A DNA stretch of 64,000 nt from Phytohabitans maris (GTDB lineage Bacteria; Actinomycetota; Actinomycetes; Mycobacteriales; Micromonosporaceae): positions 186,001-250,000 of the forward strand of contig NZ_JAVHUY010000003.1 in assembly GCF_031085175.1 (NCBI RefSeq). The letters run 5' to 3'. The position numbers and the translations under genes were made by a program. Positions within the stretch are counted from its first letter, which is position 1, and each line of letters begins with the position of its first letter. The notes beneath the pieces are model-generated. The model saw nothing but the letters and a program-made list of their open reading frames with translations. It was not told where the DNA came from and did not search any database. This document shows positions 1-64,000 of the stretch, one piece after another.

Positions 1-54
1 GACCAGACCTTCAACCTGGAGCGGATGGAGAAGCTGTTCCTCTCCCTGGCCTGA
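1..54 (+). CDS. C-terminal end of an unidentified protein (partial)
   Basis: Only the last 17 codons and a TGA stop at 52-54 are inside the window; the visible tail ends in MEKLFLSLA. The rest of the gene lies upstream, so no function can be given. The reading frame is open to the window edge and the next 100 bases hold no other gene, which is why I read it as a real gene end. It points towards the decayed sulfur locus that follows and may or may not have belonged to it. Confidence 0.4.
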   Translation, partial: DQTFNLERMEKLFLSLA

Positions 55-128
55 CCGGGCCGCCCGGAGGGTGACCGCCGGCCCAGCCGGGCGGGACCTC
101 CGTCCCTGTGGGCGACATCCTGGCCCCC

Positions 129-144
129 ATACCCTCGGGGGTAT
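129..144. promoter_or_regulatory. CsoR/CstR-like palindromic operator
   Basis: The 16-bp sequence ATACCCTCGGGGGTAT has perfect 6-bp inverted arms (ATACCC/GGGTAT) around a 4-bp centre. CsoR-family repressors, including the persulfide sensor CstR, are known to bind GC-rich palindromes flanked by ATAC/GTAT. The site lies 14 bp upstream of the ATG of the sulfide:quinone oxidoreductase remnant, where such an operator would be expected. No CsoR-family gene is visible in the window, so the assignment rests on sequence form and position only. Confidence 0.55.
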
Positions 145-157
145 AGGAGCCCGTCAT

Positions 158-604
158 ATGCTCGACGGCGGGCAGTGGCGGCGGAGCGTCTTCGACTTCG
201 ACACCTTCGACGGGGCGGTCGCGCTGGCCGGCGCGCTCGCGGCGTTCCAGGGCGGGCGGCTGGTCGAACGGCTCGACGGCCGGAGGCTCGTCTCGTACGA
301 CGAGCGGGAGATCCCCTTCGACCTGCTGGTCACCGTGCCGCTCAACATGGGCGCCGACTACGTGGCCCGCTCCGGGCTCGGCGACGAGCTCAACCTGGTC
401 CCGGTCGACCGGCACACGATGCTGTCCAAGGCGTACCCGAACGTCTTCGCCCTCGGCGACGCCAACGACATCCCCACCTCCAAGGCCGGCTCGGTCGCGC
501 ACTTCTCGGTCGAGGTCTTCGCCGACAACTTCCTGCGGCACGCGCGCGGCCAGCCGATGACCGGGAGCTTCGACGGGCACGCCAACTGCTTCGTCGAGAC
601 CGGC
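158..604 (+). pseudogene. Sulfide:quinone oxidoreductase remnant (internally deleted)
   Basis: From ATG 158 (AGGAGC upstream) the frame encodes two recognisable pieces of a type II sulfide:quinone oxidoreductase. The first (RSVFDF through FQGGRLV) normally sits in the N-terminal half. It is joined directly to the C-terminal part with VPLNMGADYV and the FAD-binding ALGDANDIPTSKAG motif. Something over 100 residues between them and the N-terminal FAD fold are missing. The match stops at ANCFVETG, after which the frame continues out of register into a DsrC-like sequence. An intact enzyme would oxidise sulfide at the membrane and pass electrons to quinone; this copy cannot fold normally. Confidence 0.75.
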
Positions 605-791
605 GCAGCTCGCCGCCCAGATCGGCATCGACCTGACGGCCGCGCACTGGGACGCCATCCGGTTCCTGCGCGAGGACTACGCCGCCCAGGGCGAGACCGC
701 CACCCTGCGCCGCGTCACCACCCGCGCCGGCATACCCACCAAGAGCCTCTTCGCCCTGTTTCCCAAGAAGCCGGCCAAGAAGATGGCCTAC
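603..791 (+). pseudogene. DsrC/TusE-family sulfur relay protein remnant
   Basis: In a frame different from the oxidoreductase remnant, about 60 residues match the DsrC/TusE family, with the typical LTAAHWDAIRFLREDY and GIPTKSLFALFP segments and the KKPAKKMAY stretch that precedes the C-terminal arm. The start codon, N-terminus and the C-terminal arm carrying the essential cysteine are all absent; the sequence changes frame after MAYT. DsrC/TusE carries sulfur as a persulfide, and actinobacterial DsrC-like genes often lie next to sulfide:quinone oxidoreductase genes, so both remnants probably come from one former operon. Confidence 0.7.
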
Positions 792-793
792 AC

Positions 794-874
794 CTCTACG
801 AGGAGGTCGAGGGCATCATCAACGCCGCCGACTTCATCGAGAAGACCGAGGGTGCCCAGCTGCTGTTCATCTGA
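794..874 (+). pseudogene. Short unidentified coding remnant, end of the decayed sulfur locus
   Basis: After the DsrC-like part the frame starting at 794 encodes 26 residues beginning LYEEVEGIINAADFIEK and ending at a TGA stop (872-874). The composition looks like a real protein C-terminus and not random GC-rich translation. I cannot identify the family. It is probably the end of a third gene fused to the debris by deletion. Confidence 0.35.
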
Positions 875-888
875 CCCACCCGGCCCGG

Positions 889-1650
889 TCAGACGCCGTA
901 GCCGCCGTCGACGTCGAGCTTCTGGCCGCTGACGAACTTCGCCCGGTCGGAGGCGAGGAAGCAGACCGCCTCGGCGATGTCGGTCGCGGTGCCGAAGCGG
1001 CGCAGCGGCGTGTTGCGGCGGGCCGCCTCCAGCGCCGCCTCGTCGATCTCCTTCGACGCGATCAGCCGTACGGCCATGCCGTCGGTGAGCATGCCGGGAC
1101 CGACGCAGTTGGCCCGCACCCCGTACCGGCCCTCCTCGACGGCGATCCCCCGCACCAGCGCCTCCACCGCTCCCTTCGGCACCGCGGAGAGCCCGTCCCG
1201 CACCGGGTACCGGGTGGTGGCGGCCGTGGTCACCGCGACGATGTTGCCGCCCGAGCCGCGCAGCCAGGGCAGCGCGGCCCGGGTCAGGTGGAAGAAGGCG
1301 AGCACGTCGTTGCCGATCTGGTCGGCGAACTGCTCGGCCTCGACCCGGCTCAGGTGGGTCATCGGCACGTGCGGCCCGGAGGCGTACACCACCGTGTGGA
1401 TGCCGCCCTCCTCCCGCCCCACCTCGTCGAGCAGGCTCCGGGTGGCCGCCGCGTCGGTGAGGTCGAGCCGCCGGGGCAGCGCGTCCGGGCCGGCGGTGGC
1501 GGCGATCTCGCGCGCGGCGGCCTCGTTCGAGCGGTAGGTGAACATCACCCGCGAGCCGCGCTCGACCAGCGTCCGCACCACCGCCTCGCCGAGCCCGCCG
1601 CTGCCGCCGGTGACCACCGCGACGCCGGCGCGGTCCGCGAAGTCCTTCAT
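889..1650 (-). CDS. SDR-family protein lacking the catalytic tyrosine
   Basis: This 253-residue protein has the short-chain dehydrogenase fold: the NAD(P)-binding TGGSGGLG motif is at residues 14-21 and the C-terminal DVDGGYG signature is present. At the active site the usual Y-x3-K is replaced by S145-A-V-P-K149, so the acid/base tyrosine is missing while the lysine remains. It may be an enoyl reductase-like or non-redox SDR. ATG 1650 overlaps the stop of the upstream NTF2-like gene (ATGA), which fixes the start; a longer in-frame version from 1731 would run through that gene. It is the last gene of the ten-gene operon that starts at 10,324. Confidence 0.85.
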   Translation of the reverse strand: MKDFADRAGVAVVTGGSGGLGEAVVRTLVERGSRVMFTYRSNEAAAREIAATAGPDALPRRLDLTDAAATRSLLDEVGREEGGIHTVVYASGPHVPMTHLSRVEAEQFADQIGNDVLAFFHLTRAALPWLRGSGGNIVAVTTAATTRYPVRDGLSAVPKGAVEALVRGIAVEEGRYGVRANCVGPGMLTDGMAVRLIASKEIDEAALEAARRNTPLRRFGTATDIAEAVCFLASDRAKFVSGQKLDVDGGYGV

Positions 1651-2204
1651 TCCCTTGCCTCCTGTGCCTGCGGGGACGCTCCGGCCGCCGAAGACGGCCC
1701 GGCTTTCCAGAATGACTGCCAGCTCTGCCACCGGTACGGCACGGTGCCGGCGCCGGTGTCGCGTTCGGGCCAGTCCGCGGCCGGAAGGCCGTTGGGGCGC
1801 CGGCCCTGCTCGACGCCGTAGAAGAGCTCGTGGCGCCGGCCGGCGAAGTACCAGCGGCCGCCGCGGCGCACGTACCGGTCGCCGTAGTGCACCGCCTGCG
1901 ACACCCAGCGGCCCGGGCCCACCTCCAGCTCGGCGCGGGCGTACACGGTGCCGCGCGCGTCGTCCGGGCCGGTCAGGTCGACGACGTGCGTGCCCACGTG
2001 CAGGACGGTCACGCCCAGGCGCCGCAGCGGCGCGTCGAAGTACGCCTCCCGCAGCCCGGACCGGACCTCCGCGGCGAAGAGCCCGACCAGCGCGTCGACG
2101 TCGCGGGCGTCCAGCGCGACCGCGTACCGGCTGACCAGCTGCCGGATCTGCGCCACCGCCTCCAGCCGCGCGAGCCGTGCCGCGAGGTCATCCAACGCCG
2201 GCAT
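1647..2204 (-). CDS. NTF2/SnoaL-like protein
   Basis: This 185-residue protein has the SnoaL/NTF2-like cone fold pattern: an N-terminal helix with IRQLVSRYAVALDARD followed by strands ending in the RYVRRGGRWYFAGRR hairpin. Members include ketosteroid isomerases, polyketide cyclases and ring-hydroxylating dioxygenase small subunits, so the reaction cannot be read from sequence. It overlaps the upstream paralogue by 17 nt and the downstream SDR by 4 nt. The last 40 residues (tryptophan-rich, then low complexity) lie beyond the domain. The two tandem copies are related and could form a heteromer. Confidence 0.85.
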   Translation of the reverse strand: MPALDDLAARLARLEAVAQIRQLVSRYAVALDARDVDALVGLFAAEVRSGLREAYFDAPLRRLGVTVLHVGTHVVDLTGPDDARGTVYARAELEVGPGRWVSQAVHYGDRYVRRGGRWYFAGRRHELFYGVEQGRRPNGLPAADWPERDTGAGTVPYRWQSWQSFWKAGPSSAAGASPQAQEARE

Positions 2205-2724
2205 CCGACCAGAACCGGTCCCACGTCGGCCACGCCTCGGGCAGCGTCGCCCGCGTGATCATCGGGTTGTCCGGGAAGTGGAACCGGTCACCGCCGGGGC
2301 GTTCGAGGACGTCGGCCGCGTAGAACGCCTTGGGCCGGCGGCTGGCGAAGTACCAGGTGCCGTCCCGCCGCTCGTAGCGGTCGAGGTAGGCCATCGGCAT
2401 GACGATCCAGAGGTCGCCCACCTCGTGCTCGGGTCTACAGTAGACGATGCCGGTGGCCGTGTCCGGGCCGTCGAAGTCGATGCGGTGGTTGCCGATCAGG
2501 TGGAAGGTGAGCCGGTACGGGCGCAGGATCCGGTCGAAGAACGCGCGCAGCTCGGCCCGGCCGGTGCGCCCCTCGCCGACCCGCACGTCCTCGACGAAGA
2601 GGTCGGCCATCGCCGCCACGTCACGCGAGTCCAGCGCGACCGCGTACCTGGCGGCGAGCTGCCGGATCGCCTCCGTCGACTCCAGCCGGTCGACCCGGGC
2701 CGCGAGCTCGTCCACACCGTCCAT
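2188..2724 (-). CDS. NTF2/SnoaL-like protein
   Basis: This 178-residue protein belongs to the SnoaL/NTF2-like family and is clearly related to the product of the next gene: both share an N-terminal EAIRQLAARYAVALDSRD-type helix, a VGDLWIVMPMAYLDRYERR-like strand pair and a WYFASRRPKAFY hairpin. The family covers isomerases, dehydratases and cyclases. ATG 2724 directly abuts the TAG stop of the upstream SDR. Context in an acyl-CoA and steroid-like catabolic operon suggests an isomerase or hydratase role on a cyclic intermediate, which is inference. Confidence 0.85.
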   Translation of the reverse strand: MDGVDELAARVDRLESTEAIRQLAARYAVALDSRDVAAMADLFVEDVRVGEGRTGRAELRAFFDRILRPYRLTFHLIGNHRIDFDGPDTATGIVYCRPEHEVGDLWIVMPMAYLDRYERRDGTWYFASRRPKAFYAADVLERPGGDRFHFPDNPMITRATLPEAWPTWDRFWSDAGVG

Positions 2725-3546
2725 CTAGGACGCTTCCGCTTCGGCCACCTGGCGGCGCCAGTCCGCATAGGACGGTGAGTGGCTGGTGAGCCCGCCGTCG
2801 GCGACGAGCACCTGGCCGGTCACGTACCGGGCGGCGTCGGAGGCGAGGAAGACCACCGTCTCGGCGACCTCCTCCGGCGTGCTCCTGGAGGGGAGCAGCA
2901 GGTGCGACTCCTGGATCCGGCGGTCCGCCTCGCTCAGCATGGCGGTGGCGGCCGGCGACATGATGAGCCCGGGCGCGACCGCGTTGCAGCGCACCCGCCG
3001 CTGCCCGTACGTGGTGGCCACGTTGCGGGTCAGGCCGATGACTCCCGCCTTCGCGGCCGCGTACGCCGGACCGACCCAGCGGCCGCGGAGCGCGGCGACC
3101 GAGGAGACGTTGACGATCGCGCCGCCGCCCCCGGCGACCAGGTGCGGGATCGCGAAGCGGCAGCCGAGCATCACGCCGAACAGGTCGACCGCGAGCGACC
3201 GTTCCCAGACGCCGAGGTCGACGTCCACGACGGTGGTGTCCCGGCCGAGCACGTCCGGTCCGAGCGCGGCGGCGCAGTTGACCAGCACGTCGAGGCGGCC
3301 GAAGTCGGCGACCGCGCGCTCGACCATCGCGGCGGCGTCCGCGGGGTCGGAGACGTCGGTACGCACGGCGACCGCCCGTCCCCCGCCGGCGGTGATCTCC
3401 TTGACCACCCCGGCCGCCCGGTCCTGCGCGACGTCGGCGATGACCACCGCCGCGCCCCGACCGGCCATGATCTTCGCGGTCGCCTCGCCGGCGCCGGAGG
3501 CGCCGCCGGTCACGACCGCGACCTTGCCGTCGAAGTCACCCATCAT
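2725..3546 (-). CDS. SDR-family oxidoreductase
   Basis: This 273-residue classical SDR has the TGGASGAG cofactor motif near residue 15, an LVNCAAA segment and the catalytic Y-A-A-A-K. The protein extends about 20 residues past the usual VADGG end. It probably oxidises a secondary alcohol or reduces a ketone with NAD(P). ATG 3546 overlaps the TGA of the upstream LLM oxidoreductase gene (ATGA) and is preceded by GGAAGGG; a second ATG follows immediately, so the start is uncertain by one codon. Confidence 0.9.
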   Translation of the reverse strand: MMGDFDGKVAVVTGGASGAGEATAKIMAGRGAAVVIADVAQDRAAGVVKEITAGGGRAVAVRTDVSDPADAAAMVERAVADFGRLDVLVNCAAALGPDVLGRDTTVVDVDLGVWERSLAVDLFGVMLGCRFAIPHLVAGGGGAIVNVSSVAALRGRWVGPAYAAAKAGVIGLTRNVATTYGQRRVRCNAVAPGLIMSPAATAMLSEADRRIQESHLLLPSRSTPEEVAETVVFLASDAARYVTGQVLVADGGLTSHSPSYADWRRQVAEAEAS

Positions 3547-4454
3547 CGTGTCCCTTCCTTCGCGGTGACCGGCTCCGCCGCGGCGGTGGAGCCCGGGCGC
3601 GCGGCCGGCAGCGCTTCCGCGATCCGGCGCCACTGGTCGAGTGCCGGTGCCGTCGGGTCGGCCGAGAGCGCGTGCAGCGTCACGTGGTCCGCGCCGGCCG
3701 CGATGTGCTCCGCGACCCTCGCGACCACCCGTTCCGGGTCGCCCCAGGCGACGAGCGCGTCGACCAGCCGGTCGCTGCCGCCGCCGGCGAGGTCGCCCTC
3801 GCCGAAGCCGAGCCGGCGCAGGTTGTTGGCGTAGTTCGGCAGGTCGAACAGGTACGCCAGGCGCCCCCTGGCGAGGGACCGGGCCCGGCCGGGATCGGTC
3901 TCCAGCAGCACCTTCTGCTCCGGGGCGAGCAGCGCGTCCGGCCCGAGCAGCGCGCGGGCGCGGGCGGTGTGCTCGGGCGTCACCAGGTACGGGTGGGCGC
4001 CCGCGGTGCGCTCCCGGGCCAGCTCCAGCATCCTCGCGCCGAGCGCGCCGAGCAGCCGGTCGGCCGGCCAGGTGACCCGGGCCTCCGCCTCGATCCGGTC
4101 GAGGAACTCGCGCATCGCCCGCAGCGGGGCCGCGTACCGGTCGACCGCCGGCCCGTGGCTGACGCCGAGCCCGAGCAGGAACCGGCCGGGGTACTTCGCG
4201 GCCACCACGTCGTGTGCCGCGGCGACCTCGGCCGGGTCGTGCATCCAGATGTTGAGCACGCCGACCGCGACGGTGACCCGCCCGGTGGCGGCGAGCAGCC
4301 GCTCGGCGGGGCCGAAGACGTCGCCGCCCATCTCGCCGGGGAGCCACAGCGCGGCGTACCCCAGCTCCTCCAGCTCGGCTCCCACCTCGGCCAGCCGCGC
4401 GGCGTCGAGCTGCCGGAACGCCCGGGACCAGAGCCCCACCCCGCGGAGCGTCAC
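3543..4454 (-). CDS. F420-dependent LLM-class oxidoreductase (TIGR03620-like)
   Basis: This 303-residue protein is a luciferase-like (LLM) flavin/F420-dependent oxidoreductase. The N-terminal half carries ELEELGYAALWLPGE and the strand motif RFLLGLGVSHGP, and the C-terminal part has GADHVTLHAL, as in the MSMEG_4141-type family. Such enzymes use reduced or oxidised F420 for hydride transfer on ketones, enones or alcohols. The GTG start at 4454 overlaps the stop of the ATPase gene upstream (GTGA). Its position in a transporter operon suggests that it acts on the imported compound; the substrate is unknown. Confidence 0.85.
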   Translation of the reverse strand: MTLRGVGLWSRAFRQLDAARLAEVGAELEELGYAALWLPGEMGGDVFGPAERLLAATGRVTVAVGVLNIWMHDPAEVAAAHDVVAAKYPGRFLLGLGVSHGPAVDRYAAPLRAMREFLDRIEAEARVTWPADRLLGALGARMLELARERTAGAHPYLVTPEHTARARALLGPDALLAPEQKVLLETDPGRARSLARGRLAYLFDLPNYANNLRRLGFGEGDLAGGGSDRLVDALVAWGDPERVVARVAEHIAAGADHVTLHALSADPTAPALDQWRRIAEALPAARPGSTAAAEPVTAKEGTR

Positions 4455-5443
4455 GCGACGCCTCCGACGAGGGGGTAGTGGCAGGCGACCGCGCGCCCGT
4501 GGCCGAACGTGCGCAGCCGGGGCTCCTCGTCGGCGCAGCGCTGGGTGGCCAGCGGGCAGCGGGTGCGAAACCGGCAGCCGCTCGGCGGGTCCAGCGGCGA
4601 CGGCAGCTCACCGGTGATCTCGTCGGGCGGGATCGGCGCGTCCGGGTCCGGCTCCGGCACGGCCGCGCCGAGGAACCGGGTGTACGGGTGGGCCGGCTCG
4701 CGGTGCACCTCCTCCACGTCGCCGACCTCGCAGACCTTGCCCAGGTACATCACGAGCATGCGGTCGCTGATGTTCTTGACCACGGCCAGGTCGTGCGAGA
4801 TGAAGACGGTGGCGAGGCCGTACCGCTCGCGGGCGTCGTGCAGCAGGTTGAGGATCTGCGCCTGCACCGATACGTCGAGGGCGGAGACGGGTTCGTCGCA
4901 GACCAGCACGGCCGGGTTCAGGGCCAGCGCGCGGGCGATCGCGACCCGCTGGCACTGCCCGCCGGAGAGCTCGTGCGGCCGGCGGTGGCCGACCAGGGCC
5001 GGGTCGAGGCCGACCGAGGCGAGCAGCTCGTCCACGGCGCCGGCGGTCATCGGCCGGTTCCACATCGCCGCCCCCTCGGCGACCAGGGCGCGGACGGTAC
5101 GGCGCGGGTTGAGCGAGGAGACCGCGTCCTGGAAGATCATCTGCATCCGCAGCCGCCGCCGGCGCACCTGCTTCTCCGGCAGGCCGAGCAGCTCCTCCCC
5201 CTCCAGCCGCACCGAGCCGCCGCTCGCCGGTACGAGCCGCATGATCGCCCGCGCCGACGTCGACTTGCCGCAGCCGGACTCGCCGACGATGCCGAGCGTC
5301 TCGCCGGGCAGCAGGTCGAAGCTGAGCCCGGAGACCGCGTGCACCTCCTGGCCGCGGCCGACCGCGAACCGTACCTCGAGATCCTCGACCGCGAGCACCG
5401 GCCGCTCGGCCGCCCGCAGGTGCGCTCCACCAGAACCCGCCAT
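4451..5443 (-). CDS. Opp/Dpp-family ABC transporter ATPase, OppF-like
   Basis: This 330-residue ATPase has Walker A GESGCGKST, the signature ELSGGQCQR, Walker B AVLVCDEP and the C-terminal oligopeptide-transporter domain with the Cys-rich GCRFRTRCPLA motif. It is the second nucleotide-binding subunit of the importer encoded upstream. ATG 5443 overlaps the stop of the OppD-like gene (ATGA), and the gene overlaps the LLM oxidoreductase downstream. Transporters of this class import peptides, nickel chelates, opines and some glycosides; the KstR2-like box at the operon start argues for a different cargo here. Confidence 0.93.
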   Translation of the reverse strand: MAGSGGAHLRAAERPVLAVEDLEVRFAVGRGQEVHAVSGLSFDLLPGETLGIVGESGCGKSTSARAIMRLVPASGGSVRLEGEELLGLPEKQVRRRRLRMQMIFQDAVSSLNPRRTVRALVAEGAAMWNRPMTAGAVDELLASVGLDPALVGHRRPHELSGGQCQRVAIARALALNPAVLVCDEPVSALDVSVQAQILNLLHDARERYGLATVFISHDLAVVKNISDRMLVMYLGKVCEVGDVEEVHREPAHPYTRFLGAAVPEPDPDAPIPPDEITGELPSPLDPPSGCRFRTRCPLATQRCADEEPRLRTFGHGRAVACHYPLVGGVA

Positions 5444-6498
5444 CAGGACGCCATCTCCTCCACGACCGCGGCCACCCCGCTGTCCCGGTTCCGTTCCAGC
5501 GCCTCGTCGCCGGCCGGGGTGCCGACCGGGAAGTGGCAGGCGGCCACGTGCCCGCGCGGGCCGGCCGCCACCAGCGGCGGGCGTTCGGCGAGGCAGCGCG
5601 GCTGCACCTGCGGGCACCGGGCGGCGAACCGGCACCCCGGTGGCAGGGCGGCCAGGTCGGGCGGGAGCCCGCCGATGACCTCCAGCCGGGTGTGCTTCGG
5701 GGCGCCGAGCCGGGGCGCCGAGTTGAGCAGCCCCCGGGTGTACGGGTGCCGGTAGACCCGGAACAGCTCGTGCGGCCGGGCCATCTCCACGACCTCGCCG
5801 GCGTACATGACGGCGACCCGGTCGGTCCGCCCGGCCACCACGCCGAGGTCGTGGCTGATCAGCACGACCGACATGCCGCGCTCGGCGACGAGCCGGTCGA
5901 GCAGGTTGAGGATCTGCTTCTGCACGGTCACGTCGAGCGCCGTGGTGGGCTCGTCGGCGAGCAGGAGCTTGGGGTTGCAGGAGAGCGCGACCGCGATCGC
6001 CATCCGCTGCCGCATGCCGCCGGAGAGCTCGTGCGGGTACTGGTCGATCCGCCGCCGCGGGGCCGGGATGCCGAGCCGCACCAGCAGGTCGAGTGCCGCC
6101 TCCCGGGCGTCCCGCCGGGACATGCCGAGGTGGAAGCGCATCGGGTCGGTGATCTGTACCCCGATCCGCTTGACCGGGTTGAGCGAGGTCATCGGGTTCT
6201 GGAACACCATGGCGATGTCCCGGCCCCAGAAGTGCCGGCGCCGTTCCCGGGTCATCTCCCGGACGTTCTCGCCGGCGAAGACGACCTGGCCGTCCACTGT
6301 GGTCAGCGGGTCGTCGCGGAAGAGGTTCATCAGCGTCCGGACCAGGACCGACTTGCCCGATCCGGACTCGCCGACGATGCCGACCCGCTCGCCGCGGCCG
6401 ACCGTGAGGGAGACCCCGTCGACGGCACGCACCTGCCCCTTGGGCGTGTCGAACGTGGTGCGCAGCCCGGTCACCTCGACGAGCGGGTCGGTGGTCAC
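5443..6498 (-). CDS. Opp/Dpp-family ABC transporter ATPase, OppD-like
   Basis: This 351-residue ATPase has Walker A GESGSGKSV, the signature HELSGGMRQR, Walker B LLLADEP and a C-terminal GCRFAARCPQV motif, as expected for OppD/DppD. It pairs with the OppF-like subunit that overlaps it. The GTG start at 6498 overlaps the TGA of the substrate-binding protein (GTGA) and gives the usual N-terminal distance to the ABC domain; longer versions would run into the upstream gene. Confidence 0.93.
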   Translation of the reverse strand: MTTDPLVEVTGLRTTFDTPKGQVRAVDGVSLTVGRGERVGIVGESGSGKSVLVRTLMNLFRDDPLTTVDGQVVFAGENVREMTRERRRHFWGRDIAMVFQNPMTSLNPVKRIGVQITDPMRFHLGMSRRDAREAALDLLVRLGIPAPRRRIDQYPHELSGGMRQRMAIAVALSCNPKLLLADEPTTALDVTVQKQILNLLDRLVAERGMSVVLISHDLGVVAGRTDRVAVMYAGEVVEMARPHELFRVYRHPYTRGLLNSAPRLGAPKHTRLEVIGGLPPDLAALPPGCRFAARCPQVQPRCLAERPPLVAAGPRGHVAACHFPVGTPAGDEALERNRDSGVAAVVEEMAS

Positions 6499-8132
6499 CT
6501 CTCGATCCACGCCTTCGTGAGGATCAGCGACGACGTGATCGTGGGCTCGATGCCCTTGACGTTCTTGCCCCACACCAGCATCTCCGGGATCGTGGCGTAA
6601 CCGATGATCGGTAGGTCCTGGTTGATCAGGTTCTGGATCTGGGTCAGCTTCGACTTGACCTCGGTCAGGTCCTTCGCCGCGGCCAGCTCCTGGAGCAGCC
6701 CGTCCATCTGCGGGCTCTTGTAGTTGCTGGCGTTCTGCAGCGAGTCCGACTTGAGCGTCTTGGTGATCTCCATCGCCGGCTCCTGCTCGCGGTACGCCGG
6801 GCCGCTGGTCGAGATGTCGAAGTTCTTCTCGATGTTCACCTTGCGGGTCTGGTCGGCGATCGTGCCGGTGACGTCGGTGTCGACCTCGAAGCCGACCGCC
6901 TCCAGCAGCGCCTCGGTGGCCAGCGCCAGGTTGGAGCGCATCGGCGAGCTGGACGAGACGAGCTTGAGCTTGCCGTCGTAGCCGGCTGCCTTCGCCTCTT
7001 CGAGCAGCTGCTTGGCCTTCGCCGGGTCGTACGGCAGGGCCTGCGCGTCCGGCGTGAAGTAGCGCGAGGTCGAGCCGTAGAGCTGCTTGGTCGCGACGCC
7101 GGCGCCGTTGTTGACCCGCTGGTTGATCACGTCCGGGTTGATCGCGTACGCGATGGCCTGGCGCACCTTCGGGTCGGCGGTCGGGCGCCCGGCGGCGGTG
7201 TTGACCAGCAGCGCCTGGCCGTAGTTGCTCAGCGTCATGAAGCCGGGCCGGCCGGCCTGCAACGCGTCGCGCACCGAGGTCGGCTCGCCGAGGAAGGCGA
7301 GGTCGACGGTGCCGGAGTCGAGCGCCTCCAGCTTGGCCTTGTCGCCGACGATCGGTACGAAGCGGAGCGTGTCGATGTTTGGCCGGCCGCCCCAGTAGTC
7401 GTCGCGGGCCTTGAGGACGATCTCCTCGCCCGGCGCGTACTTCTCCACCGTGTACGGTCCGGCCCCGATCGGCGCCCGCCCGTACGCCTCACCCTTCGCG
7501 TCCGCGTCCGGGTGGGTGATCCAGCCGGGGTTGTAGGCCAGCGCGTACGGGAACGCGGCGAGCGACTTGTTGAGCTTCAGGACCAGGGTGCGCGGGTCCT
7601 TCACGGTCATCGTCTGGACGTTCTGCGAGATCGGCCAGCCGGCGCGCCCCTTGGTCGCCATCCGGGTGAGGCTGGTCTTGACCGCCTGCGCGTCCAGCGG
7701 CGTGCCGTCGCTGAAGGTCACGTCCGGCCGCAGCGTGAGCGTCCACTCGGTGTTGTCGGCGTTCGGGGTGAGCGACTCGGCGAGCTGCGGCTGGTACTTC
7801 CCGGTGATCGGGTCGAAGCGGACCAGCACGTCGAAGATGGCGGTGAGCTCGGTGCCGCCGATGTAGCCGGTGCCGGGCGTGTTGGCCGGGTCGAGGCTGG
7901 CCGTCTCGGCGTACACGGCCATCGTCAGCTGGCCGCCCTTGACCGCCGTACCGGTGGCGTCGCCGCCGTTGACGAAGCCCTCTTTGTAGCCGGCCGCGGC
8001 CGTGGAGGGCCCGCTCTTCGGCTCGCCGCCGTCGGAGGAGTCACCGCAGGCCGCGGTGGCCAGCAGCCCGGCCGAGAGCAGCACCGCGAGGGCGGTGCGG
8101 GCGCGTATCTTCCTTGTCGATCTGCCGTTCAA
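6495..8132 (-). CDS. ABC transporter substrate-binding lipoprotein, family 5 (OppA/DppA-like)
   Basis: This 545-residue lipoprotein has a positively charged N-terminus, a hydrophobic segment at about residues 12-27 and a lipobox ending in Cys29. The mature part is a family 5 extracellular solute-binding protein with GGQLTMAVYAETASLDPA near the start, ITGKYQPQLAESLTP and the APIGAGPYTVEKY motif. The only start that fits is TTG 8132, which follows a strong AGGAAGGA ribosome site by 8 nt; TTG is unusual and may limit expression. An 85-bp gap separates it from the permease gene upstream. Ligand specificity cannot be read from sequence. Confidence 0.92.
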   Translation of the reverse strand: MNGRSTRKIRARTALAVLLSAGLLATAACGDSSDGGEPKSGPSTAAAGYKEGFVNGGDATGTAVKGGQLTMAVYAETASLDPANTPGTGYIGGTELTAIFDVLVRFDPITGKYQPQLAESLTPNADNTEWTLTLRPDVTFSDGTPLDAQAVKTSLTRMATKGRAGWPISQNVQTMTVKDPRTLVLKLNKSLAAFPYALAYNPGWITHPDADAKGEAYGRAPIGAGPYTVEKYAPGEEIVLKARDDYWGGRPNIDTLRFVPIVGDKAKLEALDSGTVDLAFLGEPTSVRDALQAGRPGFMTLSNYGQALLVNTAAGRPTADPKVRQAIAYAINPDVINQRVNNGAGVATKQLYGSTSRYFTPDAQALPYDPAKAKQLLEEAKAAGYDGKLKLVSSSSPMRSNLALATEALLEAVGFEVDTDVTGTIADQTRKVNIEKNFDISTSGPAYREQEPAMEITKTLKSDSLQNASNYKSPQMDGLLQELAAAKDLTEVKSKLTQIQNLINQDLPIIGYATIPEMLVWGKNVKGIEPTITSSLILTKAWIER

Positions 8133-8217
8133 TGGGGTGATCCTTCCTGGAATGTGCCGGCCGGGACGGGATGGTGGCCAGCCGCGCGCCGGGTTCGGCG
8201 CGGCCCGGCGGGAGTGC

Positions 8218-9303
8218 TTACAAGCGGCTGCGGCGGGGATCCCACCGGGATTGGAGACGTTCGCCGATGAGGTTGAAGGCGAAGACGGTCAGGAACAGCG
8301 CGGCGCCGGGCACCAGCACGACGTGCGGGTGCTGCTCGAACACACCCTGCTGCCCTTCGGCGATCATGTTGCCCCAGGACGGTTCCGGTTGCCTGATGCC
8401 GAGGCCGAGGAAGCTGAGCGACGCCTCGGCGACGATGAGCGCGGCGACGACGATCATCGAGTACGAGATGAGACTGGGCAGGACGTTGGGGAGCAGCTCG
8501 CGGAGGAAGACGCGGGTGTGCGTGGCCCCCATGGAGCGGGCCGCCTCGACGAACTCGCGCTCGGCCACCTGCATGCTGACCGCGCGGGCCAGCCGTACGT
8601 TGAGCGGCACGGCGAGGATCGACAGTCCAAGCAGGAGGGTGCTGACGCTCGGCTCGAGGTTGGTCGCCAGCGCCAGCAGCAGGACCAGCGGCGGGAAGGC
8701 GAGCAGCGCGTTGACCAGCGTGCCGATCACCCGGTCGGTGAGGCCGCGCCGGTAGCCGGCGACGACCCCGATCGTGCCGCCGACCACGAGGCCGACGGCG
8801 ACCGCGATCACCGAGATGGTCAGCGACGCGCGGGCGCCGTACACCACCCGGGAGAGCAGGTCGAGGCCGAAGTTGTTGGTACCCAACGGATGCGAGCTGA
8901 ACAGGTCGGGGCGTGCCATCGACGGCTCGATCAGGCTCGCCGCGGTGTCGCTCGGGTCGGGCAGCGGCAGCAGCGGCGCCAGGGCGGCCGAGCCGACCAC
9001 GAGGACCAGCCACCCGCACAGCACCCAGAACAGCACGTCGACGCGCGGGCCGGCCGCGAAGCGCAGCAGGTCGCCGAGGCCGCGGTAGGCGACCACCGCG
9101 CCGGCCAGCGCGAGCAGCCACGCCACCGGCGACGGCACGCCGCCGAGCCAGCCGCCGGCGCCGGCGAGGAAGGCGAGCAGCCCGGCGGCGAGGAGCACCG
9201 CGCCGCGTACGCCGACCGCCACCGGACGCCGCCGGCGCCGCGGTCCGGCCGGCTCACCGACCGCCCGCTCGCGGACGGCATCGAGAACGTCAAGCTCGTT
9301 CAC
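8218..9303 (-). CDS. ABC transporter permease, OppC/DppC-like, with extended N-terminus
   Basis: This 361-residue permease has the binding-protein-dependent transport domain in its C-terminal two thirds, with the EAA loop FVEAARSMGATHTRVFLREL. OppC-type proteins are commonly near 300 residues; this one has about 60 extra N-terminal residues that appear to form two additional hydrophobic helices before the usual first helix (FWVLCGWLVLVVGSAAL). The GTG start at 9303 overlaps the end of the OppB-like gene by 14 nt. Together the two permeases form the transmembrane pore. Confidence 0.92.
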   Translation of the reverse strand: MNELDVLDAVRERAVGEPAGPRRRRRPVAVGVRGAVLLAAGLLAFLAGAGGWLGGVPSPVAWLLALAGAVVAYRGLGDLLRFAAGPRVDVLFWVLCGWLVLVVGSAALAPLLPLPDPSDTAASLIEPSMARPDLFSSHPLGTNNFGLDLLSRVVYGARASLTISVIAVAVGLVVGGTIGVVAGYRRGLTDRVIGTLVNALLAFPPLVLLLALATNLEPSVSTLLLGLSILAVPLNVRLARAVSMQVAEREFVEAARSMGATHTRVFLRELLPNVLPSLISYSMIVVAALIVAEASLSFLGLGIRQPEPSWGNMIAEGQQGVFEQHPHVVLVPGAALFLTVFAFNLIGERLQSRWDPRRSRL

Positions 9304-10324
9304 GGCGGATCCTCGGGTCGAGCCAGGTGTACGAGATGTCGACGAGCGCGTTGACCGCCACGTAGCCGAAGGCGATCACCAGTACGGCGCCCTGCATGAG
9401 GATCACGTCGCCGTCGGAGGCCGCCTTGACGATGAGGCTGCCCAGCCCCGGGAGGCCGAAGAGGGTCTCCACGATGACCGTGCCGCCGAGCAGCCGGCCG
9501 AGGCTGACCCCGGCGATGGTGACCATCCCCAGCGACGAGGGCCGCAGCGCCTCGCGCAGCAGCACCCGCGCCCTGGGCATGCCCTTGGCCTTGGCGGCGA
9601 GGATGAAGTCCTCGCGCAGGGTGGCGACGAGGTCGTTGCGGAGCAGCCGGGAGTAGATCGCCGCCTCGTTGAGCGCGAGCGTCAGCGCCGGCAGGAACGC
9701 GTAGTAGAGGTTCTGCGCCAGCCCCGCGTCGCCGAGCCGCTGCCAGCCGTTGCGCGGGAAGAGCCCGGTCTGGTTGACCAGCAGCATGATGATCAGGAGG
9801 CCGAGCAGGAAGCTGGGCACCGAGATCACGCCGAAGACGGTCGCGGTGAGCATCCGGTCGACCCGGCCGCCCGGGTGGGACGCGCAGAACAGGGCGACCG
9901 GGATGGCGATCACGACCGCCAGCAGCACGGCGAGGAACGCCAGCTCCGCGCTCACCGGCAGCGCGGTGAGGATGCGGTCCATGACGTCGCCGCCCGGCGG
10001 GATCGGCGTGCGGCCGAGGTCGCCGTGGAGGGCGTCCCAGAGCCAGGTGACGTACCGCAGCAGGAACGGCTCGTCGAGCCCCATCTCCTGCCGCAGCGCG
10101 GCGTACTCCTCCGGCGGGCGCTCCGGCCCGAGGATGGCGATCGTCGGGTCGCCCGGCAGCAGCGAGGCGAACGAGAACGTCAGGAAGCTCGCCAGCAGCA
10201 GCACGACGACCAGCTCGCCGAAGCGGCGCGCGAGATGGCGGACGGTCGGGATGGTGCGGCGGGTGCGCGCTCTCGCCTTGTCGCCGGGACTCTTTCGGGT
10301 TCCGGCGAGAGCTGTGTCGGTCAC
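9290..10324 (-). CDS. ABC transporter permease, OppB/DppB-like
   Basis: This 344-residue permease has an N-terminal helix (ELVVVLLLASFLTFSFASLL), the GDP motif that follows it in OppB proteins, and an EAA loop with DFILAAKAKGMPRARVLLREAL. It is the first gene of the ten-gene operon running to 889. GTG 10324 is the only suitable start and has GGTGAG upstream. A perfect KstR2-like box lies 69 bp further upstream, and the KstR2-like gene at 10,563 is divergent from it. Confidence 0.92.
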   Translation of the reverse strand: MTDTALAGTRKSPGDKARARTRRTIPTVRHLARRFGELVVVLLLASFLTFSFASLLPGDPTIAILGPERPPEEYAALRQEMGLDEPFLLRYVTWLWDALHGDLGRTPIPPGGDVMDRILTALPVSAELAFLAVLLAVVIAIPVALFCASHPGGRVDRMLTATVFGVISVPSFLLGLLIIMLLVNQTGLFPRNGWQRLGDAGLAQNLYYAFLPALTLALNEAAIYSRLLRNDLVATLREDFILAAKAKGMPRARVLLREALRPSSLGMVTIAGVSLGRLLGGTVIVETLFGLPGLGSLIVKAASDGDVILMQGAVLVIAFGYVAVNALVDISYTWLDPRIRRERA

Positions 10325-10393
10325 GGCTCACCGCCTCGGCTCGGCGTTTCTGGCAGGTTAAGTGTTGCCACTGTAAGGCGCGTCACGTGGCGA

Positions 10394-10407
10394 ATCAAGC
10401 GCTTGTT
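10394..10407. promoter_or_regulatory. KstR2-like operator (transporter operon side)
   Basis: ATCAAGCGCTTGTT matches AnCAAGnnCTTGnT at all ten fixed positions. It lies 69 bp upstream of the OppB-like gene on the minus strand and 100 bp from a second perfect copy beside the divergent TetR gene. This suggests that the two operons are controlled separately from the same intergenic region. Confidence 0.85.
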
Positions 10408-10506
10408 AGATTGTGGCGAGCCCTTGTCCGAAGGGCCGACGGCCGGCTGTCCGGTCCGTCGACATGCCGGGCCGAGTCGCTCTCGCCGCAACGCGTGCGA
10501 CGCTAT

Positions 10507-10520
10507 ACCAAGCGCTTGCT
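10507..10520. promoter_or_regulatory. KstR2-like operator (TetR side)
   Basis: ACCAAGCGCTTGCT is a perfect match to AnCAAGnnCTTGnT and ends 42 bp before the ATG of the KstR2-like regulator at 10,563. The position fits autoregulation of that gene. The rest of the 238-bp intergenic region shows no other clear feature. Confidence 0.85.
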
Positions 10521-10562
10521 TTATAGTGACTGGGCGACCTGCTTCCGATTGGGTGGTACTCC

Positions 10563-11183
10563 ATGCCAGATCCGACCGACCGCCGCCAGTTCATCCTCGA
10601 CACGGCCGCGGAGCTCTTCGCCGGCAAGGGGATCGCCGCGACCACGGTGCGGGAGATCGCGGAGCGGGTCGGGATGCTCTCCGGCAGCCTGTACCACCAC
10701 TTCGCCTCGAAGGACGCGATCGTCAACGAGATCGTCTCCAGCTACCTCACCGACCTGCAGGCCGGCTACCGGGAGGCGGTGGCGACCCACCCCGGGCCGC
10801 GGGAGCGGATCGCGGCGCTGGTGCGGGTCTCGCTGGAGGTGGCGCAGACCCACCCGCACGCGACCGAGATCTACCAGAACGAGTTCAAGAACCTGCGCAA
10901 GCTGCCCGGCTTCGAGGACTTCAAGGCGGCCGCCGCCGAGATCCAGCACACCTGGCTGGAGACGCTCGACGACGGCGTACGCCGGGGCGCGCTGCGGGCG
11001 GACATCCCGACCCGGGTCTTCTACCGCGTCATGCGCGACTCGCTGTGGCTGTCGGTGCGCTGGTTCCGCAGCGGCCCGGACTACGACACCGAGCGCCTCG
11101 CGGACACCTTCGTCACCATCTTCCTCGACGGGTACGCCGGCGCCGGCGACCGCTCCCTGACCGGGTCAGCGGCCGTCGGCTGA
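10563..11183 (+). CDS. TetR-family repressor, KstR2-like (paralogue 1)
   Basis: This 206-residue protein has a TetR N-terminal helix-turn-helix at about residues 28-47, with the recognition-helix sequence LSGSLYHHF that is also found in KstR2. The C-terminal ligand domain shares HPHATEIYQNEF and YRVMRDSLWLSVRWFR with the second regulator at 48,726. KstR2 is known to release DNA on binding a steroid ring C/D acyl-CoA (HIP-CoA), so an acyl-CoA ligand is likely here. A perfect operator lies just upstream, and the end overlaps the convergent thioesterase gene by 18 nt. GGGTGG precedes the ATG. Confidence 0.88.
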   Translation: MPDPTDRRQFILDTAAELFAGKGIAATTVREIAERVGMLSGSLYHHFASKDAIVNEIVSSYLTDLQAGYREAVATHPGPRERIAALVRVSLEVAQTHPHATEIYQNEFKNLRKLPGFEDFKAAAAEIQHTWLETLDDGVRRGALRADIPTRVFYRVMRDSLWLSVRWFRSGPDYDTERLADTFVTIFLDGYAGAGDRSLTGSAAVG

Positions 11184-12023
11184 CGGCGGGATGCGCAGCA
11201 TCCCCTCCTGCGCGACGAGCGCCACGAGCCGGCCGTCCTCGGCGAAGACGCGGGCGACGCCGAGCCCTCGGCCACCGCCGGCCGACGGCGACTCCTGGTC
11301 GCAGAGGAGCCAGCCGTCCGCGCGCAGCGGGCGCAGGTACCACAGGACGTGGTCCAGCGAGGCGGACTCCAGCGCCGGGTCCTCGAAGCCGGCCCGGTGC
11401 GGCCGCAGGGCGGCGCCGAGCACGGTGAAGTCGGTCAGGTAGGCCAGCATCGCCTGGTGCAGCAGCGGGTCGTCGGGGAGCTTCGGGTCCACCCGCCACC
11501 ACCAGCGCGCCGGCATCGGGGCGCCGGCCGCCGAGCGCAGCCCGTCGTCGACGTACCGCAGGTCCAGTCCGGCGAAGCGGCGCCGGTACAGCTCCGGGTC
11601 GCGCGGGCTCATCCGGGCCATCAGCGGATGGCCGGACGGGCATCGGCTCGGGTCGCCGGCGTCCGGCATCGGGTCCTGGTGCTCCGGCCACTCCTCGGGC
11701 ACCTGCGCGGAGACCGTGGCGGAAAAGAGCGTCCGCCCGCGCTGGCGGCCGGTCACCTGGGCGGCGGCGAACGCCCGGCCGTCCTTGACCACCTCGACCG
11801 CGTACTCCACCGGCAGCGCCGAGTCGCCCGGGCGCAGGAAGCGCGCGTGGACGCTGTGCACGACCTTGCCGCCGGTGAGGCTGCGCCCGGCCGCCACCAC
11901 CGCCTGCGCCGCCACGAGCCCGCCGAAGAGGCGCAGGCTCGGCGTGTCCTGCGGGGTACCGCGGAACAGGCCCGGCCCGCACGGCTCCGGCTCGATCAGG
12001 TCGGCGACGGTGCCGGGGTTCAT
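11166..12023 (-). CDS. Acyl-CoA thioesterase II-like (TesB family)
   Basis: This 285-residue protein is a double-hotdog acyl-CoA thioesterase. The first hotdog begins near LFGGLVAAQAVVAAGRSL and contains VHSVHARFLRPGD; the second carries SLDHVLWYLRPLRADGWLL, which includes the conserved acidic active-site region. It would hydrolyse an acyl-CoA to the free acid and CoA, either to recycle CoA or to export a dead-end product. ATG 12023 overlaps the stop of the Rieske gene (ATGA). The gene is last in a three-gene operon (thiolase, Rieske oxygenase, thioesterase). Confidence 0.9.
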   Translation of the reverse strand: MNPGTVADLIEPEPCGPGLFRGTPQDTPSLRLFGGLVAAQAVVAAGRSLTGGKVVHSVHARFLRPGDSALPVEYAVEVVKDGRAFAAAQVTGRQRGRTLFSATVSAQVPEEWPEHQDPMPDAGDPSRCPSGHPLMARMSPRDPELYRRRFAGLDLRYVDDGLRSAAGAPMPARWWWRVDPKLPDDPLLHQAMLAYLTDFTVLGAALRPHRAGFEDPALESASLDHVLWYLRPLRADGWLLCDQESPSAGGGRGLGVARVFAEDGRLVALVAQEGMLRIPPSADGR

Positions 12024-13129
12024 CCCGTCGCGCCGGTGGTCCGGTCCACCGGCTGCGGCTCGTCCTCCGGGTACGCGTCCTCGGGCGCCTCGGTGCCGGC
12101 GTCCTGGAGGCTCAGCAGCCGGTTGGTGTCCTCGTCCGGGTAGAACCGGGTCGCCCAGCGGCGCAGCGTCCGGAAGCCCTTGGCCTCCGCGGTCGCCAGG
12201 CCGGGCGGCTCGGAGTACCGCTGGTGCTCCCAGATCGCCACGTCGGCCAGGAACTGGTTGTTGGCGATGCTGAGCCGACGGTAGAGCTTCTCCGGCAGCT
12301 CCGGGCTGTCGTCGCCGGGCAGCCGCTGGAACCACGACGTGGAGCGGATGTCGGAGGTGTCCTCGTCGACCGGGGTCACCGAGACCAGCGAGCGCATGTT
12401 GTCGGCGCCCCAGGCGCGGGAGAGGCCGAGGCTGATGCCGACGTTCATCGCCTCGGCGCCGCCCTTGATCTCCGTGCCGGCGCCCTTGACCGCGGAGCCG
12501 CGGCTCGGCCGGAACGTCATGTCGAACGCGACGTGGAAGACCCAGTCGTCGAACTCCTGCTTCGTGAAGCGCGGCATCTCGGCCGCCCGGTGCACGAACT
12601 TGAAGTGCGCGAAGTCCACGCCGTTCTCGATGACGTACTGCGGGTGCAGCTCCAGCCGCTCGCGGATCAGCGTGCCGACCGGGTACCCCGGGTAGAAGTC
12701 GCCGGCGGTCAGCCCGTCGCCGAAGCCGGTGAAGACGTCCGGTACCTCGAAGAGCGGCTCGCGCCCGGCCACGTCGTGCCAGACGAAGGCGCACTCGTTG
12801 CGCTCGGCGACCGGCCAGGTGCGGATCCGCCGGGCCTTGTTGGGCCGATCCTGGTACGGGATGCAGGCGTTGCGCCCCTCCCCGTTCCACTCCCAGCCGT
12901 GGAACGGGCAGACCAGGTGCTCGCCGCTGACCGTGCCGCCGTACCCGAGGTGCGCCCCGAGGTGCTCGCAGTACGCGTCGAACACGTGCAGCCGCCCGCT
13001 CCGCGTGCGGAACGCGACGAGGTCCTGGCCGAAGTACCGCAACGGCTTGACCTCGCCCACGCCGATCTCCTTGGACCAGGCGATCTGGAACCACCCGGTC
13101 GGCTTCATCGACAGCGCGATCTTGGCCAC
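12020..13129 (-). CDS. Rieske non-heme iron oxygenase, KshA-like
   Basis: This 369-residue oxygenase has the Rieske [2Fe-2S] ligands Cys54-x-His56 and Cys74-x2-His77 (CEH and CPFHGW) and the mononuclear iron site ENGVDFAHFKFVH with His175 and His180. Overall form and length resemble 3-ketosteroid 9-alpha-hydroxylase oxygenase (KshA) and related steroid Rieske oxygenases. It needs a reductase such as KshB, which is not in the window. The GTG start at 13129 is preceded by GGAGGAGAC. A steroid-ring hydroxylation role is inferred from family resemblance and the KstR2-like box upstream of the operon; the exact carbon is unknown. Confidence 0.85.
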   Translation of the reverse strand: MAKIALSMKPTGWFQIAWSKEIGVGEVKPLRYFGQDLVAFRTRSGRLHVFDAYCEHLGAHLGYGGTVSGEHLVCPFHGWEWNGEGRNACIPYQDRPNKARRIRTWPVAERNECAFVWHDVAGREPLFEVPDVFTGFGDGLTAGDFYPGYPVGTLIRERLELHPQYVIENGVDFAHFKFVHRAAEMPRFTKQEFDDWVFHVAFDMTFRPSRGSAVKGAGTEIKGGAEAMNVGISLGLSRAWGADNMRSLVSVTPVDEDTSDIRSTSWFQRLPGDDSPELPEKLYRRLSIANNQFLADVAIWEHQRYSEPPGLATAEAKGFRTLRRWATRFYPDEDTNRLLSLQDAGTEAPEDAYPEDEPQPVDRTTGATG

Positions 13130-13173
13130 GTCTCCTCCGCTCCGCTTGATGCCGCTCGCTCGAGCCGCGCCGG

Positions 13174-14322
13174 TCAGGCCAGCCGCTCGATGATGGTCAC
13201 GTTCGCGAGGCCGCCGCCCTCGCACATGGTCTGCAGCCCGTACCGGCCGCCGGTCCGCTCCAGCTCGCCCAGGAGCGAGGTCATGATGCGGGCACCGGTC
13301 GCGCCGAGCGGGTGGCCGAGGGCGATGGCGCCGCCGTTGGGGTTGGTCTTCGCCGGGTCGGCGCCGATCTCGGCCAGCCACGCCATCGGTACGCTCGCGA
13401 ACGCCTCGTTGATCTCGAACACGTCGATGTCGTCGACGGTGAGGCCGGTCCGGTCCAGCGCCCGGCGGGTGGCGGAGATCGGTGCGGTCAGCATGTAGAC
13501 CGGGTCGTCGCCGCGCACGGTCAGGTGGTGGATCCGCGCCCGGGGCCGCAGGCCGTGCCGTTCGACGGCGGTTTCCGAGGCGACCAGCAGGGCGGCCGCG
13601 CCGTCGGAGATCTGGCTGGCCAGCCCGGCGGTGATCCGGCCGCCGGGGAGCACGGGCTGGAGCGCGGCGAGCCGCTCGGCGCTGGTGTCCGCGCGCGGCC
13701 CCTCGTCGGCGCTCACCCCCTCGATCGGCAGGATCTGCGCCGCGAACCGGCCGCCGTCCCGCGCGGCCACCGCGCGCCGGTGGCTCTCCAGCGCGTACTG
13801 CTCCATCGCGTCGCGGGTCAGCCCCCACTTCTCCGCGACGAGCTCGGCGCTGCGCAGCTGGGAGACCTCGGTGCCGGCGTACCGGGCGGCGAAGCCGCGC
13901 GAGCCCTCGAACGGGGACGGCCAGCCGTACTCGGGGACCATGGCGGAGCCGATCGGCACCATGCTCATGTTCTCCACGCCGCCCGCCACGACCAGGTCCA
14001 TCGTGCCGCTGAGCACCGCCTGGGCGGCGAAGTGCACCGCCTGCTGCGACGAGCCGCACTGCCGGTCGATCGAGACGGCGGGTACCTCCTCGGGCAGGCC
14101 GGCGGCGAGCCAGGCGGTACGGGCCACGTTGGCGGTCTGCGGGCCGGCCATGTCGACGCAGCCGAAGACGACGTCGTCCACCAGCCGCGCGTCGAGGCCG
14201 ACCCGGTCGACCAGCCCGCGCAGCACGTGGGCGCCGAGGTCCGCCGGGTGTACGCCGCGCAGGCCGCCCCGCTTGCGGCCGACCGGGGTGCGGATCGCGT
14301 CGACGATGTACGCCTCGGGCAT
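13174..14322 (-). CDS. 3-ketoacyl-CoA thiolase, FadA6-like (copy 1)
   Basis: This 382-residue thiolase has nucleophile Cys89 in DRQCGSS, the FEINEAF motif, the GGAIALGHPLGATGAR His motif and the C-terminal MCEGGG cysteine. It closely resembles the copy at 35,617, including the shared PRARIHHL and EVPAVSIDRQCGSS segments, and both look like mycobacterial FadA6 of the KstR2 regulon. It would cleave a 3-ketoacyl-CoA with CoA. ATG 14322 was chosen over an upstream ATG at 14364 because family members start at this point. A near-perfect KstR2-like box lies 41 bp upstream. Confidence 0.9.
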   Translation of the reverse strand: MPEAYIVDAIRTPVGRKRGGLRGVHPADLGAHVLRGLVDRVGLDARLVDDVVFGCVDMAGPQTANVARTAWLAAGLPEEVPAVSIDRQCGSSQQAVHFAAQAVLSGTMDLVVAGGVENMSMVPIGSAMVPEYGWPSPFEGSRGFAARYAGTEVSQLRSAELVAEKWGLTRDAMEQYALESHRRAVAARDGGRFAAQILPIEGVSADEGPRADTSAERLAALQPVLPGGRITAGLASQISDGAAALLVASETAVERHGLRPRARIHHLTVRGDDPVYMLTAPISATRRALDRTGLTVDDIDVFEINEAFASVPMAWLAEIGADPAKTNPNGGAIALGHPLGATGARIMTSLLGELERTGGRYGLQTMCEGGGLANVTIIERLA

Positions 14323-14363
14323 GGCGGTCCCCTTCCGGGATCTTGTCGCAGTGTAGGTCATCA

Positions 14364-14377
14364 AGCAAGCGCTAGGT
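14364..14377. promoter_or_regulatory. KstR2-like operator (one mismatch)
   Basis: AGCAAGCGCTAGGT fits AnCAAGnnCTTGnT except for A in place of the second T of CTTG. It sits 41 bp upstream of the thiolase ATG and overlaps the TAG stop codon of the upstream VOC gene, so the end of one operon carries the operator of the next. Confidence 0.7.
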
Positions 14378-14911
14378 AGACAGATGGCCGGGTGGGTCCA
14401 GCACGGCCTCGATGCCCGCGCCGCAGAGGCCGCGCAGCGGGGCTCCCCAGAGCGCGGTGTCGACCAGCTCGACCCGGAGCCCGGAGGGCATCAGCAGGTA
14501 GCCGGTACGGGCCGCGGCGATCCGCTCGTCGAGGGTGCGCGGGGCGGCGTCCGGCGCGGGCAGCGTCTCGATCGCCGCCCCGCCGGCGACCAGCTCCGCG
14601 ATGGCGGCCGGGACGTCCGGGCACCAGTACGCCACGTGGCTCAGCGCGGCGCCGCTCCGCAGCAGCCGCCACTGCGGTCCCCGGTGCGGGTCGTCGCCGG
14701 CGCCGACGAGCTCGATCGCGCCGCCGCCGGGGAGCCGGCCGAACGCCAGCGCGAGCCGCTGCCGCACCACCCGGCCGGCCGCGTGGTCGTACGTGACGAA
14801 GTCGCGGGGCGCGGTCACCGTCCACGGCCCGACGCCGAACCGCTCGTGCTCGGCCATCGCCGCCCGCAGGTCGGCCACCGCTCCCCCGACGTGCATGACC
14901 GCGAACCGCAC
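14372..14911 (-). CDS. Glyoxalase/VOC-superfamily protein
   Basis: This 179-residue protein has two VOC-type half-domains: an N-terminal MHVGGAVADLRAAMAEHERF pattern and a second one with LSHVAYWCPDVPAAIAELVAGG followed by YLLMPSGLRVELVD. Members catalyse isomerisation, epimerisation (for example of methylmalonyl-CoA), ring-opening dioxygenation or lyase reactions with a divalent metal. GTG 14911 is six bases after the upstream stop; an ATG five codons later is an alternative. It is the last gene of the operon that begins with the aldehyde dehydrogenase at 19,681. Substrate unknown. Confidence 0.8.
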   Translation of the reverse strand: MRFAVMHVGGAVADLRAAMAEHERFGVGPWTVTAPRDFVTYDHAAGRVVRQRLALAFGRLPGGGAIELVGAGDDPHRGPQWRLLRSGAALSHVAYWCPDVPAAIAELVAGGAAIETLPAPDAAPRTLDERIAAARTGYLLMPSGLRVELVDTALWGAPLRGLCGAGIEAVLDPPGHLST

Positions 14912-14917
14912 GGCGGT

Positions 14918-15340
14918 TCAGCCCAGCCGGACCACGGCCCGCGCCGCGGCGACCACCGGCGCGCCGTCGACGCTCGCCTCCAGGGCGACCGCCACCCGGT
15001 TGCCGTCGAGCTTCTCCTCCACCCGGCCGCGCACCACGATCCGGGCGCCGCCCTCGTCCGGCACGGCGACCGGGCGGGAGAAGCGCAGCCGGTACTCGGT
15101 GACCGCGCCCGGGTCGCCGGTCCAGTCGGTGACCAGCCGGGCGACCTGGGCCATGGTGAGCATCCCGTGGGCGATGACGTCGGGCAGGCCGGCCGCCTTC
15201 GCCGCGCGCTCGTTCCAGTGGATGACGTTGAAGTCGCCGGAGGCGCCCGCGTACCGGACCAGCGCCTCCCGGGTCAGCGGGTACGCGGTCTGCGGCAGCT
15301 CGGCCCCGACCGCCACGTCCGCGAAGGCCGGCGCGGTCAT
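14918..15340 (-). CDS. MaoC-like enoyl-CoA hydratase, catalytic half
   Basis: This 140-residue single-hotdog protein carries the (R)-specific enoyl-CoA hydratase motif GDFNVIHWNE with Asp36 and His41. It overlaps by four bases a gene for a second MaoC-like half that lacks this motif. In actinobacterial steroid catabolism such split pairs (as in ChsH1-ChsH2) form a heteromeric hydratase that adds water to bulky 2-enoyl-CoA substrates. The same arrangement occurs again at 44,213-45,036, so the island has two hydratases. Confidence 0.88.
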   Translation of the reverse strand: MTAPAFADVAVGAELPQTAYPLTREALVRYAGASGDFNVIHWNERAAKAAGLPDVIAHGMLTMAQVARLVTDWTGDPGAVTEYRLRFSRPVAVPDEGGARIVVRGRVEEKLDGNRVAVALEASVDGAPVVAAARAVVRLG

Positions 15341-15801
15341 GCCGGCACCTCGACGGCGGCGGTGCCGCGGCTCATCAGCACGTTGGTCGCGGTGCAGACC
15401 AGCTCCCCGCCGGCGGCCCGGATCTCGGTGACCGTGGTGAGCCGCTCGTGCGGCCCGGCGTCCCGGATGTCGGTGATCCGCGACGAGACGCTGAGCACGT
15501 CGCCGGCGCGGATCGGCCGGTGGTGGGTGAACTCCTGGGACCCGTGGACCACGCGCTCGTACCGCATGCCCAGCTCCGGGTCGAAGATCGGGTTCTCCCC
15601 GCTGCGGCCGGTGAGCACCACGGCGAACGTGGGCGGGGCGATGACGTCGGGGTACCCGAGCGCGCGGGCCGCCTCCCGGGACAGGTACGCCGGGTGCGGG
15701 TCGCCGATCGCCTCGGCGAACTCGCGGATCTTCTCCCGGCTCACCTCGTACGGCTCCGGGGCGGCGAACGTCCGTCCGACGAACGCGCGGTTGAGGGGCA
15801 T
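15337..15801 (-). CDS. MaoC-like N-terminal dehydratase-domain protein (partner half)
   Basis: This 154-residue protein is a MaoC N-terminal-type (FAS1-like) dehydratase domain, with IREFAEAIGDPHPAYLSREAA, an IAPPTFAVVLTG core and the late GDVLSVSSRITDI strand. It lacks the D-x4-H catalytic pair and most likely forms a complex with the overlapping downstream catalytic half. ATG 15801 is preceded by AGGAGACGCC, a good ribosome site, and follows the ligase gene by eight bases. The last four bases overlap the next gene (ATGA). Confidence 0.87.
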   Translation of the reverse strand: MPLNRAFVGRTFAAPEPYEVSREKIREFAEAIGDPHPAYLSREAARALGYPDVIAPPTFAVVLTGRSGENPIFDPELGMRYERVVHGSQEFTHHRPIRAGDVLSVSSRITDIRDAGPHERLTTVTEIRAAGGELVCTATNVLMSRGTAAVEVPA

Positions 15802-15809
15802 GGCGTCTC

Positions 15810-17342
15810 CTAGGCCAGCATCTCGCGGAGGAGATGCCTCATGATCTTTCCGGTGTCGGTGCGCGGCAGGGCGTCGGTGAACGCGAGGCGCTCGGGCACC
15901 TTCTGGATCGACAGCCCCTTGCCGAGCAGGAAGTCGCGCACGTCCGCGAGGGAGAGCGGGTACGCGTCCGGCGCGAGCACGGCGACCGCGCAGCACATCT
16001 CGCCCACCACCGGGTCGGGCATACCGACCACGGCGACGTCCACGATGGACGGATGCAGGCTCAGCAGCTCCTGTACCTCCTGGGAGCTGATGTTCTCGCC
16101 CTTGCGGATGATGATGTCCTTGAGCCGCCCGGTGATCCGCAGGTTGCCCTCGGCGTCCAGGCTGCCGAGGTCGCCGGTGTGGAAGAACCCGTCCCGGTCG
16201 AACGCGGTGTCCAGCGCCGGGTCCACGTACCCGAGCATCATCTGCGGGCCGCGGGCGCAGACCTCGCCGCTCTCGCCGGTGCCGGCGAGCGAGCCGTCGG
16301 CCCGGACGATCCGGATCTCGGTCGTGTCGTACGGCCGGCCCTCGGTCTCGGCGAGCACGCGGTCCGGGTCGCCGACGCTGGGTATGGTCAGCGGCCCGGT
16401 CTCGGTCGAGCCGTACCCGGAGATCACGCCGACCCCGCCGAACGCGGCCTTGAGCCGGTGGTGCAGGTCGAGGCTGCGGGTGGCGCCGCCGCCGGGGAAC
16501 GCCCGCACCCGCGGGAAGATCGGCACCGGCGAGGCGAGCTGCGCCTTGAGGTACGCCTCGTGGAACGGTGTCGTGGTGCCGGCGATGGTCACGCCCTCCC
16601 GGCTGAGCGCCGCGATGGCGTCGTCGTTGAAGCGCTCGGTGAGGATGTTGGCGCAGCCGGCGAGGAGGCTGATGACAAACCAGGTCATCCCGCCGATGTG
16701 GGCGAACGGCGAGACCATCGCCACCCGGTCGTCCGGCACGAGCTCCAGCCGCCCGATCAGGTTGCGCCCCATGGTGAGCACGCTGCCGTCGGTGTGCCGG
16801 GCGCCCTTCGGGTCGGAGGTCGAACCGGAGGAGTAGAGCACCCAGCGCACCGGGTAGCCGGCGAACGTCGCCGGCGGCGCGGGCGGCGGCGGCAGGGTGG
16901 CCGGGTCGGCGCGGGGCAGCCGGTCGGTCAGGACGAGCACGTCCATCCCCGGGTCGCGGGCGGCCAGGTCGCGCGCCATCGCCGCGTGGTCGTGGCCGCG
17001 CAGCACGTCGGGTACGACCAGCAGCCGGGTGCGCAGCTGGGCGACCATGAAGCCGACCTCGCGCTCCCGGCTGATCGGGACGATCGGGTTCTGCGGCGCG
17101 CCCAGCCGGGTCAGCGCCGCCATCAGGATCACCGACTCGATCCGGGTGGGCAGCTGCCAGGAGACGACCGTGCCCTCCCCCACGCCCCGGGCGGCGAGGG
17201 CGGCGGCGACCGCCTCGGCCTCGACGCGCAGCTCGCCGAAGGTGAGGCGGCGGCCGTGCTCGTCCACCGCGGTCAGCCCGTCCGGCGTCGCCTCCGCCCG
17301 GCGGCGCAGGACCTCCCAGACCGTCTCGTACCGTTCAGCCAT
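15810..17342 (-). CDS. Acyl-CoA synthetase (AMP-binding, FadD type)
   Basis: This 510-residue adenylate-forming ligase has the P-loop-like YSSGSTSDPKGARHT, the GYGSTETGPLT motif, the FHTGDLG segment, ITGRLKDIIIRKGENIS hinge and a C-terminal PRTDTGKIMRH with the catalytic lysine. It activates a carboxylic acid to its CoA thioester. The sequence differs from mycobacterial FadD3 and is closer to the cyclohexanecarboxylate/CaiC-like branch; it shares WQLPT, GARHTD and other stretches with the ligase at 25,695. ATG 17342. It lies between an SDR and the MaoC pair in the 19,681 operon. Confidence 0.9.
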   Translation of the reverse strand: MAERYETVWEVLRRRAEATPDGLTAVDEHGRRLTFGELRVEAEAVAAALAARGVGEGTVVSWQLPTRIESVILMAALTRLGAPQNPIVPISREREVGFMVAQLRTRLLVVPDVLRGHDHAAMARDLAARDPGMDVLVLTDRLPRADPATLPPPPAPPATFAGYPVRWVLYSSGSTSDPKGARHTDGSVLTMGRNLIGRLELVPDDRVAMVSPFAHIGGMTWFVISLLAGCANILTERFNDDAIAALSREGVTIAGTTTPFHEAYLKAQLASPVPIFPRVRAFPGGGATRSLDLHHRLKAAFGGVGVISGYGSTETGPLTIPSVGDPDRVLAETEGRPYDTTEIRIVRADGSLAGTGESGEVCARGPQMMLGYVDPALDTAFDRDGFFHTGDLGSLDAEGNLRITGRLKDIIIRKGENISSQEVQELLSLHPSIVDVAVVGMPDPVVGEMCCAVAVLAPDAYPLSLADVRDFLLGKGLSIQKVPERLAFTDALPRTDTGKIMRHLLREMLA

Positions 17343-17348
17343 GCGCCG

Positions 17349-18152
17349 TCACCAGGGCCGCGCGTTGCCGCCGTTGGCGCGGAACGTGTTGCCGGTGGCG
17401 AACCGGGACGCCGGCGAGACCAGGTAGAGGATCAGGTACGCCTGGTCGATCGGCTCGCCCATCAGCCCGAGCGGCGAGGTCGCCCTCATCGCCGCCAGGT
17501 AGCGTTCCAGCCGCTCCGGATCGGGCTCGCCGGCCTCGTTGAACCGGTGCCGGTCGATGAACGCGCTGTCCGTGGAGCCGGGCGCCAGCGTGTTGACCCG
17601 GATGCCGTGCGGTCCGCCCTCCGCGGCGAGCACGCGGCTGAGCATGGTGACGGCCGCCTTCGTCATGCCGTACACGGAGTAGCCCTGGAACGGCAGGTCG
17701 ATGATGGACGAGGCGACGTTGACGATGCTCCCGGAGCCCTGCGGCACCATCACCCGCATCGCCGCCTGGCAGCCGAAGAAGGTGCCCTTCAGGTTGATCG
17801 CGATCAGCCGGTCGAGGTCCTCCTCGGTCACGTCCACGACCTCCGCGCTGTGCGGTACGCCGGCGACGTTGCACATCGCGTCGAGCCGGCCGAACTCGGC
17901 GACCGCGAAGTCGACCAGCGCGTCCACCGACGCCTTCTGGCTGACGTCGACGCGGCGGGCCTTCGCGGTGCCGCCCGCGGCGGTGATCGCGGCGACGGTC
18001 TCGTCGGCCCGGGACGTGTCGATGTCGCCGACCACGACGCTGGCGCCGGCCTCGGCCAGCACCTCGCTGGACGCGCGCCCCATCCCGCTGCCGCCGCCGG
18101 TGACGACGGCGACCGTGCCGGACAGGTCGAACGCGCTGTCTAGATAGCCCAC
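17349..18152 (-). CDS. SDR-family oxidoreductase
   Basis: This 267-residue classical SDR has TGGGSGMG for cofactor binding, the CNVAGVP segment, Ser in NVASSIIDL and the catalytic Y-G-M-T-K. The C-terminus FRANGGNARPW is a variant of the usual VDGG end. GTG 18152 has a GAGAGG site upstream and gives the normal distance to the Rossmann motif; an in-frame ATG at 18185 lies inside a tandem repeat and is less likely. It is the second gene of the aldehyde dehydrogenase operon and probably interconverts a hydroxyl and keto group on the acyl-CoA or aldehyde substrate. Confidence 0.88.
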   Translation of the reverse strand: MGYLDSAFDLSGTVAVVTGGGSGMGRASSEVLAEAGASVVVGDIDTSRADETVAAITAAGGTAKARRVDVSQKASVDALVDFAVAEFGRLDAMCNVAGVPHSAEVVDVTEEDLDRLIAINLKGTFFGCQAAMRVMVPQGSGSIVNVASSIIDLPFQGYSVYGMTKAAVTMLSRVLAAEGGPHGIRVNTLAPGSTDSAFIDRHRFNEAGEPDPERLERYLAAMRATSPLGLMGEPIDQAYLILYLVSPASRFATGNTFRANGGNARPW

Positions 18153-18169
18153 TCTCGTTTCCCTCTCAA

Positions 18170-18206
18170 ATCCAGACGAACGCATCAGATCCAGATGAAC
18201 GCATCA
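18170..18206. repeat. Tandem 18-bp direct repeat
   Basis: ATCCAGACGAACGCATCA (18170-18187) is followed after one base by ATCCAGATGAACGCATCA (18189-18206), identical at 17 of 18 positions. A degenerate third copy begins near 18,219 and overlaps the 3' end of the aldehyde dehydrogenase gene. On the minus strand each copy reads as a short Trp-containing end followed by TGA, which suggests small tandem duplications of the gene end. It lies in the 68-bp gap between two genes of one operon. Confidence 0.7.
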
Positions 18207-18220
18207 ATCCCGACGGCGGA

Positions 18221-19681
18221 TCAGGTCCAGACGACGCTCTGCATCTCGGTGTAGGCGTCGAGCGCGAACGAGCCGCCGTCGCGGCCGAGGCCGCTGCGCT
18301 TGAAGCCGCCGAACGGGGCCTCGGGGTGCTGGAGGCTGTTGTTGAGGCTCACGTACCCGGAGCGGAGCTGGGCCGCGAGGTCGTACGCCTTGCCGACGTC
18401 CTTGCCGAACACGTAGTTGTGCAGCCCGTACTCGGTGCCGTTGGTGATCTCCACCGCCTCCTCGACGGTGTCGTACGGGATCGCGGTCACGACCGGTCCG
18501 AAGACCTCGCGCTGGGCGATCGTCATGCCCGGGTGCGCGTCGGCCACGAGCGTCGGGGCCGCGTAGAAGCCGCGCGGGAGCCCGGGCCGGGTGCCGCCGG
18601 CGGCGATCCGGGCGCCTTCGTCCCGCGCCGACTGGGTCAGCGACTCGATCCGCTCCCGCTGCGCCGCGCTGATCACCGGCCCGACGACGGTGTCGGCGTC
18701 GAGCGGGTCGCCGACCTTCAGCGAGTTCGCGCGCTCGGCCAGCGCCTCGACCAGCGCGTCGTAGATCGAGCGGTGCACCACCGCGCGGGTCGGCAGGATG
18801 CAGCCCTGCCCGGACTGGAACGTCCAGGTGGCGGAGATGCCGGTGACCGCGGTCGGGATGTCGGCGTCGGGCAGGACGATGGCCGCGCCCTTGCCGCCGA
18901 GCTCGAGGAAGAGCCGCTTGAGGGTACGGCCGCCGGCCTCGGCGATCTTCATGCCGACGGCGGTACTGCCGGTGAAGCTGACCATGTCCACGTCCGGCGA
19001 GTCGACCAGCGCCGCGCCGGTCTCCGGGCCGGCGGAGGTGAGCACGTTGACCACGCCCGGCGGGAAGCCCGCCTCGACCAGGATCTCGCCGAGCGCGAGG
19101 CAGGCGAGCGGGTCCTGCGGCGCGGGCTTGACGACCACCGTGTTTCCGGTCGCGAGGGCCGGACCGACCTTGCCGGCCATCCCGCCCATCGGCCAGTTGT
19201 ACGGGGTCACGCACGCCACCACGCCGACCGGGCGGCGCAGGACGTTGCCGCCGAGCAGGGCGCCCGGCCCGAGGACGGTGGAGGGCATCGCGTGCGGGGC
19301 GAGCGGCACGTCGCGCACCTCCAGGGCGCCGCGGGCGTACCGGCGCAGCCGGCCGACCGTACCGGTCACCTGAAACCAGCGGGCCACGTGCATGAGGGCG
19401 CCGGTCTCCGCCTGGATCAGCGCGCCGAGCTCGTCGGCCCGGGACTCGACGATGTCGGCGGCCCGGTGGAGCAGCCGGCTGCGCTCCTCGCGGGAGGTCT
19501 GCGACCACGCCGGGAACGCCGCCTTGGCCGCCTCGACCGCGGCGGCGACGTCGGCCGGCCCGGCGTCGGGCGCCTCGGCGACGACGTCCTCGGTGGCCGG
19601 GTTGACGATGGGGTACGTCCCGGCGGTGGCATACCGCTCGCCCCCGACGAGCACCCGGGAAGGAGCCTCAACAACAGTCAT
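18221..19681 (-). CDS. NAD(P)-dependent aldehyde dehydrogenase
   Basis: This 486-residue aldehyde dehydrogenase has the nucleotide-binding FTGSTAVG, the general-base motif LELGGKGA (Glu) and the catalytic cysteine in SGQGCILPTR. It also shows the family signature EVFGPVVTAIPYD and a normal C-terminus. It would oxidise an aldehyde to a carboxylate, which the acyl-CoA ligase encoded three genes on could then activate. ATG 19681 heads a six-gene operon (ALDH, SDR, FadD, MaoC halves, VOC) and lies 57 bp downstream of a perfect KstR2-like box. Confidence 0.93.
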   Translation of the reverse strand: MTVVEAPSRVLVGGERYATAGTYPIVNPATEDVVAEAPDAGPADVAAAVEAAKAAFPAWSQTSREERSRLLHRAADIVESRADELGALIQAETGALMHVARWFQVTGTVGRLRRYARGALEVRDVPLAPHAMPSTVLGPGALLGGNVLRRPVGVVACVTPYNWPMGGMAGKVGPALATGNTVVVKPAPQDPLACLALGEILVEAGFPPGVVNVLTSAGPETGAALVDSPDVDMVSFTGSTAVGMKIAEAGGRTLKRLFLELGGKGAAIVLPDADIPTAVTGISATWTFQSGQGCILPTRAVVHRSIYDALVEALAERANSLKVGDPLDADTVVGPVISAAQRERIESLTQSARDEGARIAAGGTRPGLPRGFYAAPTLVADAHPGMTIAQREVFGPVVTAIPYDTVEEAVEITNGTEYGLHNYVFGKDVGKAYDLAAQLRSGYVSLNNSLQHPEAPFGGFKRSGLGRDGGSFALDAYTEMQSVVWT

Positions 19682-19738
19682 AGGGCCTGGCACCCTTCGA
19701 AGGAAAGACCGGAAACCGCAACGCGACCGTAACAAGCG

Positions 19739-19752
19739 AGCAAGCGCTTGGT
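19739..19752. promoter_or_regulatory. KstR2-like operator (aldehyde dehydrogenase operon)
   Basis: AGCAAGCGCTTGGT matches AnCAAGnnCTTGnT perfectly and is 57 bp upstream of the aldehyde dehydrogenase ATG on the minus strand. It is one of two perfect boxes flanking a long inverted repeat in the divergent region 19,682-19,880. Confidence 0.85.
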
Positions 19753-19773
19753 CAACGGTTCCGCCCCCGCCGA

Positions 19774-19835
19774 GTTGATCAGGGAGTTGGTGGAGCGACG
19801 CGCCGGCCGACACGCCCACCGACTCCCTGATCAAC
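19774..19835. repeat. Long inverted repeat in a divergent promoter region
   Basis: The 20-bp arms at 19774-19793 and 19816-19835 are complementary at 19 of 20 positions, with a 22-bp spacer. The outer part of each arm contains the palindrome TTGATCA followed by GGGAGT. Such an element can form a strong hairpin in either transcript. It lies exactly between the two KstR2-like boxes of the divergent operons. It may insulate the two promoters, or it may be an interspersed repeat of the genome; neither is shown by the sequence alone. Confidence 0.8.
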
Positions 19836-19854
19836 GCGGGGATCTTGGCTCGTG

Positions 19855-19868
19855 ACCAAGCGCTTGCT
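19855..19868. promoter_or_regulatory. KstR2-like operator (SDR/kinase/ACAD operon)
   Basis: ACCAAGCGCTTGCT is a perfect match and ends only 12 bp before the ATG at 19,881. Such short spacing means that the repressor would cover the start region and that the transcript must have a very short or absent leader. Confidence 0.85.
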
Positions 19869-19880
19869 AGGGTCGCTGCC

Positions 19881-20789
19881 ATGGGTGAGTTGCAGGGCAG
19901 GGTGGCCGTCGTTACGGGCGCGGGTCGGGGGATCGGGCGGGAGGAGGCGTTGCGGCTCGCCGGCGAGGGTGCCGCCGTCCTGGTCAACGACCTCGGCGGC
20001 GACTTCCACGGCGAGGGCGCGGACCGGAGCCCGGCGCAGCAGGTGGTCGACGAGATCGTGGCCGCCGGCGGCCGGGCGGTCGCCAACTACGACGACGTGA
20101 GCAGCTGGACCGGTGCCGAGGCGCTCGTCCGGCAGGCGGTCGAGGAGCTCGGCGGGCTGCACATCCTGGTCAACAACGCCGGGATCCTGCGCGACGCGAT
20201 GAGCTTCAAGATGACCGAGGCGGACTGGGACGCGGTCATCGCCGTACACCTGAAGGGGCACTTCGCGCCCGCCCACTTCGCCGGTATCTACTGGCGGGAG
20301 CGGGCCAAGGCGGGGCAGCCAGTGCACGGGCGGATCGTCAACACCACCAGCGACTCCGGCCTGTTCGGCAACCCCGGCCAGGCGAACTACGCGGCCGCCA
20401 AGGCCGGGATCGCGTCGATGACGCTGGTCCTCGCCCGCGAGCTCGGGCGGTACGGGGTGACGGTCAACGCGGTCACGCCCCGGGCCCGCACCCGGCTCAC
20501 CGCGGGCATCGGCTTCGGCGAGGCCCCCGCCGAGGGCTTCGACCGCCTCTCCCCCGCGCACGTCGCCCCGGTGGTCGCCTGGCTCGCCTCGGACGGCGCG
20601 GCCGACGTCAACGGGCAGATCTTCATCGTGAACGGGACCGAGATCATGGTGCTCGGCGGCTACCACGTCGAGGGGAGCGTGAGCGGCGGGGAGCAGCCGT
20701 GGACGGTGGCCGGACTGACCGCCGCCAAGGGCGCCCTCTTCGCCAAGCGCCCCGCGGGCACGCCGGAGCTCGCGGTACCGGGCTGGTGA
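19881..20789 (+). CDS. SDR-family dehydrogenase, HSD17B4/MFE-2-like
   Basis: This 302-residue SDR has TGAGRGIG near residue 12, the VNDLGGDFHGEG segment typical of the peroxisomal multifunctional enzyme type 2 (3R)-hydroxyacyl-CoA dehydrogenase group, and catalytic Y-A-A-A-K. It is longer than classical SDRs at the C-terminus, as expected for this group. A role in oxidising a 3-hydroxyacyl-CoA in beta-oxidation is likely. ATG 19881 was preferred to an upstream start because the operator lies immediately before it. It shares family and architecture with the SDR at 39,656. First gene of a four-gene operon. Confidence 0.9.
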   Translation: MGELQGRVAVVTGAGRGIGREEALRLAGEGAAVLVNDLGGDFHGEGADRSPAQQVVDEIVAAGGRAVANYDDVSSWTGAEALVRQAVEELGGLHILVNNAGILRDAMSFKMTEADWDAVIAVHLKGHFAPAHFAGIYWRERAKAGQPVHGRIVNTTSDSGLFGNPGQANYAAAKAGIASMTLVLARELGRYGVTVNAVTPRARTRLTAGIGFGEAPAEGFDRLSPAHVAPVVAWLASDGAADVNGQIFIVNGTEIMVLGGYHVEGSVSGGEQPWTVAGLTAAKGALFAKRPAGTPELAVPGW

Positions 20790-20796
20790 GCCGGCC

Positions 20797-21819
20797 GTGC
20801 ACCTGACCGCGGACCAGCTCGCGCCGCTCACCGCACGGCTCGACGACGCGCTCGCCGCGCACCTGCCCGGAAACCGGCTGGAGCGCCTCGACCCGCTGCC
20901 CGGCGGCGCGTCGAGCCTGACCTTCGTAGCCCGCCTCGCCGGCTCGCCGAGGAGGGCGGGCGGCGACCCGCGGATCGTGGTCAAGGTGGCGCCGCCCGGG
21001 CTGGAGCCGGTCCGCAACCGCGACGTGCTGCGCCAGGCCGGGCTGCTGCGCCGGCTCGCCCGGCTCACCGCGCTGCCGGTACCCGAGGTGCTCTTCGAGG
21101 TGACCGGCGACGGGCCGGCGCGGCCGCCGTTCTTCGCGATGGGCTTCGTCGAGGGTGAGTCGGTCGAGCCGATCCTGGACCCGGTCGAGCCGCCACCCAC
21201 CCCGCTGCTCGCCACCCGGTGGCGCAGCGCCGCCGCCCTCCTGGCCGAGCTGCACCGGGCCCGGGCCGAGGACCTGGCCCCCGGCGAGCCCGCCGCCGTC
21301 GACCTGGCCGCCGAGGTGGGGCGGTGGGCGCGGGCCCTGGAGAGCGTCCCGGAGCGGATGCGGCCCGGCGCGCGGGAGTGCGGCGCGGCCCTGCTCGCCA
21401 CCGTGCCGAGCCCGGCCCGGCCGGCCGTGCTGCACGGGGACTTCCGGCTCGGCAACATGCTCTGCCGGGGCGCCAAGGTCGCGGCCGTCATCGACTGGGA
21501 GATCTGGTCGATCGGCGACCCGCGGGTCGACCTCGCCTGGACCCGCACGTTCACCCACCCGGACCGGCTGCCGACCGCCGTCCGCGCGGTCGAGGGGCTG
21601 CCGACCGCCGACGAGGTGCAGGCGATCTACGAGGGCGCCGCCGGGTCGTACGTCACGGAGATGACCTGGTTCGACGCGCTGGCCCGGTTCAAGCAGGCGG
21701 CCGTGACCGCGCTGATCGTCAAGCACAACGCCCGCCGCGCCGTACCCGACCCGTTCCTGGCCGGCGCCGGCCCCGCCGTGGCGCGCTCGATCGCCGACGC
21801 CCGCCGCCTGCTCGCCTGA
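20797..21819 (+). CDS. APH-type kinase, ACAD10/11 kinase-domain-like
   Basis: This 340-residue protein is an aminoglycoside-phosphotransferase-family kinase: ATP-site lysine in VVKV (Lys63), Brenner motif VLHGDFRLGN at 211-220 with Asp215, and the metal-binding VIDWE at 231-235. The next gene encodes an ACAD11-type dehydrogenase, and in animal ACAD10/ACAD11 these two domains are fused. Those enzymes are known to phosphorylate 4-hydroxyacyl-CoA so that the dehydrogenase domain can eliminate phosphate. The same role is inferred here, on a hydroxylated acyl-CoA of the island. GTG start; eight bases follow the SDR gene. Confidence 0.85.
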   Translation: MHLTADQLAPLTARLDDALAAHLPGNRLERLDPLPGGASSLTFVARLAGSPRRAGGDPRIVVKVAPPGLEPVRNRDVLRQAGLLRRLARLTALPVPEVLFEVTGDGPARPPFFAMGFVEGESVEPILDPVEPPPTPLLATRWRSAAALLAELHRARAEDLAPGEPAAVDLAAEVGRWARALESVPERMRPGARECGAALLATVPSPARPAVLHGDFRLGNMLCRGAKVAAVIDWEIWSIGDPRVDLAWTRTFTHPDRLPTAVRAVEGLPTADEVQAIYEGAAGSYVTEMTWFDALARFKQAAVTALIVKHNARRAVPDPFLAGAGPAVARSIADARRLLA

Positions 21820-21830
21820 AGGAGACCCAC

Positions 21831-23015
21831 GTGGACCTGCCCGTACCCGAGCACATGCGCCCGCTGCGGGAACGCATGCTCGCGTTCCTCACCGAGCGCG
21901 TGTACCCGGTGGAGAAGACCCTCGAGCGGGGCAAGCTCGACCCCGAGGGGGGCGGTACCCTGCGCCGGCTCCAGGACGAGGCGAAGGAGGCGGGGCTCTG
22001 GGCGCTCGGCCACCCCACGTCCATGGGCGGCGGCGGCCTCCCCTACCTGGACTACCTGTACGTCAACGAGGTCGTCGGGATGTCCGAGTACGCGATCTAC
22101 GTCTTCGGCACCCACACGCTGCACGACTGCCTGATGCTCGACCGGTACGCCAGCGAGGAGTGGCGGGACAAGTACCTGCGGCCGATGGCGGACGGCGACA
22201 TCCCCGGGCCGAGCTTCGGCATGACCGAGCGCGACGTGGCCAGCTCCGACCCGACCCAGCTGCGCACCGCCGCAGTGCTCGACGGCGACGAGTGGGTGAT
22301 CAACGGGCACAAGTGGTTCACCACGCACGCGCACTCCGCCCGGTACACGGTGGTGATGGCCCGCACCGAGCCGGACGCCCCGCCGCACAAGGCGTTCTCG
22401 ATGATCATCGTGCCGACCGACACCCCGGGGTACGACATCGTGCGCACGATCCCGGTGATGGGCGAGACCGACGGCGACCACTGCGAGGTGCGGTACGACG
22501 ACGTGCGGGTGCCGGCCGGCAACCTGCTCGGGGCGCGCGGCGCCGCGTTCGCGATCGCTCAGCAGCGGCTGCTGCCCGGCCGCATCTTCCACGTGATGCG
22601 CTTCCTCGGCCAGGCGCAGCGCGCGTTCGACCTGCTCTGCGAGCGGGCCGTGTCGCGGGTCGCGTTCGGCTCCGCGCTCGCCGACAAGCAGCTGATCCAG
22701 AAGATGGTCTTCGACTCGGCCGCCGAGATCCAGTCGACCCGGCTGCTGGTGCTGGAGGCGGCGCGGCGGCTCGACGCGGGTGAGGAGCCCCGGGTCGAGG
22801 TCGGCATCGCCAAGGTGATGGGCGCCGCGATGCTGCACAACGTCATCGACCGGGCGATCCAGGTGTACGGGAGCATCGGGCTCACCGCCGACCTGCCGCT
22901 GGAGCGGATGTACCGGCAGGCCCGCTTCGCCCGCCTCTACGACGGCCCGGACGAGACGCACGTGCAGAACGTCGCCAGGATGCTCCTGCGCCCGTACCGG
23001 CCGGCGACACCATGA
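21831..23015 (+). CDS. Acyl-CoA dehydrogenase, ACAD11-like
   Basis: This 394-residue protein has the ACAD fold. It carries the ACAD10/11-type sequence MTERDVASSD (131-140), MIIVPTDTPGY, PGRIFHVMRFLGQAQRA, and LYDGPDETH near the end, where Asp371 replaces the glutamate of classical medium-chain enzymes. That substitution is typical of the ACAD10/11 branch. With the adjacent kinase it could convert a 4-phospho-acyl-CoA to an enoyl-CoA. GTG 21831 follows an excellent AAGGAG site. The end overlaps the next SDR gene by four bases. Confidence 0.9.
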   Translation: MDLPVPEHMRPLRERMLAFLTERVYPVEKTLERGKLDPEGGGTLRRLQDEAKEAGLWALGHPTSMGGGGLPYLDYLYVNEVVGMSEYAIYVFGTHTLHDCLMLDRYASEEWRDKYLRPMADGDIPGPSFGMTERDVASSDPTQLRTAAVLDGDEWVINGHKWFTTHAHSARYTVVMARTEPDAPPHKAFSMIIVPTDTPGYDIVRTIPVMGETDGDHCEVRYDDVRVPAGNLLGARGAAFAIAQQRLLPGRIFHVMRFLGQAQRAFDLLCERAVSRVAFGSALADKQLIQKMVFDSAAEIQSTRLLVLEAARRLDAGEEPRVEVGIAKVMGAAMLHNVIDRAIQVYGSIGLTADLPLERMYRQARFARLYDGPDETHVQNVARMLLRPYRPATP

Positions 23016-23764
23016 GCGGGCTCTTCGACCTCACCGGGCGCGTCGCGGTCGTCGTCGGCGGCAGCCGGGGCATGGGGCGCTCGATGTGCCTCGCGCTGGC
23101 CGGGGCGGGCGCGGACGTGATGGTGGTGAGCCGGCGGCTGGAGAGCTGCGTGGCGGTCGCCGAGGAGATCGCCGCGACGACCGGCCGGCGGGCCGTCCCG
23201 TACGCCTGCCACATCGGCCACTGGGACGAGGCGACCGCGCTCGCCGACGCCGCGTACGAGACGTTCGGCCGAGTCGACGTGCTGGTCAACAACGCCGGCA
23301 TGTCCCCGGTCTACGACAACGTGGCGGAGGTGAGCGAGGAGCTGTACGACAAGGTCCTCGCGGTCAACCTCAAGGGCCCGTTCCGGCTGACCGCGCTCGT
23401 CGGCACCCGGATGGCGGCCGGCGACGGCGGCTCGATCGTCTTCGTCAGCAGCGTCTCGTCGGTGCGCGGCGGCCACGGCGCGATCCCGTACGCGGCCGCC
23501 AAGGCGGGGGTCAACTCGCTCGCGGTGCAGTTCGCCCACGAGTTCGGGCCGAAGGTGCGGGTCAACTGCGTCATGCCGGGCGCGTTCCTGACCGACATCG
23601 CCAAGCACTGGGACCCGGACGAGTTCGCCCGCAACTCCCAGCGGTACGCGCTGCGCCGCGGCGCCCAGCCCGACGAGATCATGGGCACGATCCTCTACCT
23701 CGCCGGCGACGCGTCGAGCTACACGACGGGCGCGGTGATCGAGGTGCACGGCGGGCATCCGTGA
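23012..23764 (+). CDS. SDR-family oxidoreductase
   Basis: This 250-residue classical SDR has a GGSRGMG cofactor motif near residue 16 (first glycine context VGGSRG instead of TGxxxG), the LVNNAG segment, Ser in VSSVSSV and catalytic Y-A-A-A-K. It ends in EVHGGHP. It overlaps the ACAD11-like gene by ATGA and is the last gene of the 19,881 operon. An NAD-dependent hydroxyacyl-CoA dehydrogenase role after hydration of the enoyl-CoA is plausible. Confidence 0.9.
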   Translation: MSGLFDLTGRVAVVVGGSRGMGRSMCLALAGAGADVMVVSRRLESCVAVAEEIAATTGRRAVPYACHIGHWDEATALADAAYETFGRVDVLVNNAGMSPVYDNVAEVSEELYDKVLAVNLKGPFRLTALVGTRMAAGDGGSIVFVSSVSSVRGGHGAIPYAAAKAGVNSLAVQFAHEFGPKVRVNCVMPGAFLTDIAKHWDPDEFARNSQRYALRRGAQPDEIMGTILYLAGDASSYTTGAVIEVHGGHP

Positions 23765-23801
23765 CCGGTCTTGCCCCGCGCCGATCAGGTCACTAGTCTC
23801 A

Positions 23802-23815
23802 ACCTAGCGCTTGCT
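23802..23815. promoter_or_regulatory. KstR2-like operator (P450 operon, one mismatch)
   Basis: ACCTAGCGCTTGCT differs from AnCAAGnnCTTGnT only by T for the first A of CAAG. It ends 25 bp before the P450 ATG, the same spacing as the perfect box in front of the thiolase at 49,404. Confidence 0.7.
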
Positions 23816-23840
23816 TGACAGATGGACTGGGAGGCGCCCC

Positions 23841-25034
23841 ATGGACTTCGACCCGCTGGTGGCGAAAGCCACCTCCCCCGAGATGGCGGAGCTCCGCTCC
23901 CGCTGCCCGGTCAGCCACACCTCGGCCGGCCGGTGGTTCCTCGCCTCGTACGACGCGGTGCTCGCCGCCACGCAGGACGTCGAGCTGTTTCACGGCACCA
24001 TGCGCGAGAAGGGCGTCGTGGTGCCGGCCGAGGAGCGGCTGCTCTCCGAGATCCCCGAGCCGCGGCACGGGCAGGTGCGCCGGATCATCAACTCGGCGAT
24101 CGCCGCGCACCGGCTGCGCACCATCGAGCCGATGTGCCGGCGGCTCTGCGAGGAGCTCCTCGACGACCTGCGCGCCCGGGACGGCGTCGTCGACCTCTAC
24201 CCGGCGTACATCTCCCCGGTGCCCAACAACGTCATCGCGCACCTGCTCGGCGCCCCGCCGCAGGACTATCCACTGTGGGCGAAGTGGTCGGACGAGGTGC
24301 TGGAGGGGACGTACCCGACGCTCAACCGCACCGACCGCGGCGAGGGCTTCGCCGGCGCGCACCCCGAGTTCTGCGCGTACATCGACGCCATCGTCGCGGA
24401 TCGCCGGGCCAACCCGCGGGACGACTTCCCGACCCGGATGCTCGACCGCGAGCTGGACGGCCGCCCGCTGACCGACCTGGAGGCCCGCACCCAGCTGCTG
24501 TTCCTCTTCGTCGCCGGCAACGCGACCACCCGGCACCTCTTCAGCAGCATCATGCACCGGCTCGCCGCCGACCCCGAGCTCTTCGCCACGCTCCGCGCCG
24601 ACCGCTCGCTGGTACCCGCGATGGTGGAGGAGTGCCTGCGCCTGGACCCGCCGGTGCGGGTGCTGTTTCGGGAGGCGAGCGCGGACGCCGAGTGGCGGGG
24701 CCACGAGATCGCGCACGGCGACAAGGTGGACTTCGGCCTGGAGTCGGCCAACCGCGACGAGGGCCGCTTCGAGTGCCCGCACGACCTGCGGCTGGACCGG
24801 CCCGAGCCCAAGGCGCACCTCGCCTTCGGCGGCGGTCCGCACGTCTGCCCCGGCGCCACGCTCGCCCGGATGGAGGCCCGCGTCGCGGTGGAGACCCTGC
24901 TCGACAAGGTCGTCTCGATGCACATCCCGGCGGGTGAGGAGCTGGAGGGCTCGACGGTCTGGTGGATCGGCGGCGGCCCGGAGCACCTGCCGGTCGTCAT
25001 CGAGTGGGCCACCGCCGCCGAGCCGGTCGGGTGA
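23841..25034 (+). CDS. Cytochrome P450 with altered I-helix motif
   Basis: This 397-residue soluble bacterial P450 has the ExxR motif at Glu264-Arg267 (ECLR) and the heme-binding FGGGPHVCPG with Cys336. The I-helix motif at 225-230 reads AGNATT: the conserved acidic residue before the threonine is Ala228, so the usual acid-alcohol pair for oxygen activation is incomplete. It probably hydroxylates or otherwise oxidises the substrate and takes electrons from the ferredoxin encoded next. ATG 23841 has GGGAGG six bases upstream. First gene of the operon P450, ferredoxin, VOC, FadD-NTF2, NTF2. Confidence 0.9.
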   Translation: MDFDPLVAKATSPEMAELRSRCPVSHTSAGRWFLASYDAVLAATQDVELFHGTMREKGVVVPAEERLLSEIPEPRHGQVRRIINSAIAAHRLRTIEPMCRRLCEELLDDLRARDGVVDLYPAYISPVPNNVIAHLLGAPPQDYPLWAKWSDEVLEGTYPTLNRTDRGEGFAGAHPEFCAYIDAIVADRRANPRDDFPTRMLDRELDGRPLTDLEARTQLLFLFVAGNATTRHLFSSIMHRLAADPELFATLRADRSLVPAMVEECLRLDPPVRVLFREASADAEWRGHEIAHGDKVDFGLESANRDEGRFECPHDLRLDRPEPKAHLAFGGGPHVCPGATLARMEARVAVETLLDKVVSMHIPAGEELEGSTVWWIGGGPEHLPVVIEWATAAEPVG

Positions 25035-25039
25035 GCGCC

Positions 25040-25234
25040 ATGCGGGTCGACGTGGACTTCGACAGCTGCGAGAGCAACGCGCTCTGCGCCGCGGTCGCGC
25101 CCGACGTCTTCGAGCTCGACGACGCGGACCAGCTCCACCTCGTCCAGGACAGCCCGCCGGAGCGGACCTGGCCGGAGGTCGAGGAGGCCGCCCGCGCCTG
25201 CCCGAAGCGGGCCATCACCCTCACCGCCGACTGA
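25040..25234 (+). CDS. [3Fe-4S]-type ferredoxin, P450 redox partner
   Basis: This 64-residue ferredoxin has three clear cluster cysteines, Cys10, Cys16 and Cys54, in the patterns CESNALC and ACPKRAI. One cysteine of a classical 4Fe motif is missing, as usual for actinobacterial P450 ferredoxins with a [3Fe-4S] cluster. It begins six bases after the P450 stop codon and has GGGTGA upstream; GTG 25031, overlapping the P450 stop, is an alternative start. It should deliver electrons from a ferredoxin reductase, not encoded here, to the P450. Confidence 0.88.
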   Translation: MRVDVDFDSCESNALCAAVAPDVFELDDADQLHLVQDSPPERTWPEVEEAARACPKRAITLTAD

Positions 25235-25248
25235 ACGCGAGGCCCCAC

Positions 25249-25692
25249 ATGAGTCTCCTCTTCACGCCCTCCCACACCGGTGTCTGCGTACGCGACCTCG
25301 ACAAGGCCATGCGGTTCTATGTGGACGGTCTCGGCTTCGAGGTCGGCCCGAAGTACGACATCGACCGGCCGATCTCGGAGACCAGCGGCGACGTACGGCT
25401 GGTCTCGCAGTTCCTCAAGCGCGAGGCGCTGCTGCTGGAGCTGCTGTACTGGATCTCGCCGCAGCCGATCGGCGAGCCCTCCGCCAAGCGGTACCAGCTC
25501 GGCCTCACCCACCTGTCGTTCGTCGTGGACGACGTGCACGCGGCCGGCGAGTGGCTGGCCCGGCACGGCGGCACGATCGTCGAGGGGACGTACTCGCACA
25601 GCCTCACGCCGAACGAGGTGGAGATCCTCTTCGTCAGCGACCCGGACGGCACGCGTGTCGAGCTGATGCGGCTGCCCAACGGGATGGCCTGA
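25249..25692 (+). CDS. Glyoxalase/VOC-superfamily protein
   Basis: This 147-residue single-unit VOC protein has HTGVCVRDLDKAMRFYVDGL at the N-terminus and GLTHLSFVVDDVHAAGEWLA in the middle, with the late DPDGTRVELMR. Candidate metal ligands are the His after TPS, the His of LTHL and the Glu of VELMR. Family reactions include isomerisation, lyase steps and extradiol-type dioxygenation. ATG 25249 has GAGG upstream. Position between a P450/ferredoxin pair and an acyl-CoA ligase suggests that it acts on the oxidised substrate. Confidence 0.85.
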   Translation: MSLLFTPSHTGVCVRDLDKAMRFYVDGLGFEVGPKYDIDRPISETSGDVRLVSQFLKREALLLELLYWISPQPIGEPSAKRYQLGLTHLSFVVDDVHAAGEWLARHGGTIVEGTYSHSLTPNEVEILFVSDPDGTRVELMRLPNGMA

Positions 25693-25694
25693 GC

Positions 25695-27608
25695 TTGGCC
25701 GCGGCGCTCACCTTCTGGGGGGCCGTCGCGCGGCGCGCCGCGGCGACCCCCGACCGCGCCTGCCTGGTCGACGACGAGGGGCGGCGGCTGACCTTCGGCG
25801 GCCTGCGCGACGAGGCGGAGCGGCTCGCCGCCGGGCTGCACGGGCTCGGCGTACGGGCCGGCACGGCGGTCGCCTGGCAGCTGCCGACCGGCATCGACAC
25901 CGTGGTGCTGAGCGTGGCGCTGGCCCGGCTCGGCGCGGTGCAGGTGCCGATCATCCCGATCTACCGGGAGCGGGAGGTCGCCGCGATCCTCGCCGAGACC
26001 GCCCCGGACCTCTTCGTCGTGCCGGGCACCTGGCGGGGGCGGGACTACGCGGCCGAGGCCGCCACGTACCCGATGAAGAGCCGGCGCCTCGCGGACCTGC
26101 CCCGTGCCGACCCGGCCGGGCTGCCCGCGGCCTCGCCGGACGGCACCGCCGTCCGCTGGGTCTACTACACCTCGGGCACCACGGGCGTGCAGAAGGGGGC
26201 GCGGCACACCGACGCGAGCGTGCTCGCCGCCGCCCGCAACCTGGTCGCCTGCCTCGACCTCGGCCCCGACGACGTGGGGACGCTGGTCTTCCCCTACGCG
26301 CACGTGGGCGGCGGCTTCCTGCTGATGTCGGCGGTGCTCGCCGGGCACCGGCTGGCCTGCGTGCCGCACTTCACCGGCCGCTCGGTCGACCTGCTGCGCC
26401 GCGAGGGCGTCACGTATCCCGGCGCCGGCCTCGCCTTCCACCAGGTCTACCTGGCCGCGCAGCGGGAACGGCCGGACGAGCCGCTCTTCCCGCGGGTGCG
26501 CGGCTTCACCCACGGCGGCGACCCGCGCCGCCACGACATGCACGAGGCGCTGCGGCGGGAGATCGGTGGCGTGGGCATCCTCTCCACGTACGGGATGACG
26601 GAGTTCCCGATGATCGCCTCGGGCGCGGCCGGCGACCCGGCCGGAAAGCTGGCCACCCGGATCGGCCGCCCCTGCGCCGGCGTCGACCTGCGCGTCGTCC
26701 GCGCCGACGGCACGGCCTGCGGGCCCGGGGAGGAGGGCGAGATCCGGGTACGCGGCGACGCGCTCTGCGCCGGCTACGTGGACGGCTCGCTCGACTTCCT
26801 CGACGCCGACGGGTACTTCCGCACCGGCGACCTCGGCGTGCTCGACGCCGACGGCTACCTGGAGGTGACCGGGCGGTTGAAGGACATCATCGTCCGCAAG
26901 GGCGAGAAGGTCGGCGCCGGCGAGGTGGAGCACCTGCTGCGCGGGCACCCCGAGGTCGCCGACGTGGCGGTGGTCGGGCTGCCCGACCCCGAGGTGGGCG
27001 AGCGGTGCTGCGCCGTGGTCGTCCCCCGGGACGCCGGGCGGCCGCCCGGGCTCGACGCGCTCACCGGGTACCTGAGCGGGCGCGGGCTGATGGCGCACAA
27101 GCTGCCCGAGCGGCTGGAGGTGCGGCTGGCGCTGCCGAAGGACTTCTTCGGCAAGGTGCGGAAGGCCCAGCTGCGCGCGGAGCTCGCCGGCGACACCGCC
27201 ACCCGGCTCGCCTGGTCGTACTTCCAGCGGCTCAACGAGGGGCGGCTGGACGAGGCCGCCGACCTGCTGGACGACGAGGGGACCTGGTGGACCTGCGGGA
27301 GCCGCCGCGAGCTGCCGATGGCCACGCACAAGCGGCTCTTCCCGGCCGCCCTGCGCGCGGCGCCGATGCGCTTCGTGCTGCGCGGCGCGGTGGAGCGGGG
27401 CGACCAGGTGGTACTGGAGCTGGAGAGCCACGCCGACCTGCCGGACGGCGCCGCTTACCACAACGTGTACGCCTTCGTCGTCACCGTCCGAAGTGGACGC
27501 CTCTGGCAGGTGCGGGAGTATTTCGACACCGCTCACCTGGCGGCGGTCGCGCCGTCGTTGAAGAGGGCGTACGGTAACTCGACCCGACCCGCCGGGGACG
27601 GCTCGTGA
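25695..27608 (+). CDS. Acyl-CoA synthetase fused to a C-terminal NTF2/SnoaL-like domain
   Basis: This 637-residue fusion starts with an AMP-binding ligase: YTSGTTGVQKGARHT (TSGTTG at 159-164), TYGMTEFPM, FRTGDLG and VTGRLKDIIVRKGEKVG, and the LPKDFFGKVRK segment with the catalytic lysine. It ends near residue 520. The last 110 or so residues, beginning at LAWSYFQRLNEGRLDEAADLL, form an NTF2-like domain. The ligase part resembles the one at 15,810, which lacks the extra domain. No ATG or GTG fits, so TTG 25695, three bases after the VOC stop, is taken as start. The domain may process the CoA product directly. Confidence 0.88.
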   Translation: MAAALTFWGAVARRAAATPDRACLVDDEGRRLTFGGLRDEAERLAAGLHGLGVRAGTAVAWQLPTGIDTVVLSVALARLGAVQVPIIPIYREREVAAILAETAPDLFVVPGTWRGRDYAAEAATYPMKSRRLADLPRADPAGLPAASPDGTAVRWVYYTSGTTGVQKGARHTDASVLAAARNLVACLDLGPDDVGTLVFPYAHVGGGFLLMSAVLAGHRLACVPHFTGRSVDLLRREGVTYPGAGLAFHQVYLAAQRERPDEPLFPRVRGFTHGGDPRRHDMHEALRREIGGVGILSTYGMTEFPMIASGAAGDPAGKLATRIGRPCAGVDLRVVRADGTACGPGEEGEIRVRGDALCAGYVDGSLDFLDADGYFRTGDLGVLDADGYLEVTGRLKDIIVRKGEKVGAGEVEHLLRGHPEVADVAVVGLPDPEVGERCCAVVVPRDAGRPPGLDALTGYLSGRGLMAHKLPERLEVRLALPKDFFGKVRKAQLRAELAGDTATRLAWSYFQRLNEGRLDEAADLLDDEGTWWTCGSRRELPMATHKRLFPAALRAAPMRFVLRGAVERGDQVVLELESHADLPDGAAYHNVYAFVVTVRSGRLWQVREYFDTAHLAAVAPSLKRAYGNSTRPAGDGS

Positions 27609-28111
27609 CCGGGCTTGCGGAGCTGCTCGCCGAGCGGGCCATCCGGGCGGTGGTGATGCGCTACTGCCGCGCCATCGACCGGATGGACGAGGAGCTGCTG
27701 CGCGGCTGCTACCACCCGGACGCCACCGAGGACCACGGCGGCTACCGGGGCGACCTGGACGGCTTCGTGGCGTGGGTGTGGCCGATGCTGGACCGGTACA
27801 CGATGACCATGCACGTCGTGGCGAACACGCTGGTGGACTTCGCGGCGGGGCGGCCGGATGTGGCGCGCGCCGAGACCTACGGTGTCGCGTACCACCGGGA
27901 CGAGCGGGAGCCGGGCTCGCGGCGCAACTTCGTCAGCGGCTTCCGCTACCTCGACCGCTTCGAACACCGGCCCGGCGCCGGCTGGCGGATCGCCGCCCGG
28001 GTGGTGGCGGTGGAGTGGAGCCGCGCCGACCCGGCCGAGGGGCACGTGCCCCTGCCGCCGTCGATCACCCGCGGCGCCCGCGACCGCACCGACCCCCTTT
28101 ACCACACGTGA
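27605..28111 (+). CDS. NTF2/SnoaL-like protein
   Basis: This 168-residue protein is a SnoaL-like NTF2-fold member: an N-terminal helix with IRAVVMRYCRAIDRMDEELL, then YHPDATEDHG, the strand with MTMHVVANTLVDF, and GFRYLDRFEHRPGAGWRI. The layout resembles small proteins related to dioxygenase beta subunits and steroid isomerases. GTG 27605 overlaps the stop of the FadD-NTF2 fusion (GTGA), so the two are coupled. It is last in the P450 operon and converges with the ribbon-helix-helix gene. Confidence 0.87.
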   Translation: MTGLAELLAERAIRAVVMRYCRAIDRMDEELLRGCYHPDATEDHGGYRGDLDGFVAWVWPMLDRYTMTMHVVANTLVDFAAGRPDVARAETYGVAYHRDEREPGSRRNFVSGFRYLDRFEHRPGAGWRIAARVVAVEWSRADPAEGHVPLPPSITRGARDRTDPLYHT

Positions 28112-28134
28112 CCAGCCAACAGCCCAGCTTGTGA

Positions 28135-28479
28135 TCAAGCAGCCGGCTGAGCCAGTGAGGCGGCTGCCCGGCGGGCGGCGTCCAGATGGCGAACCAGCTC
28201 GCCAAGTTGATCCGGGGCAGGCGAGCTGCGGTGGGCGGCAACCCACTCCTCGATGATCGTGCGCATCAGGGTCGACGCGCCGATCCCGCGCGCCGTCGCG
28301 GCCTCCTCGATCTCGGCCTGGATATCCAGGTCCATACGTAGCGCGGTCACCATCTTCGCCGGGCGCCGCTCCCGCACCACCTCAGCCTGCTCGAACATCG
28401 CGCCAAGGTCGTTACCCATCGCGTAGGCGGCCGCCTCGCCCGCGGCGACGCCAGCCAGCCCTTCTCGTGGCTCCCTCAT
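28135..28479 (-). CDS. Ribbon-helix-helix-like antitoxin/regulator without a visible toxin
   Basis: This 114-residue protein has a central MVTALRMDLDIQAEIEEAA stretch followed by ARGIGASTLMRTIIEEWV, the pattern of a MetJ/Arc/CopG-type ribbon-helix-helix domain, with an N-terminal Ala/Gly-rich helix. Such proteins are usually antitoxins or small repressors. ATG 28479 was chosen; GTG 28485 is possible. No toxin gene lies on either side; immediately upstream a short frame ends in a TGA that overlaps this ATG. The tandem TATAACG repeat at 28,511 may be its own operator. It appears unrelated to the catabolic genes. Confidence 0.7.
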   Translation of the reverse strand: MREPREGLAGVAAGEAAAYAMGNDLGAMFEQAEVVRERRPAKMVTALRMDLDIQAEIEEAATARGIGASTLMRTIIEEWVAAHRSSPAPDQLGELVRHLDAARRAAASLAQPAA

Positions 28480-28510
28480 GGCCACTGGTACAGCTCGTCC
28501 ACCACGGCAG

Positions 28511-28529
28511 TATAACGGCTCGTATAACG
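28511..28529. promoter_or_regulatory. Tandem TATAACG repeat, possible ribbon-helix-helix operator
   Basis: TATAACG occurs at 28511-28517 and again at 28523-28529, a 12-bp period. Ribbon-helix-helix repressors often bind such short direct repeats. The site lies about 30-50 bp upstream of the ribbon-helix-helix gene on the minus strand and is AT-rich for this sequence. Confidence 0.45.
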
Positions 28530-28551
28530 AGGACTCTCGGCGATGGGTAGA

Positions 28552-29481
28552 TCAGGCCAGGCTGTCGCGGAGCGCGGCCAGGCGGTCCAGCGACCAGCGG
28601 TAGAAGTCGAGGTCGGTGGTGGGCGCGCCGAGGATGACCCGGCCGACGCCGGCTTCGGCGTACCGCTGGAGGGTCTCCTTGCCCGGCAGCCGGGCGGTGA
28701 ACTCGTCGCGGGACTTCTTGCCGCCCATCGCGCCCTCCGAGTCGACCAGGCTGATCTGGATGGTGTCCGGGTCGCGGCCGGCCTCGACCGCGGTGCGGCG
28801 CAGCTCGGCGACGTGCTCGGTGAGGCGGTCGCCGACGAAGGCGCGCACCGGGATCCAGCCGTCGGCGAACGCCACCACGTCCTCGAACGTGGCCCGGACC
28901 GGCGCGGCGCCGAGCAGGATCGGCGGGTGTGGCTTGGTGACCGGTTTCGGGTACGACCAGCTCTCCGTGAACCGGACGTGCTTGCCGTCGTAGCCGGCCG
29001 TCTCCTGGGTCCAGAGCGCCTTCATCGCGGCGATCTTCTCGCGCATCACCGCACGGCGGTCGGCGTACTCGAAGCCGTTGTTCCGCATCTCCAGGGGGTT
29101 CCAGCCGTAGCCGATGCCGAACGCGAACCGCCCGCCGCTGAGCGTGTCGAGCGTGGCGATCCGCTTGGCCAGCTCGATCGGGTTGTGCTCGGCGGGCAGC
29201 GCGATGCAGGTGCCCAGGCGCAGCCCGGTGGTGATGGAGGCGACCGCGGCGAGGCTGACGTACGGGTCGGGCATCCGCTTGTAGAAGTCGGGCACGTAAC
29301 CGTCGCGGGCCTTCTTTCCGGTGGCGTACTTGCCGGTGGAGTAGCGGAAGACGCTGTCGACGGGCAGGTGCGTGTGCTCGCCCAGCCACACCGACTCGAA
29401 CCGGCGCTCCTCCAGCGGCGGCGCGCACTCCACGATGGACGGTGTGCGATCCGTCAGGTTGAGCACCACACCCACATCCAT
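28552..29481 (-). CDS. F420-dependent LLM-class oxidoreductase (TIGR03619-like)
   Basis: This 309-residue LLM oxidoreductase begins MDVGVVLNLTDRTPS, has ERRFESVWLGEHTHLPV, LRLGTCIALPAEHNPIELAK and GRFAFGIGYGWNPLEMRNNG, the last being characteristic of F420-dependent members. It ends with an AGVGRVILGAP barrel strand. Reduction or oxidation of an enone or ketone with F420 is likely. It is a single gene transcribed away from the SDR at 29,593, with a KstR2-like box between them. It is not close to the other LLM protein at 3,543, so two F420 steps are suggested. Confidence 0.88.
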   Translation of the reverse strand: MDVGVVLNLTDRTPSIVECAPPLEERRFESVWLGEHTHLPVDSVFRYSTGKYATGKKARDGYVPDFYKRMPDPYVSLAAVASITTGLRLGTCIALPAEHNPIELAKRIATLDTLSGGRFAFGIGYGWNPLEMRNNGFEYADRRAVMREKIAAMKALWTQETAGYDGKHVRFTESWSYPKPVTKPHPPILLGAAPVRATFEDVVAFADGWIPVRAFVGDRLTEHVAELRRTAVEAGRDPDTIQISLVDSEGAMGGKKSRDEFTARLPGKETLQRYAEAGVGRVILGAPTTDLDFYRWSLDRLAALRDSLA

Positions 29482-29512
29482 GTTCCGGACGGTATCCAGG
29501 ACCTGCTAGGCT

Positions 29513-29526
29513 GTCAAGCGCTTGCT
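29513..29526. promoter_or_regulatory. KstR2-like operator (one mismatch)
   Basis: GTCAAGCGCTTGCT has the full CAAGCGCTTG core and differs only in the outer first base. It lies 31 bp upstream of the LLM gene (minus) and 66 bp upstream of the SDR gene (plus), so one site may serve both. Confidence 0.75.
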
Positions 29527-29592
29527 TGGTTCGGCGTGGGTGCGGGCGGCGAACGCCGCGCGGCCCGACCGGGACGTGGAAGGAGCGCGCGC

Positions 29593-30381
29593 ATGGGTGT
29601 ACTCGACGGGTTGGTGGTCCTGGTCTCCGGGTCCGGCCCGGGCCTCGGCCGGGCCACCGCGGCCGCCGCGCTGCGCGAGGGCGCGCGGGTCGTGCTGGCC
29701 GACCGCGACGGTGACGTGGTGGAGCGGACCCGCAAGGAGGTCGACCCGGACGGCGGGCGCGGCGTCGCCGTGCGCGCCGACATCACGTCGGTGGCCGACT
29801 GCGACGCGGTGGTGGCCGCCGCGCGGGACCGGTTCGGGCGGCTCGACGGTCTGGTGAACGTCGCCGCGGTCGACAACGCCAACGGTGGCCTGGAGGTCGC
29901 GCTGGACGACTGGGACCGCACCGCCGCGGTGAACGTCCGCGGCACCATCCAGATGACCCGGGCCGCGGTGCCGCTGATCCGCGCCGGCGGCCGGGGCGGG
30001 TCGGTCGTGCTGATCGGCTCCACGATGGCCCGCATGCCCGGGCGCACAGCGCCGCGGCTGGCGTACGGCATGTCGAAGGGCGCGCTCGCCTCCGCCGTCT
30101 ACCACCTCGCCGGCGAGCTCGGCGGCGACGGGATCCGGGTCAACAACGTCTCGCCGGGCTTCAAGTTCGGGCCGGTGCTGGACGGCTTCTTCAAGGCGGA
30201 GGCGGCCCGCCGCGGGGTGAGCTACGACGAGGTCGCGGACGCGTACCGGGCCGAGGTGCTCCTGCCCGACCTCGCCACCGACGAGGACGTCGCCAACACC
30301 GCCGTCTTCTTCCTCTCCGGCTGGTCCAAGGCGATCACCGGGCAGACCGTCTTCGTCGACGGCGGCGACGTGCTGCCCTGA
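29593..30381 (+). CDS. SDR-family oxidoreductase
   Basis: This 262-residue classical SDR has SGSGPGLG as the cofactor motif (Ser in the first position in place of Thr), LVNVAAV, Ser in LIGSTMARM and catalytic Y-G-M-S-K. It ends in VFVDGGDVLP. ATG 29593 follows an AAGGAG site. It is a single-gene unit that converges with the CMD-family gene. The substrate is likely a hydroxy or keto intermediate of the island. Confidence 0.9.
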   Translation: MGVLDGLVVLVSGSGPGLGRATAAAALREGARVVLADRDGDVVERTRKEVDPDGGRGVAVRADITSVADCDAVVAAARDRFGRLDGLVNVAAVDNANGGLEVALDDWDRTAAVNVRGTIQMTRAAVPLIRAGGRGGSVVLIGSTMARMPGRTAPRLAYGMSKGALASAVYHLAGELGGDGIRVNNVSPGFKFGPVLDGFFKAEAARRGVSYDEVADAYRAEVLLPDLATDEDVANTAVFFLSGWSKAITGQTVFVDGGDVLP

Positions 30382-30410
30382 GCGGCCGGCGCGGTCCGGG
30401 GCGGTCGGGC

Positions 30411-31019
30411 TCAGCGCGCGGGCACGTCCCGCCACCAGCGGGCGAGGCCCGGGGCGACCCTCTCGTCCACCGGGACGCCGGCGCTGTTGGCGACACAGGC
30501 CAGCGAGAGGTAGAAGCTGGCCAGCGCGACCACCTCCAGCACCCCCTCGGCCGGCAGGTGCGCGGCGAGCGCGGCGAACGCCTCGTCCCCGATGTCGTAC
30601 CCGCCGACGACGGCGTCCGCGGCGGCGAGCAGCGCCCGCTCCCGCCCGCTGAAGCGGTCCACAGTGGACCAGTCCGGGAGGGCGGCGAGCTGCTCCTCGG
30701 TGACGCCGTGCTCCAGCGCCATCGGCACGTGGTGGGCGAACGAGTACCGGCAGCCGGCCAGCAGCGAGACGCGGAGGATGACCAGCTCCGACTCCCCGCG
30801 CGGCAGCGAGATCCCGAAGCGGACCGCGTCGCTGAACGCCCCCCACCCGCGCAGGAACTCCGGCGAGCGCCCCATCACCCGCATCAGGTTCGGCACCGGC
30901 CGGCCGTTCTCGCGCAGCGGCGCGGTCAGCAGGTCGAACTCCGCCACCTCGCCGTCAACGATCAGCGGTACCCGCGGCGTCTCCGTCGTGGGTGGGCGCC
31001 GCGCGCCGAGCCCGCTCAC
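30411..31019 (-). CDS. Carboxymuconolactone decarboxylase-family (AhpD-like) protein
   Basis: This 202-residue protein has the all-helical CMD fold with SELVILRVSLLAGCRYSFAHH. The AhpD-like C-x2-C-x3-H motif is altered to C-x2-S-x2-HH, so a thiol peroxidase-reductase function is unlikely. Members also act as lactone decarboxylases or hydrolases. GTG 31019 overlaps the upstream ACAD stop (GTGA). It is last in the operon LL-amidohydrolase-like, crotonase, two ACADs, CMD (34,769 to 30,411). Confidence 0.82.
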   Translation of the reverse strand: MSGLGARRPPTTETPRVPLIVDGEVAEFDLLTAPLRENGRPVPNLMRVMGRSPEFLRGWGAFSDAVRFGISLPRGESELVILRVSLLAGCRYSFAHHVPMALEHGVTEEQLAALPDWSTVDRFSGRERALLAAADAVVGGYDIGDEAFAALAAHLPAEGVLEVVALASFYLSLACVANSAGVPVDERVAPGLARWWRDVPAR

Positions 31020-31972
31020 AGCGCCGCCGCCAGGGCCTCGGCGTGGGTGTCGGCGTCGCCCCAGCACGTGTCGTGCAGCCAGGAACGCTTGAGGAAGAAG
31101 TGCACGTCCACCTCCCAGGCGAAGCCCATGCCGCCGTGCAGCTGCACGGCCGCCAGGCTGTTCTTCGTCGCGGCCTCGCCGGCGAGCAGCTTCGCCGCCG
31201 CCACCGCGCGGTCCGGGTCGCCGGCCTCCGGCGCGTCGCAGGTCGCGGCCGCGGCCCAGACCGCGGAGCGGGCCAGCTCCAGCCGGACCAGCATGTCGGC
31301 CGCCGCGTGCTTGACCGCCTGGAACGCGCCCACCGGCCGGCCGAACTGCTCGCGCTCGCCCACGTACCGCACCGCGCGGTCCAGCACCGCCGCCGCGATG
31401 CCGACCTGGAGTGCCGCGGTGAGCAGTGCGCCGTCCCGCCGCAGCGCGGCCACGGCCGGGCCCTGGGCGACCGGCTCGCCGTCCGGCGGCGCGGCGGCCA
31501 CGGAGACCGGCGTCCACGGGTCGAGCGGGCGCTCCACCGGGCGCGCCGGCACCGCCGCCGGATCGGCCCGCAGCAGCCGGTCGCCGTCGAGCAGCAGCAG
31601 GTCGTCCAGGTCCGCGTGGTGTTCCACGAGCAGCGGTGCCTCGCGCAGGTCCACGATGCCGGCGAGCCGCTCGCCGGTCGCGGCGCCGGGGAGGTACGGC
31701 GTGGCGAGGTGGGTGGCGACCAGCGGGCCGGGGACGAGCGCGCGGCCCAGCTCCTCGAAGGCGAGGACCGCCTCGGCCGTACCCAGCCCGACGCCACCGT
31801 CCACTTCGGGCAGCCGGAGGGCGAAGAGGCCCATCTCCCCCAGCCGCCGCCAGAGGCCGCGGTCCAGTGTGGACGCTTCGGCGCCGAGCCGTTCCGCCGG
31901 GAACTCCGACTCGCAGATCGCCCGGACCGCGGAGCGCAGCTCGCGCTGCTCGGGCGTCGGCAACAGGTGCAT
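31016..31972 (-). CDS. Acyl-CoA dehydrogenase, small-subunit type (pair A)
   Basis: This 318-residue ACAD-family protein has a degenerate middle domain and keeps a C-terminal QLHGGMGFAWEVDVHFFLKR-type helix. It is coded next to a full-length ACAD (31,979). Steroid-catabolic ACADs of actinobacteria are known to work as alpha2-beta2 heterotetramers made from such unequal pairs, where FAD is bound at the interface. It is therefore probably the partner subunit and not an enzyme on its own. ATG 31972 is seven bases after the upstream stop. Confidence 0.88.
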   Translation of the reverse strand: MHLLPTPEQRELRSAVRAICESEFPAERLGAEASTLDRGLWRRLGEMGLFALRLPEVDGGVGLGTAEAVLAFEELGRALVPGPLVATHLATPYLPGAATGERLAGIVDLREAPLLVEHHADLDDLLLLDGDRLLRADPAAVPARPVERPLDPWTPVSVAAAPPDGEPVAQGPAVAALRRDGALLTAALQVGIAAAVLDRAVRYVGEREQFGRPVGAFQAVKHAAADMLVRLELARSAVWAAAATCDAPEAGDPDRAVAAAKLLAGEAATKNSLAAVQLHGGMGFAWEVDVHFFLKRSWLHDTCWGDADTHAEALAAAL

Positions 31973-31978
31973 GGGTAC

Positions 31979-33160
31979 CTACTTCGGCAGGCCGAGGAGG
32001 CGCTCGGCGATGATGTTGCGCTGGATGTTCGAGGTGCCGCCGGCGATGGTCAGCGAGAGGGCGCGCAGCCGCTCCTCGACGTAGTAGCCGTTGCCGAGGT
32101 CGTCGAGGTCGCTCATGGTGAGGCCGGCGCGGCCCAGCAGCCGGGCGAAGAGCTCCAGCAGCGTGGTGCGCAGCTCGGTGAGGCGGAGCTTGAAGACGGT
32201 GGCGCCGACGCCGGGTACCGAGCCGGCGGCGGCCTCGGAGACGTTGCGCAGGGTCAGCGCCCAGAGCGCGTCGTACCCGGCGGCCAGGTGGCCGATCTCC
32301 CGGCGCAGGCCGGCGTCGTTCCAGGCGGTGCCTGACCGGCGGGTCAGCTTGCGGGCGAGCCGGGCCAGTTCCTCCACGAGCACCATGGAGTTGACCAGCT
32401 CGCCGGTGAACGCGGTGCCGCGCTCGAAGCTGAGGGTCACCATCGCGACCCGCCAGCCGTCGTTCTCCGCGCCGACCCGGTTGGCGACCGGCACGCGTAC
32501 GCCGTCGAGGAACATCTCGGCGAAGTCGGTGGAGCCCATGATGGTGCGCAGCGGGCGCAGCCGTACGCCGGGCGCGTCCATCGGCATGATGAGCCAGGTG
32601 AGCCCCTTGTGCTTGGGGGCGTCCGGGTCGGTGCGGACGAGGATCTCGCAGAAGTCGGCGACCAGCGAGTGCGACGTCCAGATCTTCTGCCCGGTGAGCA
32701 CGTAGTCGTCGCCGTCCCGTACCGCCCGGGTGCGCAGGGAGGCGAGGTCGGATCCGGCGCCGGGCTCGGAGAAGCCCTGGCACCACACCTCGTCGCCGCG
32801 CAGGATCGGCCCGAGGTGGCGCTCCTTCTGGGCCGGTGTCCCCTCGGCCGCGATCGTCGGTCCGGCGTGCTTGAGGCCGACGTAGTTGGCGACGCCGTAC
32901 GGCGCCCGGGCCCGCTCGGTCTCCTCCAGCAGGATGAGCTGCTGGACCGGGCTGGCGCCGCGCCCGCCGTACTCGGCCGGCCAGTCCAGGCCGCCGTACC
33001 CGGCGTCGTAGAGCGTCCGCTGCCAGGTGGTGTCGAAGACCCGGCGGGCCGGCCAGTCGTGCGGCGGCGGCGCGGGCGGCAGCGCCGGCAGCACCTCGCC
33101 GAGCCAGGCCCGCACCTCCGCGCGGAAGGCGTCCTCCTCGGCCGTGTACGCGATGTCCAC
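31979..33160 (-). CDS. Acyl-CoA dehydrogenase, large-subunit type (pair A)
   Basis: This 393-residue ACAD has WCQGFSEPGAGSDLASLRT for flavin and substrate binding, TGQKIWTS, and GGTSNIQRNIIAERLLGLP near the C-terminus. The glutamate at the classical medium-chain position is absent, as in steroid FadE/ChsE pairs, in which the base sits elsewhere. It should introduce a 2,3 double bond into an acyl-CoA. GTG 33160 follows the crotonase stop by two bases. Similar to FadE proteins of the KstR2 regulon, but the exact orthologue is not assigned. Confidence 0.9.
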   Translation of the reverse strand: MDIAYTAEEDAFRAEVRAWLGEVLPALPPAPPPHDWPARRVFDTTWQRTLYDAGYGGLDWPAEYGGRGASPVQQLILLEETERARAPYGVANYVGLKHAGPTIAAEGTPAQKERHLGPILRGDEVWCQGFSEPGAGSDLASLRTRAVRDGDDYVLTGQKIWTSHSLVADFCEILVRTDPDAPKHKGLTWLIMPMDAPGVRLRPLRTIMGSTDFAEMFLDGVRVPVANRVGAENDGWRVAMVTLSFERGTAFTGELVNSMVLVEELARLARKLTRRSGTAWNDAGLRREIGHLAAGYDALWALTLRNVSEAAAGSVPGVGATVFKLRLTELRTTLLELFARLLGRAGLTMSDLDDLGNGYYVEERLRALSLTIAGGTSNIQRNIIAERLLGLPK

Positions 33161-33162
33161 GG

Positions 33163-33939
33163 TCAGTCCCCGAGCGGCTGGAAGCGTGGGGGCCGTTTCT
33201 CGGCGCGGGCGGCCATCGCCTCGGGCAGGTCCGGCGAGCCGAACGACGCGTGCATGAGCGCGGCGGCGGCGTCCAGCGCGGCGTCCAGCGGGCGTTCGAG
33301 GTCGGCCCGGAGCTGCCCCTTGATCGTCTCCAGGGCGCGGGGCGCGCAGTACGCGGCGATCTCCCGGGCGTACTCCAGCGCGGCGGGGAGCACGTCGGCC
33401 GCCGGCAGCACCCGCTGGGCCAGCCCGATCCGGTACGCCTCCTCGCCGGTCAGCGCCCGGCCGCTGAGCAGTACGTCGGCGGCGTTGCCGAGCCCGACGA
33501 GGCGGGGCAGCAGCCAGGCGCTGCCGTACTCGGCGGCGAGCCCGAGCCGGCTGAACGTGGTGGTCAGCTTCGCCTCGGCGGCCACGAACCGCACGTCGGC
33601 GAAGAGGATCAGCGCGAAGCCCACGCCGGCCGCCGAACCGTTGACCGCGGCGACCACCGGCTTGCGGATCTCCATGGCGAGCCGCGGCCGGATCCCCTCG
33701 GGGACGTCCTGGGCGGTGCCCTCGTCGACCTCGGCGAGGAACGCGAGGTCCGCTCCCCCGCAGAAGCCGCGGCCGGCGCCGGTGACCACGACCGCCCGCA
33801 CGTCCGGGTCGCGGTCGGCGCGGCCCAGCGCCTCGTTGTACGCGGCCCCCATCTCCGGCGTGAACGCGTTGAACCGGTCGGGGCGGTTGAGCGTGACGGT
33901 CGCGACGCCCTCGGCGACCTCGTAGCGGATGGTGGTCAC
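33163..33939 (-). CDS. Enoyl-CoA hydratase/isomerase (crotonase family)
   Basis: This 258-residue crotonase has TLNRPDRFNAF, the oxyanion-hole segments GAGRGFCGGADL and NGSAAGVGFALILFAD, and a typical C-terminal helix with SPDLPEAMAARAEKRPPRF. The AAEYGSAWLLPRLVG segment keeps the normal loop with a potential acid residue. Hydration or isomerisation of an enoyl-CoA is expected. GTG 33939 overlaps the stop of the amidohydrolase-like gene (GTGA). It differs from the EchA20 orthologue at 43,485. Confidence 0.9.
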   Translation of the reverse strand: MTTIRYEVAEGVATVTLNRPDRFNAFTPEMGAAYNEALGRADRDPDVRAVVVTGAGRGFCGGADLAFLAEVDEGTAQDVPEGIRPRLAMEIRKPVVAAVNGSAAGVGFALILFADVRFVAAEAKLTTTFSRLGLAAEYGSAWLLPRLVGLGNAADVLLSGRALTGEEAYRIGLAQRVLPAADVLPAALEYAREIAAYCAPRALETIKGQLRADLERPLDAALDAAAALMHASFGSPDLPEAMAARAEKRPPRFQPLGD

Positions 33940-34769
33940 CGGCCCACCCCGAGCACGCGGGCCGCGTTCTCGCGCAGGAACTTGGGCCACACCTCGTCCT
34001 TGAGCGGCAGGTTGCGCAGCTCGGCGAAGATCCGCTCCAGCTCCAGGCCGTACGGGTAGTAGCCGCCGTAGATGACCTTGTCGGCGCCGCGCGTGTTCGC
34101 GTACTCGATGATCGCCGGCGGGTAGTACTTCGGCGCGAAGCCGGTCGTGGAGTAGTAGAGGTTGGGGTACTTGAGCAGCAGCTTGACGGTGAGGTCGACC
34201 CAGGGCTCGCAGCAGTGCCGGAAGACGAACTTGAGCTCGGGGAAGAAATAGCAGACCTCGTCGACGAGTCCCGGGTGCTGGCTGGCGTACGGCAGCCGGG
34301 GCCCGGGCACGCCGCCGTTGACGAAGATCGGGATGTCCAGTTCGACGCACTTGGCGTAGAGCGGGTAGGCCCGGCGGTCGTCGATCGGCACCGGCGGGGC
34401 GAGCAGGGCGGGCATGAACTGCGCCCCGACCACGCCGATCGTCTCGTACGCCCGCTGCAGGTCGCGGACCGCGTCCATGCCCCGGTGCGGGTCCACGTCG
34501 AGGCAGCCCAGGAGGCGGTCGGGGTGGGCCACGATCGCCCGGGCGGCCATCTCGTCGCCGGGCAGCACGGGGACGAGCCCCTTCTCGATGCCGTACGCGT
34601 CCATGGTGCGGAGCAGGTCGTCGACGCTGCCCTCGTGCCGGCGCACCTGCGGAAACTTCTTGAACATGTACGAGATCTGCTCGTGCACGTCGTCGTCGCC
34701 CGCCGGTACCTCCTCGGTCGGCAGGCCGATCAGCGTGTCGATCACGCCGATGTCGGTGGGGAATGCCAT
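33936..34769 (-). CDS. Amidohydrolase-fold protein lacking metal ligands
   Basis: This 277-residue protein has the amidohydrolase-2 (ACMSD-like) TIM-barrel pattern: LDVDPHRGMDAVRDLQ, PIFVNGGVPGP and the late RGADKVIYGGYYPY. The N-terminal H-x-H metal motif is replaced by IDTLIGLP (residues 10-17), and the usual GSDYP aspartate near the C-terminus is Tyr in GGYYP. A metal-dependent hydrolase or decarboxylase mechanism is therefore unlikely. ATG 34769 has GGAGGCGG upstream. It is first in the 34,769-30,411 operon, 40 bp from a perfect KstR2-like box. Confidence 0.82.
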   Translation of the reverse strand: MAFPTDIGVIDTLIGLPTEEVPAGDDDVHEQISYMFKKFPQVRRHEGSVDDLLRTMDAYGIEKGLVPVLPGDEMAARAIVAHPDRLLGCLDVDPHRGMDAVRDLQRAYETIGVVGAQFMPALLAPPVPIDDRRAYPLYAKCVELDIPIFVNGGVPGPRLPYASQHPGLVDEVCYFFPELKFVFRHCCEPWVDLTVKLLLKYPNLYYSTTGFAPKYYPPAIIEYANTRGADKVIYGGYYPYGLELERIFAELRNLPLKDEVWPKFLRENAARVLGVGR

Positions 34770-34809
34770 ACGCCGCCTCCGCTGTGCTGTCGTCGCCGCC
34801 AGTGTAGTG

Positions 34810-34823
34810 ACCAAGCGCTTGCT
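34810..34823. promoter_or_regulatory. KstR2-like operator (divergent, shared)
   Basis: ACCAAGCGCTTGCT is a perfect match in the 73-bp gap between the divergent amidohydrolase-like and crotonase genes. It lies 40 bp from one start codon and 19 bp from the other, so a single site probably controls both operons. Confidence 0.87.
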
Positions 34824-34842
34824 TGTCTCCTACGATGTCGGC

Positions 34843-35580
34843 ATGACGCTGGTGCGACGCCTCGACGAGGGTGGCCTGACCACCCTCACACTCAACCGGC
34901 CGGAGAAGCACAACGCCCTGACGGTACCGATGTTCGCGCTGCTCAGACAGCATGTGGCCGACATCGCGGCGGCCACCGACACGGTCGGCTGCGTGCTGCT
35001 GCGGGGCGCCGGCCGCAGCTTCTGCTCCGGCAACGACCTCGCCGCGATCGCCGCCGGCGAGCAACCGCCGGAGCCACACTTCCAGGCGCGGGTGATCGAG
35101 GAGCTGGCCGCGCTCCCCCAGCCGGTCGTCGCGGCCGTGCACGGGCACTGCTACGCGGGCGGGCTGGAGCTCGCCCTCGCCGCCGACCTCATCCTCGCCG
35201 CGGAGAGCGCGCGCTTCGCCGACGTGCACGCGGCCTGGGCGATGACGCCGGTGTGGGGGATGAGCCAGCGGCTGCCCCGGCGGGTCGGCGCGGCGAAGGC
35301 GAAGGAGCTGATGTTCACCGGGCGGGTCTGCACCGGCCGGGAGGCCGAGGCGATGGGACTGGCGAACTCCTGCTGGGCCGACGGCGCGTTCGACGGCGCG
35401 GTCGAGGAGACGGTCCGCCGGATCGTCGACAACTCCTGGTTCACCCACCGGATGACCAAGCGGCTGCTCGCCGAGACCGAGACGGCCACGCTCCGCGACG
35501 GCCTGGCGTACGAGCTGGCCCACAGCGGCGCGCTCGGCCCGGACGCGGCCGACCGCCTGGCCCGGTTCGGGCGGGGCTGA
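34843..35580 (+). CDS. Enoyl-CoA hydratase/isomerase (crotonase family)
   Basis: This 245-residue crotonase has TLNRPEKHNAL, GAGRSFCSGNDLAAI and HGHCYAGGLELALAADLI for the oxyanion hole, then FADVHAAWAMTPVWGMS. It would hydrate or isomerise an unsaturated acyl-CoA. ATG 34843 is only 19 bp past the operator, so the leader is very short. The gene stands alone ahead of the FadA6-like thiolase, which has its own operator at 35,588. Confidence 0.88.
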   Translation: MTLVRRLDEGGLTTLTLNRPEKHNALTVPMFALLRQHVADIAAATDTVGCVLLRGAGRSFCSGNDLAAIAAGEQPPEPHFQARVIEELAALPQPVVAAVHGHCYAGGLELALAADLILAAESARFADVHAAWAMTPVWGMSQRLPRRVGAAKAKELMFTGRVCTGREAEAMGLANSCWADGAFDGAVEETVRRIVDNSWFTHRMTKRLLAETETATLRDGLAYELAHSGALGPDAADRLARFGRG

Positions 35581-35587
35581 CTTACCA

Positions 35588-35601
35588 AGCGAGCGCTTGG
35601 T
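35588..35601. promoter_or_regulatory. KstR2-like operator (one mismatch, composite)
   Basis: AGCGAGCGCTTGGT fits AnCAAGnnCTTGnT with G for the first A of CAAG. A second arm ACCAAG at 35584-35589 makes a perfect inverted repeat with CTTGGT at 35596-35601, but with six bases between CAAG and CTTG where the consensus has two. The site ends 15 bp before the thiolase GTG. Confidence 0.7.
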
Positions 35602-35616
35602 TGCTAGGCTCACGGC

Positions 35617-36762
35617 GTGACCGAGGCTTACATCGTCGACGCGATCCGTACCCCCGTCGGCCGCCGTGGCGGCGGCCTCTGCGCCGCCCATCCGGCGGAC
35701 CTCGGCGCGCACGTCATCGAGGCGCTCGTGACCCGCACCGGCATCGACCCGGCGGCCGTGGACGACGTCGTCTTCGGCTGCGTCGACGCGCTCGGCCCGC
35801 AGGCCGGCAACATCGCCCGTACCGCCTGGCTGGCGGCGGGCATGCCGGAGGAGGTGCCCGGCGTCACCGTCGACCGCCAGTGCGGCTCGTCGCAGCAGGC
35901 TGTGCACTTCGCCGCGCAGGCGGTCGGCTCCGGCACGGCCGACCTCGTGGTCGCGGGCGGCGTGCAGAACATGAGCATGGTGCCGATCGCGGCCGCGATG
36001 TCCGCCGTGCCCGACCACGCCGACCCGTTCTCCGGCTCGGTGCGCTGGCGGCAGCGGTACGGCGAGGAGGAGATCTCCCAGTTCCGGGCGGCCGAGCTGA
36101 TCGCCGCCAAGTGGGACCTGAGCCGCGCCGAGATGGAGCAGTACGCGCTGCAGAGCCACCGCCGGGCGATCCGCGCCATCGACGAGGGGCGCTTCGCGCG
36201 GGAGATCGTCCCGTACGGCGTGGTCGCGGCCGACGAGGGGCCGCGGCGGGACACGTCGCCGGAACGGATGGCGGCGCTCGCCCCGCTCCGCCCGGGCGGC
36301 ACGGTCACCGCGGCGCTGGCCAGCCAGATCTCCGACGCCGCCGCGGCCCTCCTGGTCGCCTCCGAGCGGGCCGTGAAGGCGCACGGGCTGCGCCCGCGCG
36401 CCCGGATCCACCACCTCAGCGTCCGCGCCGCCGACCCGGTCTTCATGCTCACCGGCCCGATCCCGGCCACCGAGTACGCGCTGCGCCGCACCGGGATGGC
36501 CATCGGCGACATCGACCTCGTCGAGATCAACGAGGCGTTCGTCCCGGTCGTGCTCGCCTGGCAGCGCGAGACCGGCGCCGACCTCGCCCGGGTGAACGTC
36601 AACGGCGGCGCCGTGGCACTCGGCCACCCGCTCGGCGCCACCGGCGTACGGTTGATGACCACGCTGCTGCACGAGCTCGAACGCACGGGCGGGCGGTACG
36701 GCCTGCAGACCATGTGCGAGGGCGGGGGTACGGCGAATGTCACCATCATCGAACGGCTCTGA
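35617..36762 (+). CDS. 3-ketoacyl-CoA thiolase, FadA6-like (copy 2)
   Basis: This 381-residue thiolase has nucleophile Cys89 in VDRQCGSSQQ, VEINEAF, GGAVALGHPLGATGVR and the MCEGGGTANVTIIERL ending. The combination RARIHHLSVRAADPVFMLTG closely matches what is known of mycobacterial FadA6, so this is the better FadA6 candidate of the two copies. It cleaves a 3-ketoacyl-CoA from beta-oxidation of the opened rings. GTG 35617 lies right after the operator. The 3' end overlaps the SDR gene by 26 bp. Confidence 0.9.
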   Translation: MTEAYIVDAIRTPVGRRGGGLCAAHPADLGAHVIEALVTRTGIDPAAVDDVVFGCVDALGPQAGNIARTAWLAAGMPEEVPGVTVDRQCGSSQQAVHFAAQAVGSGTADLVVAGGVQNMSMVPIAAAMSAVPDHADPFSGSVRWRQRYGEEEISQFRAAELIAAKWDLSRAEMEQYALQSHRRAIRAIDEGRFAREIVPYGVVAADEGPRRDTSPERMAALAPLRPGGTVTAALASQISDAAAALLVASERAVKAHGLRPRARIHHLSVRAADPVFMLTGPIPATEYALRRTGMAIGDIDLVEINEAFVPVVLAWQRETGADLARVNVNGGAVALGHPLGATGVRLMTTLLHELERTGGRYGLQTMCEGGGTANVTIIERL

Positions 36763-37537
36763 GCCGGACTCCCGGGCCGTCCTCGTCACCGGCGGTACCC
36801 GGGGAATCGGCGCGGTGATCGCGGCGCGCTTCGCCGCGGACGGCGCCCGGGTGCTGGTGTGCGGCCGGCAGCGGCCGGCGGCCCTTCCCGGCGGGATCGG
36901 CTTCCACGCCGCGGACGTGCGCGAGCCGGACCAGGCGGCGGAGCTCGTCGCCGAGGCGGTACGCCGGTTCGGCCGCCTCGACGTGGTGGTCAACAACGCC
37001 GGCGGCTCCCCCGTGGTGCCGGCCGACAGCGCCTCCCCGCGGCTGGTCACCTCGATCGTCCGGCTCAACCTGCTGGCCCCGTTCTTCGTCGCGCAGGCGG
37101 CCAACGCGGTCATGCGGGAGCAGCCCGGCGGCGGGCACATCGTCAACATCGGCAGCGTCGCCGCGCTCCGGCCGGCGCCCGGCACGGCCGCGTACGCCGC
37201 GGCGAAGGCGGGGCTCGAGGCGCTGACCCGGGCCCTCGCCGTCGAGTGGGCGCCGCGGGTACGGGTCAACGGCGTCATCGTCGGGCTGGTCCGCACCGCG
37301 CAGAACGCCGAGCACTACGGCGACGAGGGCGCGCTGCGGGCGGTCGACGGCACGATCCCGCTGGGCCGGATGGCCACGCCGGACGACGTCGCGGACGCCT
37401 GCCTGCTGCTCACCTCGCCGCTCGCGTCCTATCTGAACGGTGCGCAGATCACAGTGGACGGTGGCGGCGAGCTGCCCGCCTTTTACCTAGCGACACGCGG
37501 CTCAGATGCCGGCGCGGGCGCCGACCAGCCGGCGTAG
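36737..37537 (+). CDS. SDR-family oxidoreductase
   Basis: This 266-residue SDR has VTGGTRGIG near residue 18, VVNNAGGSP, Ser in NIGSVAAL and catalytic Y-A-A-A-K, ending with VDGGGELPAFYL and a short tail. ATG 36737 lies 26 bp inside the thiolase gene; a later start would remove little. The tail overlaps the convergent ACAD gene by 36 bp. Co-transcription with FadA6-like thiolase suggests hydroxyacyl-CoA dehydrogenation immediately before thiolysis. Confidence 0.88.
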   Translation: MSPSSNGSEPDSRAVLVTGGTRGIGAVIAARFAADGARVLVCGRQRPAALPGGIGFHAADVREPDQAAELVAEAVRRFGRLDVVVNNAGGSPVVPADSASPRLVTSIVRLNLLAPFFVAQAANAVMREQPGGGHIVNIGSVAALRPAPGTAAYAAAKAGLEALTRALAVEWAPRVRVNGVIVGLVRTAQNAEHYGDEGALRAVDGTIPLGRMATPDDVADACLLLTSPLASYLNGAQITVDGGGELPAFYLATRGSDAGAGADQPA

Positions 37538-38512
37538 CGTCACCGGGTCGCCGAAGAGCAGCCGGTTGGCGGTGGCCCGCTTGAAGTACCGGTGCGCGTC
37601 GTGCTCCCAGGTGAAGCCGATGCCGCCGTGCAGCTGGATCGACTCGGCGGTCACCGCGTAGGCGGCCTCGGTCGCCACCACCTTGGCCAGCGGCGCGGCG
37701 ACCGGCAGCTCGTCCGGGTCGGCGCGGAGCGCGTACCAGACCGTCGAGGTGGCCGCCTCGACCTTGACCGCCAGGTCGGCGACCCGGTGCCGGAGCGCCT
37801 GGAACGTCGCCAGCGGCACCCCGAACTGGGTGCGGGTGAGCAGGTGCGCGGCGGTCGCCTCCAGGCTGGCCCGGGCCACCCCGACCGACTCGGCGGCGAG
37901 CGCCAGCAGGTGCAGGTCGACCGCGTGCGCGGCGGCCCGCCCGTCGCCGACCCGTACTCCGGGTGCGCCGTCGAACACCACCCGGGCCTGCGGGCGGGTC
38001 TGGTCCAGTGTGGAGTGACCCGTGCGGCGGGTCTCCTCGGCCCGTACCAGGAACAGGCCCCCCTCCGCCACCACCGCGAGCAGGTCGGCGTGCTGCCCGT
38101 CGAGCACGTACTCCTTGACGCCGTCGAGCCGCCAGCCGCCGCCGCTCTCGCGGGCGGTCGTGGCGAGCGCGTCGAGCCGCCAGGCGGTGCCGGGTTCGGC
38201 GACCGCGAGGGTGGCGACCGTGGTGCCGGCGGCGATGCCGGGCAGCTCGTCCGCGGCCGCCTCGCCGAGCGCCGCCGCGGTGGCGACGGTGGGCAGGTAC
38301 GGGGCGGCGAGCAGGGCCCGGCCGGTCTCCTCCAGCGCGATCCCGACCTCGGCGAGGGTCGCGCCGAACCCGCCGTACCGCTCGTCGATCGCGAGCGCGG
38401 TCAGCCCCAGCTCCCCGGTGAGCCGCCCCCACACCTCCTTGTCGTCGCCGAATCGCGCCAGGAACGCCCGTAGGGTCTCGCGGAGCTGCTCCTGCTCCTG
38501 GCTGTACGTCAT
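37502..38512 (-). CDS. Acyl-CoA dehydrogenase, small-subunit type (pair B)
   Basis: This 336-residue protein has an ACAD N-terminal domain (LRETLRAFLARFGDD, DERYGGFGATLAEV) and C-terminal helices with TRTQFGVPLATFQALRH and IQLHGGIGFTWEHDAHRYFKR. The middle FAD-contacting segment is poorly conserved, as in beta subunits of steroid ACAD heterotetramers. It overlaps the large subunit by ATGA. It is the last gene of the long operon that starts with ipdA at 48,560. Confidence 0.88.
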   Translation of the reverse strand: MTYSQEQEQLRETLRAFLARFGDDKEVWGRLTGELGLTALAIDERYGGFGATLAEVGIALEETGRALLAAPYLPTVATAAALGEAAADELPGIAAGTTVATLAVAEPGTAWRLDALATTARESGGGWRLDGVKEYVLDGQHADLLAVVAEGGLFLVRAEETRRTGHSTLDQTRPQARVVFDGAPGVRVGDGRAAAHAVDLHLLALAAESVGVARASLEATAAHLLTRTQFGVPLATFQALRHRVADLAVKVEAATSTVWYALRADPDELPVAAPLAKVVATEAAYAVTAESIQLHGGIGFTWEHDAHRYFKRATANRLLFGDPVTLRRLVGARAGI

Positions 38513-39654
38513 CGGCGCCCCACCTTGCCCAGCAGCGCGTCGGCGACGATGCCGCGCTGGATCTCGTTGGAGCCGCCGTAGATCGTGTCGGCGCGGGTGA
38601 ACAGGAAGAGCCGCTGCGCGTCGGAGAGCGCGTACGGCTCCCCCTCGGCGAGCATCGCCCCCGGCTCGTCCACCGCCAGCTCGCCGAGGCGCTGGTGCCA
38701 GTTGGCCCAGAGCAGCTTGGCGACCGAGGCGTTGGCGCCCGCGCTCTCGCCCAGCGTGCGCAACGCGTGGTACCGCAGGACGCGCAGGCCGATCCAGGCG
38801 TCCACGAGCCGGTCGTAGTGCACCGGGTCGGCCAGCCGCCCGTCCGCGCGGGCGGCGGCGATCACCGCGTCCAGCTCGCGGGCGAAGCCGACCTGCTGCC
38901 CCAGCGTGGCGACACCGCGCTCGAAGCCGAGCGTGCCGATCGCCACCCGCCAGCCGTCGCCGGGCGCGCCGACGATGTTCGCCGCGGCGGTCACCGCGCC
39001 GTCGAAGAACACCTCGTTGAACTCGGAGGTGCCGGTGAGCTGCACGATCGGCCGCACCTCGATCCCCGGCTGGTCCATCGGCACGAGCAGGTACGACAGG
39101 CCGCGGTGGCGGGACGCGGACGGGTCGGTGCGGGCGAGCACGAAGCACCACTGGGCGATGTGGGCGAGCGAGGTCCAGACCTTCTGCCCGGTGATCCGCC
39201 AGGTGTCCCCGTCGCGTACCGCGGTGGTGCGCACCGAGGCGAGGTCCGACCCGGCCTCCGGCTCGGAGTACCCCTGGCACCACAGCTCCTGCGCCCGCGC
39301 GATCGGCGGCAGGAAGCGGCGGCGCTGCTCCGGCGTGCCGTACGCGACGAGGGTCGGGGCGAGCAGGTACTCGCCGATGTGGCTGAGCCGCCCCGGGCCG
39401 CCGGCGCGGGCGTACTCCTCGAAGAAGACGACCTGCCGGGCGATGTCGGCGCCGCGCCCGCCGTCGGCGACCGGCCAGCCGAGCCCGATCCAGCCGGCCG
39501 CGCCCAGCTCCCGTTCCCAGGCGACGCGCAGCTCGGTCAGCTCGTGCTCGCGCCCCGGGCCGCCGGCCCCGACCAGCGGCGCGAACTCGCCGGTCAGGTG
39601 GGCGGCCAGCCAGTCGCGCACCTCGGCGCGGAAGGCCGCCAGATCGCCGTCCAC
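38509..39654 (-). CDS. Acyl-CoA dehydrogenase, large-subunit type (pair B)
   Basis: This 381-residue ACAD has WCQGYSEPEAGSDLASVRT, TGQKVWTSLAH and YGGSNEIQRGIVADALLG near the end. It forms a gene pair with the overlapping small ACAD downstream, consistent with an alpha2-beta2 dehydrogenase. FadE30 or another FadE of the HIP pathway is a plausible equivalent, but the sequence alone does not decide. The GTG start at 39654 lies one base after the preceding SDR stop. Confidence 0.9.
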   Translation of the reverse strand: MDGDLAAFRAEVRDWLAAHLTGEFAPLVGAGGPGREHELTELRVAWERELGAAGWIGLGWPVADGGRGADIARQVVFFEEYARAGGPGRLSHIGEYLLAPTLVAYGTPEQRRRFLPPIARAQELWCQGYSEPEAGSDLASVRTTAVRDGDTWRITGQKVWTSLAHIAQWCFVLARTDPSASRHRGLSYLLVPMDQPGIEVRPIVQLTGTSEFNEVFFDGAVTAAANIVGAPGDGWRVAIGTLGFERGVATLGQQVGFARELDAVIAAARADGRLADPVHYDRLVDAWIGLRVLRYHALRTLGESAGANASVAKLLWANWHQRLGELAVDEPGAMLAEGEPYALSDAQRLFLFTRADTIYGGSNEIQRGIVADALLGKVGRR

Positions 39655-39655
39655 G

Positions 39656-40528
39656 TCAGGCTCCGTAGACCGGCGCCGGCTTGGGCGCGGCCGCCAGCAG
39701 ATCGTGTACGACCGGACCTAGCTCCTCGGGCCGCCACCGGCGCCCGCGGTCGACCGCCTCGCCGTGCTGCCAGCCGTCGGCGACGCTCACCGAGCCGCCG
39801 GAGACCTCGAAGACCCGCCCGGTGACGCCGGCCGACTCGGCGCTGCCCAGCCAGACGACGAGCGGGGAGACGTTCTCCGGGGCCATCGCGTCGAAGCCGC
39901 CCTCCGGTGCGCGCATGTCGTCGGCGAAGACGTCCTGGGTCATCGCGGTACGGGCGGAGGGGGCGATCGCGTTGACGGTGACGCCGTACCGGGCCAGCTC
40001 GACCGCGGCCACGACGGTCATCGCGGCGATGCCGGCCTTCGCCGCCACGTAGTTGAGCTGGCCGACCGAGCCCATGAGTCCGGCGCCGGAGCTGGTGTTG
40101 ACGATGCGGGCGTCCACCGGCTCGCCCGCCTTGGCCCGGTCCCGCCAGTACGCGGCCGCGTGCCGCATCGGCGCGGCGTGCCCCTTGAGGTCGACCCGGA
40201 GCACCTCGTCCCACTCCGCCTCGGTGAGGCTGACCAGCATCCGGTCCCGTACCAGGCCGGCGTTGTTGACCAGCACGTCCAGCCGCCCGTACGCCTCGAC
40301 GGCGGCCCGCACCAGCGCGTGCGCGTACGCCCAGTCGGCCACGTCGCCGGCGCTGGCGACCGCCTCGCCGCCGGCCGCGCGGATCTCCGCGGCCACCGCC
40401 TCCGCCGCCGTGCCGACGTCGTTGACCACGACCCGGGCGCCGGCCGCCGCGAACGCCAGCGCGTGCGCCCGCCCCAGCCCCTGGCCGGCGCCGGTGACGA
40501 CGACGACCCGCCCCGCGCAGAAACTCAC
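39656..40528 (-). CDS. SDR-family dehydrogenase, HSD17B4/MFE-2-like
   Basis: This 290-residue SDR has TGAGQGLG, VVNDVGTAAEAV, LVNNAGLVRDRM and catalytic Y-V-A-A-K, with the extended C-terminus seen in the MFE-2 group. It resembles the SDR at 19,881 (shared NNAG-RDxM and YWRDRAKAGEPV segments). It probably oxidises a 3-hydroxyacyl-CoA. GTG 40528 overlaps the crotonase stop (GTGA). Confidence 0.9.
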   Translation of the reverse strand: MSFCAGRVVVVTGAGQGLGRAHALAFAAAGARVVVNDVGTAAEAVAAEIRAAGGEAVASAGDVADWAYAHALVRAAVEAYGRLDVLVNNAGLVRDRMLVSLTEAEWDEVLRVDLKGHAAPMRHAAAYWRDRAKAGEPVDARIVNTSSGAGLMGSVGQLNYVAAKAGIAAMTVVAAVELARYGVTVNAIAPSARTAMTQDVFADDMRAPEGGFDAMAPENVSPLVVWLGSAESAGVTGRVFEVSGGSVSVADGWQHGEAVDRGRRWRPEELGPVVHDLLAAAPKPAPVYGA

Positions 40529-41364
40529 TTGGCGGCCTCCTTCATCGAGCGGGCGTCGTGCCCGGCGAGCGAGTCCTGGCCGACCTCGGCGTTGTGCGCG
40601 TGTGCCAGGTGGTGCAGCCCGAAGACCGAGTCCATGCCGGCGCGCAGCCCCATCAGGTCTTCGGCCTGGTTGACCGCCTTCTTCGCCAGGGCCAGCCCGA
40701 AGCGGGGCATCGCGGCGATCCGGCCGGCGATGTCCATCGTGGACCGTTCCAGGTCGTCCGCGGGTACGACCCGGTTGACCATGCCCAGCTCCAGTGCCCG
40801 CCGGGCGTCGACCCGCTCGCCCAGGAAGAGGAACTCCTTGGCGAAGCGCGGCCCCATCACCCAGGGGTGCGCGAAGTACTCGACGCCGGGGATCCCCATC
40901 CGCACCACCGGGTCGGCGAAGAACGCCCCCTCCGCGGCGACGACGAGGTCGCAGCACCAGGCGAGCATCAGGCCGCCGGCGACGCAGGCGCCGCGGACCA
41001 TCGCGACCGTCGGCTTGGGCAGCTCGCGCCAGCGCCGGCACATGCCGAGGTACACCTCGGACTCGCGGGCGTACCGGCTCTCGCCCCCGGCCTTGCCGAC
41101 GTGGTCCCACCAGAGCGAGGCGCGCCGCTCGAAGCTGCGGTCGACGTCGCGCTCCGGGGTGCCGATGTCGTGCCCGGCCGAGAAGTGCTCGCCGGCGCCG
41201 GTCAGCACGATCGCCTTGACCGCGTCGTCCTCGGCCGCCCGGTAGAAGGCGGCGTCGAGCGCGTACGTCATCGCGGAGTTCTGCGCGTTGCGGTAGCGCG
41301 GCCGGTTCATCGTCACCACCGCGACGCCGCCGTCCACTGTGTACAGCACGACATCCTCGCTCAT
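40525..41364 (-). CDS. Enoyl-CoA hydratase/isomerase (crotonase family)
   Basis: This 279-residue crotonase has TMNRPRYRNAQN, GAGEHFSAGHDIG and VRGACVAGGLMLAWCCDLV, and a C-terminal FGLHHLAHAHNAEV stretch typical of a larger-loop actinobacterial group. It lies between an SDR and an ACAD gene, both overlapping by four bases, so it probably acts in the same beta-oxidation round. Start ATG 41364. Confidence 0.9.
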   Translation of the reverse strand: MSEDVVLYTVDGGVAVVTMNRPRYRNAQNSAMTYALDAAFYRAAEDDAVKAIVLTGAGEHFSAGHDIGTPERDVDRSFERRASLWWDHVGKAGGESRYARESEVYLGMCRRWRELPKPTVAMVRGACVAGGLMLAWCCDLVVAAEGAFFADPVVRMGIPGVEYFAHPWVMGPRFAKEFLFLGERVDARRALELGMVNRVVPADDLERSTMDIAGRIAAMPRFGLALAKKAVNQAEDLMGLRAGMDSVFGLHHLAHAHNAEVGQDSLAGHDARSMKEAAK

Positions 41365-42338
41365 GCGGCCGCTCCTTTCAGGTCGAGGGCCTCGGCCACC
41401 CGGGCGAGGTGGGCGTCGGTGTCGCAGGTGGCCGCGACCGCCCAGGCCCGCTTGGCGTACAGGTGCAGGTCGTACTCGACGGTGTAGCCGATCGCGCCGT
41501 GGCACTGGATCGCGGTGCGCGCCGCCTCGCGGGCCGCCTCGGTCGCCAGCAGCACGGCGGTGGAGACGTCCCGGCCCCGCTCCGGGCGGCGCCCGGCGAG
41601 GGCCCAGGCGGCCGCGTACACCGCCGGGGCGGCGAACTCCAGCCGCACGAGGGCGTCCGCGAGGTGATGCTTGACCGCCTGGAAGCTCCCCACCGGCACG
41701 CCGAACTGCCTGCGCTCCCGGACGTACCCGACGGTCAGGTCGAGCATCCGCCGCCCGAGCCCGACGAGCTGCGCGGCGGCACCGAGCGCGAGCCGGTCGG
41801 CGGCGAGCCCCACCAGCTCGGCGTCCTCGGTCAGCGGCTCACCGGACGGCTTCGGCACCCGCACCGCCGCGAGCGAGCCGTCCACAGTGGTCTCGTCGAC
41901 GGCGCCGTCCAGTGTGGAGAGCCATGCCGCGGGGCCGTCGAGGTGGAGCACGAGCGTGGCGCGGCGGCCGTACGGGACGAGGCCGCCCGCGACGGCGACC
42001 CGCGTGCGTCCGGCCAGGATTCCGGGCAGGTGACCGCCCGGGTCGCCGGTCGCGGCGAGCAGCGGGGCCGCCACGGCCGCGGTCTCCACCACCGGCAGCG
42101 GCACCGCCGCGTACCCGGTCTCCTCCAGCAGCGACACCAGGTCGACCTCGTCGAGGCCGAGCTCGCCGACCGCCCCGGGGATCCCCATCCCGGTGAGGGC
42201 GCTCCACAGTGCCTCCACACTGGACTCGTCCCCGCCCGGCCAGGCGGCCCGCACCACAGAAGGCGGGCAGGCGCTGGCCAGCAGGTCGCGTACCGCCTCG
42301 CGGAGCGCGACCTGGTCGGCCGTCCACCCGAACCGCAT
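41361..42338 (-). CDS. Acyl-CoA dehydrogenase, small-subunit type (pair C)
   Basis: This 325-residue ACAD-family protein has RERRQFGVPVGSFQAVKHH and AIQCHGAIGYTVEYDLHLYAKR in the C-terminal helices but a short, degenerate central region. The QLHGG motif of other partners reads QCHGA here. It is coded one base after the larger ACAD, which fits a heteromeric enzyme. Start ATG 42338. The gene contains two copies of the recurrent TCCACACTGGA motif, one in each orientation. Confidence 0.87.
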   Translation of the reverse strand: MRFGWTADQVALREAVRDLLASACPPSVVRAAWPGGDESSVEALWSALTGMGIPGAVGELGLDEVDLVSLLEETGYAAVPLPVVETAAVAAPLLAATGDPGGHLPGILAGRTRVAVAGGLVPYGRRATLVLHLDGPAAWLSTLDGAVDETTVDGSLAAVRVPKPSGEPLTEDAELVGLAADRLALGAAAQLVGLGRRMLDLTVGYVRERRQFGVPVGSFQAVKHHLADALVRLEFAAPAVYAAAWALAGRRPERGRDVSTAVLLATEAAREAARTAIQCHGAIGYTVEYDLHLYAKRAWAVAATCDTDAHLARVAEALDLKGAAA

Positions 42339-42339
42339 C

Positions 42340-43488
42340 TCAGCCTCCCCCGCGCGGTAGGCCGAGCACCCGTTCGGCGACGATCGTGCGCTGGATCTCG
42401 TTGGTACCGGCGTAGATCGGTCCGGAGAGCGAGAAGAGGAAGCCCCGGCTCCACGCCGCGTCGACCCGCGCCTCCGGTCCGAGGATCTCCAGCGCCGCCT
42501 CGTGGATGTCGACGTCCAGTTCGGACCAGAAGAGCTTGTTCATGCTGGAGCGGGCGCCCGCCGGCACGCCGGCGAGCAGCGCGTCGACGTCACGGAGGGT
42601 GTAGAGGTGGTACGCCCGGGCGCCCATCCAGGCCCGCACCGCCCGCTCGCGCAGCCGCGGTGCCAAGGAGCCGCGGGAGCGGGCCAGCGCGACGAGGCGG
42701 TCGGCGGCGGCGAGGAAGCGCCCCGGCGAGCGGAGCGTGAGCCCGCGCTCGGAGCCGGTGGTGGCCATCGCGACCCGCCATCCCTCCCCCACGCCGCCGA
42801 GCACGTCCGCGTCGGGTACGAAGACGTCGGAGAGGAAGACCTCGGCGAAGCCCTCGTCGCCGTCGAGCCGGCCGAACCCCCGTACGGTCACGCCGGGCGC
42901 GTCCAGCGGCACCAGGAAGTAGGTGAGGCCGCGGTGCCGGGCGGCGGCCGGGTCGGTGCGGAAGAGCCCGAAGAGGTGGGTGCAGAACGCCCCGCGGGTG
43001 GTCCACGTCTTCTGCCCGGACAGGCGCCAGCCGCCGGCCGCCTCGTCGCGTACCGCCGTGCTGCGGATGCCTGCGAGGTCGCTGCCCGCCTCCGGCTCCG
43101 ACCAGCCCTGGCACCACAGGTCCTCGGCCGCCGCCATCCGGGGCAGCAGCCGGTCGCGCTGCCCGTCCGTGCCGAACTCGAAGAGCGTCGGGGCGAGCAG
43201 GAAGATGCCGTTCTGGGTGACCCGCTGCGGCGCGCCGGCCGCGTGGTACTCCTCCTCGAAGATCAGCCACTCCCAGAGCGAGGCGTCCCGCCCGCCGTAC
43301 CGCTCGGGCCAGGAGACGGCCGACCAGCGCGCCTCGTGCAGCCGGCGCTCCCAATCGACGTGCCGGGCGAAGCCCTCGCGGGTGTCGCCGGAAGGGAGCG
43401 GCTGCGCCGGTACGTTCGCCCGGAGCCAGGCGCGGGCCTCGGCGCGAAACGCGGCCTCGCTCGCGGTGTCGGTCAGGTCGACGGTCAT
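42340..43488 (-). CDS. Acyl-CoA dehydrogenase, large-subunit type (pair C)
   Basis: This 382-residue ACAD has WCQGWSEPEAGSDLAGIRS, SGQKTWTTRGAFC and YAGTNEIQRTIVAERVLGLP. It is the likely FAD-binding large subunit paired with the small ACAD that follows. Start ATG 43488 overlaps the EchA20 stop (ATGA). Three such pairs in one island suggest three different chain or ring lengths handled in sequence. Confidence 0.9.
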   Translation of the reverse strand: MTVDLTDTASEAAFRAEARAWLRANVPAQPLPSGDTREGFARHVDWERRLHEARWSAVSWPERYGGRDASLWEWLIFEEEYHAAGAPQRVTQNGIFLLAPTLFEFGTDGQRDRLLPRMAAAEDLWCQGWSEPEAGSDLAGIRSTAVRDEAAGGWRLSGQKTWTTRGAFCTHLFGLFRTDPAAARHRGLTYFLVPLDAPGVTVRGFGRLDGDEGFAEVFLSDVFVPDADVLGGVGEGWRVAMATTGSERGLTLRSPGRFLAAADRLVALARSRGSLAPRLRERAVRAWMGARAYHLYTLRDVDALLAGVPAGARSSMNKLFWSELDVDIHEAALEILGPEARVDAAWSRGFLFSLSGPIYAGTNEIQRTIVAERVLGLPRGGG

Positions 43489-44216
43489 GTGCCGAACTCC
43501 CGCCGTACCTTGTCGGCCACGCCGGAGAGGTTGAGCTCGAAGGTGAACCCCTGCTCGTACCGGTAGCTGCGCTTGACGTCGACCGGGTCGATGCCGTTGA
43601 GCGACTGCTTCGCAGCCCGGATCACGGCCGGCTCCTTGGCAGCGATCTCCCGGGCCAGCTCCAGCGCGGCCTCCCGCAGCCCGTCCCGGGGTACCACCGC
43701 CAGCACCGAGCCGTACCCGTGCAGCTCGGCGGCGGTCGCGGTGCGGGAGGTGTACACCATGGCGCGCATCCGGTGCTGCGGCACCAGCCGGGCGAGGTGG
43801 GTGGCGGCGCCGAGCGCGCCCCGGTCCACCTCGGGCAGGCCGAACGTGGCGTCCTCGCTGGCCACCACGATGTCCGCGTTGCCGGCCAGGCCGATGCCGC
43901 CGCCGAGGCAGTGGCCGTGCACCGCCGCGATCACCGGTACCGGGCAGTCGTAGACGGCCGCGAACGCCGCCGCGCAGCCCCGGTTGACGGACACCATCGC
44001 GGCGAAGTCGGTGGCGCGGTTGAGCTCCTTGACGTCGACGCCGGCGTTGAAGCCGCGCCCCCGGGCCCGGAGCACGACCGCGCATACCTCCGGGTCGGCG
44101 CCGGCCGCGGTGAGCGCCTCGGCCAGCGCGAACCAGCCGGCCACCGGCAGGGCGTTCACCGGCGGGTTGTCCATGACGACCTCGGCGACGCCGGCCGATA
44201 CCGAAGAACTGATCAT
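43485..44216 (-). CDS. echA20: EchA20-type ring D hydrolase (crotonase family)
   Basis: This 243-residue crotonase matches EchA20 of mycobacteria along its length, with NPPVNALPVAGWFALAEAL, RGRGFNAGVDVKELNR, GHCLGGGIGLAGNADIVVAS and the QGFTFELNLSGVAD C-terminus. EchA20 is known to hydrolyse the D ring of a steroid-derived bicyclic CoA intermediate in the HIP pathway. In mycobacteria it neighbours ipdA and ipdB; here it is in the same operon, separated from them by ipdC, ipdF and a MaoC pair. ATG 44216 overlaps the MaoC stop. Confidence 0.9.
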   Translation of the reverse strand: MISSSVSAGVAEVVMDNPPVNALPVAGWFALAEALTAAGADPEVCAVVLRARGRGFNAGVDVKELNRATDFAAMVSVNRGCAAAFAAVYDCPVPVIAAVHGHCLGGGIGLAGNADIVVASEDATFGLPEVDRGALGAATHLARLVPQHRMRAMVYTSRTATAAELHGYGSVLAVVPRDGLREAALELAREIAAKEPAVIRAAKQSLNGIDPVDVKRSYRYEQGFTFELNLSGVADKVRREFGT

Positions 44217-44611
44217 GCGGTTGCTCCCTGGGTGACGAAGGTCGCCCACGCGCGGGCGGCGACCACCCCGGCCTGGGTGGTGCAGGTCAGCTCCAGGTCC
44301 ACCCGCGGCTCACCGTCCCGCGTGTACCGGCGGGCGACCTCGCCGGCGCAGGTGAGCGTGTCGCCGGGGAAGACCTTCGCGGCGAAGCGGACCCGGAACC
44401 GGCGTACCGCGGCGGCGCCGAGCCAGCCGGTGGCCCAGGTCGCCATCAGGCCGGCCTGGAGCATGCCGAGCGCCAGCGGTGCCGGCAGCCCGGCCGCCCG
44501 GGCGAACGGCTCGTCGTGGTGGATCGGGTTGAAGTCGCCGGACGCGCCCTGGTAGCGCACCAGGTCGGTACGGGTGAGCGGGCCGACGACGAGCGGGGCG
44601 GGCGGCGTCAC
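44213..44611 (-). CDS. MaoC-like enoyl-CoA hydratase, catalytic half (pair 2)
   Basis: This 132-residue hotdog protein carries GDFNPIHHDE with Asp26 and His31, the (R)-hydratase catalytic pair, followed by LALGMLQAGLMATWAT. It overlaps its partner half by four bases (GTGA at 44608-44611), like the pair at 14,918-15,801. It should hydrate a bulky enoyl-CoA in the HIP-like pathway. Confidence 0.88.
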   Translation of the reverse strand: MTPPAPLVVGPLTRTDLVRYQGASGDFNPIHHDEPFARAAGLPAPLALGMLQAGLMATWATGWLGAAAVRRFRVRFAAKVFPGDTLTCAGEVARRYTRDGEPRVDLELTCTTQAGVVAARAWATFVTQGATA

Positions 44612-45036
44612 GACGTCTCGACCCCGGTCTGTCGGGCCTCGGCGACCAGCCGCCCCGACGCGTCGCGAAACTCGGTGACCATGACGGCGAACGTCAGCGT
44701 GCCGCCGCCCCGGCTCGTCTTCGTGTAGATCTCGGTGACCGCCGACTGGGCGGTCAGCCGGTCGCCGGCGCGCGGCGGCGGGCCGTGGAAGACGTACTCC
44801 TGCTCGGCGTGCAGGCCGCGGGACTGGTCCATGGCGACCTTCTCCCACGGGTCGCTGTCGCCGTGCTGCCAGAAGAACGCCGTGGTCAGGAACGTCGGCG
44901 GGATCACCGGCTCCACATCGGACAGGTACGCCGGGTCGGTGGCGAAGACCGCGCGGGCGAACTCGCGTACCTTCCCGCGCTCGATCTCCATCTCGAACGG
45001 CGTGCCGGCGGCGCCGAGCGCCCCGGTGTCGACCAT
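44608..45036 (-). CDS. MaoC-like N-terminal dehydratase-domain protein (partner half, pair 2)
   Basis: This 142-residue protein resembles the MaoC N-terminal dehydratase domain, with VREFARAVFATDPAYL, IPPTFLTTAFFW and RAGDRLTAQSAVTEIYTK. It has no D-x4-H pair and probably supplies part of the binding pocket for the catalytic half. ATG 45036 has GGGGAGG five bases upstream; GTG 45039 directly before it is less well spaced. Confidence 0.87.
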   Translation of the reverse strand: MVDTGALGAAGTPFEMEIERGKVREFARAVFATDPAYLSDVEPVIPPTFLTTAFFWQHGDSDPWEKVAMDQSRGLHAEQEYVFHGPPPRAGDRLTAQSAVTEIYTKTSRGGGTLTFAVMVTEFRDASGRLVAEARQTGVETS

Positions 45037-45049
45037 CACGACCTCCCCG

Positions 45050-45808
45050 TCACGGATGCTGGCTGCTCACGGAGATGACCTCGCCGGCGAGGTACGAGGC
45101 GAGGTCGCTGGCGAGGAAGACGATGACGTTCGCCACCTCCTCCGGCTCGGCCGCCCGCCCGAACGCCTCGCGCCCGGCGAGCGTGGTGAGCAGCTCCTCC
45201 GTCGTCACCTTGGCCAGGTGCGGGTGCATCGCGATGCTCGGCGCGACCGCGTTGACCCGTACGCCCGCCTTGGCCGCCTCCAGCGCGGAGCAGCGGGTCA
45301 GCGCCATCACGCCGGCCTTCGCGGCGGCGTAGTGCGCCTGGCCCTCCTGCGCCCGCCAGCCGATCACCGACGCGTTGTTGACGATCACGCCGCCGCCCCG
45401 CGGGATCATGTGCCGCAGCGCCGCCCGGGTGCAGCGGAACGTGCCGGTCAGCGTCACGTCCAGCACCGTGTGCCACTGCTCGTCGGTCATCTCGACCACC
45501 TGCGCGGTGCCGCCGAGGCCGGCGTTGTTGACCAGCACGTCGAGGTGCCCGTACTCGTCGACGACCGTGTCGACCATCCGCTGAACCTGCTCCTCGACGG
45601 TCACGTCGCAGGGCACCGCGAGCGGCTCCTCGCCGGCGATCCCGGCGAGCGTCCGGGCCGCCTCGGCGAGCCGCCGCTCGTGCCGGTCGCTGATCGCCAC
45701 CCGGGCGCCCTCCTCGGCGCAGCGGCGGGCGGTGGCGAAGCCGATCCCGGTGCCGGCGGCCGCGGTCACCAGCACGGTCCGCCCGGCCAACAGTCCATGT
45801 CCGGTCAT
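45050..45808 (-). CDS. ipdF: IpdF-like SDR dehydrogenase
   Basis: This 252-residue SDR has the variant cofactor motif TAAAGTGIG (residues 15-23), then ATARRCAEEGARVAISDRHERRL, LVNNAGLGGTA and catalytic Y-A-A-A-K. This AGTGIGFATARR/ISDxHERRL pattern is what I recall for the IpdF dehydrogenase (Rv3559c type), which oxidises a ring hydroxyl of the HIP-CoA intermediate. Location next to ipdC and upstream of echA20 supports the call. ATG 45808 overlaps the end of a possible small ORF. Confidence 0.8.
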   Translation of the reverse strand: MTGHGLLAGRTVLVTAAAGTGIGFATARRCAEEGARVAISDRHERRLAEAARTLAGIAGEEPLAVPCDVTVEEQVQRMVDTVVDEYGHLDVLVNNAGLGGTAQVVEMTDEQWHTVLDVTLTGTFRCTRAALRHMIPRGGGVIVNNASVIGWRAQEGQAHYAAAKAGVMALTRCSALEAAKAGVRVNAVAPSIAMHPHLAKVTTEELLTTLAGREAFGRAAEPEEVANVIVFLASDLASYLAGEVISVSSQHP

Positions 45809-45882
45809 CGCGCCTCCCGCCGGGGTACCGCCACGCTCTTGTCGACCGGCAGCCGGGGGCGGTCGATCTCATACGCCGGCAT
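45805..45882 (-). CDS. Possible 25-residue small protein between ipdC and ipdF
   Basis: An ATG at 45882, inside the last codons of ipdC in another frame, opens a 25-residue frame (MPAYEIDRPRLPVDKS...) that ends with a TGA at 45805-45807 overlapping the ipdF ATG by two bases. All other neighbours in this operon are joined by overlaps, and a 60-base gap would otherwise break the chain. The peptide is rich in charged residues and prolines and has no domain I know. It may be a real small protein, a coupling leader or chance. Confidence 0.35.
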   Translation of the reverse strand: MPAYEIDRPRLPVDKSVAVPRREAR

Positions 45883-46960
45883 CGCCGCGCTCCTCGGACG
45901 CCGCCGGGGCGGGGCAGGCCAGCCGGGCCACCACGTCCCGGGCCTGCTCCATGATCCGCTCGACCAGCTCGGCGCAGCAGGGCAGGTCGTCGATGAGCCC
46001 GACCACCTGCCCGGTCGCCATCACGCTCAGGTCGGTGCGACCGTCCACCATGGCCGAACGCAGCAGCGCCGGCGTGTTGGCGGCGAGCAGCACCTGGCTG
46101 AGCCGCAGCTCGTGCGAGCGGCGCATCGACAGTCCCTCGCTGACCATGTCGCGCCAGCTCATGCCGGTGTGCCGGCGCAGCGCCGCCGCGCTCCGCACCG
46201 ACCGGGCCAGCCGGCGGGCGCGCCCGGCCCGGGCCAGCCGGTCGACGAACGGGGTGCGCAGCAGCCGTTGCGGCAGCCCGTCGAGCACGTCCGTCCAGAC
46301 CGTGTCGTACACGCTCGCGGCCAGGTACGCCCGCTTGACCGCCTCGGGCACCTCGCTGTCGCTGGTCAGCAGGAACCGGGTGCCCATGGCGATGCCGGAG
46401 GCGCCGTACGCGAGCGCGGCCACCAGCCCCCGCCCGTCGAAGTAGCCGCCGGCCGCGATCACCGGGATCTCCACCGCGTCGACGACCTGGGGCAGCAGCA
46501 GCGAGGTCGCCACGCCGCCGGTGTGCCCGCCGCCCTCGCCGCCCTGCACGACCACCGCGTCGGCGCCCCAGGCGGCCACCTTCTCGGCGTGCCGGCGGGC
46601 GCCGATCGAGGGTACGACCACGATGCCGGCGTCCTTGAGCCGGGCGATCAGCTCCGGCTTCGGCGCGAGGGCGAACGACGCGACCCGTACCCCCTCGCGG
46701 ATCAGCAGGTCGACCCGGTCGCGGGCGTCGGTGGCGTCGGCGCGCAGGTTGACCCCGAACGGCGCCGGGGTCCGCTCCTTGACCGCGCGGATGGCCGCCT
46801 CGAGCTCGGCGAGGCTCATCGTGGCGCTGCCGATGACGCCGAGGCCGCCGGCGGCGGAGGTCGCGGCGGTCAGGCGGGCGCCGGAGACGTACCCCATGCC
46901 GGTCTGGACGATCGGGTACCGGACGCCGAACAGGTCGCAGATGGCGGTGTGCAGCCTCAC
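45869..46960 (-). CDS. ipdC: IpdC, nitronate monooxygenase-like flavoprotein
   Basis: This 363-residue TIM-barrel flavoprotein belongs to the nitropropane dioxygenase-like family and matches mycobacterial IpdC: YPIVQTGMGYVSGARL, GVNLRADATDARDRV, VVVQGGEGGGHTGG, IAAGGYFDGRGLVAALAYGA and MGTRFLLTSDSEVP. IpdC acts on ring C of the HIP-CoA-derived intermediate before IpdAB opens it. GTG 46960 overlaps the ipdB stop (GTGA). High similarity and gene order make this one of the firmest calls in the window. Confidence 0.93.
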   Translation of the reverse strand: MRLHTAICDLFGVRYPIVQTGMGYVSGARLTAATSAAGGLGVIGSATMSLAELEAAIRAVKERTPAPFGVNLRADATDARDRVDLLIREGVRVASFALAPKPELIARLKDAGIVVVPSIGARRHAEKVAAWGADAVVVQGGEGGGHTGGVATSLLLPQVVDAVEIPVIAAGGYFDGRGLVAALAYGASGIAMGTRFLLTSDSEVPEAVKRAYLAASVYDTVWTDVLDGLPQRLLRTPFVDRLARAGRARRLARSVRSAAALRRHTGMSWRDMVSEGLSMRRSHELRLSQVLLAANTPALLRSAMVDGRTDLSVMATGQVVGLIDDLPCCAELVERIMEQARDVVARLACPAPAASEERGDAGV

Positions 46961-47715
46961 GGCGCGGGCACCTCCCGGGAGCGCAGGTCCTGCGGGTCGA
47001 TGACCGTGCGGATCAGCTCCAGCTCGCGGTCGGTCGGCAGCCGCGTCCGGGCCACCTCGCCGGCCATGACCAGGTCGAACCCCGTCGCCGCCACCACCTG
47101 CTCGACGGTAACGCCCGGGTGGACCGAGACCAGCCGCATCCGGTGATCCGGCGTGGCGAAGTCGAAGACGCCGAGGTCGCTGACCACCCGGCGGATCTCG
47201 TGGAAGCGGCTCGCGGAGGGGCCGGCGGCGGCCGCCCGGTCGTACCCGACGCCGGAGACCATGTCGACCCGCTCGACGAAGGAGCGGGGGCGGTGCCGGC
47301 TCACCCAGTAGCTGGTCGGGTGGTGGACGGTGTTGCCCGGCGCGCCGCGCACGCCGAGCAGCTGCGCGGTGGGGCGCTCGAACGGGCCGACGGCCGAGAT
47401 GTTCGCGTTGCCGTACCGGTCGACCTGGCTCGGTCCCATCATCACGTGCCGGCGGCCGGTGTAAATCAGGTCGAAGATCGTCCGGAACGGCAGCCAGCCC
47501 TCGATCACCGGTGGCTTGTCGCCGAGCGCCCAGGTCCCCTGTACCAGCAGCGCCTCGCCGTCGGAGAGGAGCAGGTCGGGCGCGAACGTGGCGCGGGCGA
47601 GGCGGGCGCCGATCGTCGGGATCACGCCGACCGGGCTGGCCAGGATCTCGCCGTCGCCGCGCCACACCTCGGCGCAGGCCACGACGCAGACCTCGGCCCG
47701 GGTGACGCCGCTCAT
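46957..47715 (-). CDS. ipdB: IpdB, steroid ring C hydrolase subunit beta (CoA-transferase fold)
   Basis: This 252-residue CoA-transferase-fold protein begins MSGVTRAEVCVVACAEVWR and has FAPDLLLSDGEALLV, GPSQVDRYGNANISAVG, GVRGAPGNTVHHPTSYWV and VSDLGVFDF, matching mycobacterial IpdB closely. IpdA and IpdB form a heteromeric hydrolase that opens the last steroid ring (ring C) of a CoA thioester, using the transferase fold for a retro-Claisen-type reaction. ATG 47715 overlaps the ipdA stop (ATGA). Confidence 0.95.
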   Translation of the reverse strand: MSGVTRAEVCVVACAEVWRGDGEILASPVGVIPTIGARLARATFAPDLLLSDGEALLVQGTWALGDKPPVIEGWLPFRTIFDLIYTGRRHVMMGPSQVDRYGNANISAVGPFERPTAQLLGVRGAPGNTVHHPTSYWVSRHRPRSFVERVDMVSGVGYDRAAAAGPSASRFHEIRRVVSDLGVFDFATPDHRMRLVSVHPGVTVEQVVAATGFDLVMAGEVARTRLPTDRELELIRTVIDPQDLRSREVPAP

Positions 47716-48560
47716 CCGGCCACCGCCCCGGCCCGGTACGCGGGCTCCTCCCCCGCCAGGTAGCGGGCGGTGAACTCGGCCCACGCGGCGGGGTCGGCGG
47801 CCGCCCGCACGTACTCGCGCTGGAACGCCTCGTCCCGCCCGTAGTCGGGGTCGCAGGCGGTGAAGTGCGCCCCGCCCGGCGCCTCGACCACGCCGCTGAC
47901 CATCCAGCGCTGGATCCGGAGCGTCTGCACCGGCGCGGTGACGGTCAGCTCCTCGGTCGGCACGATCCGCTCGCAGGAGACGTACGCCCGGTCGGCGGCC
48001 ATGCAGAACAGCTCGTCGAAGTACGGGTCCACGCCGAGCACCTGGCCGTTGCCGAGCGCGTCGGCCCGGTTGACGTGGACGAGCGCGGCGTCGAGGCGCA
48101 GCGCGGGCATGGCCACCAGCTCCTCTCCGTCCTCGTACGGCGAGCCGACCGTGCGCAGCTCCGGGTTGACCCGCATGACGTCCGAGCCGAGGCCGGCCCG
48201 GGTGGGCAGGAACGGCAGCCGGCACGCCGCGGCGTGGAGCCCGAGCTGGAGCATCCCCTCGTCGTACTCGCTGACGGCGAGGGTGCCGGCCTGGCGCGCG
48301 GCCCGGAAGTGCGGCTCCAGCGGGATGCTGTCCAGCGAGACGAAGCCGTACACCAGGCGGCGGATCTTGCCGGCGGCCAGCAGGAAGCCGGCGTCGGGGC
48401 CGCCGAAGGTGACCACGGTCAGGTCGGTCAGGTCGGAGCGGAGGATCGCCCGTACGAGCGACATCGGTTTGCGCCGCGAGCCCCAGCCCCCGATGCCGAT
48501 GGTCATCCCGGAGCGCAGCTCCGCGACGACCTCGCTCTCCGTCATGCGCTTGTCTGCCAT
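47712..48560 (-). CDS. ipdA: IpdA, steroid ring C hydrolase subunit alpha (CoA-transferase fold)
   Basis: This 282-residue protein has SGMTIGIGGWGSRRKPM, AILRSDLTDLTVVTFGGPD, FVSLDSIPLEP, PFLPTRAGLGSDV and VVEAPGGAHFTACDPDYGRD, which match mycobacterial IpdA. It partners with IpdB. It is the first gene of a 14-gene operon (15 counting the small ORF) running to 37,502 that contains ipdBCF, MaoC pair 2, echA20, ACAD pairs B and C, a crotonase and an SDR. ATG 48560 has GAGAGG upstream and lies 30 bp from a perfect KstR2-like box. Confidence 0.95.
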   Translation of the reverse strand: MADKRMTESEVVAELRSGMTIGIGGWGSRRKPMSLVRAILRSDLTDLTVVTFGGPDAGFLLAAGKIRRLVYGFVSLDSIPLEPHFRAARQAGTLAVSEYDEGMLQLGLHAAACRLPFLPTRAGLGSDVMRVNPELRTVGSPYEDGEELVAMPALRLDAALVHVNRADALGNGQVLGVDPYFDELFCMAADRAYVSCERIVPTEELTVTAPVQTLRIQRWMVSGVVEAPGGAHFTACDPDYGRDEAFQREYVRAAADPAAWAEFTARYLAGEEPAYRAGAVAG

Positions 48561-48590
48561 CGCCGCCTCTCGCCGGTAGGCCGCCAAGAT

Positions 48591-48604
48591 AGCAAGCGCT
48601 TGGT
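48591..48604. promoter_or_regulatory. KstR2-like operator (ipdA operon)
   Basis: AGCAAGCGCTTGGT matches AnCAAGnnCTTGnT perfectly, 30 bp upstream of ipdA. It is the only box between ipdA and the divergent KstR2-like gene at 48,726, whose start lies 121 bp away, and it may serve both. No second feature is evident in the remaining gap. Confidence 0.87.
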
Positions 48605-48725
48605 TGGTAGCGCCATACCCCGGGTCCGCGGGGCGCTTCGACACCGCCGGTACCGCACGCGGCGGCCCCGGGAAGTACACTCCAATGTCCCCATCGACCG
48701 GCCCCGAACTAGTAGGTGAGAACCG

Positions 48726-49319
48726 GTGGCGCGTGAGCCCGTGGACCGCCGCGAACGCATCCTGGCCAGCTCGGCCAAGCTGTTCGCCCGCAACGGCGTG
48801 GCGGCGACGACGGTCCGCCAGATCGCGGACGAGGTCGGCATCCTCTCCGGGAGCCTCTACCACCACTTCGACTCCAAAGAGGCGATCGTCGACGAGGTGG
48901 TCTCGTCGTTCCTCACCGACCTGCGCACCCGGTACGAGAAGGTCCTCGCCAGCGACCTGGACGCCCGCGCGCGGCTGCACGACCTCGTCGTCGCCTCCCT
49001 CGAAGCGGTCGAGGCGCACCCGCACGCCACCGAGATCTACCAGAACGACGTCAACTACCTGAGCCAGCTCGACCGCTTCGCGTACCTGCGCAAGGCCGGC
49101 CGGGACGTGCAGAACGCCTGGCTGCAGGTGATCCAGGCGGGCATCGACGCGGGCGCCTTCCGGTCCGACATCGATCCCAAGATCCTCTACCGCCTGATGC
49201 GCGACGCGCTCTGGATGTCGGTCCGGTGGTTCAAGCCCACCCGGGAGTACCCGCGCGCCCGGCTGGCCGAAGACTGCACGTCGATCTTCCTGGACGGCCT
49301 GACCCAGGCTCCCCGCTGA
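48726..49319 (+). CDS. kstR2: KstR2-like TetR repressor (paralogue 2, probable master regulator)
   Basis: This 197-residue TetR protein has a helix-turn-helix at about residues 29-48 with ILSGSLYHHFDSKEAIVDE, almost as in KstR2, and a ligand domain with HPHATEIYQNDV and YRLMRDALWMSVRWF. KstR2 controls the HIP genes by binding AnCAAGnnCTTGnT and is induced by HIP-CoA. Its place between the ipd operon and a thiolase parallels the kstR2-fadA6 neighbourhood in mycobacteria. GTG 48726 has AGGTGAG seven bases upstream. It is clearly related to, but not identical with, the regulator at 10,563. Confidence 0.9.
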   Translation: MAREPVDRRERILASSAKLFARNGVAATTVRQIADEVGILSGSLYHHFDSKEAIVDEVVSSFLTDLRTRYEKVLASDLDARARLHDLVVASLEAVEAHPHATEIYQNDVNYLSQLDRFAYLRKAGRDVQNAWLQVIQAGIDAGAFRSDIDPKILYRLMRDALWMSVRWFKPTREYPRARLAEDCTSIFLDGLTQAPR

Positions 49320-49364
49320 CCGTTCCCGGCTCTTGACCTTGCGGCGGCCCGCGACCTAGGGTGT

Positions 49365-49378
49365 AGCAAGCGCTTGGT
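49365..49378. promoter_or_regulatory. KstR2-like operator (thiolase gene)
   Basis: AGCAAGCGCTTGGT is a perfect match, ending 25 bp before the thiolase GTG at 49,404 and 45 bp after the stop of the KstR2-like gene. It is the last box of the island. Confidence 0.87.
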
Positions 49379-49403
49379 TGGCGAGCGGTGACGGAAGGGG
49401 CAT

Positions 49404-50567
49404 GTGGTGGGCGCACCTTCCGCGGTGGTCGTCGCCGCCGCGCGTTCCCCGATCGGCCGCGCGGTCAAGGGCTCGCTGCGCGACGTCCGCGCCGACGACC
49501 TGGCCGCCACGATCGTCACGGCCGCGCTGGAACAGGTGCCCGAGCTCGACCCCCGCGACCTCGACGAGATCGTCATGGGCTGCGGCCAGCCCGCCGGCGA
49601 GCAGGGGTACGGCATCGGGCGGGTGGTCGCCGTGCTGCTCGGCCTCGACGCCGTGCCGGCCGCCACCGTCCAGCGGTACTGCGCGTCGAGCCTGAGCGCG
49701 GCCCGCTCCGCGTTCCACGCGATCGTCGCCGGCGAGGCCAGCGCCGTCGTCGCCGCCGGGGTCGAGTCCATCTCCCGGTACGCCGCCGGGAAGTCCGACG
49801 GGATGCCGGACACCCGCAACCCGCTCTTCGCCGCCGGCGGCCTCCCCGACGTGTACCTGCCGATGGGGCTCACCGCGGAGAACGTGGCCCGGCTGCGCGG
49901 GGTGGGCCGGGCCGAGCAGGACGCGTTCGCGGCGCTGAGCCAGCAGCGGGCCGAGCGGGCCCGGGAGAGCGGGTTCTGGGCCCGCGAGATCACCCCGGTG
50001 AAGGCGCCCGACGGCACGCTGGTCACCCAGGACGACAGCCCACGCCCGGGGGTCACCGAGGCCGGCCTCGCCGCGCTGAAGCCGGTCTTCCGCGAGGACG
50101 GCACCGTCACGGCCGGCAACTGCTGCCCGCTCAACGACGGCGCGGCGGCGCTGGTGATCATGTCGGACCGGCGCGCCGCCGACCTCGGCATCACGCCGCT
50201 GGCCCGGATCGTCGCCACCGGCGTCTCCGCCCTCTCCCCCGAGATCATGGGGCTGGGGCCGGTCGAGTCGAGCCGGCGCGCGCTGGCGACCGCCGGGATG
50301 ACCATCGACGACATCGACCTCGTCGAGATCAACGAGGCGTTCGCCGCGCAGGTGCTGCCCTGCTGCGCGGACCTCGGCGCGGACCTGTCCAAGGTGAACC
50401 CGTTCGGCGGCGCGATCGCGGTCGGCCACCCGTACGGCATGACCGGCGCCCGCATGATCGGCACGGCCGTCAACGGCCTGCGCGAGCGGGACGGCAGCCT
50501 GGCCCTGGTCACGCTCTGCGCGGCCGGCGGCCAGGGCCTGGCGATGGTCCTGGAACGGTGCTCGTGA
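49404..50567 (+). CDS. Acetyl-CoA acetyltransferase/thiolase
   Basis: This 387-residue thiolase has nucleophile Cys93 in QRYCASSLSAA, VEINEAFAAQV, GGAIAVGHPYGMTGAR and the C-terminal LCAAGGQG cysteine. It belongs to a different branch from the two FadA6-like copies. It probably cleaves acetyl- or propionyl-CoA units in the last rounds. GTG 49404 is followed at once by a second GTG; GGAAGGGG precedes them. It has its own operator and is followed by the MFS gene after 38 bases. Confidence 0.9.
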   Translation: MVGAPSAVVVAAARSPIGRAVKGSLRDVRADDLAATIVTAALEQVPELDPRDLDEIVMGCGQPAGEQGYGIGRVVAVLLGLDAVPAATVQRYCASSLSAARSAFHAIVAGEASAVVAAGVESISRYAAGKSDGMPDTRNPLFAAGGLPDVYLPMGLTAENVARLRGVGRAEQDAFAALSQQRAERARESGFWAREITPVKAPDGTLVTQDDSPRPGVTEAGLAALKPVFREDGTVTAGNCCPLNDGAAALVIMSDRRAADLGITPLARIVATGVSALSPEIMGLGPVESSRRALATAGMTIDDIDLVEINEAFAAQVLPCCADLGADLSKVNPFGGAIAVGHPYGMTGARMIGTAVNGLRERDGSLALVTLCAAGGQGLAMVLERCS

Positions 50568-50605
50568 GCGGGCGGCGCCACCGCGCCGGCCGCTAGGCGC
50601 CCGCG

Positions 50606-52078
50606 TTGCGCGCCACCGGTACCGCCCGCCAAGGGGTGACGTTCGCCGTGCTGGCGTGCGCCGCGGCCGCGTTCGCGATGCTCCAGTCCTTCGTGATCCC
50701 GGTGCTGCCGACGCTGCAGGCCGCGTTCGGCACCACGCAGGGCGCGGCCACCTGGATCCTCACCGCCTGCCTGCTCTCCGCCGCCGTCTGTACCCCGATC
50801 ATGGGCCGGATCGGCGACCTGGTCGGCCGCAAGCGGATCCTGGTCGTCACGCTCGTTCTGCTCGTCGCCGGCTCGCTGCTCGCCGCGGTCGCCGACAGCA
50901 TCGGCGTGATGATCTTCGCGCGGGTGGTCCAGGGGGTCGGCGGCGGCGTGCTCCCGCTCTCGTTCGGCATCGTCCGCGACGAGTTCCCGCCCGAGAAGGT
51001 GGCCGCCTCGGTCGGCGCGATCGCCTCGCTCACCGCGATCGGCGCCGGGCTGGGCGTGGTGCTCACCGGCCCGATCGTGGCCACCCTCGGGTACCGCTGG
51101 CTCTTCTGGTTTCCGCTGATCGTGATCGGGCTGACCGCGGTCGCGGCGTGGCTGTTCGTCCCGGAGCCGCCCGCCGGCGCCGGCAAGGTCGCGGCCGAGG
51201 AGCGGCGCGACGGGCCCGCGGCCGCCGGCGAGCGGAGCGAGCGCGGCGGGATCGGCTGGCTGCCGGCGCTCTTCCTGACCGCGTGGCTGGTCGCGCTCCT
51301 GCTGGCGCTGAGCTTCGGCCCGGAACGCGGCTGGCTCTCCCCGGCGATCGTGGCCCTGCTCGCCGGCGCGGTCGCCGCCGGCGCGCTCTGGGCGGCGGCC
51401 GAGTCGCGGGCCCGGCGGCCCCTCATCGACCTGCGCATGATGCGGATGACCGCGGTCTGGACGACCAACCTCGTCGCGCTGCTCGTCGGCATCGGGCTCT
51501 TCGCCACGTTCGGCTTCCTGCCGCAGCTCGTGCAGACCCCGCCGGAGGTCGGGTACGGGTTCGGCGCCACGGTCGCCGAATCCGGCATGATCATCTTCCC
51601 GTCGTGCGTGACCCAGGTCGCGGTGGGGCTCCTCAACACCCGCCTCGAACGCCGGCTCGGCGGCAAGGCGCTGGTCGTCGCCGGCTGCCTCGCCTGCGCC
51701 GCGTCGATGACCGCGATCGCGTTCGCGCACCACGACGCCGCGCCGCTGTACGTGGCGAGCGCCGTGCTCGGCTTCGGCGTGGGGCTCTCGCTCTCCGGGC
51801 TCGCCGGCCTGATCGTCACGGCGGTGCCGGCCGGGCAGATCGGCGTCGCGAGCGGCATGAACGCGAACGTCCGCATGATCGGCGGCAGCATCGGCGCCGC
51901 GCTGATGGCGAGCATCGTACAGTCCAGTGTGGACTCGGGCGGGCCGCCGGCGGAGTGGGGGTACACGACCGGCTTCGCCGTGCTCGGCGCGAGCTACCTG
52001 CTCGCCGGCGCCGCCGCGCTGCTGATCCCGACCGCCACCGGACGCCCGCTGCGCCAGCCGGCCACCGTACCCGCGTAG
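50606..52078 (+). CDS. MFS transporter, DHA2/EmrB-like
   Basis: This 490-residue protein has about 14 hydrophobic segments and the motif GRIGDLVGRKR of drug/H+ antiporters between helices 2 and 3, with RVVQGVGGGVLPLSFG in helix 4-5. It is a DHA2-type exporter or importer in the inner membrane. TTG 50606 is the longest start; GTG 50636, ten codons on, is a reasonable alternative. It may share transcription with the thiolase (38-bp gap) but has no KstR2-like box of its own. Its substrate is unknown; export of a pathway intermediate is one possibility. Confidence 0.88.
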   Translation: MRATGTARQGVTFAVLACAAAAFAMLQSFVIPVLPTLQAAFGTTQGAATWILTACLLSAAVCTPIMGRIGDLVGRKRILVVTLVLLVAGSLLAAVADSIGVMIFARVVQGVGGGVLPLSFGIVRDEFPPEKVAASVGAIASLTAIGAGLGVVLTGPIVATLGYRWLFWFPLIVIGLTAVAAWLFVPEPPAGAGKVAAEERRDGPAAAGERSERGGIGWLPALFLTAWLVALLLALSFGPERGWLSPAIVALLAGAVAAGALWAAAESRARRPLIDLRMMRMTAVWTTNLVALLVGIGLFATFGFLPQLVQTPPEVGYGFGATVAESGMIIFPSCVTQVAVGLLNTRLERRLGGKALVVAGCLACAASMTAIAFAHHDAAPLYVASAVLGFGVGLSLSGLAGLIVTAVPAGQIGVASGMNANVRMIGGSIGAALMASIVQSSVDSGGPPAEWGYTTGFAVLGASYLLAGAAALLIPTATGRPLRQPATVPA

Positions 52079-52095
52079 GGACCGCCGGCGACCGG

Positions 52096-52836
52096 TCAGC
52101 GGTGGACGAGGCCGCCGCCGACCTCGATGACCTGGCCGGTGGTCGCGGCGGCGCCGTCGGAGACCAGGAAGCGGACGGCGGCGACCAGGTCGTCCGGCAC
52201 CAGCCGGCGCGGTACCGCCTGGGCGGCCAGGGTCCGGGCGACGGCCTCCGGGTCTTCGCGCCCGCCGGCGAGCTCGACCTCGCCCTGGGTCTGGATCGCG
52301 CCGGGCGAGATCGCGTTCACGGTGATGCCGGAGCGGCCCAGCGCGCGGGCCAGCGACCGGGTGAGGCCGACCAGGGCGGCTTTGCTGGAGACGTACGACG
52401 GGCCGGAGGGGCCGCCGAGGCGGACGGTCGCCGAGGTGATGTTGACGATCCGGCCCCAGCCGCGTTCGGCCATGCCGGCGGCGAAGGCCTGGGCCAGCAG
52501 CATCGGGGCGGTCACGTTCACCGCGAACGTCGCCTGCCACTCCCCCAGCTCCAGCCCGCGGATGTCCACGTTGGAGGCCCGGGCGGCGTTGTTGACGAGC
52601 ACGTCCACCGGGCCCGCGTGGACGGCCAGATCCCGTACCGCGCCGGGGTCGGAGAGGTCGGCCTCGAGCGTGCGCACCTCGGCGCCGCGCTCCCGGCACT
52701 GCCGCGCCACCTGGGCCACCTCGTCGGGGGCCGCCAGGTGGTGCAGCAGCAGGGTGCGGTCCGGCTGGGCGAGGCCGGTGGCGAGCGCGGCGCCGATGCC
52801 CCGCCGCGCGCCGGTGACCAGGATGCGGTGCGTCAC
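52096..52836 (-). CDS. SDR-family oxidoreductase
   Basis: This 246-residue SDR has VTGARRGIG near residue 8, VNNAARASN, Ser in NITSATVRL and catalytic Y-V-S-S-K, ending in EVGGGLVHR. It is the last gene of the sugar-type operon and overlaps the zinc dehydrogenase upstream (GTGA, start GTG 52836). A polyol or sugar-acid dehydrogenase or 3-oxoacyl reductase role is possible. Confidence 0.9.
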   Translation of the reverse strand: MTHRILVTGARRGIGAALATGLAQPDRTLLLHHLAAPDEVAQVARQCRERGAEVRTLEADLSDPGAVRDLAVHAGPVDVLVNNAARASNVDIRGLELGEWQATFAVNVTAPMLLAQAFAAGMAERGWGRIVNITSATVRLGGPSGPSYVSSKAALVGLTRSLARALGRSGITVNAISPGAIQTQGEVELAGGREDPEAVARTLAAQAVPRRLVPDDLVAAVRFLVSDGAAATTGQVIEVGGGLVHR

Positions 52837-53831
52837 GAGGGTTCCTCCGGGGTCAGCACGGTCTTGATCGTCTCACCCGAGCGGACCAGCGCGAGCGCCG
52901 CCGCCGCGTCGTCGAGCCGGAACCGGTCGGTGACCAGCGGGGCGAGCCGGCCGGCGTGCCGGCGGAGGGTGTCGACCGCGGCCGGGAAGCTGTGCAGGAT
53001 GGCCATCGAACCGACGATGGTCAGCTCGTCGGCGTAGAGGCGGTAGGGCGGGACCGGGACGGTGGCCTCCGGCCGGGCCACCCCGAAGACCAGCAGCGTG
53101 CCGGCGCGGGCCACGCCGGCGAGCGCCCGCTCGAACGCGGCGGGGTTGCCGGTCGCCTCGACCACGGACGGAGCGCGCAGCCCGGCGGCCTCCTCCGGCG
53201 TGCGGACGTCGGCGCCGGTGAGCCGGGCCGCGAGGGCGCGGCGGGCCGGGTTGACCTCCACCAGCGTCACCGGTCCGACCCCGCGGGCCTCCAGCAGGAC
53301 CGCCATGAGCAGCCCCATGGTGCCGGCGCCGTACACGATCGCGGGCCGGTCCGGCGGCGGGTCCAGGCGGCGCAGCCCGCGCACGGCGCAGGCGACCGGC
53401 TCGGCCAGCGGGGCGACCTCGATCGGGAACCCCGGTTCCAGCCGGTGCAGGTTGGCGGCGGGTACCGCGGTGAACTCGGCCCAGGCGCCGTCCCGGGTGG
53501 CGCCGACGGCCGCCCACCGCTCGCACATGTTGCCCTGCCCGCGGCGGCACGGGTCGCAGGCACCGCAGTGCAGCGAGGGGTCGACAGCCACCAGGTCGCC
53601 GGTCCGGTACCCGGTGACGCCGGCGCCGGCCGCGACCACCTCGCCCCACGGCTCGTGCCCGGGGACCAGCGGAAACCGGTCGGTGCCGAGATCGCCGGCG
53701 AGCAGGTGCAGGTCGGTGCCGCAGATGCCGCAGGAGCGGACCGCGACGACCACCTCGCCGGGGCCGGGCGTGGGGTCGGGTACCCGGGTGACGGCGAGCT
53801 CGCCCGGCCCGGTGGCGAGGACGGCGCGCAT
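52833..53831 (-). CDS. Zinc-dependent alcohol dehydrogenase, sorbitol/threonine dehydrogenase-like
   Basis: This 332-residue MDR-family enzyme has catalytic zinc motif GICGTDLHLLAGD and PGHEPWGEV, the structural zinc cysteines in HCGACDPCRRGQGNMC, and an NAD(P) Rossmann motif VYGAGTMGLL. The layout is that of polyol or L-threonine dehydrogenases. The start ATG 53831 shares one base with the TGA of the upstream gene (TGATG). It is one of three consecutive MDR genes in the operon. Confidence 0.92.
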   Translation of the reverse strand: MRAVLATGPGELAVTRVPDPTPGPGEVVVAVRSCGICGTDLHLLAGDLGTDRFPLVPGHEPWGEVVAAGAGVTGYRTGDLVAVDPSLHCGACDPCRRGQGNMCERWAAVGATRDGAWAEFTAVPAANLHRLEPGFPIEVAPLAEPVACAVRGLRRLDPPPDRPAIVYGAGTMGLLMAVLLEARGVGPVTLVEVNPARRALAARLTGADVRTPEEAAGLRAPSVVEATGNPAAFERALAGVARAGTLLVFGVARPEATVPVPPYRLYADELTIVGSMAILHSFPAAVDTLRRHAGRLAPLVTDRFRLDDAAAALALVRSGETIKTVLTPEEPS

Positions 53832-54928
53832 CAGGCGTCGAAGACGATCAGGCCGCGGGTGGCGGCGCCGGAGCGCAGCGCGTCGTACGCCTCGTCCATC
53901 TGGTCGACCCGCCACCGGTGGGAGACCATCGCGGCGAGGTCGAGGCGGCCGGCGAGGTACAGGTCGACGAGGTCGGGGAAGTCGACCGGCGGGTTGGAGG
54001 AGCCGTACTTGGAGGCGATGACCCGGCGCTCGCCGTTGAGCAGGTGGCCGGGGTCGAAGGTGAGGGTGGCGCCGTCCGGGTAGCCGGCGATCACCACGCA
54101 GGTGCCGCGGACCGCGAGGCTGGCCATGGCGAGCGGAAACGCCGGGGCCGCGCTGGTGGTGACGAACGCGTGGTCGACGCCCCGGCCGGCGGCGTCCCGG
54201 ATCCGGTCGGCGGCGTCCGGGGCGGCGGCGTCGACGCAGTGCGTGGCGCCCATGCGGGTGAGCGCGGCGAACTTGTCCGTGCGCACGTCGACCGCGATCA
54301 CCGGGTAGGCGCCGGCGAGCGCGGCGGCGTGCAGGGCGCTGATGCCGACCCCGCCGCAGCCGACGACCGCGACGGCCTCGCCGGGGCGGACCCGGGCCGT
54401 GTTGCGGACCGCGCCGACGCCGGTGGCGGCCGCGCAGCCGATCAGCGCGGCGAGGTCGAGCGGCATGGCCGGGTCGACCGGTACGACGGCCCGCTCGGCG
54501 ACGACGGTCAGCGGCGCGTTGGTGGCGGGTCCATAGTGGAACACCTCGGTGCCGCCGTGGTGGAAGCGGGTGGTGCCGTCGGCCATCCGGCCCAGCGGTG
54601 GCTGGTGGGCGCAGAGCGCCGGGTAACCCTGGCGGCAGGTGCGGCAGCGGTCGCAGCCGGGCGCCCAGGAGACGATCACGTGGTCGCCGGGTGCCACAGT
54701 GGACACTCCGGGGCCGGTCGCCTCTACGACGCCGGCGCCCTCGTCGCCGAGCACGATCGGCATGGGGATGGCCGCGTGCTCGCCGTCGATCGCGTACAGG
54801 CAGCTGTGGCAGACGCCGGAGGCGGCCATGCGGACCCGTACCTCGCCGGCCCGGGGCTCGTCGACGTCGAGGTCGAGGAGGCGGTGCGGTGTCCGCGCCC
54901 CGGTCAGCACCGGCGTGGGGACGATCAT
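53831..54928 (-). CDS. Zinc-dependent alcohol dehydrogenase with altered zinc ligand
   Basis: This 365-residue MDR enzyme has SGVCHSCLYAIDG, structural zinc cysteines in GCDRCRTCRQGYPALC, and VVGCGGVGISALHAAALAGA for the cofactor. Where related class III-type dehydrogenases have G-H-E, this one reads LGDEGAGVVE, so the zinc-binding His is Asp. Asp can bind zinc, but the change is notable. ATG 54928 overlaps the upstream stop (ATGA). An alcohol or hemiacetal oxidation role is expected. Confidence 0.9.
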   Translation of the reverse strand: MIVPTPVLTGARTPHRLLDLDVDEPRAGEVRVRMAASGVCHSCLYAIDGEHAAIPMPIVLGDEGAGVVEATGPGVSTVAPGDHVIVSWAPGCDRCRTCRQGYPALCAHQPPLGRMADGTTRFHHGGTEVFHYGPATNAPLTVVAERAVVPVDPAMPLDLAALIGCAAATGVGAVRNTARVRPGEAVAVVGCGGVGISALHAAALAGAYPVIAVDVRTDKFAALTRMGATHCVDAAAPDAADRIRDAAGRGVDHAFVTTSAAPAFPLAMASLAVRGTCVVIAGYPDGATLTFDPGHLLNGERRVIASKYGSSNPPVDFPDLVDLYLAGRLDLAAMVSHRWRVDQMDEAYDALRSGAATRGLIVFDA

Positions 54929-55917
54929 GGCGTACCTCCCGGGTCAGCGGCCGGACCGGCCAGGTGGATCTTGACTTCGCCGCCGCCGGCCGCGGCCCGC
55001 AGCGCGGCGGGCGCGTCGGCGAGGGGGCGTACGGCGGTGACGAGCCGGTGCACCGGCGCGCCCGCGGCGATGAGCCGCTCGGCGGCGGCGAAGTCGTCCG
55101 GGACGTACATGGCGGAGCCGGCGAGGCGGATCTCGTGGTCCTGGATCGTCTCCACGGTGAGGTCGACCGGGCCGTGCCCCACGCCGACGACCACCACGGT
55201 GCCGCCGCGCATCGCCAGGCGCAGCGCGGATCCGAGCGAGCCGCGCGAGGCCACGCAGTCGAACACGACGTCGGGCCGGCCGTCGAGCGCCGCCGCGATC
55301 CCGTCCTCGGAGGCGGGGTCCAGCGCGGCGGCCGCGCCCAGGGAGGCGGCCAGGTCGCGCTTGGTGGCGACCGGGTCGGTGACCACCACGCGCGCGGCTC
55401 CGCCGGCGAGCGCGGCGAGCAGCACGCACTGGCCGATGCTCCCCCCGCCGAGGACCGCCACGGTGGCGCCGCCGACCCCACCCGCGACGGTGGTGGCGTG
55501 CACGGCGGTGGCCAGCGGCTCGGTCATCGCGGCCGCGGCCAGGCTGACGCCGGGCGGCACCGGGGCGAGCGCGGCGGCCGGTACGGTGAACGCGTCGGCG
55601 AAGCCGCCCGGCCGGTGCGACCCGACGCCGACCAGGTTGGCGCAGAGGTTGGGGCGACCGCGTCCACAGTAGAAACAGTCGCCGCAGGCGACCGCGGGGC
55701 GCAGGTAGAAGCGCTCGTCGCCGACCAGGCCGGAGGCCTCGTGGCCGGGCGCGATCGGGTACGGCAGCCACGGGTGTCCACGGTGGAGGGTGTGCAGGTC
55801 GGAGCCGCAGATCCCGGCGTACGCGGTGCGCACCAGCACCTCGCCGTCGGCCGGCTCGGGCTCCGGCACCTCGCGCACCTCGACCGCGCCCGGCCCGGTG
55901 ATCCACACCTGTCTCAT
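54925..55917 (-). CDS. Zinc-dependent alcohol dehydrogenase, polyol-dehydrogenase-like
   Basis: This 330-residue MDR enzyme has GICGSDLHTLHRG, IAPGHEASGLV, CGDCFYCGRGRPNLC for structural zinc, and LGGGSIGQCVLLAALAGGA. The N-terminal zinc site is standard. It resembles sorbitol or L-idonate dehydrogenases and differs from the other two copies, so three successive or alternative oxidations are possible. ATG 55917 follows the ManA-like stop by three bases. Confidence 0.91.
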   Translation of the reverse strand: MRQVWITGPGAVEVREVPEPEPADGEVLVRTAYAGICGSDLHTLHRGHPWLPYPIAPGHEASGLVGDERFYLRPAVACGDCFYCGRGRPNLCANLVGVGSHRPGGFADAFTVPAAALAPVPPGVSLAAAAMTEPLATAVHATTVAGGVGGATVAVLGGGSIGQCVLLAALAGGAARVVVTDPVATKRDLAASLGAAAALDPASEDGIAAALDGRPDVVFDCVASRGSLGSALRLAMRGGTVVVVGVGHGPVDLTVETIQDHEIRLAGSAMYVPDDFAAAERLIAAGAPVHRLVTAVRPLADAPAALRAAAGGGEVKIHLAGPAADPGGTP

Positions 55918-55920
55918 CGC

Positions 55921-56982
55921 TCAGACCTCCGCGGGCCGGCAGACGATCGCGGCCACCTCGCCGCGGAACTCCAGCGCCCCGGCCGCGGACGGGGCGACGA
56001 GGGTCTTGCCGCGGTCGATCGGCAGGCTCCCGCCGGCCCAGCGCAGCTCGCCCCGGCCGGCGGTGACCACGACGACCGCGAAGCCCGCGTCGGGGAGCGT
56101 GACCGTACCGGCGCACTCGACCAGCCAGGCCCGGAAGTACGTGTCGGCGGCCGGCCCGAAGAGGTTGGCGACGCCGGGTACGCCGGGCAGCGGGCGCGGG
56201 GTGGGGAGCAGGTCGTCCAGGCGGTAGGCGTAGCTCTCCAGGTCGAAGCAGGACAGCGCGAGGTCCCAGCCGAGGCCGAGCGTGGCGGCGTCCGCGTCGA
56301 CCCGGAAGGCGGTGTGGTCGGCGAGGATCGAGAACGACGTCGGCTCCTGCAGCTCGACGATCGTGACGCCGGGGCCGATCGCGTGGGGCAGCCCGGCGGG
56401 TACGTAGAGCACCTGCCCGGGCCGCACGGTGAGCTCGTTCATGGCGGCGAGCATCGCGGCGGTGTCCTGGTCGGCGATCCAGCGGCGCAGGTCCGCGCGG
56501 TCGACGCGGTGGCGCATGCCGAGCCACACCTTGGCGTCGCCGGTCGTGGCGAGCACGATCCAGCCTTCGGTCTTGCCGAAGACGCACTCCAGGTGCTCGC
56601 GGGCGAAGGCGCGGCTCGGGTGGCAGTGCACCGGCAGCCGCTCGCCCGCGTCGAGCAGCTTCACCAGCAGTCCACTGTGGCCGCCGAACGTCGCCGCGAG
56701 CCGCTCCCCCAGCCATCCGACCGGGTCGTCCGCCACCAGGTCGGCCAGCGAACCGAGCGGGGTGCGGGAGACGCCGGTGTCGGCGGGGTGGCCGGGCGGG
56801 AGGATGGCCGCCGGCAGCGCGGTCATCGACCCCACCCAGTCCTCGGGTCCCCGCTCGACGCTCTGGCTGGACGACCCGGACGGCCGTCCCGCGCCGGACG
56901 TGCCCCGGAAGTCGTCGATCCCGGCGCCGCCGGCGTAGTAGACCGGGACCCGGTTGTCGCCCAGGAGCAGCGGTGCGGTCAC
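55921..56982 (-). CDS. Class I mannose-6-phosphate isomerase-like (ManA family)
   Basis: This 353-residue cupin-type phosphomannose isomerase-like protein has the metal motif VHCHPSRAFA, a following ECVFGKTEGW with Glu, and VPAGLPHAIGPG. The family interconverts mannose-6-phosphate and fructose-6-phosphate or related ketose/aldose pairs. Membership in a specialised operon suggests a different sugar substrate. GTG 56982 has GGAGG six bases upstream and overlaps the M81 stop (GTGA). Confidence 0.87.
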   Translation of the reverse strand: MTAPLLLGDNRVPVYYAGGAGIDDFRGTSGAGRPSGSSSQSVERGPEDWVGSMTALPAAILPPGHPADTGVSRTPLGSLADLVADDPVGWLGERLAATFGGHSGLLVKLLDAGERLPVHCHPSRAFAREHLECVFGKTEGWIVLATTGDAKVWLGMRHRVDRADLRRWIADQDTAAMLAAMNELTVRPGQVLYVPAGLPHAIGPGVTIVELQEPTSFSILADHTAFRVDADAATLGLGWDLALSCFDLESYAYRLDDLLPTPRPLPGVPGVANLFGPAADTYFRAWLVECAGTVTLPDAGFAVVVVTAGRGELRWAGGSLPIDRGKTLVAPSAAGALEFRGEVAAIVCRPAEV

Positions 56983-58466
56983 GAAACACCTCCGTCGATC
57001 GGGTACAGCGGCCGGGGCGCGTGCTGGAAGTCGAGGTAGTCCAGGCGCGGGGTGCTCGCGCCGGGCAGGTCGAGCAGGATCGCCTCGCTGTAGCCGCCGC
57101 CGTAGCCGGCCCGGTAGAGGGTGGCCGAGCGGACCAGGACGGCGTCGGCGCCGGCGGGGTCGAGGCCGGCGTGCCGGTACGCCGCCGGGTCGAACGTCGG
57201 CGCCGGCCGCTCGGTGAGCAGCACGGTCAGCCCGGTGCCGGTGTCCAGTGTGGACCATCGCCCCATCCCGACCGCCTGCCCGGTCATCGCCGAGCCGGTG
57301 AGGGTAACCGGATCGGCGCCGAGCCGGGTGACCGTGCCGGTGACCCGTACCGGCGCGGACCAGCGGGGGTCCACTGTGGCGCCGACCATCGTCTCGACGG
57401 TGCCGCCGGCGCCGGCCGCGTGGCAGGCGGCGACGGCCGGGGCGTCCACGACGGTGGCGTACGACCGGATCCGCCCGGCGCGCTCCAGGAGGGCGGCGAT
57501 GACCGTGGCGCTGTCGGCGGCGGCGCCGGCGGTCGGCGAGTCGGCGGACTGCACGAGCAGCACCGGGCCGCGGCCGGTGCCGGCCCGGACCGAGGCGACC
57601 GCGGCGGGCACCGGCACCGGGTGCACCGCGAACTCGCCGCGCCGCTCCCACGCCGCGGCGGCGACGGCGTCCGCGACCGCCTGGGCGGCGGAGGCGTCGC
57701 CGGAATGGGTGACGGTCACGCCGAAGCCGAGCTCGGGCACGTCCAGCCAGGGCTGCACGGGAAAGAGCGAGACGTCGAGGATCGGCCCGCCGGTCGCGTC
57801 GTCGGCGAGGCGGCGCAGGAGGGCCATCGGCGGGTCGGCGACCGCCTGGGACTCGGCCGGCACCAGCATCGGCCGCTTCGCCAGCACGGTACCGGGGCGC
57901 GGCCCCTCGCCCAGCGCCCGCAGCGCGATCCGGGCGCCGCGCCGGCCGGTGTCGCCCTGGTCGACGTGGGGATAGGTGCGGAACCCGACCAGCGCGTCGA
58001 CCTGGCCGACCAGCCGCGCGGTGACGTTCGCGTGCAGGTCGTGGGTGACGACCAGCGGCGTGCCCGGCCGCAGCACCGCCCAGGCGGCCTCGACCAGGGC
58101 GGCGTCCGCGGCCGGCTCACCCTCCGCGGTCAGGGCGCCGTGCAGGCAGAGCACGAGGGCGTCCAGCGGCCCGGCGGCGACCAGCCCGTCGAAGAGCAGA
58201 CCGCGCAGGTACGCGAACGCGTGGCTGTCCAGCACCCCGCCGGACATCGCCCAGGCGCGGACCACCGGTACCGCCCCGGCGCCGCCGGCCGCGATCTCGG
58301 CGAGCGCGCCGGCGATCTCGGTGTTGGTGCCGGCGGAGCGCTCGGCGGCCTCCGCGCCGACCCAGAGCCCCTGCGCCGTGAAGTCGTCCAGTGTGGAGGG
58401 TCGAGCGGCGAACGTGTTGGTCTCCTGGATGACGCTGGCGACCGCGACCCGTGGCTGTGCGGCCAT
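56979..58466 (-). CDS. M81 family (MlrC-like) protein
   Basis: This 495-residue protein belongs to the M81/MlrC family: N-terminal IQETNTFAARPST, LCLHGALTAEG, VVTHDLHANVTARLV, GFRTYPHVDQGDTG, and the second domain QSADSPTAGAAADSATVI. MlrC acts in linear microcystin breakdown, but most homologues lie in small-molecule catabolic operons and have unknown substrates. A metal-dependent amide, lactam or lactone hydrolase is plausible. The visible His/Asp residues of THDLH and PHVDQGD would supply metal ligands. Start ATG 58466 shares a base with the upstream stop. Confidence 0.88.
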   Translation of the reverse strand: MAAQPRVAVASVIQETNTFAARPSTLDDFTAQGLWVGAEAAERSAGTNTEIAGALAEIAAGGAGAVPVVRAWAMSGGVLDSHAFAYLRGLLFDGLVAAGPLDALVLCLHGALTAEGEPAADAALVEAAWAVLRPGTPLVVTHDLHANVTARLVGQVDALVGFRTYPHVDQGDTGRRGARIALRALGEGPRPGTVLAKRPMLVPAESQAVADPPMALLRRLADDATGGPILDVSLFPVQPWLDVPELGFGVTVTHSGDASAAQAVADAVAAAAWERRGEFAVHPVPVPAAVASVRAGTGRGPVLLVQSADSPTAGAAADSATVIAALLERAGRIRSYATVVDAPAVAACHAAGAGGTVETMVGATVDPRWSAPVRVTGTVTRLGADPVTLTGSAMTGQAVGMGRWSTLDTGTGLTVLLTERPAPTFDPAAYRHAGLDPAGADAVLVRSATLYRAGYGGGYSEAILLDLPGASTPRLDYLDFQHAPRPLYPIDGGVS

Positions 58467-59236
58467 CAGTGCATCACCCATCCGCCGTCGACGACCAGCA
58501 GCTGCCCGGTGACGAACGAGGCGTCCGGGCCGAGCAGGAAGCTGGTGGCGGCGGCGACGTCGTCCGGTTCGCCGCGGCGGCGCAGCGACTGCAGGGCGGC
58601 CATCGTCGCGGCCAGCTCGTCCGGGTCGCCGTAGACCGCCTCGTCCGGGGTGCGGATGGCGCCGGGGGCGATCGCGTTGACCCGTACCCCGTCCGGGCCG
58701 ACCTCGCGGGCCAGCGCCCGGGTGAAGCCGACGAGGGCGGCCTTGGAGGTGACGTAGTGCAGGTTGCCGGTCCGCCCGAGCAGCGGCGTGACCGACGACA
58801 TCACCACCACCGCGCCGTGCTCGGCGGCGGCCAGGTCCGGGTACGCCGACTGGACGCAGAGGAAGCTGCCGGTGACGTTGACCGCCAGGACCCGCTGCCA
58901 GTCGGCCGCGGTGAGCGTGTGCCACGGCCGCTGCGCGGCGACCGAGGTGGCGGCGTTGCAGACCAGCGCGGTGACCGGGCCCAGCCGGTCGCGTACCGCC
59001 TCGACCATCGCGGCGACCTGGTCCGGTTCACCGATGTCCGCCTGGACCGCCGCGGCCCGCCCGCCGGCGGCGGTGATCCCCTCGACGATGCGGTCCGCCT
59101 CCGGGCGTTCGCCGGGCAGGTGGTTGACCGCGACCGCGGCGCCGTCCGCGGCCAGCCGGGCGGCCACCCGGCGGCCGATGCCGCCGGTGGCGCCGGTGAC
59201 CAGCGCGACCCGGCCGGCCAGGTGCGGGGTGGCCAT
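58466..59236 (-). CDS. SDR-family oxidoreductase
   Basis: This 256-residue SDR has VTGATGGIG near residue 14, VCNAATSVA, Ser in MSSVTPLL and catalytic Y-V-T-S-K, ending in VVDGGWVMH. It overlaps both neighbours by one base (TGATG). Sugar-acid or polyol oxidoreductase activity fits the operon. Confidence 0.91.
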   Translation of the reverse strand: MATPHLAGRVALVTGATGGIGRRVAARLAADGAAVAVNHLPGERPEADRIVEGITAAGGRAAAVQADIGEPDQVAAMVEAVRDRLGPVTALVCNAATSVAAQRPWHTLTAADWQRVLAVNVTGSFLCVQSAYPDLAAAEHGAVVVMSSVTPLLGRTGNLHYVTSKAALVGFTRALAREVGPDGVRVNAIAPGAIRTPDEAVYGDPDELAATMAALQSLRRRGEPDDVAAATSFLLGPDASFVTGQLLVVDGGWVMH

Positions 59237-60444
59237 CAGAACCTCGGGAACGTCGCCCGGAAGCCGGCCCGCGCCGCGTCGGCGAACTCGCTGCCCTCGC
59301 CGACCCTGCGGTGGTGGTCGGCGTAGAACCGCAGCTTGTCCTGGTCGATCTCGACGCCGAGGCCGGGCCCGGCCGGCACGTCCAGGCAGCCGTCGCGAAA
59401 CGTGAACGGCGTGGTGATGATGTCGTCGGCCTGCTCCGGCAGGTGCGAGTCGGCGGTGTGGCTGAGCATCGTCTCGGCGGAGGCGAGGTGCAGCACGGCG
59501 GCGGTGGAGATGCCCAGCTCCCGGTCGCTGTGCATGCCGAGGCCCAGGTTGAAGGTCTCGCAGATCTTGGCGAGCTGGAGCACGGCCGAGGGGCCGCCCC
59601 AGAAGTGCACGTCGCCGAGGATGACGTCGACGGCCCGCTGCCGCACCGCGAGGGGGATCTGCTCGAACGCGACGCAGCACATGTTGGTGGCCAGCGGCAC
59701 CGGGGTCCGTTCGCGGACCAGCGACATGCCCTCGATGCCCCAGGTCGGGTCCTCGCAAAACTCCAGGCCGTAGTCGTTGACCGCGTGCAGCACCCGGATG
59801 CTGGTCTCCACCGACCAGACGCCGTTGGGGTCGATCCGCAGGTAGCGCAGCCGGTCGCCGAGCCGCTCGCGGATCAGCCGGACGCTGGCGATCTCCTTCT
59901 CCGGCGGCAGTACCCCGTTCTTGAACTTCACGTCCCGGAAGCCGTGCGTCTCGAAGAGCTCCTGCGCGTGGTCCGCGGCGTCCTCGACGGTGTCGCCGCG
60001 GCCGATCTCGGTCATCGACTCGTACCGGTAGAAGACGTAGGCGGCGAACTCCACCCGCTCGGTGGCGATACCGCCCCACAGGTCGCCGCAGCGCTTGCCG
60101 AGCGCCTTGCCGACCAGGTCCCAGCAGGCCATCTCGACGGCCGCGCCGGCGAGCTTGGCGGCGCCGACGAGGGCGAGCTGCTCGCTGGTCATCCGGAACA
60201 CGGCGAAGCGCCGGGCGACCCGGCCGACCTCGGTGGGGTCGAGCCCGATGTAGAGGTCCCGGTGCAGGTGCAGCGCCTGGACGACCTCGTCGCCGCCCCG
60301 GGTCTCGCCGATCCCGACCAGCCCCTCGTCGGTGACCAGCTCGACGATCGTGCGGGTGGTGGCGACCTCCACCCCGAACGACCAGCGCAGCGGGCGGCGC
60401 AGCGGTACCGTCACCGCGGTCGCCCGGATGTCGACGATCTTCAT
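59236..60444 (-). CDS. Mandelate racemase/glucarate dehydratase-like enolase-superfamily enzyme
   Basis: This 402-residue enolase-superfamily protein has a C-terminal barrel with Lys173-x-Lys175 (KFKNG), metal ligand Asp205 in RIDPNGVW and Glu231 in CEDPTW, a TNMCC segment, and GMHSDRELGIS with the catalytic histidine. This set of residues suits a sugar-acid dehydratase of the glucarate or related groups. Mg2+-assisted removal of water from an aldonate/aldarate is expected. ATG 60444 has GAGGGGAAG upstream. Substrate cannot be told. Confidence 0.88.
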   Translation of the reverse strand: MKIVDIRATAVTVPLRRPLRWSFGVEVATTRTIVELVTDEGLVGIGETRGGDEVVQALHLHRDLYIGLDPTEVGRVARRFAVFRMTSEQLALVGAAKLAGAAVEMACWDLVGKALGKRCGDLWGGIATERVEFAAYVFYRYESMTEIGRGDTVEDAADHAQELFETHGFRDVKFKNGVLPPEKEIASVRLIRERLGDRLRYLRIDPNGVWSVETSIRVLHAVNDYGLEFCEDPTWGIEGMSLVRERTPVPLATNMCCVAFEQIPLAVRQRAVDVILGDVHFWGGPSAVLQLAKICETFNLGLGMHSDRELGISTAAVLHLASAETMLSHTADSHLPEQADDIITTPFTFRDGCLDVPAGPGLGVEIDQDKLRFYADHHRRVGEGSEFADAARAGFRATFPRF

Positions 60445-60446
60445 GG

Positions 60447-61724
60447 TCACTTCCCCTCGGCGAGCGCGGCGCGCACCGCGGCGAGCGTCTCGTCGACGTG
60501 CCGGTCCTCGTGCGCGGTGGAGACGAACCAGGTGCCCCGGGGCAGGATCCGTACCCCGTGCTCCAGCAGCCGGGCGGCGAACTGGGCGTACCCGGCGCGG
60601 TCGGCGCGGAGCGCCTCCCGGTAGTCGCGCGGCTGGCCGGTGTCGAACCGCACCTGGAACACCGCCGGGAAGCCGACGATCTGGGCCTCCACCCCGGCGT
60701 CGGCGAACTCCTTGCGCAGCCCCTCCATCAGCCGCGTCCCGGTGGCGCCGACCCGCCGGTGCGGCTCGCCGCCGGCGATCTCGGTGAGCGTGGCCAGGGT
60801 GGCGGCCATCGCGACCGACTGGGTGTTGTACGTGCCGCCGTGCAGCACCGGCCCGGCCAGCACGCTCATCGGCTCCCGCCGGCCGACCAGGGCGGCGACC
60901 GGGAACCCGTTGGCGAGGGCCTTGCCGAGGACGGTGAGGTCGGGTGTGACCCCGTACAGCTGCTGGGCGCCGCCGGGCGCGACCCGGAAGCCGGTGATCA
61001 CCTCGTCGAAGACGAGCAGCGTACCGGTGGCGTCGCAGGCCGCCCGGACCGCTTCGAGGTATCCGGGGCGGGGCAGGATGCCGGCGTTGTTGAACATCAC
61101 CGGTTCCATGATCACCGCCGCGACGTCGCCGGCGGCCAGGCGCGCCGCGAGGGGTTCCGGCGTGTTCCAGGGGAGCACCTCGATGTCGGTGGCCGGCTGC
61201 TGGCCGGCGGAGCCGGGCACGGGTACCGGCGCCTCGGCCGGGCCGGCCTCCTCCAGCGGCGGGGAGACGCTCCACAGCACGTTGTCGAACCAGCCGTGGT
61301 AGTGCCCCTCGAACTTGACCACTGTGGAGCGTCCGGTGACCGCCCGGGCGACCCGGAACGCGGCCTGCACCGCCTCGCTGCCGGAGACCGAGAACCGGAC
61401 CAGCTCGGCGGAGGGTACGAGGTCGGCCAGCAGCCGCGCAGCGGCGTACTCGAGCTCGGTCTGCCCGGCCACCAGGATGCTCCGGTCGAGCTGCGCGCGG
61501 GCCGCCTCGACCACCGGGGCCGGGCGGTGGCCGAGCAGCATCGGCCCCATGCCGAGGAAGTAGTCGATGAGGCGGTTGCCGTCCAGGTCGGTCAGGATCG
61601 GGCCGTCCGCGGCGGTGAAGACCAGCGGATGCGGTGCGATCCCCAGCCGGAAGGCGCTGTTGACGCCGCCGGCGACCAGCGCGGAGGCTTCCTCGATCCG
61701 TTGTCGCGAGGCGTGGAATGGCAT
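60447..61724 (-). CDS. Class III aminotransferase, glutamate-1-semialdehyde aminomutase-like
   Basis: This 425-residue PLP enzyme has VSGSEAVQAAFRVARAVTG, the EGHYHGW segment, LVFDEVITGFR and Lys268 in VLGKALANGFP as Schiff-base lysine. It resembles glutamate-1-semialdehyde 2,1-aminomutase but its location in a catabolic operon argues for an amino transfer or aminomutase step on an amino sugar or amino acid. ATG 61724 has AAGGAG seven bases upstream. About 65 bases separate it from the SDR gene upstream; no other feature lies there. Confidence 0.9.
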   Translation of the reverse strand: MPFHASRQRIEEASALVAGGVNSAFRLGIAPHPLVFTAADGPILTDLDGNRLIDYFLGMGPMLLGHRPAPVVEAARAQLDRSILVAGQTELEYAAARLLADLVPSAELVRFSVSGSEAVQAAFRVARAVTGRSTVVKFEGHYHGWFDNVLWSVSPPLEEAGPAEAPVPVPGSAGQQPATDIEVLPWNTPEPLAARLAAGDVAAVIMEPVMFNNAGILPRPGYLEAVRAACDATGTLLVFDEVITGFRVAPGGAQQLYGVTPDLTVLGKALANGFPVAALVGRREPMSVLAGPVLHGGTYNTQSVAMAATLATLTEIAGGEPHRRVGATGTRLMEGLRKEFADAGVEAQIVGFPAVFQVRFDTGQPRDYREALRADRAGYAQFAARLLEHGVRILPRGTWFVSTAHEDRHVDETLAAVRAALAEGK

Positions 61725-61790
61725 TGTGCTGCTCCTTGGCGGCGGTGGGGGCACCGAAGGGACGGTCCGGTCGGCGATGGGCGGTTCAGG

Positions 61791-62564
61791 TCACCAGACC
61801 GTCCAGCCGCCGTCGACCACGAGGCTGTGGCCGGTGACGAACGAGGACGCCGGCGCGGCCAGGAACAGCACCGCCGAGCGGAGCTCCCGGTCGGTGCCGA
61901 GCCGGCGCATGGGGGTGCCCTCCTCCAGCGCGGCGATCACCTCCGGGCGGAGCGCGTCGTCGTTGGCGGGGCTGGGGAACATGCCCGGGCAGAGCGCGTT
62001 GACGGTCACGCCGGTCGGTCCCACCTGGGCGGCCAGGAAGCGGGTCAACCCGACGAGGGCGTGCTTGCTGGCGAAGTACGAGGCGATGTCGAGGTCGATG
62101 CCGGGGTAGCGGGAGGCGTCGCCGCCGACCACCCCGTACACCGAGGCGACGTTGATGACCCGGCCCCAGCCCCGCTCGATCATGCCCGGGACGAAGCGCT
62201 GGAACAGCCAGAACGGCGCTTCCACGTTCAGCGTCATGATCCAGCGCCAGTCCTCGGAGCGGGCCTGCGGCCAGGGCGCCCGGTGGGCCAGGCCGGCGTT
62301 GTTGACCAGTACGTCGATCTCGCCGGCGGCGGCGACCAGCACGTCGATCTCGGCCGGCTCGGTCACGTCGGCGCGGACCGGTACCACCGTGCCGCGGGCG
62401 GCCAGCTCGGCGGCGGTACGCTCCAGCGGCTCCGGCCGCCGCCCGCAGATCACCACCTCCGCGCCGGCGTCCACGAACGCCTCGGTCATCTGCCGGCCCA
62501 GGCCGTCGCCGCCACCGGTGACCAGGACCCGGCGCCCGGTGAGGTCGAAGTCGTCCACGGTCAC
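61791..62564 (-). CDS. SDR-family oxidoreductase
   Basis: This 257-residue SDR has VTGGGDGLG near residue 15, LVNNAGLAHR, an extended region YGVVGGDASRYPGIDLDIAS and catalytic Y-F-A-S-K, ending in VVDGGWTVW. It is close in length and motif to gluconate 5-dehydrogenase-like SDRs. GTG 62564 (alternative GTG 62558) starts one base after the ABC protein stop, with AAGGAC upstream. Confidence 0.9.
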   Translation of the reverse strand: MTVDDFDLTGRRVLVTGGGDGLGRQMTEAFVDAGAEVVICGRRPEPLERTAAELAARGTVVPVRADVTEPAEIDVLVAAAGEIDVLVNNAGLAHRAPWPQARSEDWRWIMTLNVEAPFWLFQRFVPGMIERGWGRVINVASVYGVVGGDASRYPGIDLDIASYFASKHALVGLTRFLAAQVGPTGVTVNALCPGMFPSPANDDALRPEVIAALEEGTPMRRLGTDRELRSAVLFLAAPASSFVTGHSLVVDGGWTVW

Positions 62565-62565
62565 C

Positions 62566-64000
62566 TCAGTGTCCTTTCAGTACGGTGGTTCCGGACTCGG
62601 CCGCGTCGAGCGTGGCCTCGTCCCCGGCCGGCCCGTCCGGGCCGTCGACCGTCTCCAGTCCGGCCATCAGGTGCAGCAGCCGGGTGTGGGTCACCCGCTC
62701 GATCGTGTCGTCGTAGACCACCCGGCCCAGGCGCAGCACCACGACCCGGTCGGCGACGGCGAAGACCGTCCGGATGTCGTGGCTGATGAGGATCACGCCG
62801 GCGCCGTTGTCCGCGGCCTGGCGGGCGATCCGCAGCACGTTGCGGGTCTGGGTGACGCCGAGCGCCGCGGTCGGCTCGTCCAGGATGATCAGCTTGACGC
62901 CCTCCTTCATCGCCCGGGCGATCGCCACCGACTGGCGCTGGCCGCCGGAGAGCCGGCCGACCGAGCGGTTGAGGTCGGTCAGCGTGATGCCGAGCGAGGC
63001 GAGCCGCTCGCGGGTGCGAGCCAGGGCGGCGCCGTCGTCCCGTACCGGGATGAAGCCGAACAGCCGGCGGCGCGGCTCGTCGCCGAGGACCAGGTTGTGC
63101 GCCACCCCGAGGTTGGGGCAGACGGCGAGGTCCTGGTGCACGGTCTCGATGCCGGCGCGGCGGGCGTCGATCGGGCCGCCGAAGTCCACCGGCGCGCCGC
63201 CCAGCTCGATCCGGCCGGCGTCCGGGCGGTGCACCCCGGAGATCAGCTTGATCAGCGTGGACTTGCCGGCGCCGTTGTCGCCGACCAGGCAGACCACCTC
63301 CCCGGCGCGGACCGAGAACGTGCCGTCGCGCAGCGCGAAGACCGGACCGAACCGGCGGGCCAGCCCCTCGACCCGCAGCACCACCGGGCCCGGCTGGTGG
63401 CCGGTCTCCCGGTCCAGGCCGTACTCCTGCGCCGCGGACGCCCCAGCGCCCGGCGGTGCCCCCGGCGTCGGGTCCGGCTCGGCCGGTGCCTCACGGCGCA
63501 CCGAGCGGGCCCGCCGGTGCTCGGCGATCTGGTCGGCGCCGAGGGCCAGCAGCAGTACCAGGCCCTTGCTGATCTGCTGCCACCAGTCCTCCAGGCCGGC
63601 GAAGATGAGCCCGGAGCTGAGTACGCCGATCGTGGCCACGCCGACGAAGACGCCGGCCGGGTGGCCGCTGCCGCCGGCGAACCCGACGCCGCCGAGGATC
63701 ACCGCGGTGAGCACGTCGAGCTCGAACGAGGTGCCGATCTGTGGCGTGCCGCTGCCCAGCCGGGCCGTGGTGAGTACCGCCACGACACCCATCAGCAGGC
63801 CGTTGAGCACGTACAGCCGGACGATCACCCAGTCGACGTTGACGCCGGTGAGCCGGGCCGCCTGCGCGTTGCCGCCGATCGCGAAGAGCCGCAGGCCGCC
63901 CGGGGTACGCAGCAGCCAGAACCCGCCGAGCACGAAGAGCACCGCCGCGACGATCACCGGCAGCGGCACCTCGTTGATCCGGGCCCGGCCGAGGAAGATG
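62566..64000 (-). CDS. Sugar ABC transporter permease-ATPase fusion (partial)
   Basis: The reading frame is open to the window edge. Its first visible 150 or so residues form the C-terminal part of a ribose/fructose-type permease (FAIGGNAQAARLTGVNVD, LGSGTPQIGTSFELD, GGVGFAGGSGHPAG). After a linker rich in Pro, Ala and Glu comes a complete ATPase with VGDNGAGKST, RLSGGQRQS and LIILDEPTAALG, a single-domain FrcA-like module. Most transporters of this class keep the two functions in separate proteins. The N-terminal half of the permease and any binding protein lie outside. It likely imports the sugar degraded by the downstream genes. Confidence 0.9.
   Translation of the reverse strand, partial: IFLGRARINEVPLPVIVAAVLFVLGGFWLLRTPGGLRLFAIGGNAQAARLTGVNVDWVIVRLYVLNGLLMGVVAVLTTARLGSGTPQIGTSFELDVLTAVILGGVGFAGGSGHPAGVFVGVATIGVLSSGLIFAGLEDWWQQISKGLVLLLALGADQIAEHRRARSVRREAPAEPDPTPGAPPGAGASAAQEYGLDRETGHQPGPVVLRVEGLARRFGPVFALRDGTFSVRAGEVVCLVGDNGAGKSTLIKLISGVHRPDAGRIELGGAPVDFGGPIDARRAGIETVHQDLAVCPNLGVAHNLVLGDEPRRRLFGFIPVRDDGAALARTRERLASLGITLTDLNRSVGRLSGGQRQSVAIARAMKEGVKLIILDEPTAALGVTQTRNVLRIARQAADNGAGVILISHDIRTVFAVADRVVVLRLGRVVYDDTIERVTHTRLLHLMAGLETVDGPDGPAGDEATLDAAESGTTVLKGH

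Follow-up and report, generated by a model that had tools for sequence, protein, structure and literature searches.

The window, a 64,000-nt stretch of the Phytohabitans maris genome, contains an island of about 55 genes in 14 predicted units, two repressor paralogs included. We searched it for 14-mers fitting the motif AnCAAGnnCTTGnT, which has ten fixed positions, and scored the matches with an independent matrix, trained only on 60 sites adjoining KstR2 relatives of other genomes. The direct search recovered all eleven boxes of the original prediction at their positions, seven exact and four with one mismatch.

At the left end, a putative operon on the minus strand (889..10324, with a 133-nt gap inside it) encodes two permeases, a family-5 binding protein and two ATPases of a Dpp/Opp-type ABC importer, along with a luciferase-like oxidoreductase, SDRs and SnoaL-like proteins. 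An exact box (10394..10407, score 28.4) precedes it, and another (10507..10520, score 30.0) precedes the gene of TetR repressor 1 (10563..11183, plus strand); a TATAGT starts at the second base 3' of the latter box. Two minus-strand units follow. One encodes a thiolase (a FadA6 paralog), a KshA-like Rieske oxygenase and an acyl-CoA thioesterase (11166..14322), and is preceded by a one-mismatch box (14364..14377, score 26.0). The other, with an aldehyde dehydrogenase first and then an SDR, an acyl-CoA ligase, two MaoC-type hydratase genes and a VOC protein (14372..19654), is preceded by an exact box (19739..19752, score 25.9). The exact box 19855..19868 (score 26.6) lies 12 nt 5' of the ATG at 19881, which opens a plus-strand unit (19881..23764) for a first SDR, 52% identical to the Nocardia Rv3548c-type protein, a phosphotransferase-like (APH) protein, an acyl-CoA dehydrogenase and a second SDR. 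A P450, a ferredoxin, a VOC protein, an acyl-CoA ligase-SnoaL fusion and a SnoaL protein form the next plus-strand unit (23841..28111), with a one-mismatch box 25 nt 5' of the P450 start (23802..23815, score 25.1). Between the genes of a luciferase-like monooxygenase (28552..29469, minus strand) and an SDR (29593..30381, plus strand) lies box 29513..29526, whose single mismatch falls at an outer position (score 20.4).

Further to the right, the exact box 34810..34823 (score 24.7) occupies the divergent gap between a minus-strand unit (30411..34769) for an amidohydrolase-2 protein, an enoyl-CoA hydratase, an acyl-CoA dehydrogenase pair and a CMD-family protein, and the plus-strand gene of an enoyl-CoA hydratase/isomerase (34843..35580). 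A one-mismatch box (35588..35601, score 19.9) lies 15 nt 5' of the gene of a FadA6-type thiolase, 66% identical to its Nocardia counterpart, which shares a plus-strand unit (35617..37537) with an Rv3549c-type SDR gene. The long minus-strand unit 37502..48560 holds FadE33-, FadE30-, Rv3548c-, Ech-, FadE32-, FadE31- and EchA20-type genes, a MaoC pair, and genes of the IpdF, IpdC, IpdB and IpdA types. Its divergent gap, between the IpdA-type gene and the gene of TetR repressor 2 (48741..49319, plus strand), contains an exact box (48591..48604, score 27.5). The last exact box (49365..49378, score 29.0) precedes a plus-strand unit (49425..52078) for a thiolase, above the cut-off of the PRK07851 model, and an MFS transporter. 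The ring C/D gene products are 37-74% identical to proteins of Nocardia farcinica, whose genes we called ourselves and, because the record has no gene annotation, labelled presumptively by gene order. By homology, the right arm matches the gene set known for rings C/D (HIP), placed downstream of boxes. Nine operons and two single genes had been predicted; our gene calls agree on nine multi-gene units and give five single genes instead of two.

Matrix scanning of the window ranked the eleven boxes at the top (19.9-30.0), with the next-best site at 9.1. At up to one mismatch the motif search returned 13 matches; the additional two, at 52855 and 63557 (one mismatch each), were dropped as chance matches because they lack the GCGC centre and score low (3.4 and 8.2). 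Shuffled windows held a mean of 0.20 matches and a maximum of 2. Ten of the eleven boxes are entirely intergenic, in a region (10-50 kb) where intergenic DNA makes up 5.1% by our gene calls (binomial tail 1.3e-12), and box 14364 overlaps only the final 6 nt of gene 14372-14911, in agreement with the predicted placement between genes or at an operon end. On the shuffles, the independent matrix and the intergenic placement, chance was rejected as the origin of the eleven. All five divergent gaps called in the island hold one or two boxes, as predicted, and the spacing of 12-25 bp claimed for several boxes is found at four, which end 12, 15, 19 and 25 nt 5' of the possible starts 19881, 35617, 34843 and 23841. 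Of the 14 promoters, 8 have a TAnnnT hexamer no more than 25 nt 3' of the box, compared with 9.7% of the window's intergenic 25-mers. Across the 9.87-Mb genome there are 10 exact matches, of which 7 are in the island (binomial 1.8e-15) and 3 within predicted genes; one of these coding matches scores 21.8, within the range of the eleven. Total counts over the genome are hardly or not enriched, both for the motif at up to one mismatch (204 matches versus 161 for the reversed control pattern) and for the 10-mer core CAAGCGCTTG (11 versus 13 for its control); crowding and intergenic position distinguish the eleven.

Both TetR genes are preceded by a box (10507 and 48591). Among solved structures, both proteins are closest to 2ibd, an unnamed regulator, and to KstR2 (4w97), with E values of 3.1e-42 and 2.4e-39 for repressor 1, a divergent KstR2 paralog, and 7.3e-53 and 3.6e-44 for repressor 2. 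The two repressors are the only strong KstR2 relatives in the genome, the next match standing at E 7e-20.

Boxes recur beside KstR2 relatives elsewhere. A box with at most one mismatch lies within 400 bp upstream of the KstR2-like TetR gene at 55 of 80 named loci (0-6 for 19 permuted palindromes) and an exact box at 42 (0 for all 19), while 25 loci have none at up to one mismatch over that distance. One-mismatch matches across the 80 loci numbered 143 for the motif, and one control palindrome reached 64. Judged by sequence, the boxes are of the KstR2 type and recurrent beside KstR2 relatives in other actinobacteria. In the 269 box-gene pairs collected from other genomes, the gene was most often labelled as the regulator (64), FadA6-type thiolase (26), IpdA type (15) or FadD3 type (13); 54 genes carried no label.

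The KstR2 motif, its binding in EMSA and a 15-gene regulon have been published (PMC3068626), and HIP-CoA is given as the KstR2 effector (PMC5380842). As described in these two papers for Mycobacterium smegmatis, M. tuberculosis and Rhodococcus jostii RHA1, that system shares with the island the box, a KstR2-type TetR, short distances from box to start codon, and ring C/D genes of the IpdABC, IpdF, EchA20, FadA6 and FadE30-33 types. It comprises 15 genes and three boxed regions, compared with about 55 genes and 11 boxes here, and set against that description the island stands out by its pair of KstR2 paralogs, its ABC importer and its oxygenases, while neither FadD3 nor KstR was found in the draft genome. 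Nocardioides simplex VKM Ac-2033D is also reported to have a large set, in which 29 operons carry predicted KstR2 sites and phytosterol induces 10 of these operons, yet it has both KstR and KstR2, and its genes lie in several clusters (PMC7807495), whereas every intergenic exact match that we found sits in one island. R. jostii RHA1 takes up cholate metabolites with an ABC and an MFS system, and the island likewise encodes one of each type. In RHA1 the MFS protein CamM is the assigned carrier of perhydroindanes, and CamABCD that of ring-A-aromatised metabolites (PMC8399759); the passages on these transporters make no mention of KstR2 control. This precedent therefore speaks for the MFS gene (50636-52078) no less than for the ABC importer. 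We found no precedent for a KstR2-controlled Dpp-type importer in a thin literature search; boxed Dpp-type ABC units also occur in Enemella and, within another genus, in three genomes.

The best reading is a KstR2-only regulon for the uptake and degradation of perhydroindane-type steroid fragments, and we consider it quite probable that the island is a set of KstR2-type operators over 14 units, served by two paralogs and derepressed by the CoA thioester of a perhydroindane acid. The eleven sites would be operators of KstR2-type TetR repressors, and the two paralogs encoded in the island would bind them near the -10 regions, keeping the island off. When a perhydroindane-acid CoA thioester forms (HIP-CoA in the known system), the repressors would be released. 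Uptake (the Dpp-type ABC importer and the MFS transporter), activation (two ligases, 15810-17342 and 25695-27608), oxygenation (P450, Rieske and luciferase-like enzymes), beta-oxidation and ring C/D opening would then be switched on jointly, with the left arm probably acting on a steroid-derived substrate. Against this explanation, FadD3, the maker of the known inducer, has no ortholog that we could find in the draft genome: the best match is 37% identical and the two island ligases 30%, while FadD3 in nine other loci reaches 45-54%.

The idea that one signal governs the whole set stood as far as the KstR2-type boxes go, given their recurrence elsewhere and their presence in all divergent gaps; a single signal is one possibility, as the two repressors are 51% identical and, judged by sequence, may answer two ligands. 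The recognition-helix stretch LSGSLYHHF is identical in both and occurs in 107 of the 119 TetR rows compared, a set that takes in a KstR outgroup; one box code may therefore serve two ligands. There is somewhat less than an even chance that the island comprises two overlapping sub-regulons on the same boxes, with repressor 1 answering a left-arm intermediate, repressor 2 answering HIP-CoA, and each ligand by itself giving only partial induction. The two genes lie at opposite ends, repressor 1 by the ABC unit and repressor 2 by the IpdABC-type genes, and in an ungapped comparison their DNA-binding parts agree at 35 of 51 positions and the remainder at 61 of 140. In a tree of 76 of the 119 rows (near-identical rows left out; long-branch warning), repressor 2 falls in a supported set of 16 rows, a clade mainly of Micromonosporaceae, and repressor 1 has no supported place. 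Furthermore, the left arm has its own relatives of FadA6 (61%), the Rv3548c type (52%) and FadE30 (43%). However, by eye no box subtype parts the two halves, and the Arg, Trp and Arg of the RD..W.SVRW stretch, which we take to be the effector residues of KstR2, are present in both repressors.

In cholesterol breakdown, KstR2 is known to control the lower (ring C/D) half and a separate regulator, KstR, the upper half. The draft assembly (95 contigs, 97.3% completeness) also encodes a KstD-like protein (43% identity) on contig C7, and both facts would fit an ordinary regulon of the cholesterol type, with its KstR half on sequence absent from the assembly. We regard this as unlikely: in addition to FadD3, neither a KstR ortholog (best match 32% over 105 aa, E 1.5e-8) nor an HsaC ortholog (best match 43%) was found in the draft genome, while the same query matches HsaC orthologs of Micromonosporaceae at 58-59% identity. 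Single-contig genomes G067 and G114, which have KstR2 and ring C/D genes, likewise contain no HsaC match at E 1e-40. By eye, the neighbourhood of the 43% HsaC match resembles a ring-hydroxylating dioxygenase cluster. KstR-type sites TnnAACnnGTTnnA number 43 in the genome versus 26 for the control; we do not take them as proof of an upper pathway, and the five on contig C37, the ones set against gene calls, lie in or before genes judged by eye to be non-steroid. The original prediction had missed the non-detection of KstR, HsaC and FadD3 orthologs in the draft genome, a result that puts the island in a different light.

The island Rieske protein has the Rieske and KshA_C domains of KshA, the 3-ketosteroid 9alpha-hydroxylase oxygenase, but is only 31% identical to Nocardia KshA (E 4.9e-32 to solved KshA); on sequence grounds it is not an ortholog of characterised KshA. 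Its nearest relatives are other KshA-like proteins, 58-59% identical on a plasmid of Rhodococcus sp. DMU1 and 50-57% identical where the genomes belong to another family of the order. The plasmid region was rejected as a relative of the island, its Rieske region having neither box nor synteny. Fifteen stretches around nine KshA-like relatives from the other family showed no synteny and no box near the Rieske gene, with two one-mismatch sites about 12 kb off. The island P450 matches best 'CYP125MRCA' (E 1.5e-53), which we take to be an ancestral CYP125, and other P450s from E 7.5e-48 on. No P450 or Rieske relative occurs as box-adjacent first gene in the 269 pairs, 54 of which have an unlabelled gene, so that the predicted membership of these two operons, boxed here and without boxed relatives among those pairs, is read from the window. 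A functional regulon limited to the ring C/D half and its KstR2, with the left-arm boxes as remnants of duplication or transfer beside genes for another substrate, would suit these P450 and Rieske results, but is quite improbable given that the left-arm boxes score 20.4-30.0, mostly near start codons, and that Enemella and the three further genomes have a boxed Dpp-type ABC unit too.

The preferred KstR2-only regulon is unusual against known systems in its gene number, two paralogs, boxed Dpp-type ABC importer and the KstR, HsaC and FadD3 orthologs not found in the draft genome. Since KstR and HsaC orthologs were not found there, KstR2 may replace two regulators here, doing alone what both do in mycobacteria and Rhodococcus. 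A more specific version, possible though doubtful, is a scavenger regulon, in which some Micromonosporaceae without a 9,10-seco pathway would use the KstR2-controlled Dpp-type ABC and MFS importers to take in perhydroindane-type steroid fragments that other bacteria leave behind, activate them with a replacement ligase, trim them with the P450 and Rieske enzymes and mineralise rings C/D, the paralogs tuning entry and ring opening. The island appears to hold the lower half with its own importers and oxygenases, and no recognisable upper half was found in the draft genome. If this is true, the HIP pathway can serve as a diet in its own right, and the identity of the molecule that feeds it becomes a matter for a direct growth test.

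The original prediction placed eleven KstR2-type boxes between positions 10394 and 49378, and all eleven were borne out: each is among the 13 window matches with at most one mismatch, and seven are exact. The two further matches were not counted as boxes because they scored low in an independent matrix. The window accounts for 7 of the genome's 10 exact matches and for 8 of its 11 copies of the core CAAGCGCTTG; the remaining three of each kind all lie within predicted genes. Genome-wide totals with at most one mismatch were hardly enriched (204 for the motif vs 161 for the reversed pattern), and the core total showed no enrichment (11 vs 13 for its control). The distinctive feature of the boxes is their crowding within 39 kb and their intergenic place (10 of 11 sites), not their total count.

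We built the matrix from 60 sites up to 400 bp upstream of TetR genes at 80 named loci, the best 80 of at least 511 obtained with the TetR alignment; the window was left out. The matrix ranks exactly the eleven first in the window (scores 19.9-30.0), the twelfth match scoring 9.1, and its maximum is 13.3 in 491,030 bases elsewhere in the genome, in stretches picked non-randomly for other reasons. One exact match outside the window, within coding sequence, scores 21.8, so the matrix score alone is no proof. At the 80 loci, exact matches numbered 81 for the motif and 0-2 for each of 19 permuted palindromes; with one mismatch allowed the figures were 143 and 1-64. At position 7, which the published motif leaves free, the base is C in 90% of cases.

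As in the M. smegmatis KstR2 system, boxes stand a short distance from the starts: 12 to about 136 nt from estimated starts, below 70 in 12 of 14, as against 22-82 nt for M. smegmatis regulated genes in the available part of the source (PMC3068626). In 8 of 14 promoters the 25 nt 3' of the box contain TAnnnT, as against 9.7% of the window's intergenic 25-mers. The simple reading is that a repressor on the box would block the -10 region, leading to repression.

Both TetR proteins, TetR 1 (10563..11183, plus strand) and TetR 2 (48741..49319, plus strand), have as best solved relatives M. tuberculosis KstR2 (4w97) and 2ibd, which we take to be a Rhodococcus protein. They share 51% identity and are the sole strong KstR2 relatives in the genome; KstR2 relatives at E 1e-30 occur in 63 of 300 Micromonosporaceae genomes. 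In a tree using 76 of 119 rows, TetR 2 falls in the starred set of 16 rows (Dactylosporangium, other Micromonosporaceae and one Sphaerimonospora), and TetR 1 sits on a long branch without a supported place. Elsewhere, an Amycolatopsis taiwanensis stretch (L123, about 5.2-16.7 kb) holds three KstR2-like TetR genes in ~11 kb, with boxes between them.

Genes g1-g67 come from our own gene calling, so that starts and operon limits are estimates; the g22 start was reset to ATG 19881, chosen among candidates. With these limits the island comprises about 55 genes. The nine predicted multi-gene units stood, and our calls gave five single genes in place of two. The right arm (g39-g54) carries a ring C/D set with 37-74% identity to Nocardia farcinica proteins that were named by gene order. 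The left arm contains relatives of FadA6 (61% identity), the Rv3548c type (52%) and FadE30 (43%), together with a KshA-like Rieske protein that is 31% identical to KshA. It also encodes two ligases, a P450 accompanied by a ferredoxin, MaoC-type hydratases and an aldehyde dehydrogenase; a Dpp/Opp ABC unit forms the left end. Beyond the island, 52096-63969 (minus strand) holds 11 densely packed genes and no boxes. Two genes of this row are annotated, as an SDR and an alcohol dehydrogenase, and no link of the row to the regulon was seen.

Orthologs of three proteins were not found in the genome, provisionally since it is a draft: KstR (best match 32% over 105 residues), HsaC (43%) and FadD3 (37%). 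The HsaC match sits in an apparent ring-hydroxylating dioxygenase cluster, judged by eye. A KstD-like protein is present (43%). Among 21 selected genomes HsaC occurs at 58-59% in 7, adjoined by HsaA, HsaB and HsaD types in 6 of the 6 read, and is missing at that level from 11 of the 18 that bear a KstR2 relative. FadD3 occurs in nine other loci at 45-54% (L066, L068, L069, L084, L088, L108, L141, L187, L202).

In three genomes of one other genus (G038, G081, G120) one island brings Dpp-type ABC genes together with a KstR2 relative and a KstD-like gene; the stretches fetched from G038 and G120 continue into ring C/D genes, which were not found in G081 as far as its stretch reaches. In Enemella dayhoffiae a similar ABC unit carries an exact box, placed 101 nt ahead of the binding-protein gene. 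Dpp-type ABC genes make up 13 of 269 box-gene pairs from other genomes, from Enemella and these three only; pair counts are not independent, because loci were picked for KstR2 genes and include repeat stretches per genome and close kin. Four further kinds of left-arm gene (aldehyde dehydrogenase, SDR, luciferase-like and phosphotransferase) have box-linked relatives in other genomes at 29-47% identity, in part a resemblance at superfamily level only. No P450 or Rieske relatives stand behind boxes among the 269 pairs, 54 of whose genes are unlabelled. In Arthrobacter sp. MYb227 and Glutamicibacter soli (L084, L088), a KshA relative (57-58%), a KstD-like gene and a FadD3-type gene lie near a KstR2-like TetR, and in Dactylosporangium fulvum (L070) a boxed KstR2-like TetR adjoins Ltp-, ChsH2- and ACAD-like side-chain genes. 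In L066, L085 and L123 boxes precede a different type of importer gene, which judged by eye encodes a branched-chain-type binding protein.

A limited literature search found no report of a KstR2-controlled peptide-type importer. The perhydroindane transporter named for RHA1 in the available text is the MFS protein CamM, not an ABC system (PMC8399759), a precedent that therefore favours the island's MFS gene as much as the ABC importer. Regulon size alone is not new, since 29 operons were already predicted for Nocardioides simplex in the accessible portion of PMC7807495 (see also the available parts of PMC5380842, PMC9782250, PMC4810484, PMC11667970 and PMC7593942). The island as a KstR2-type regulon of Phytohabitans maris is real and well supported.
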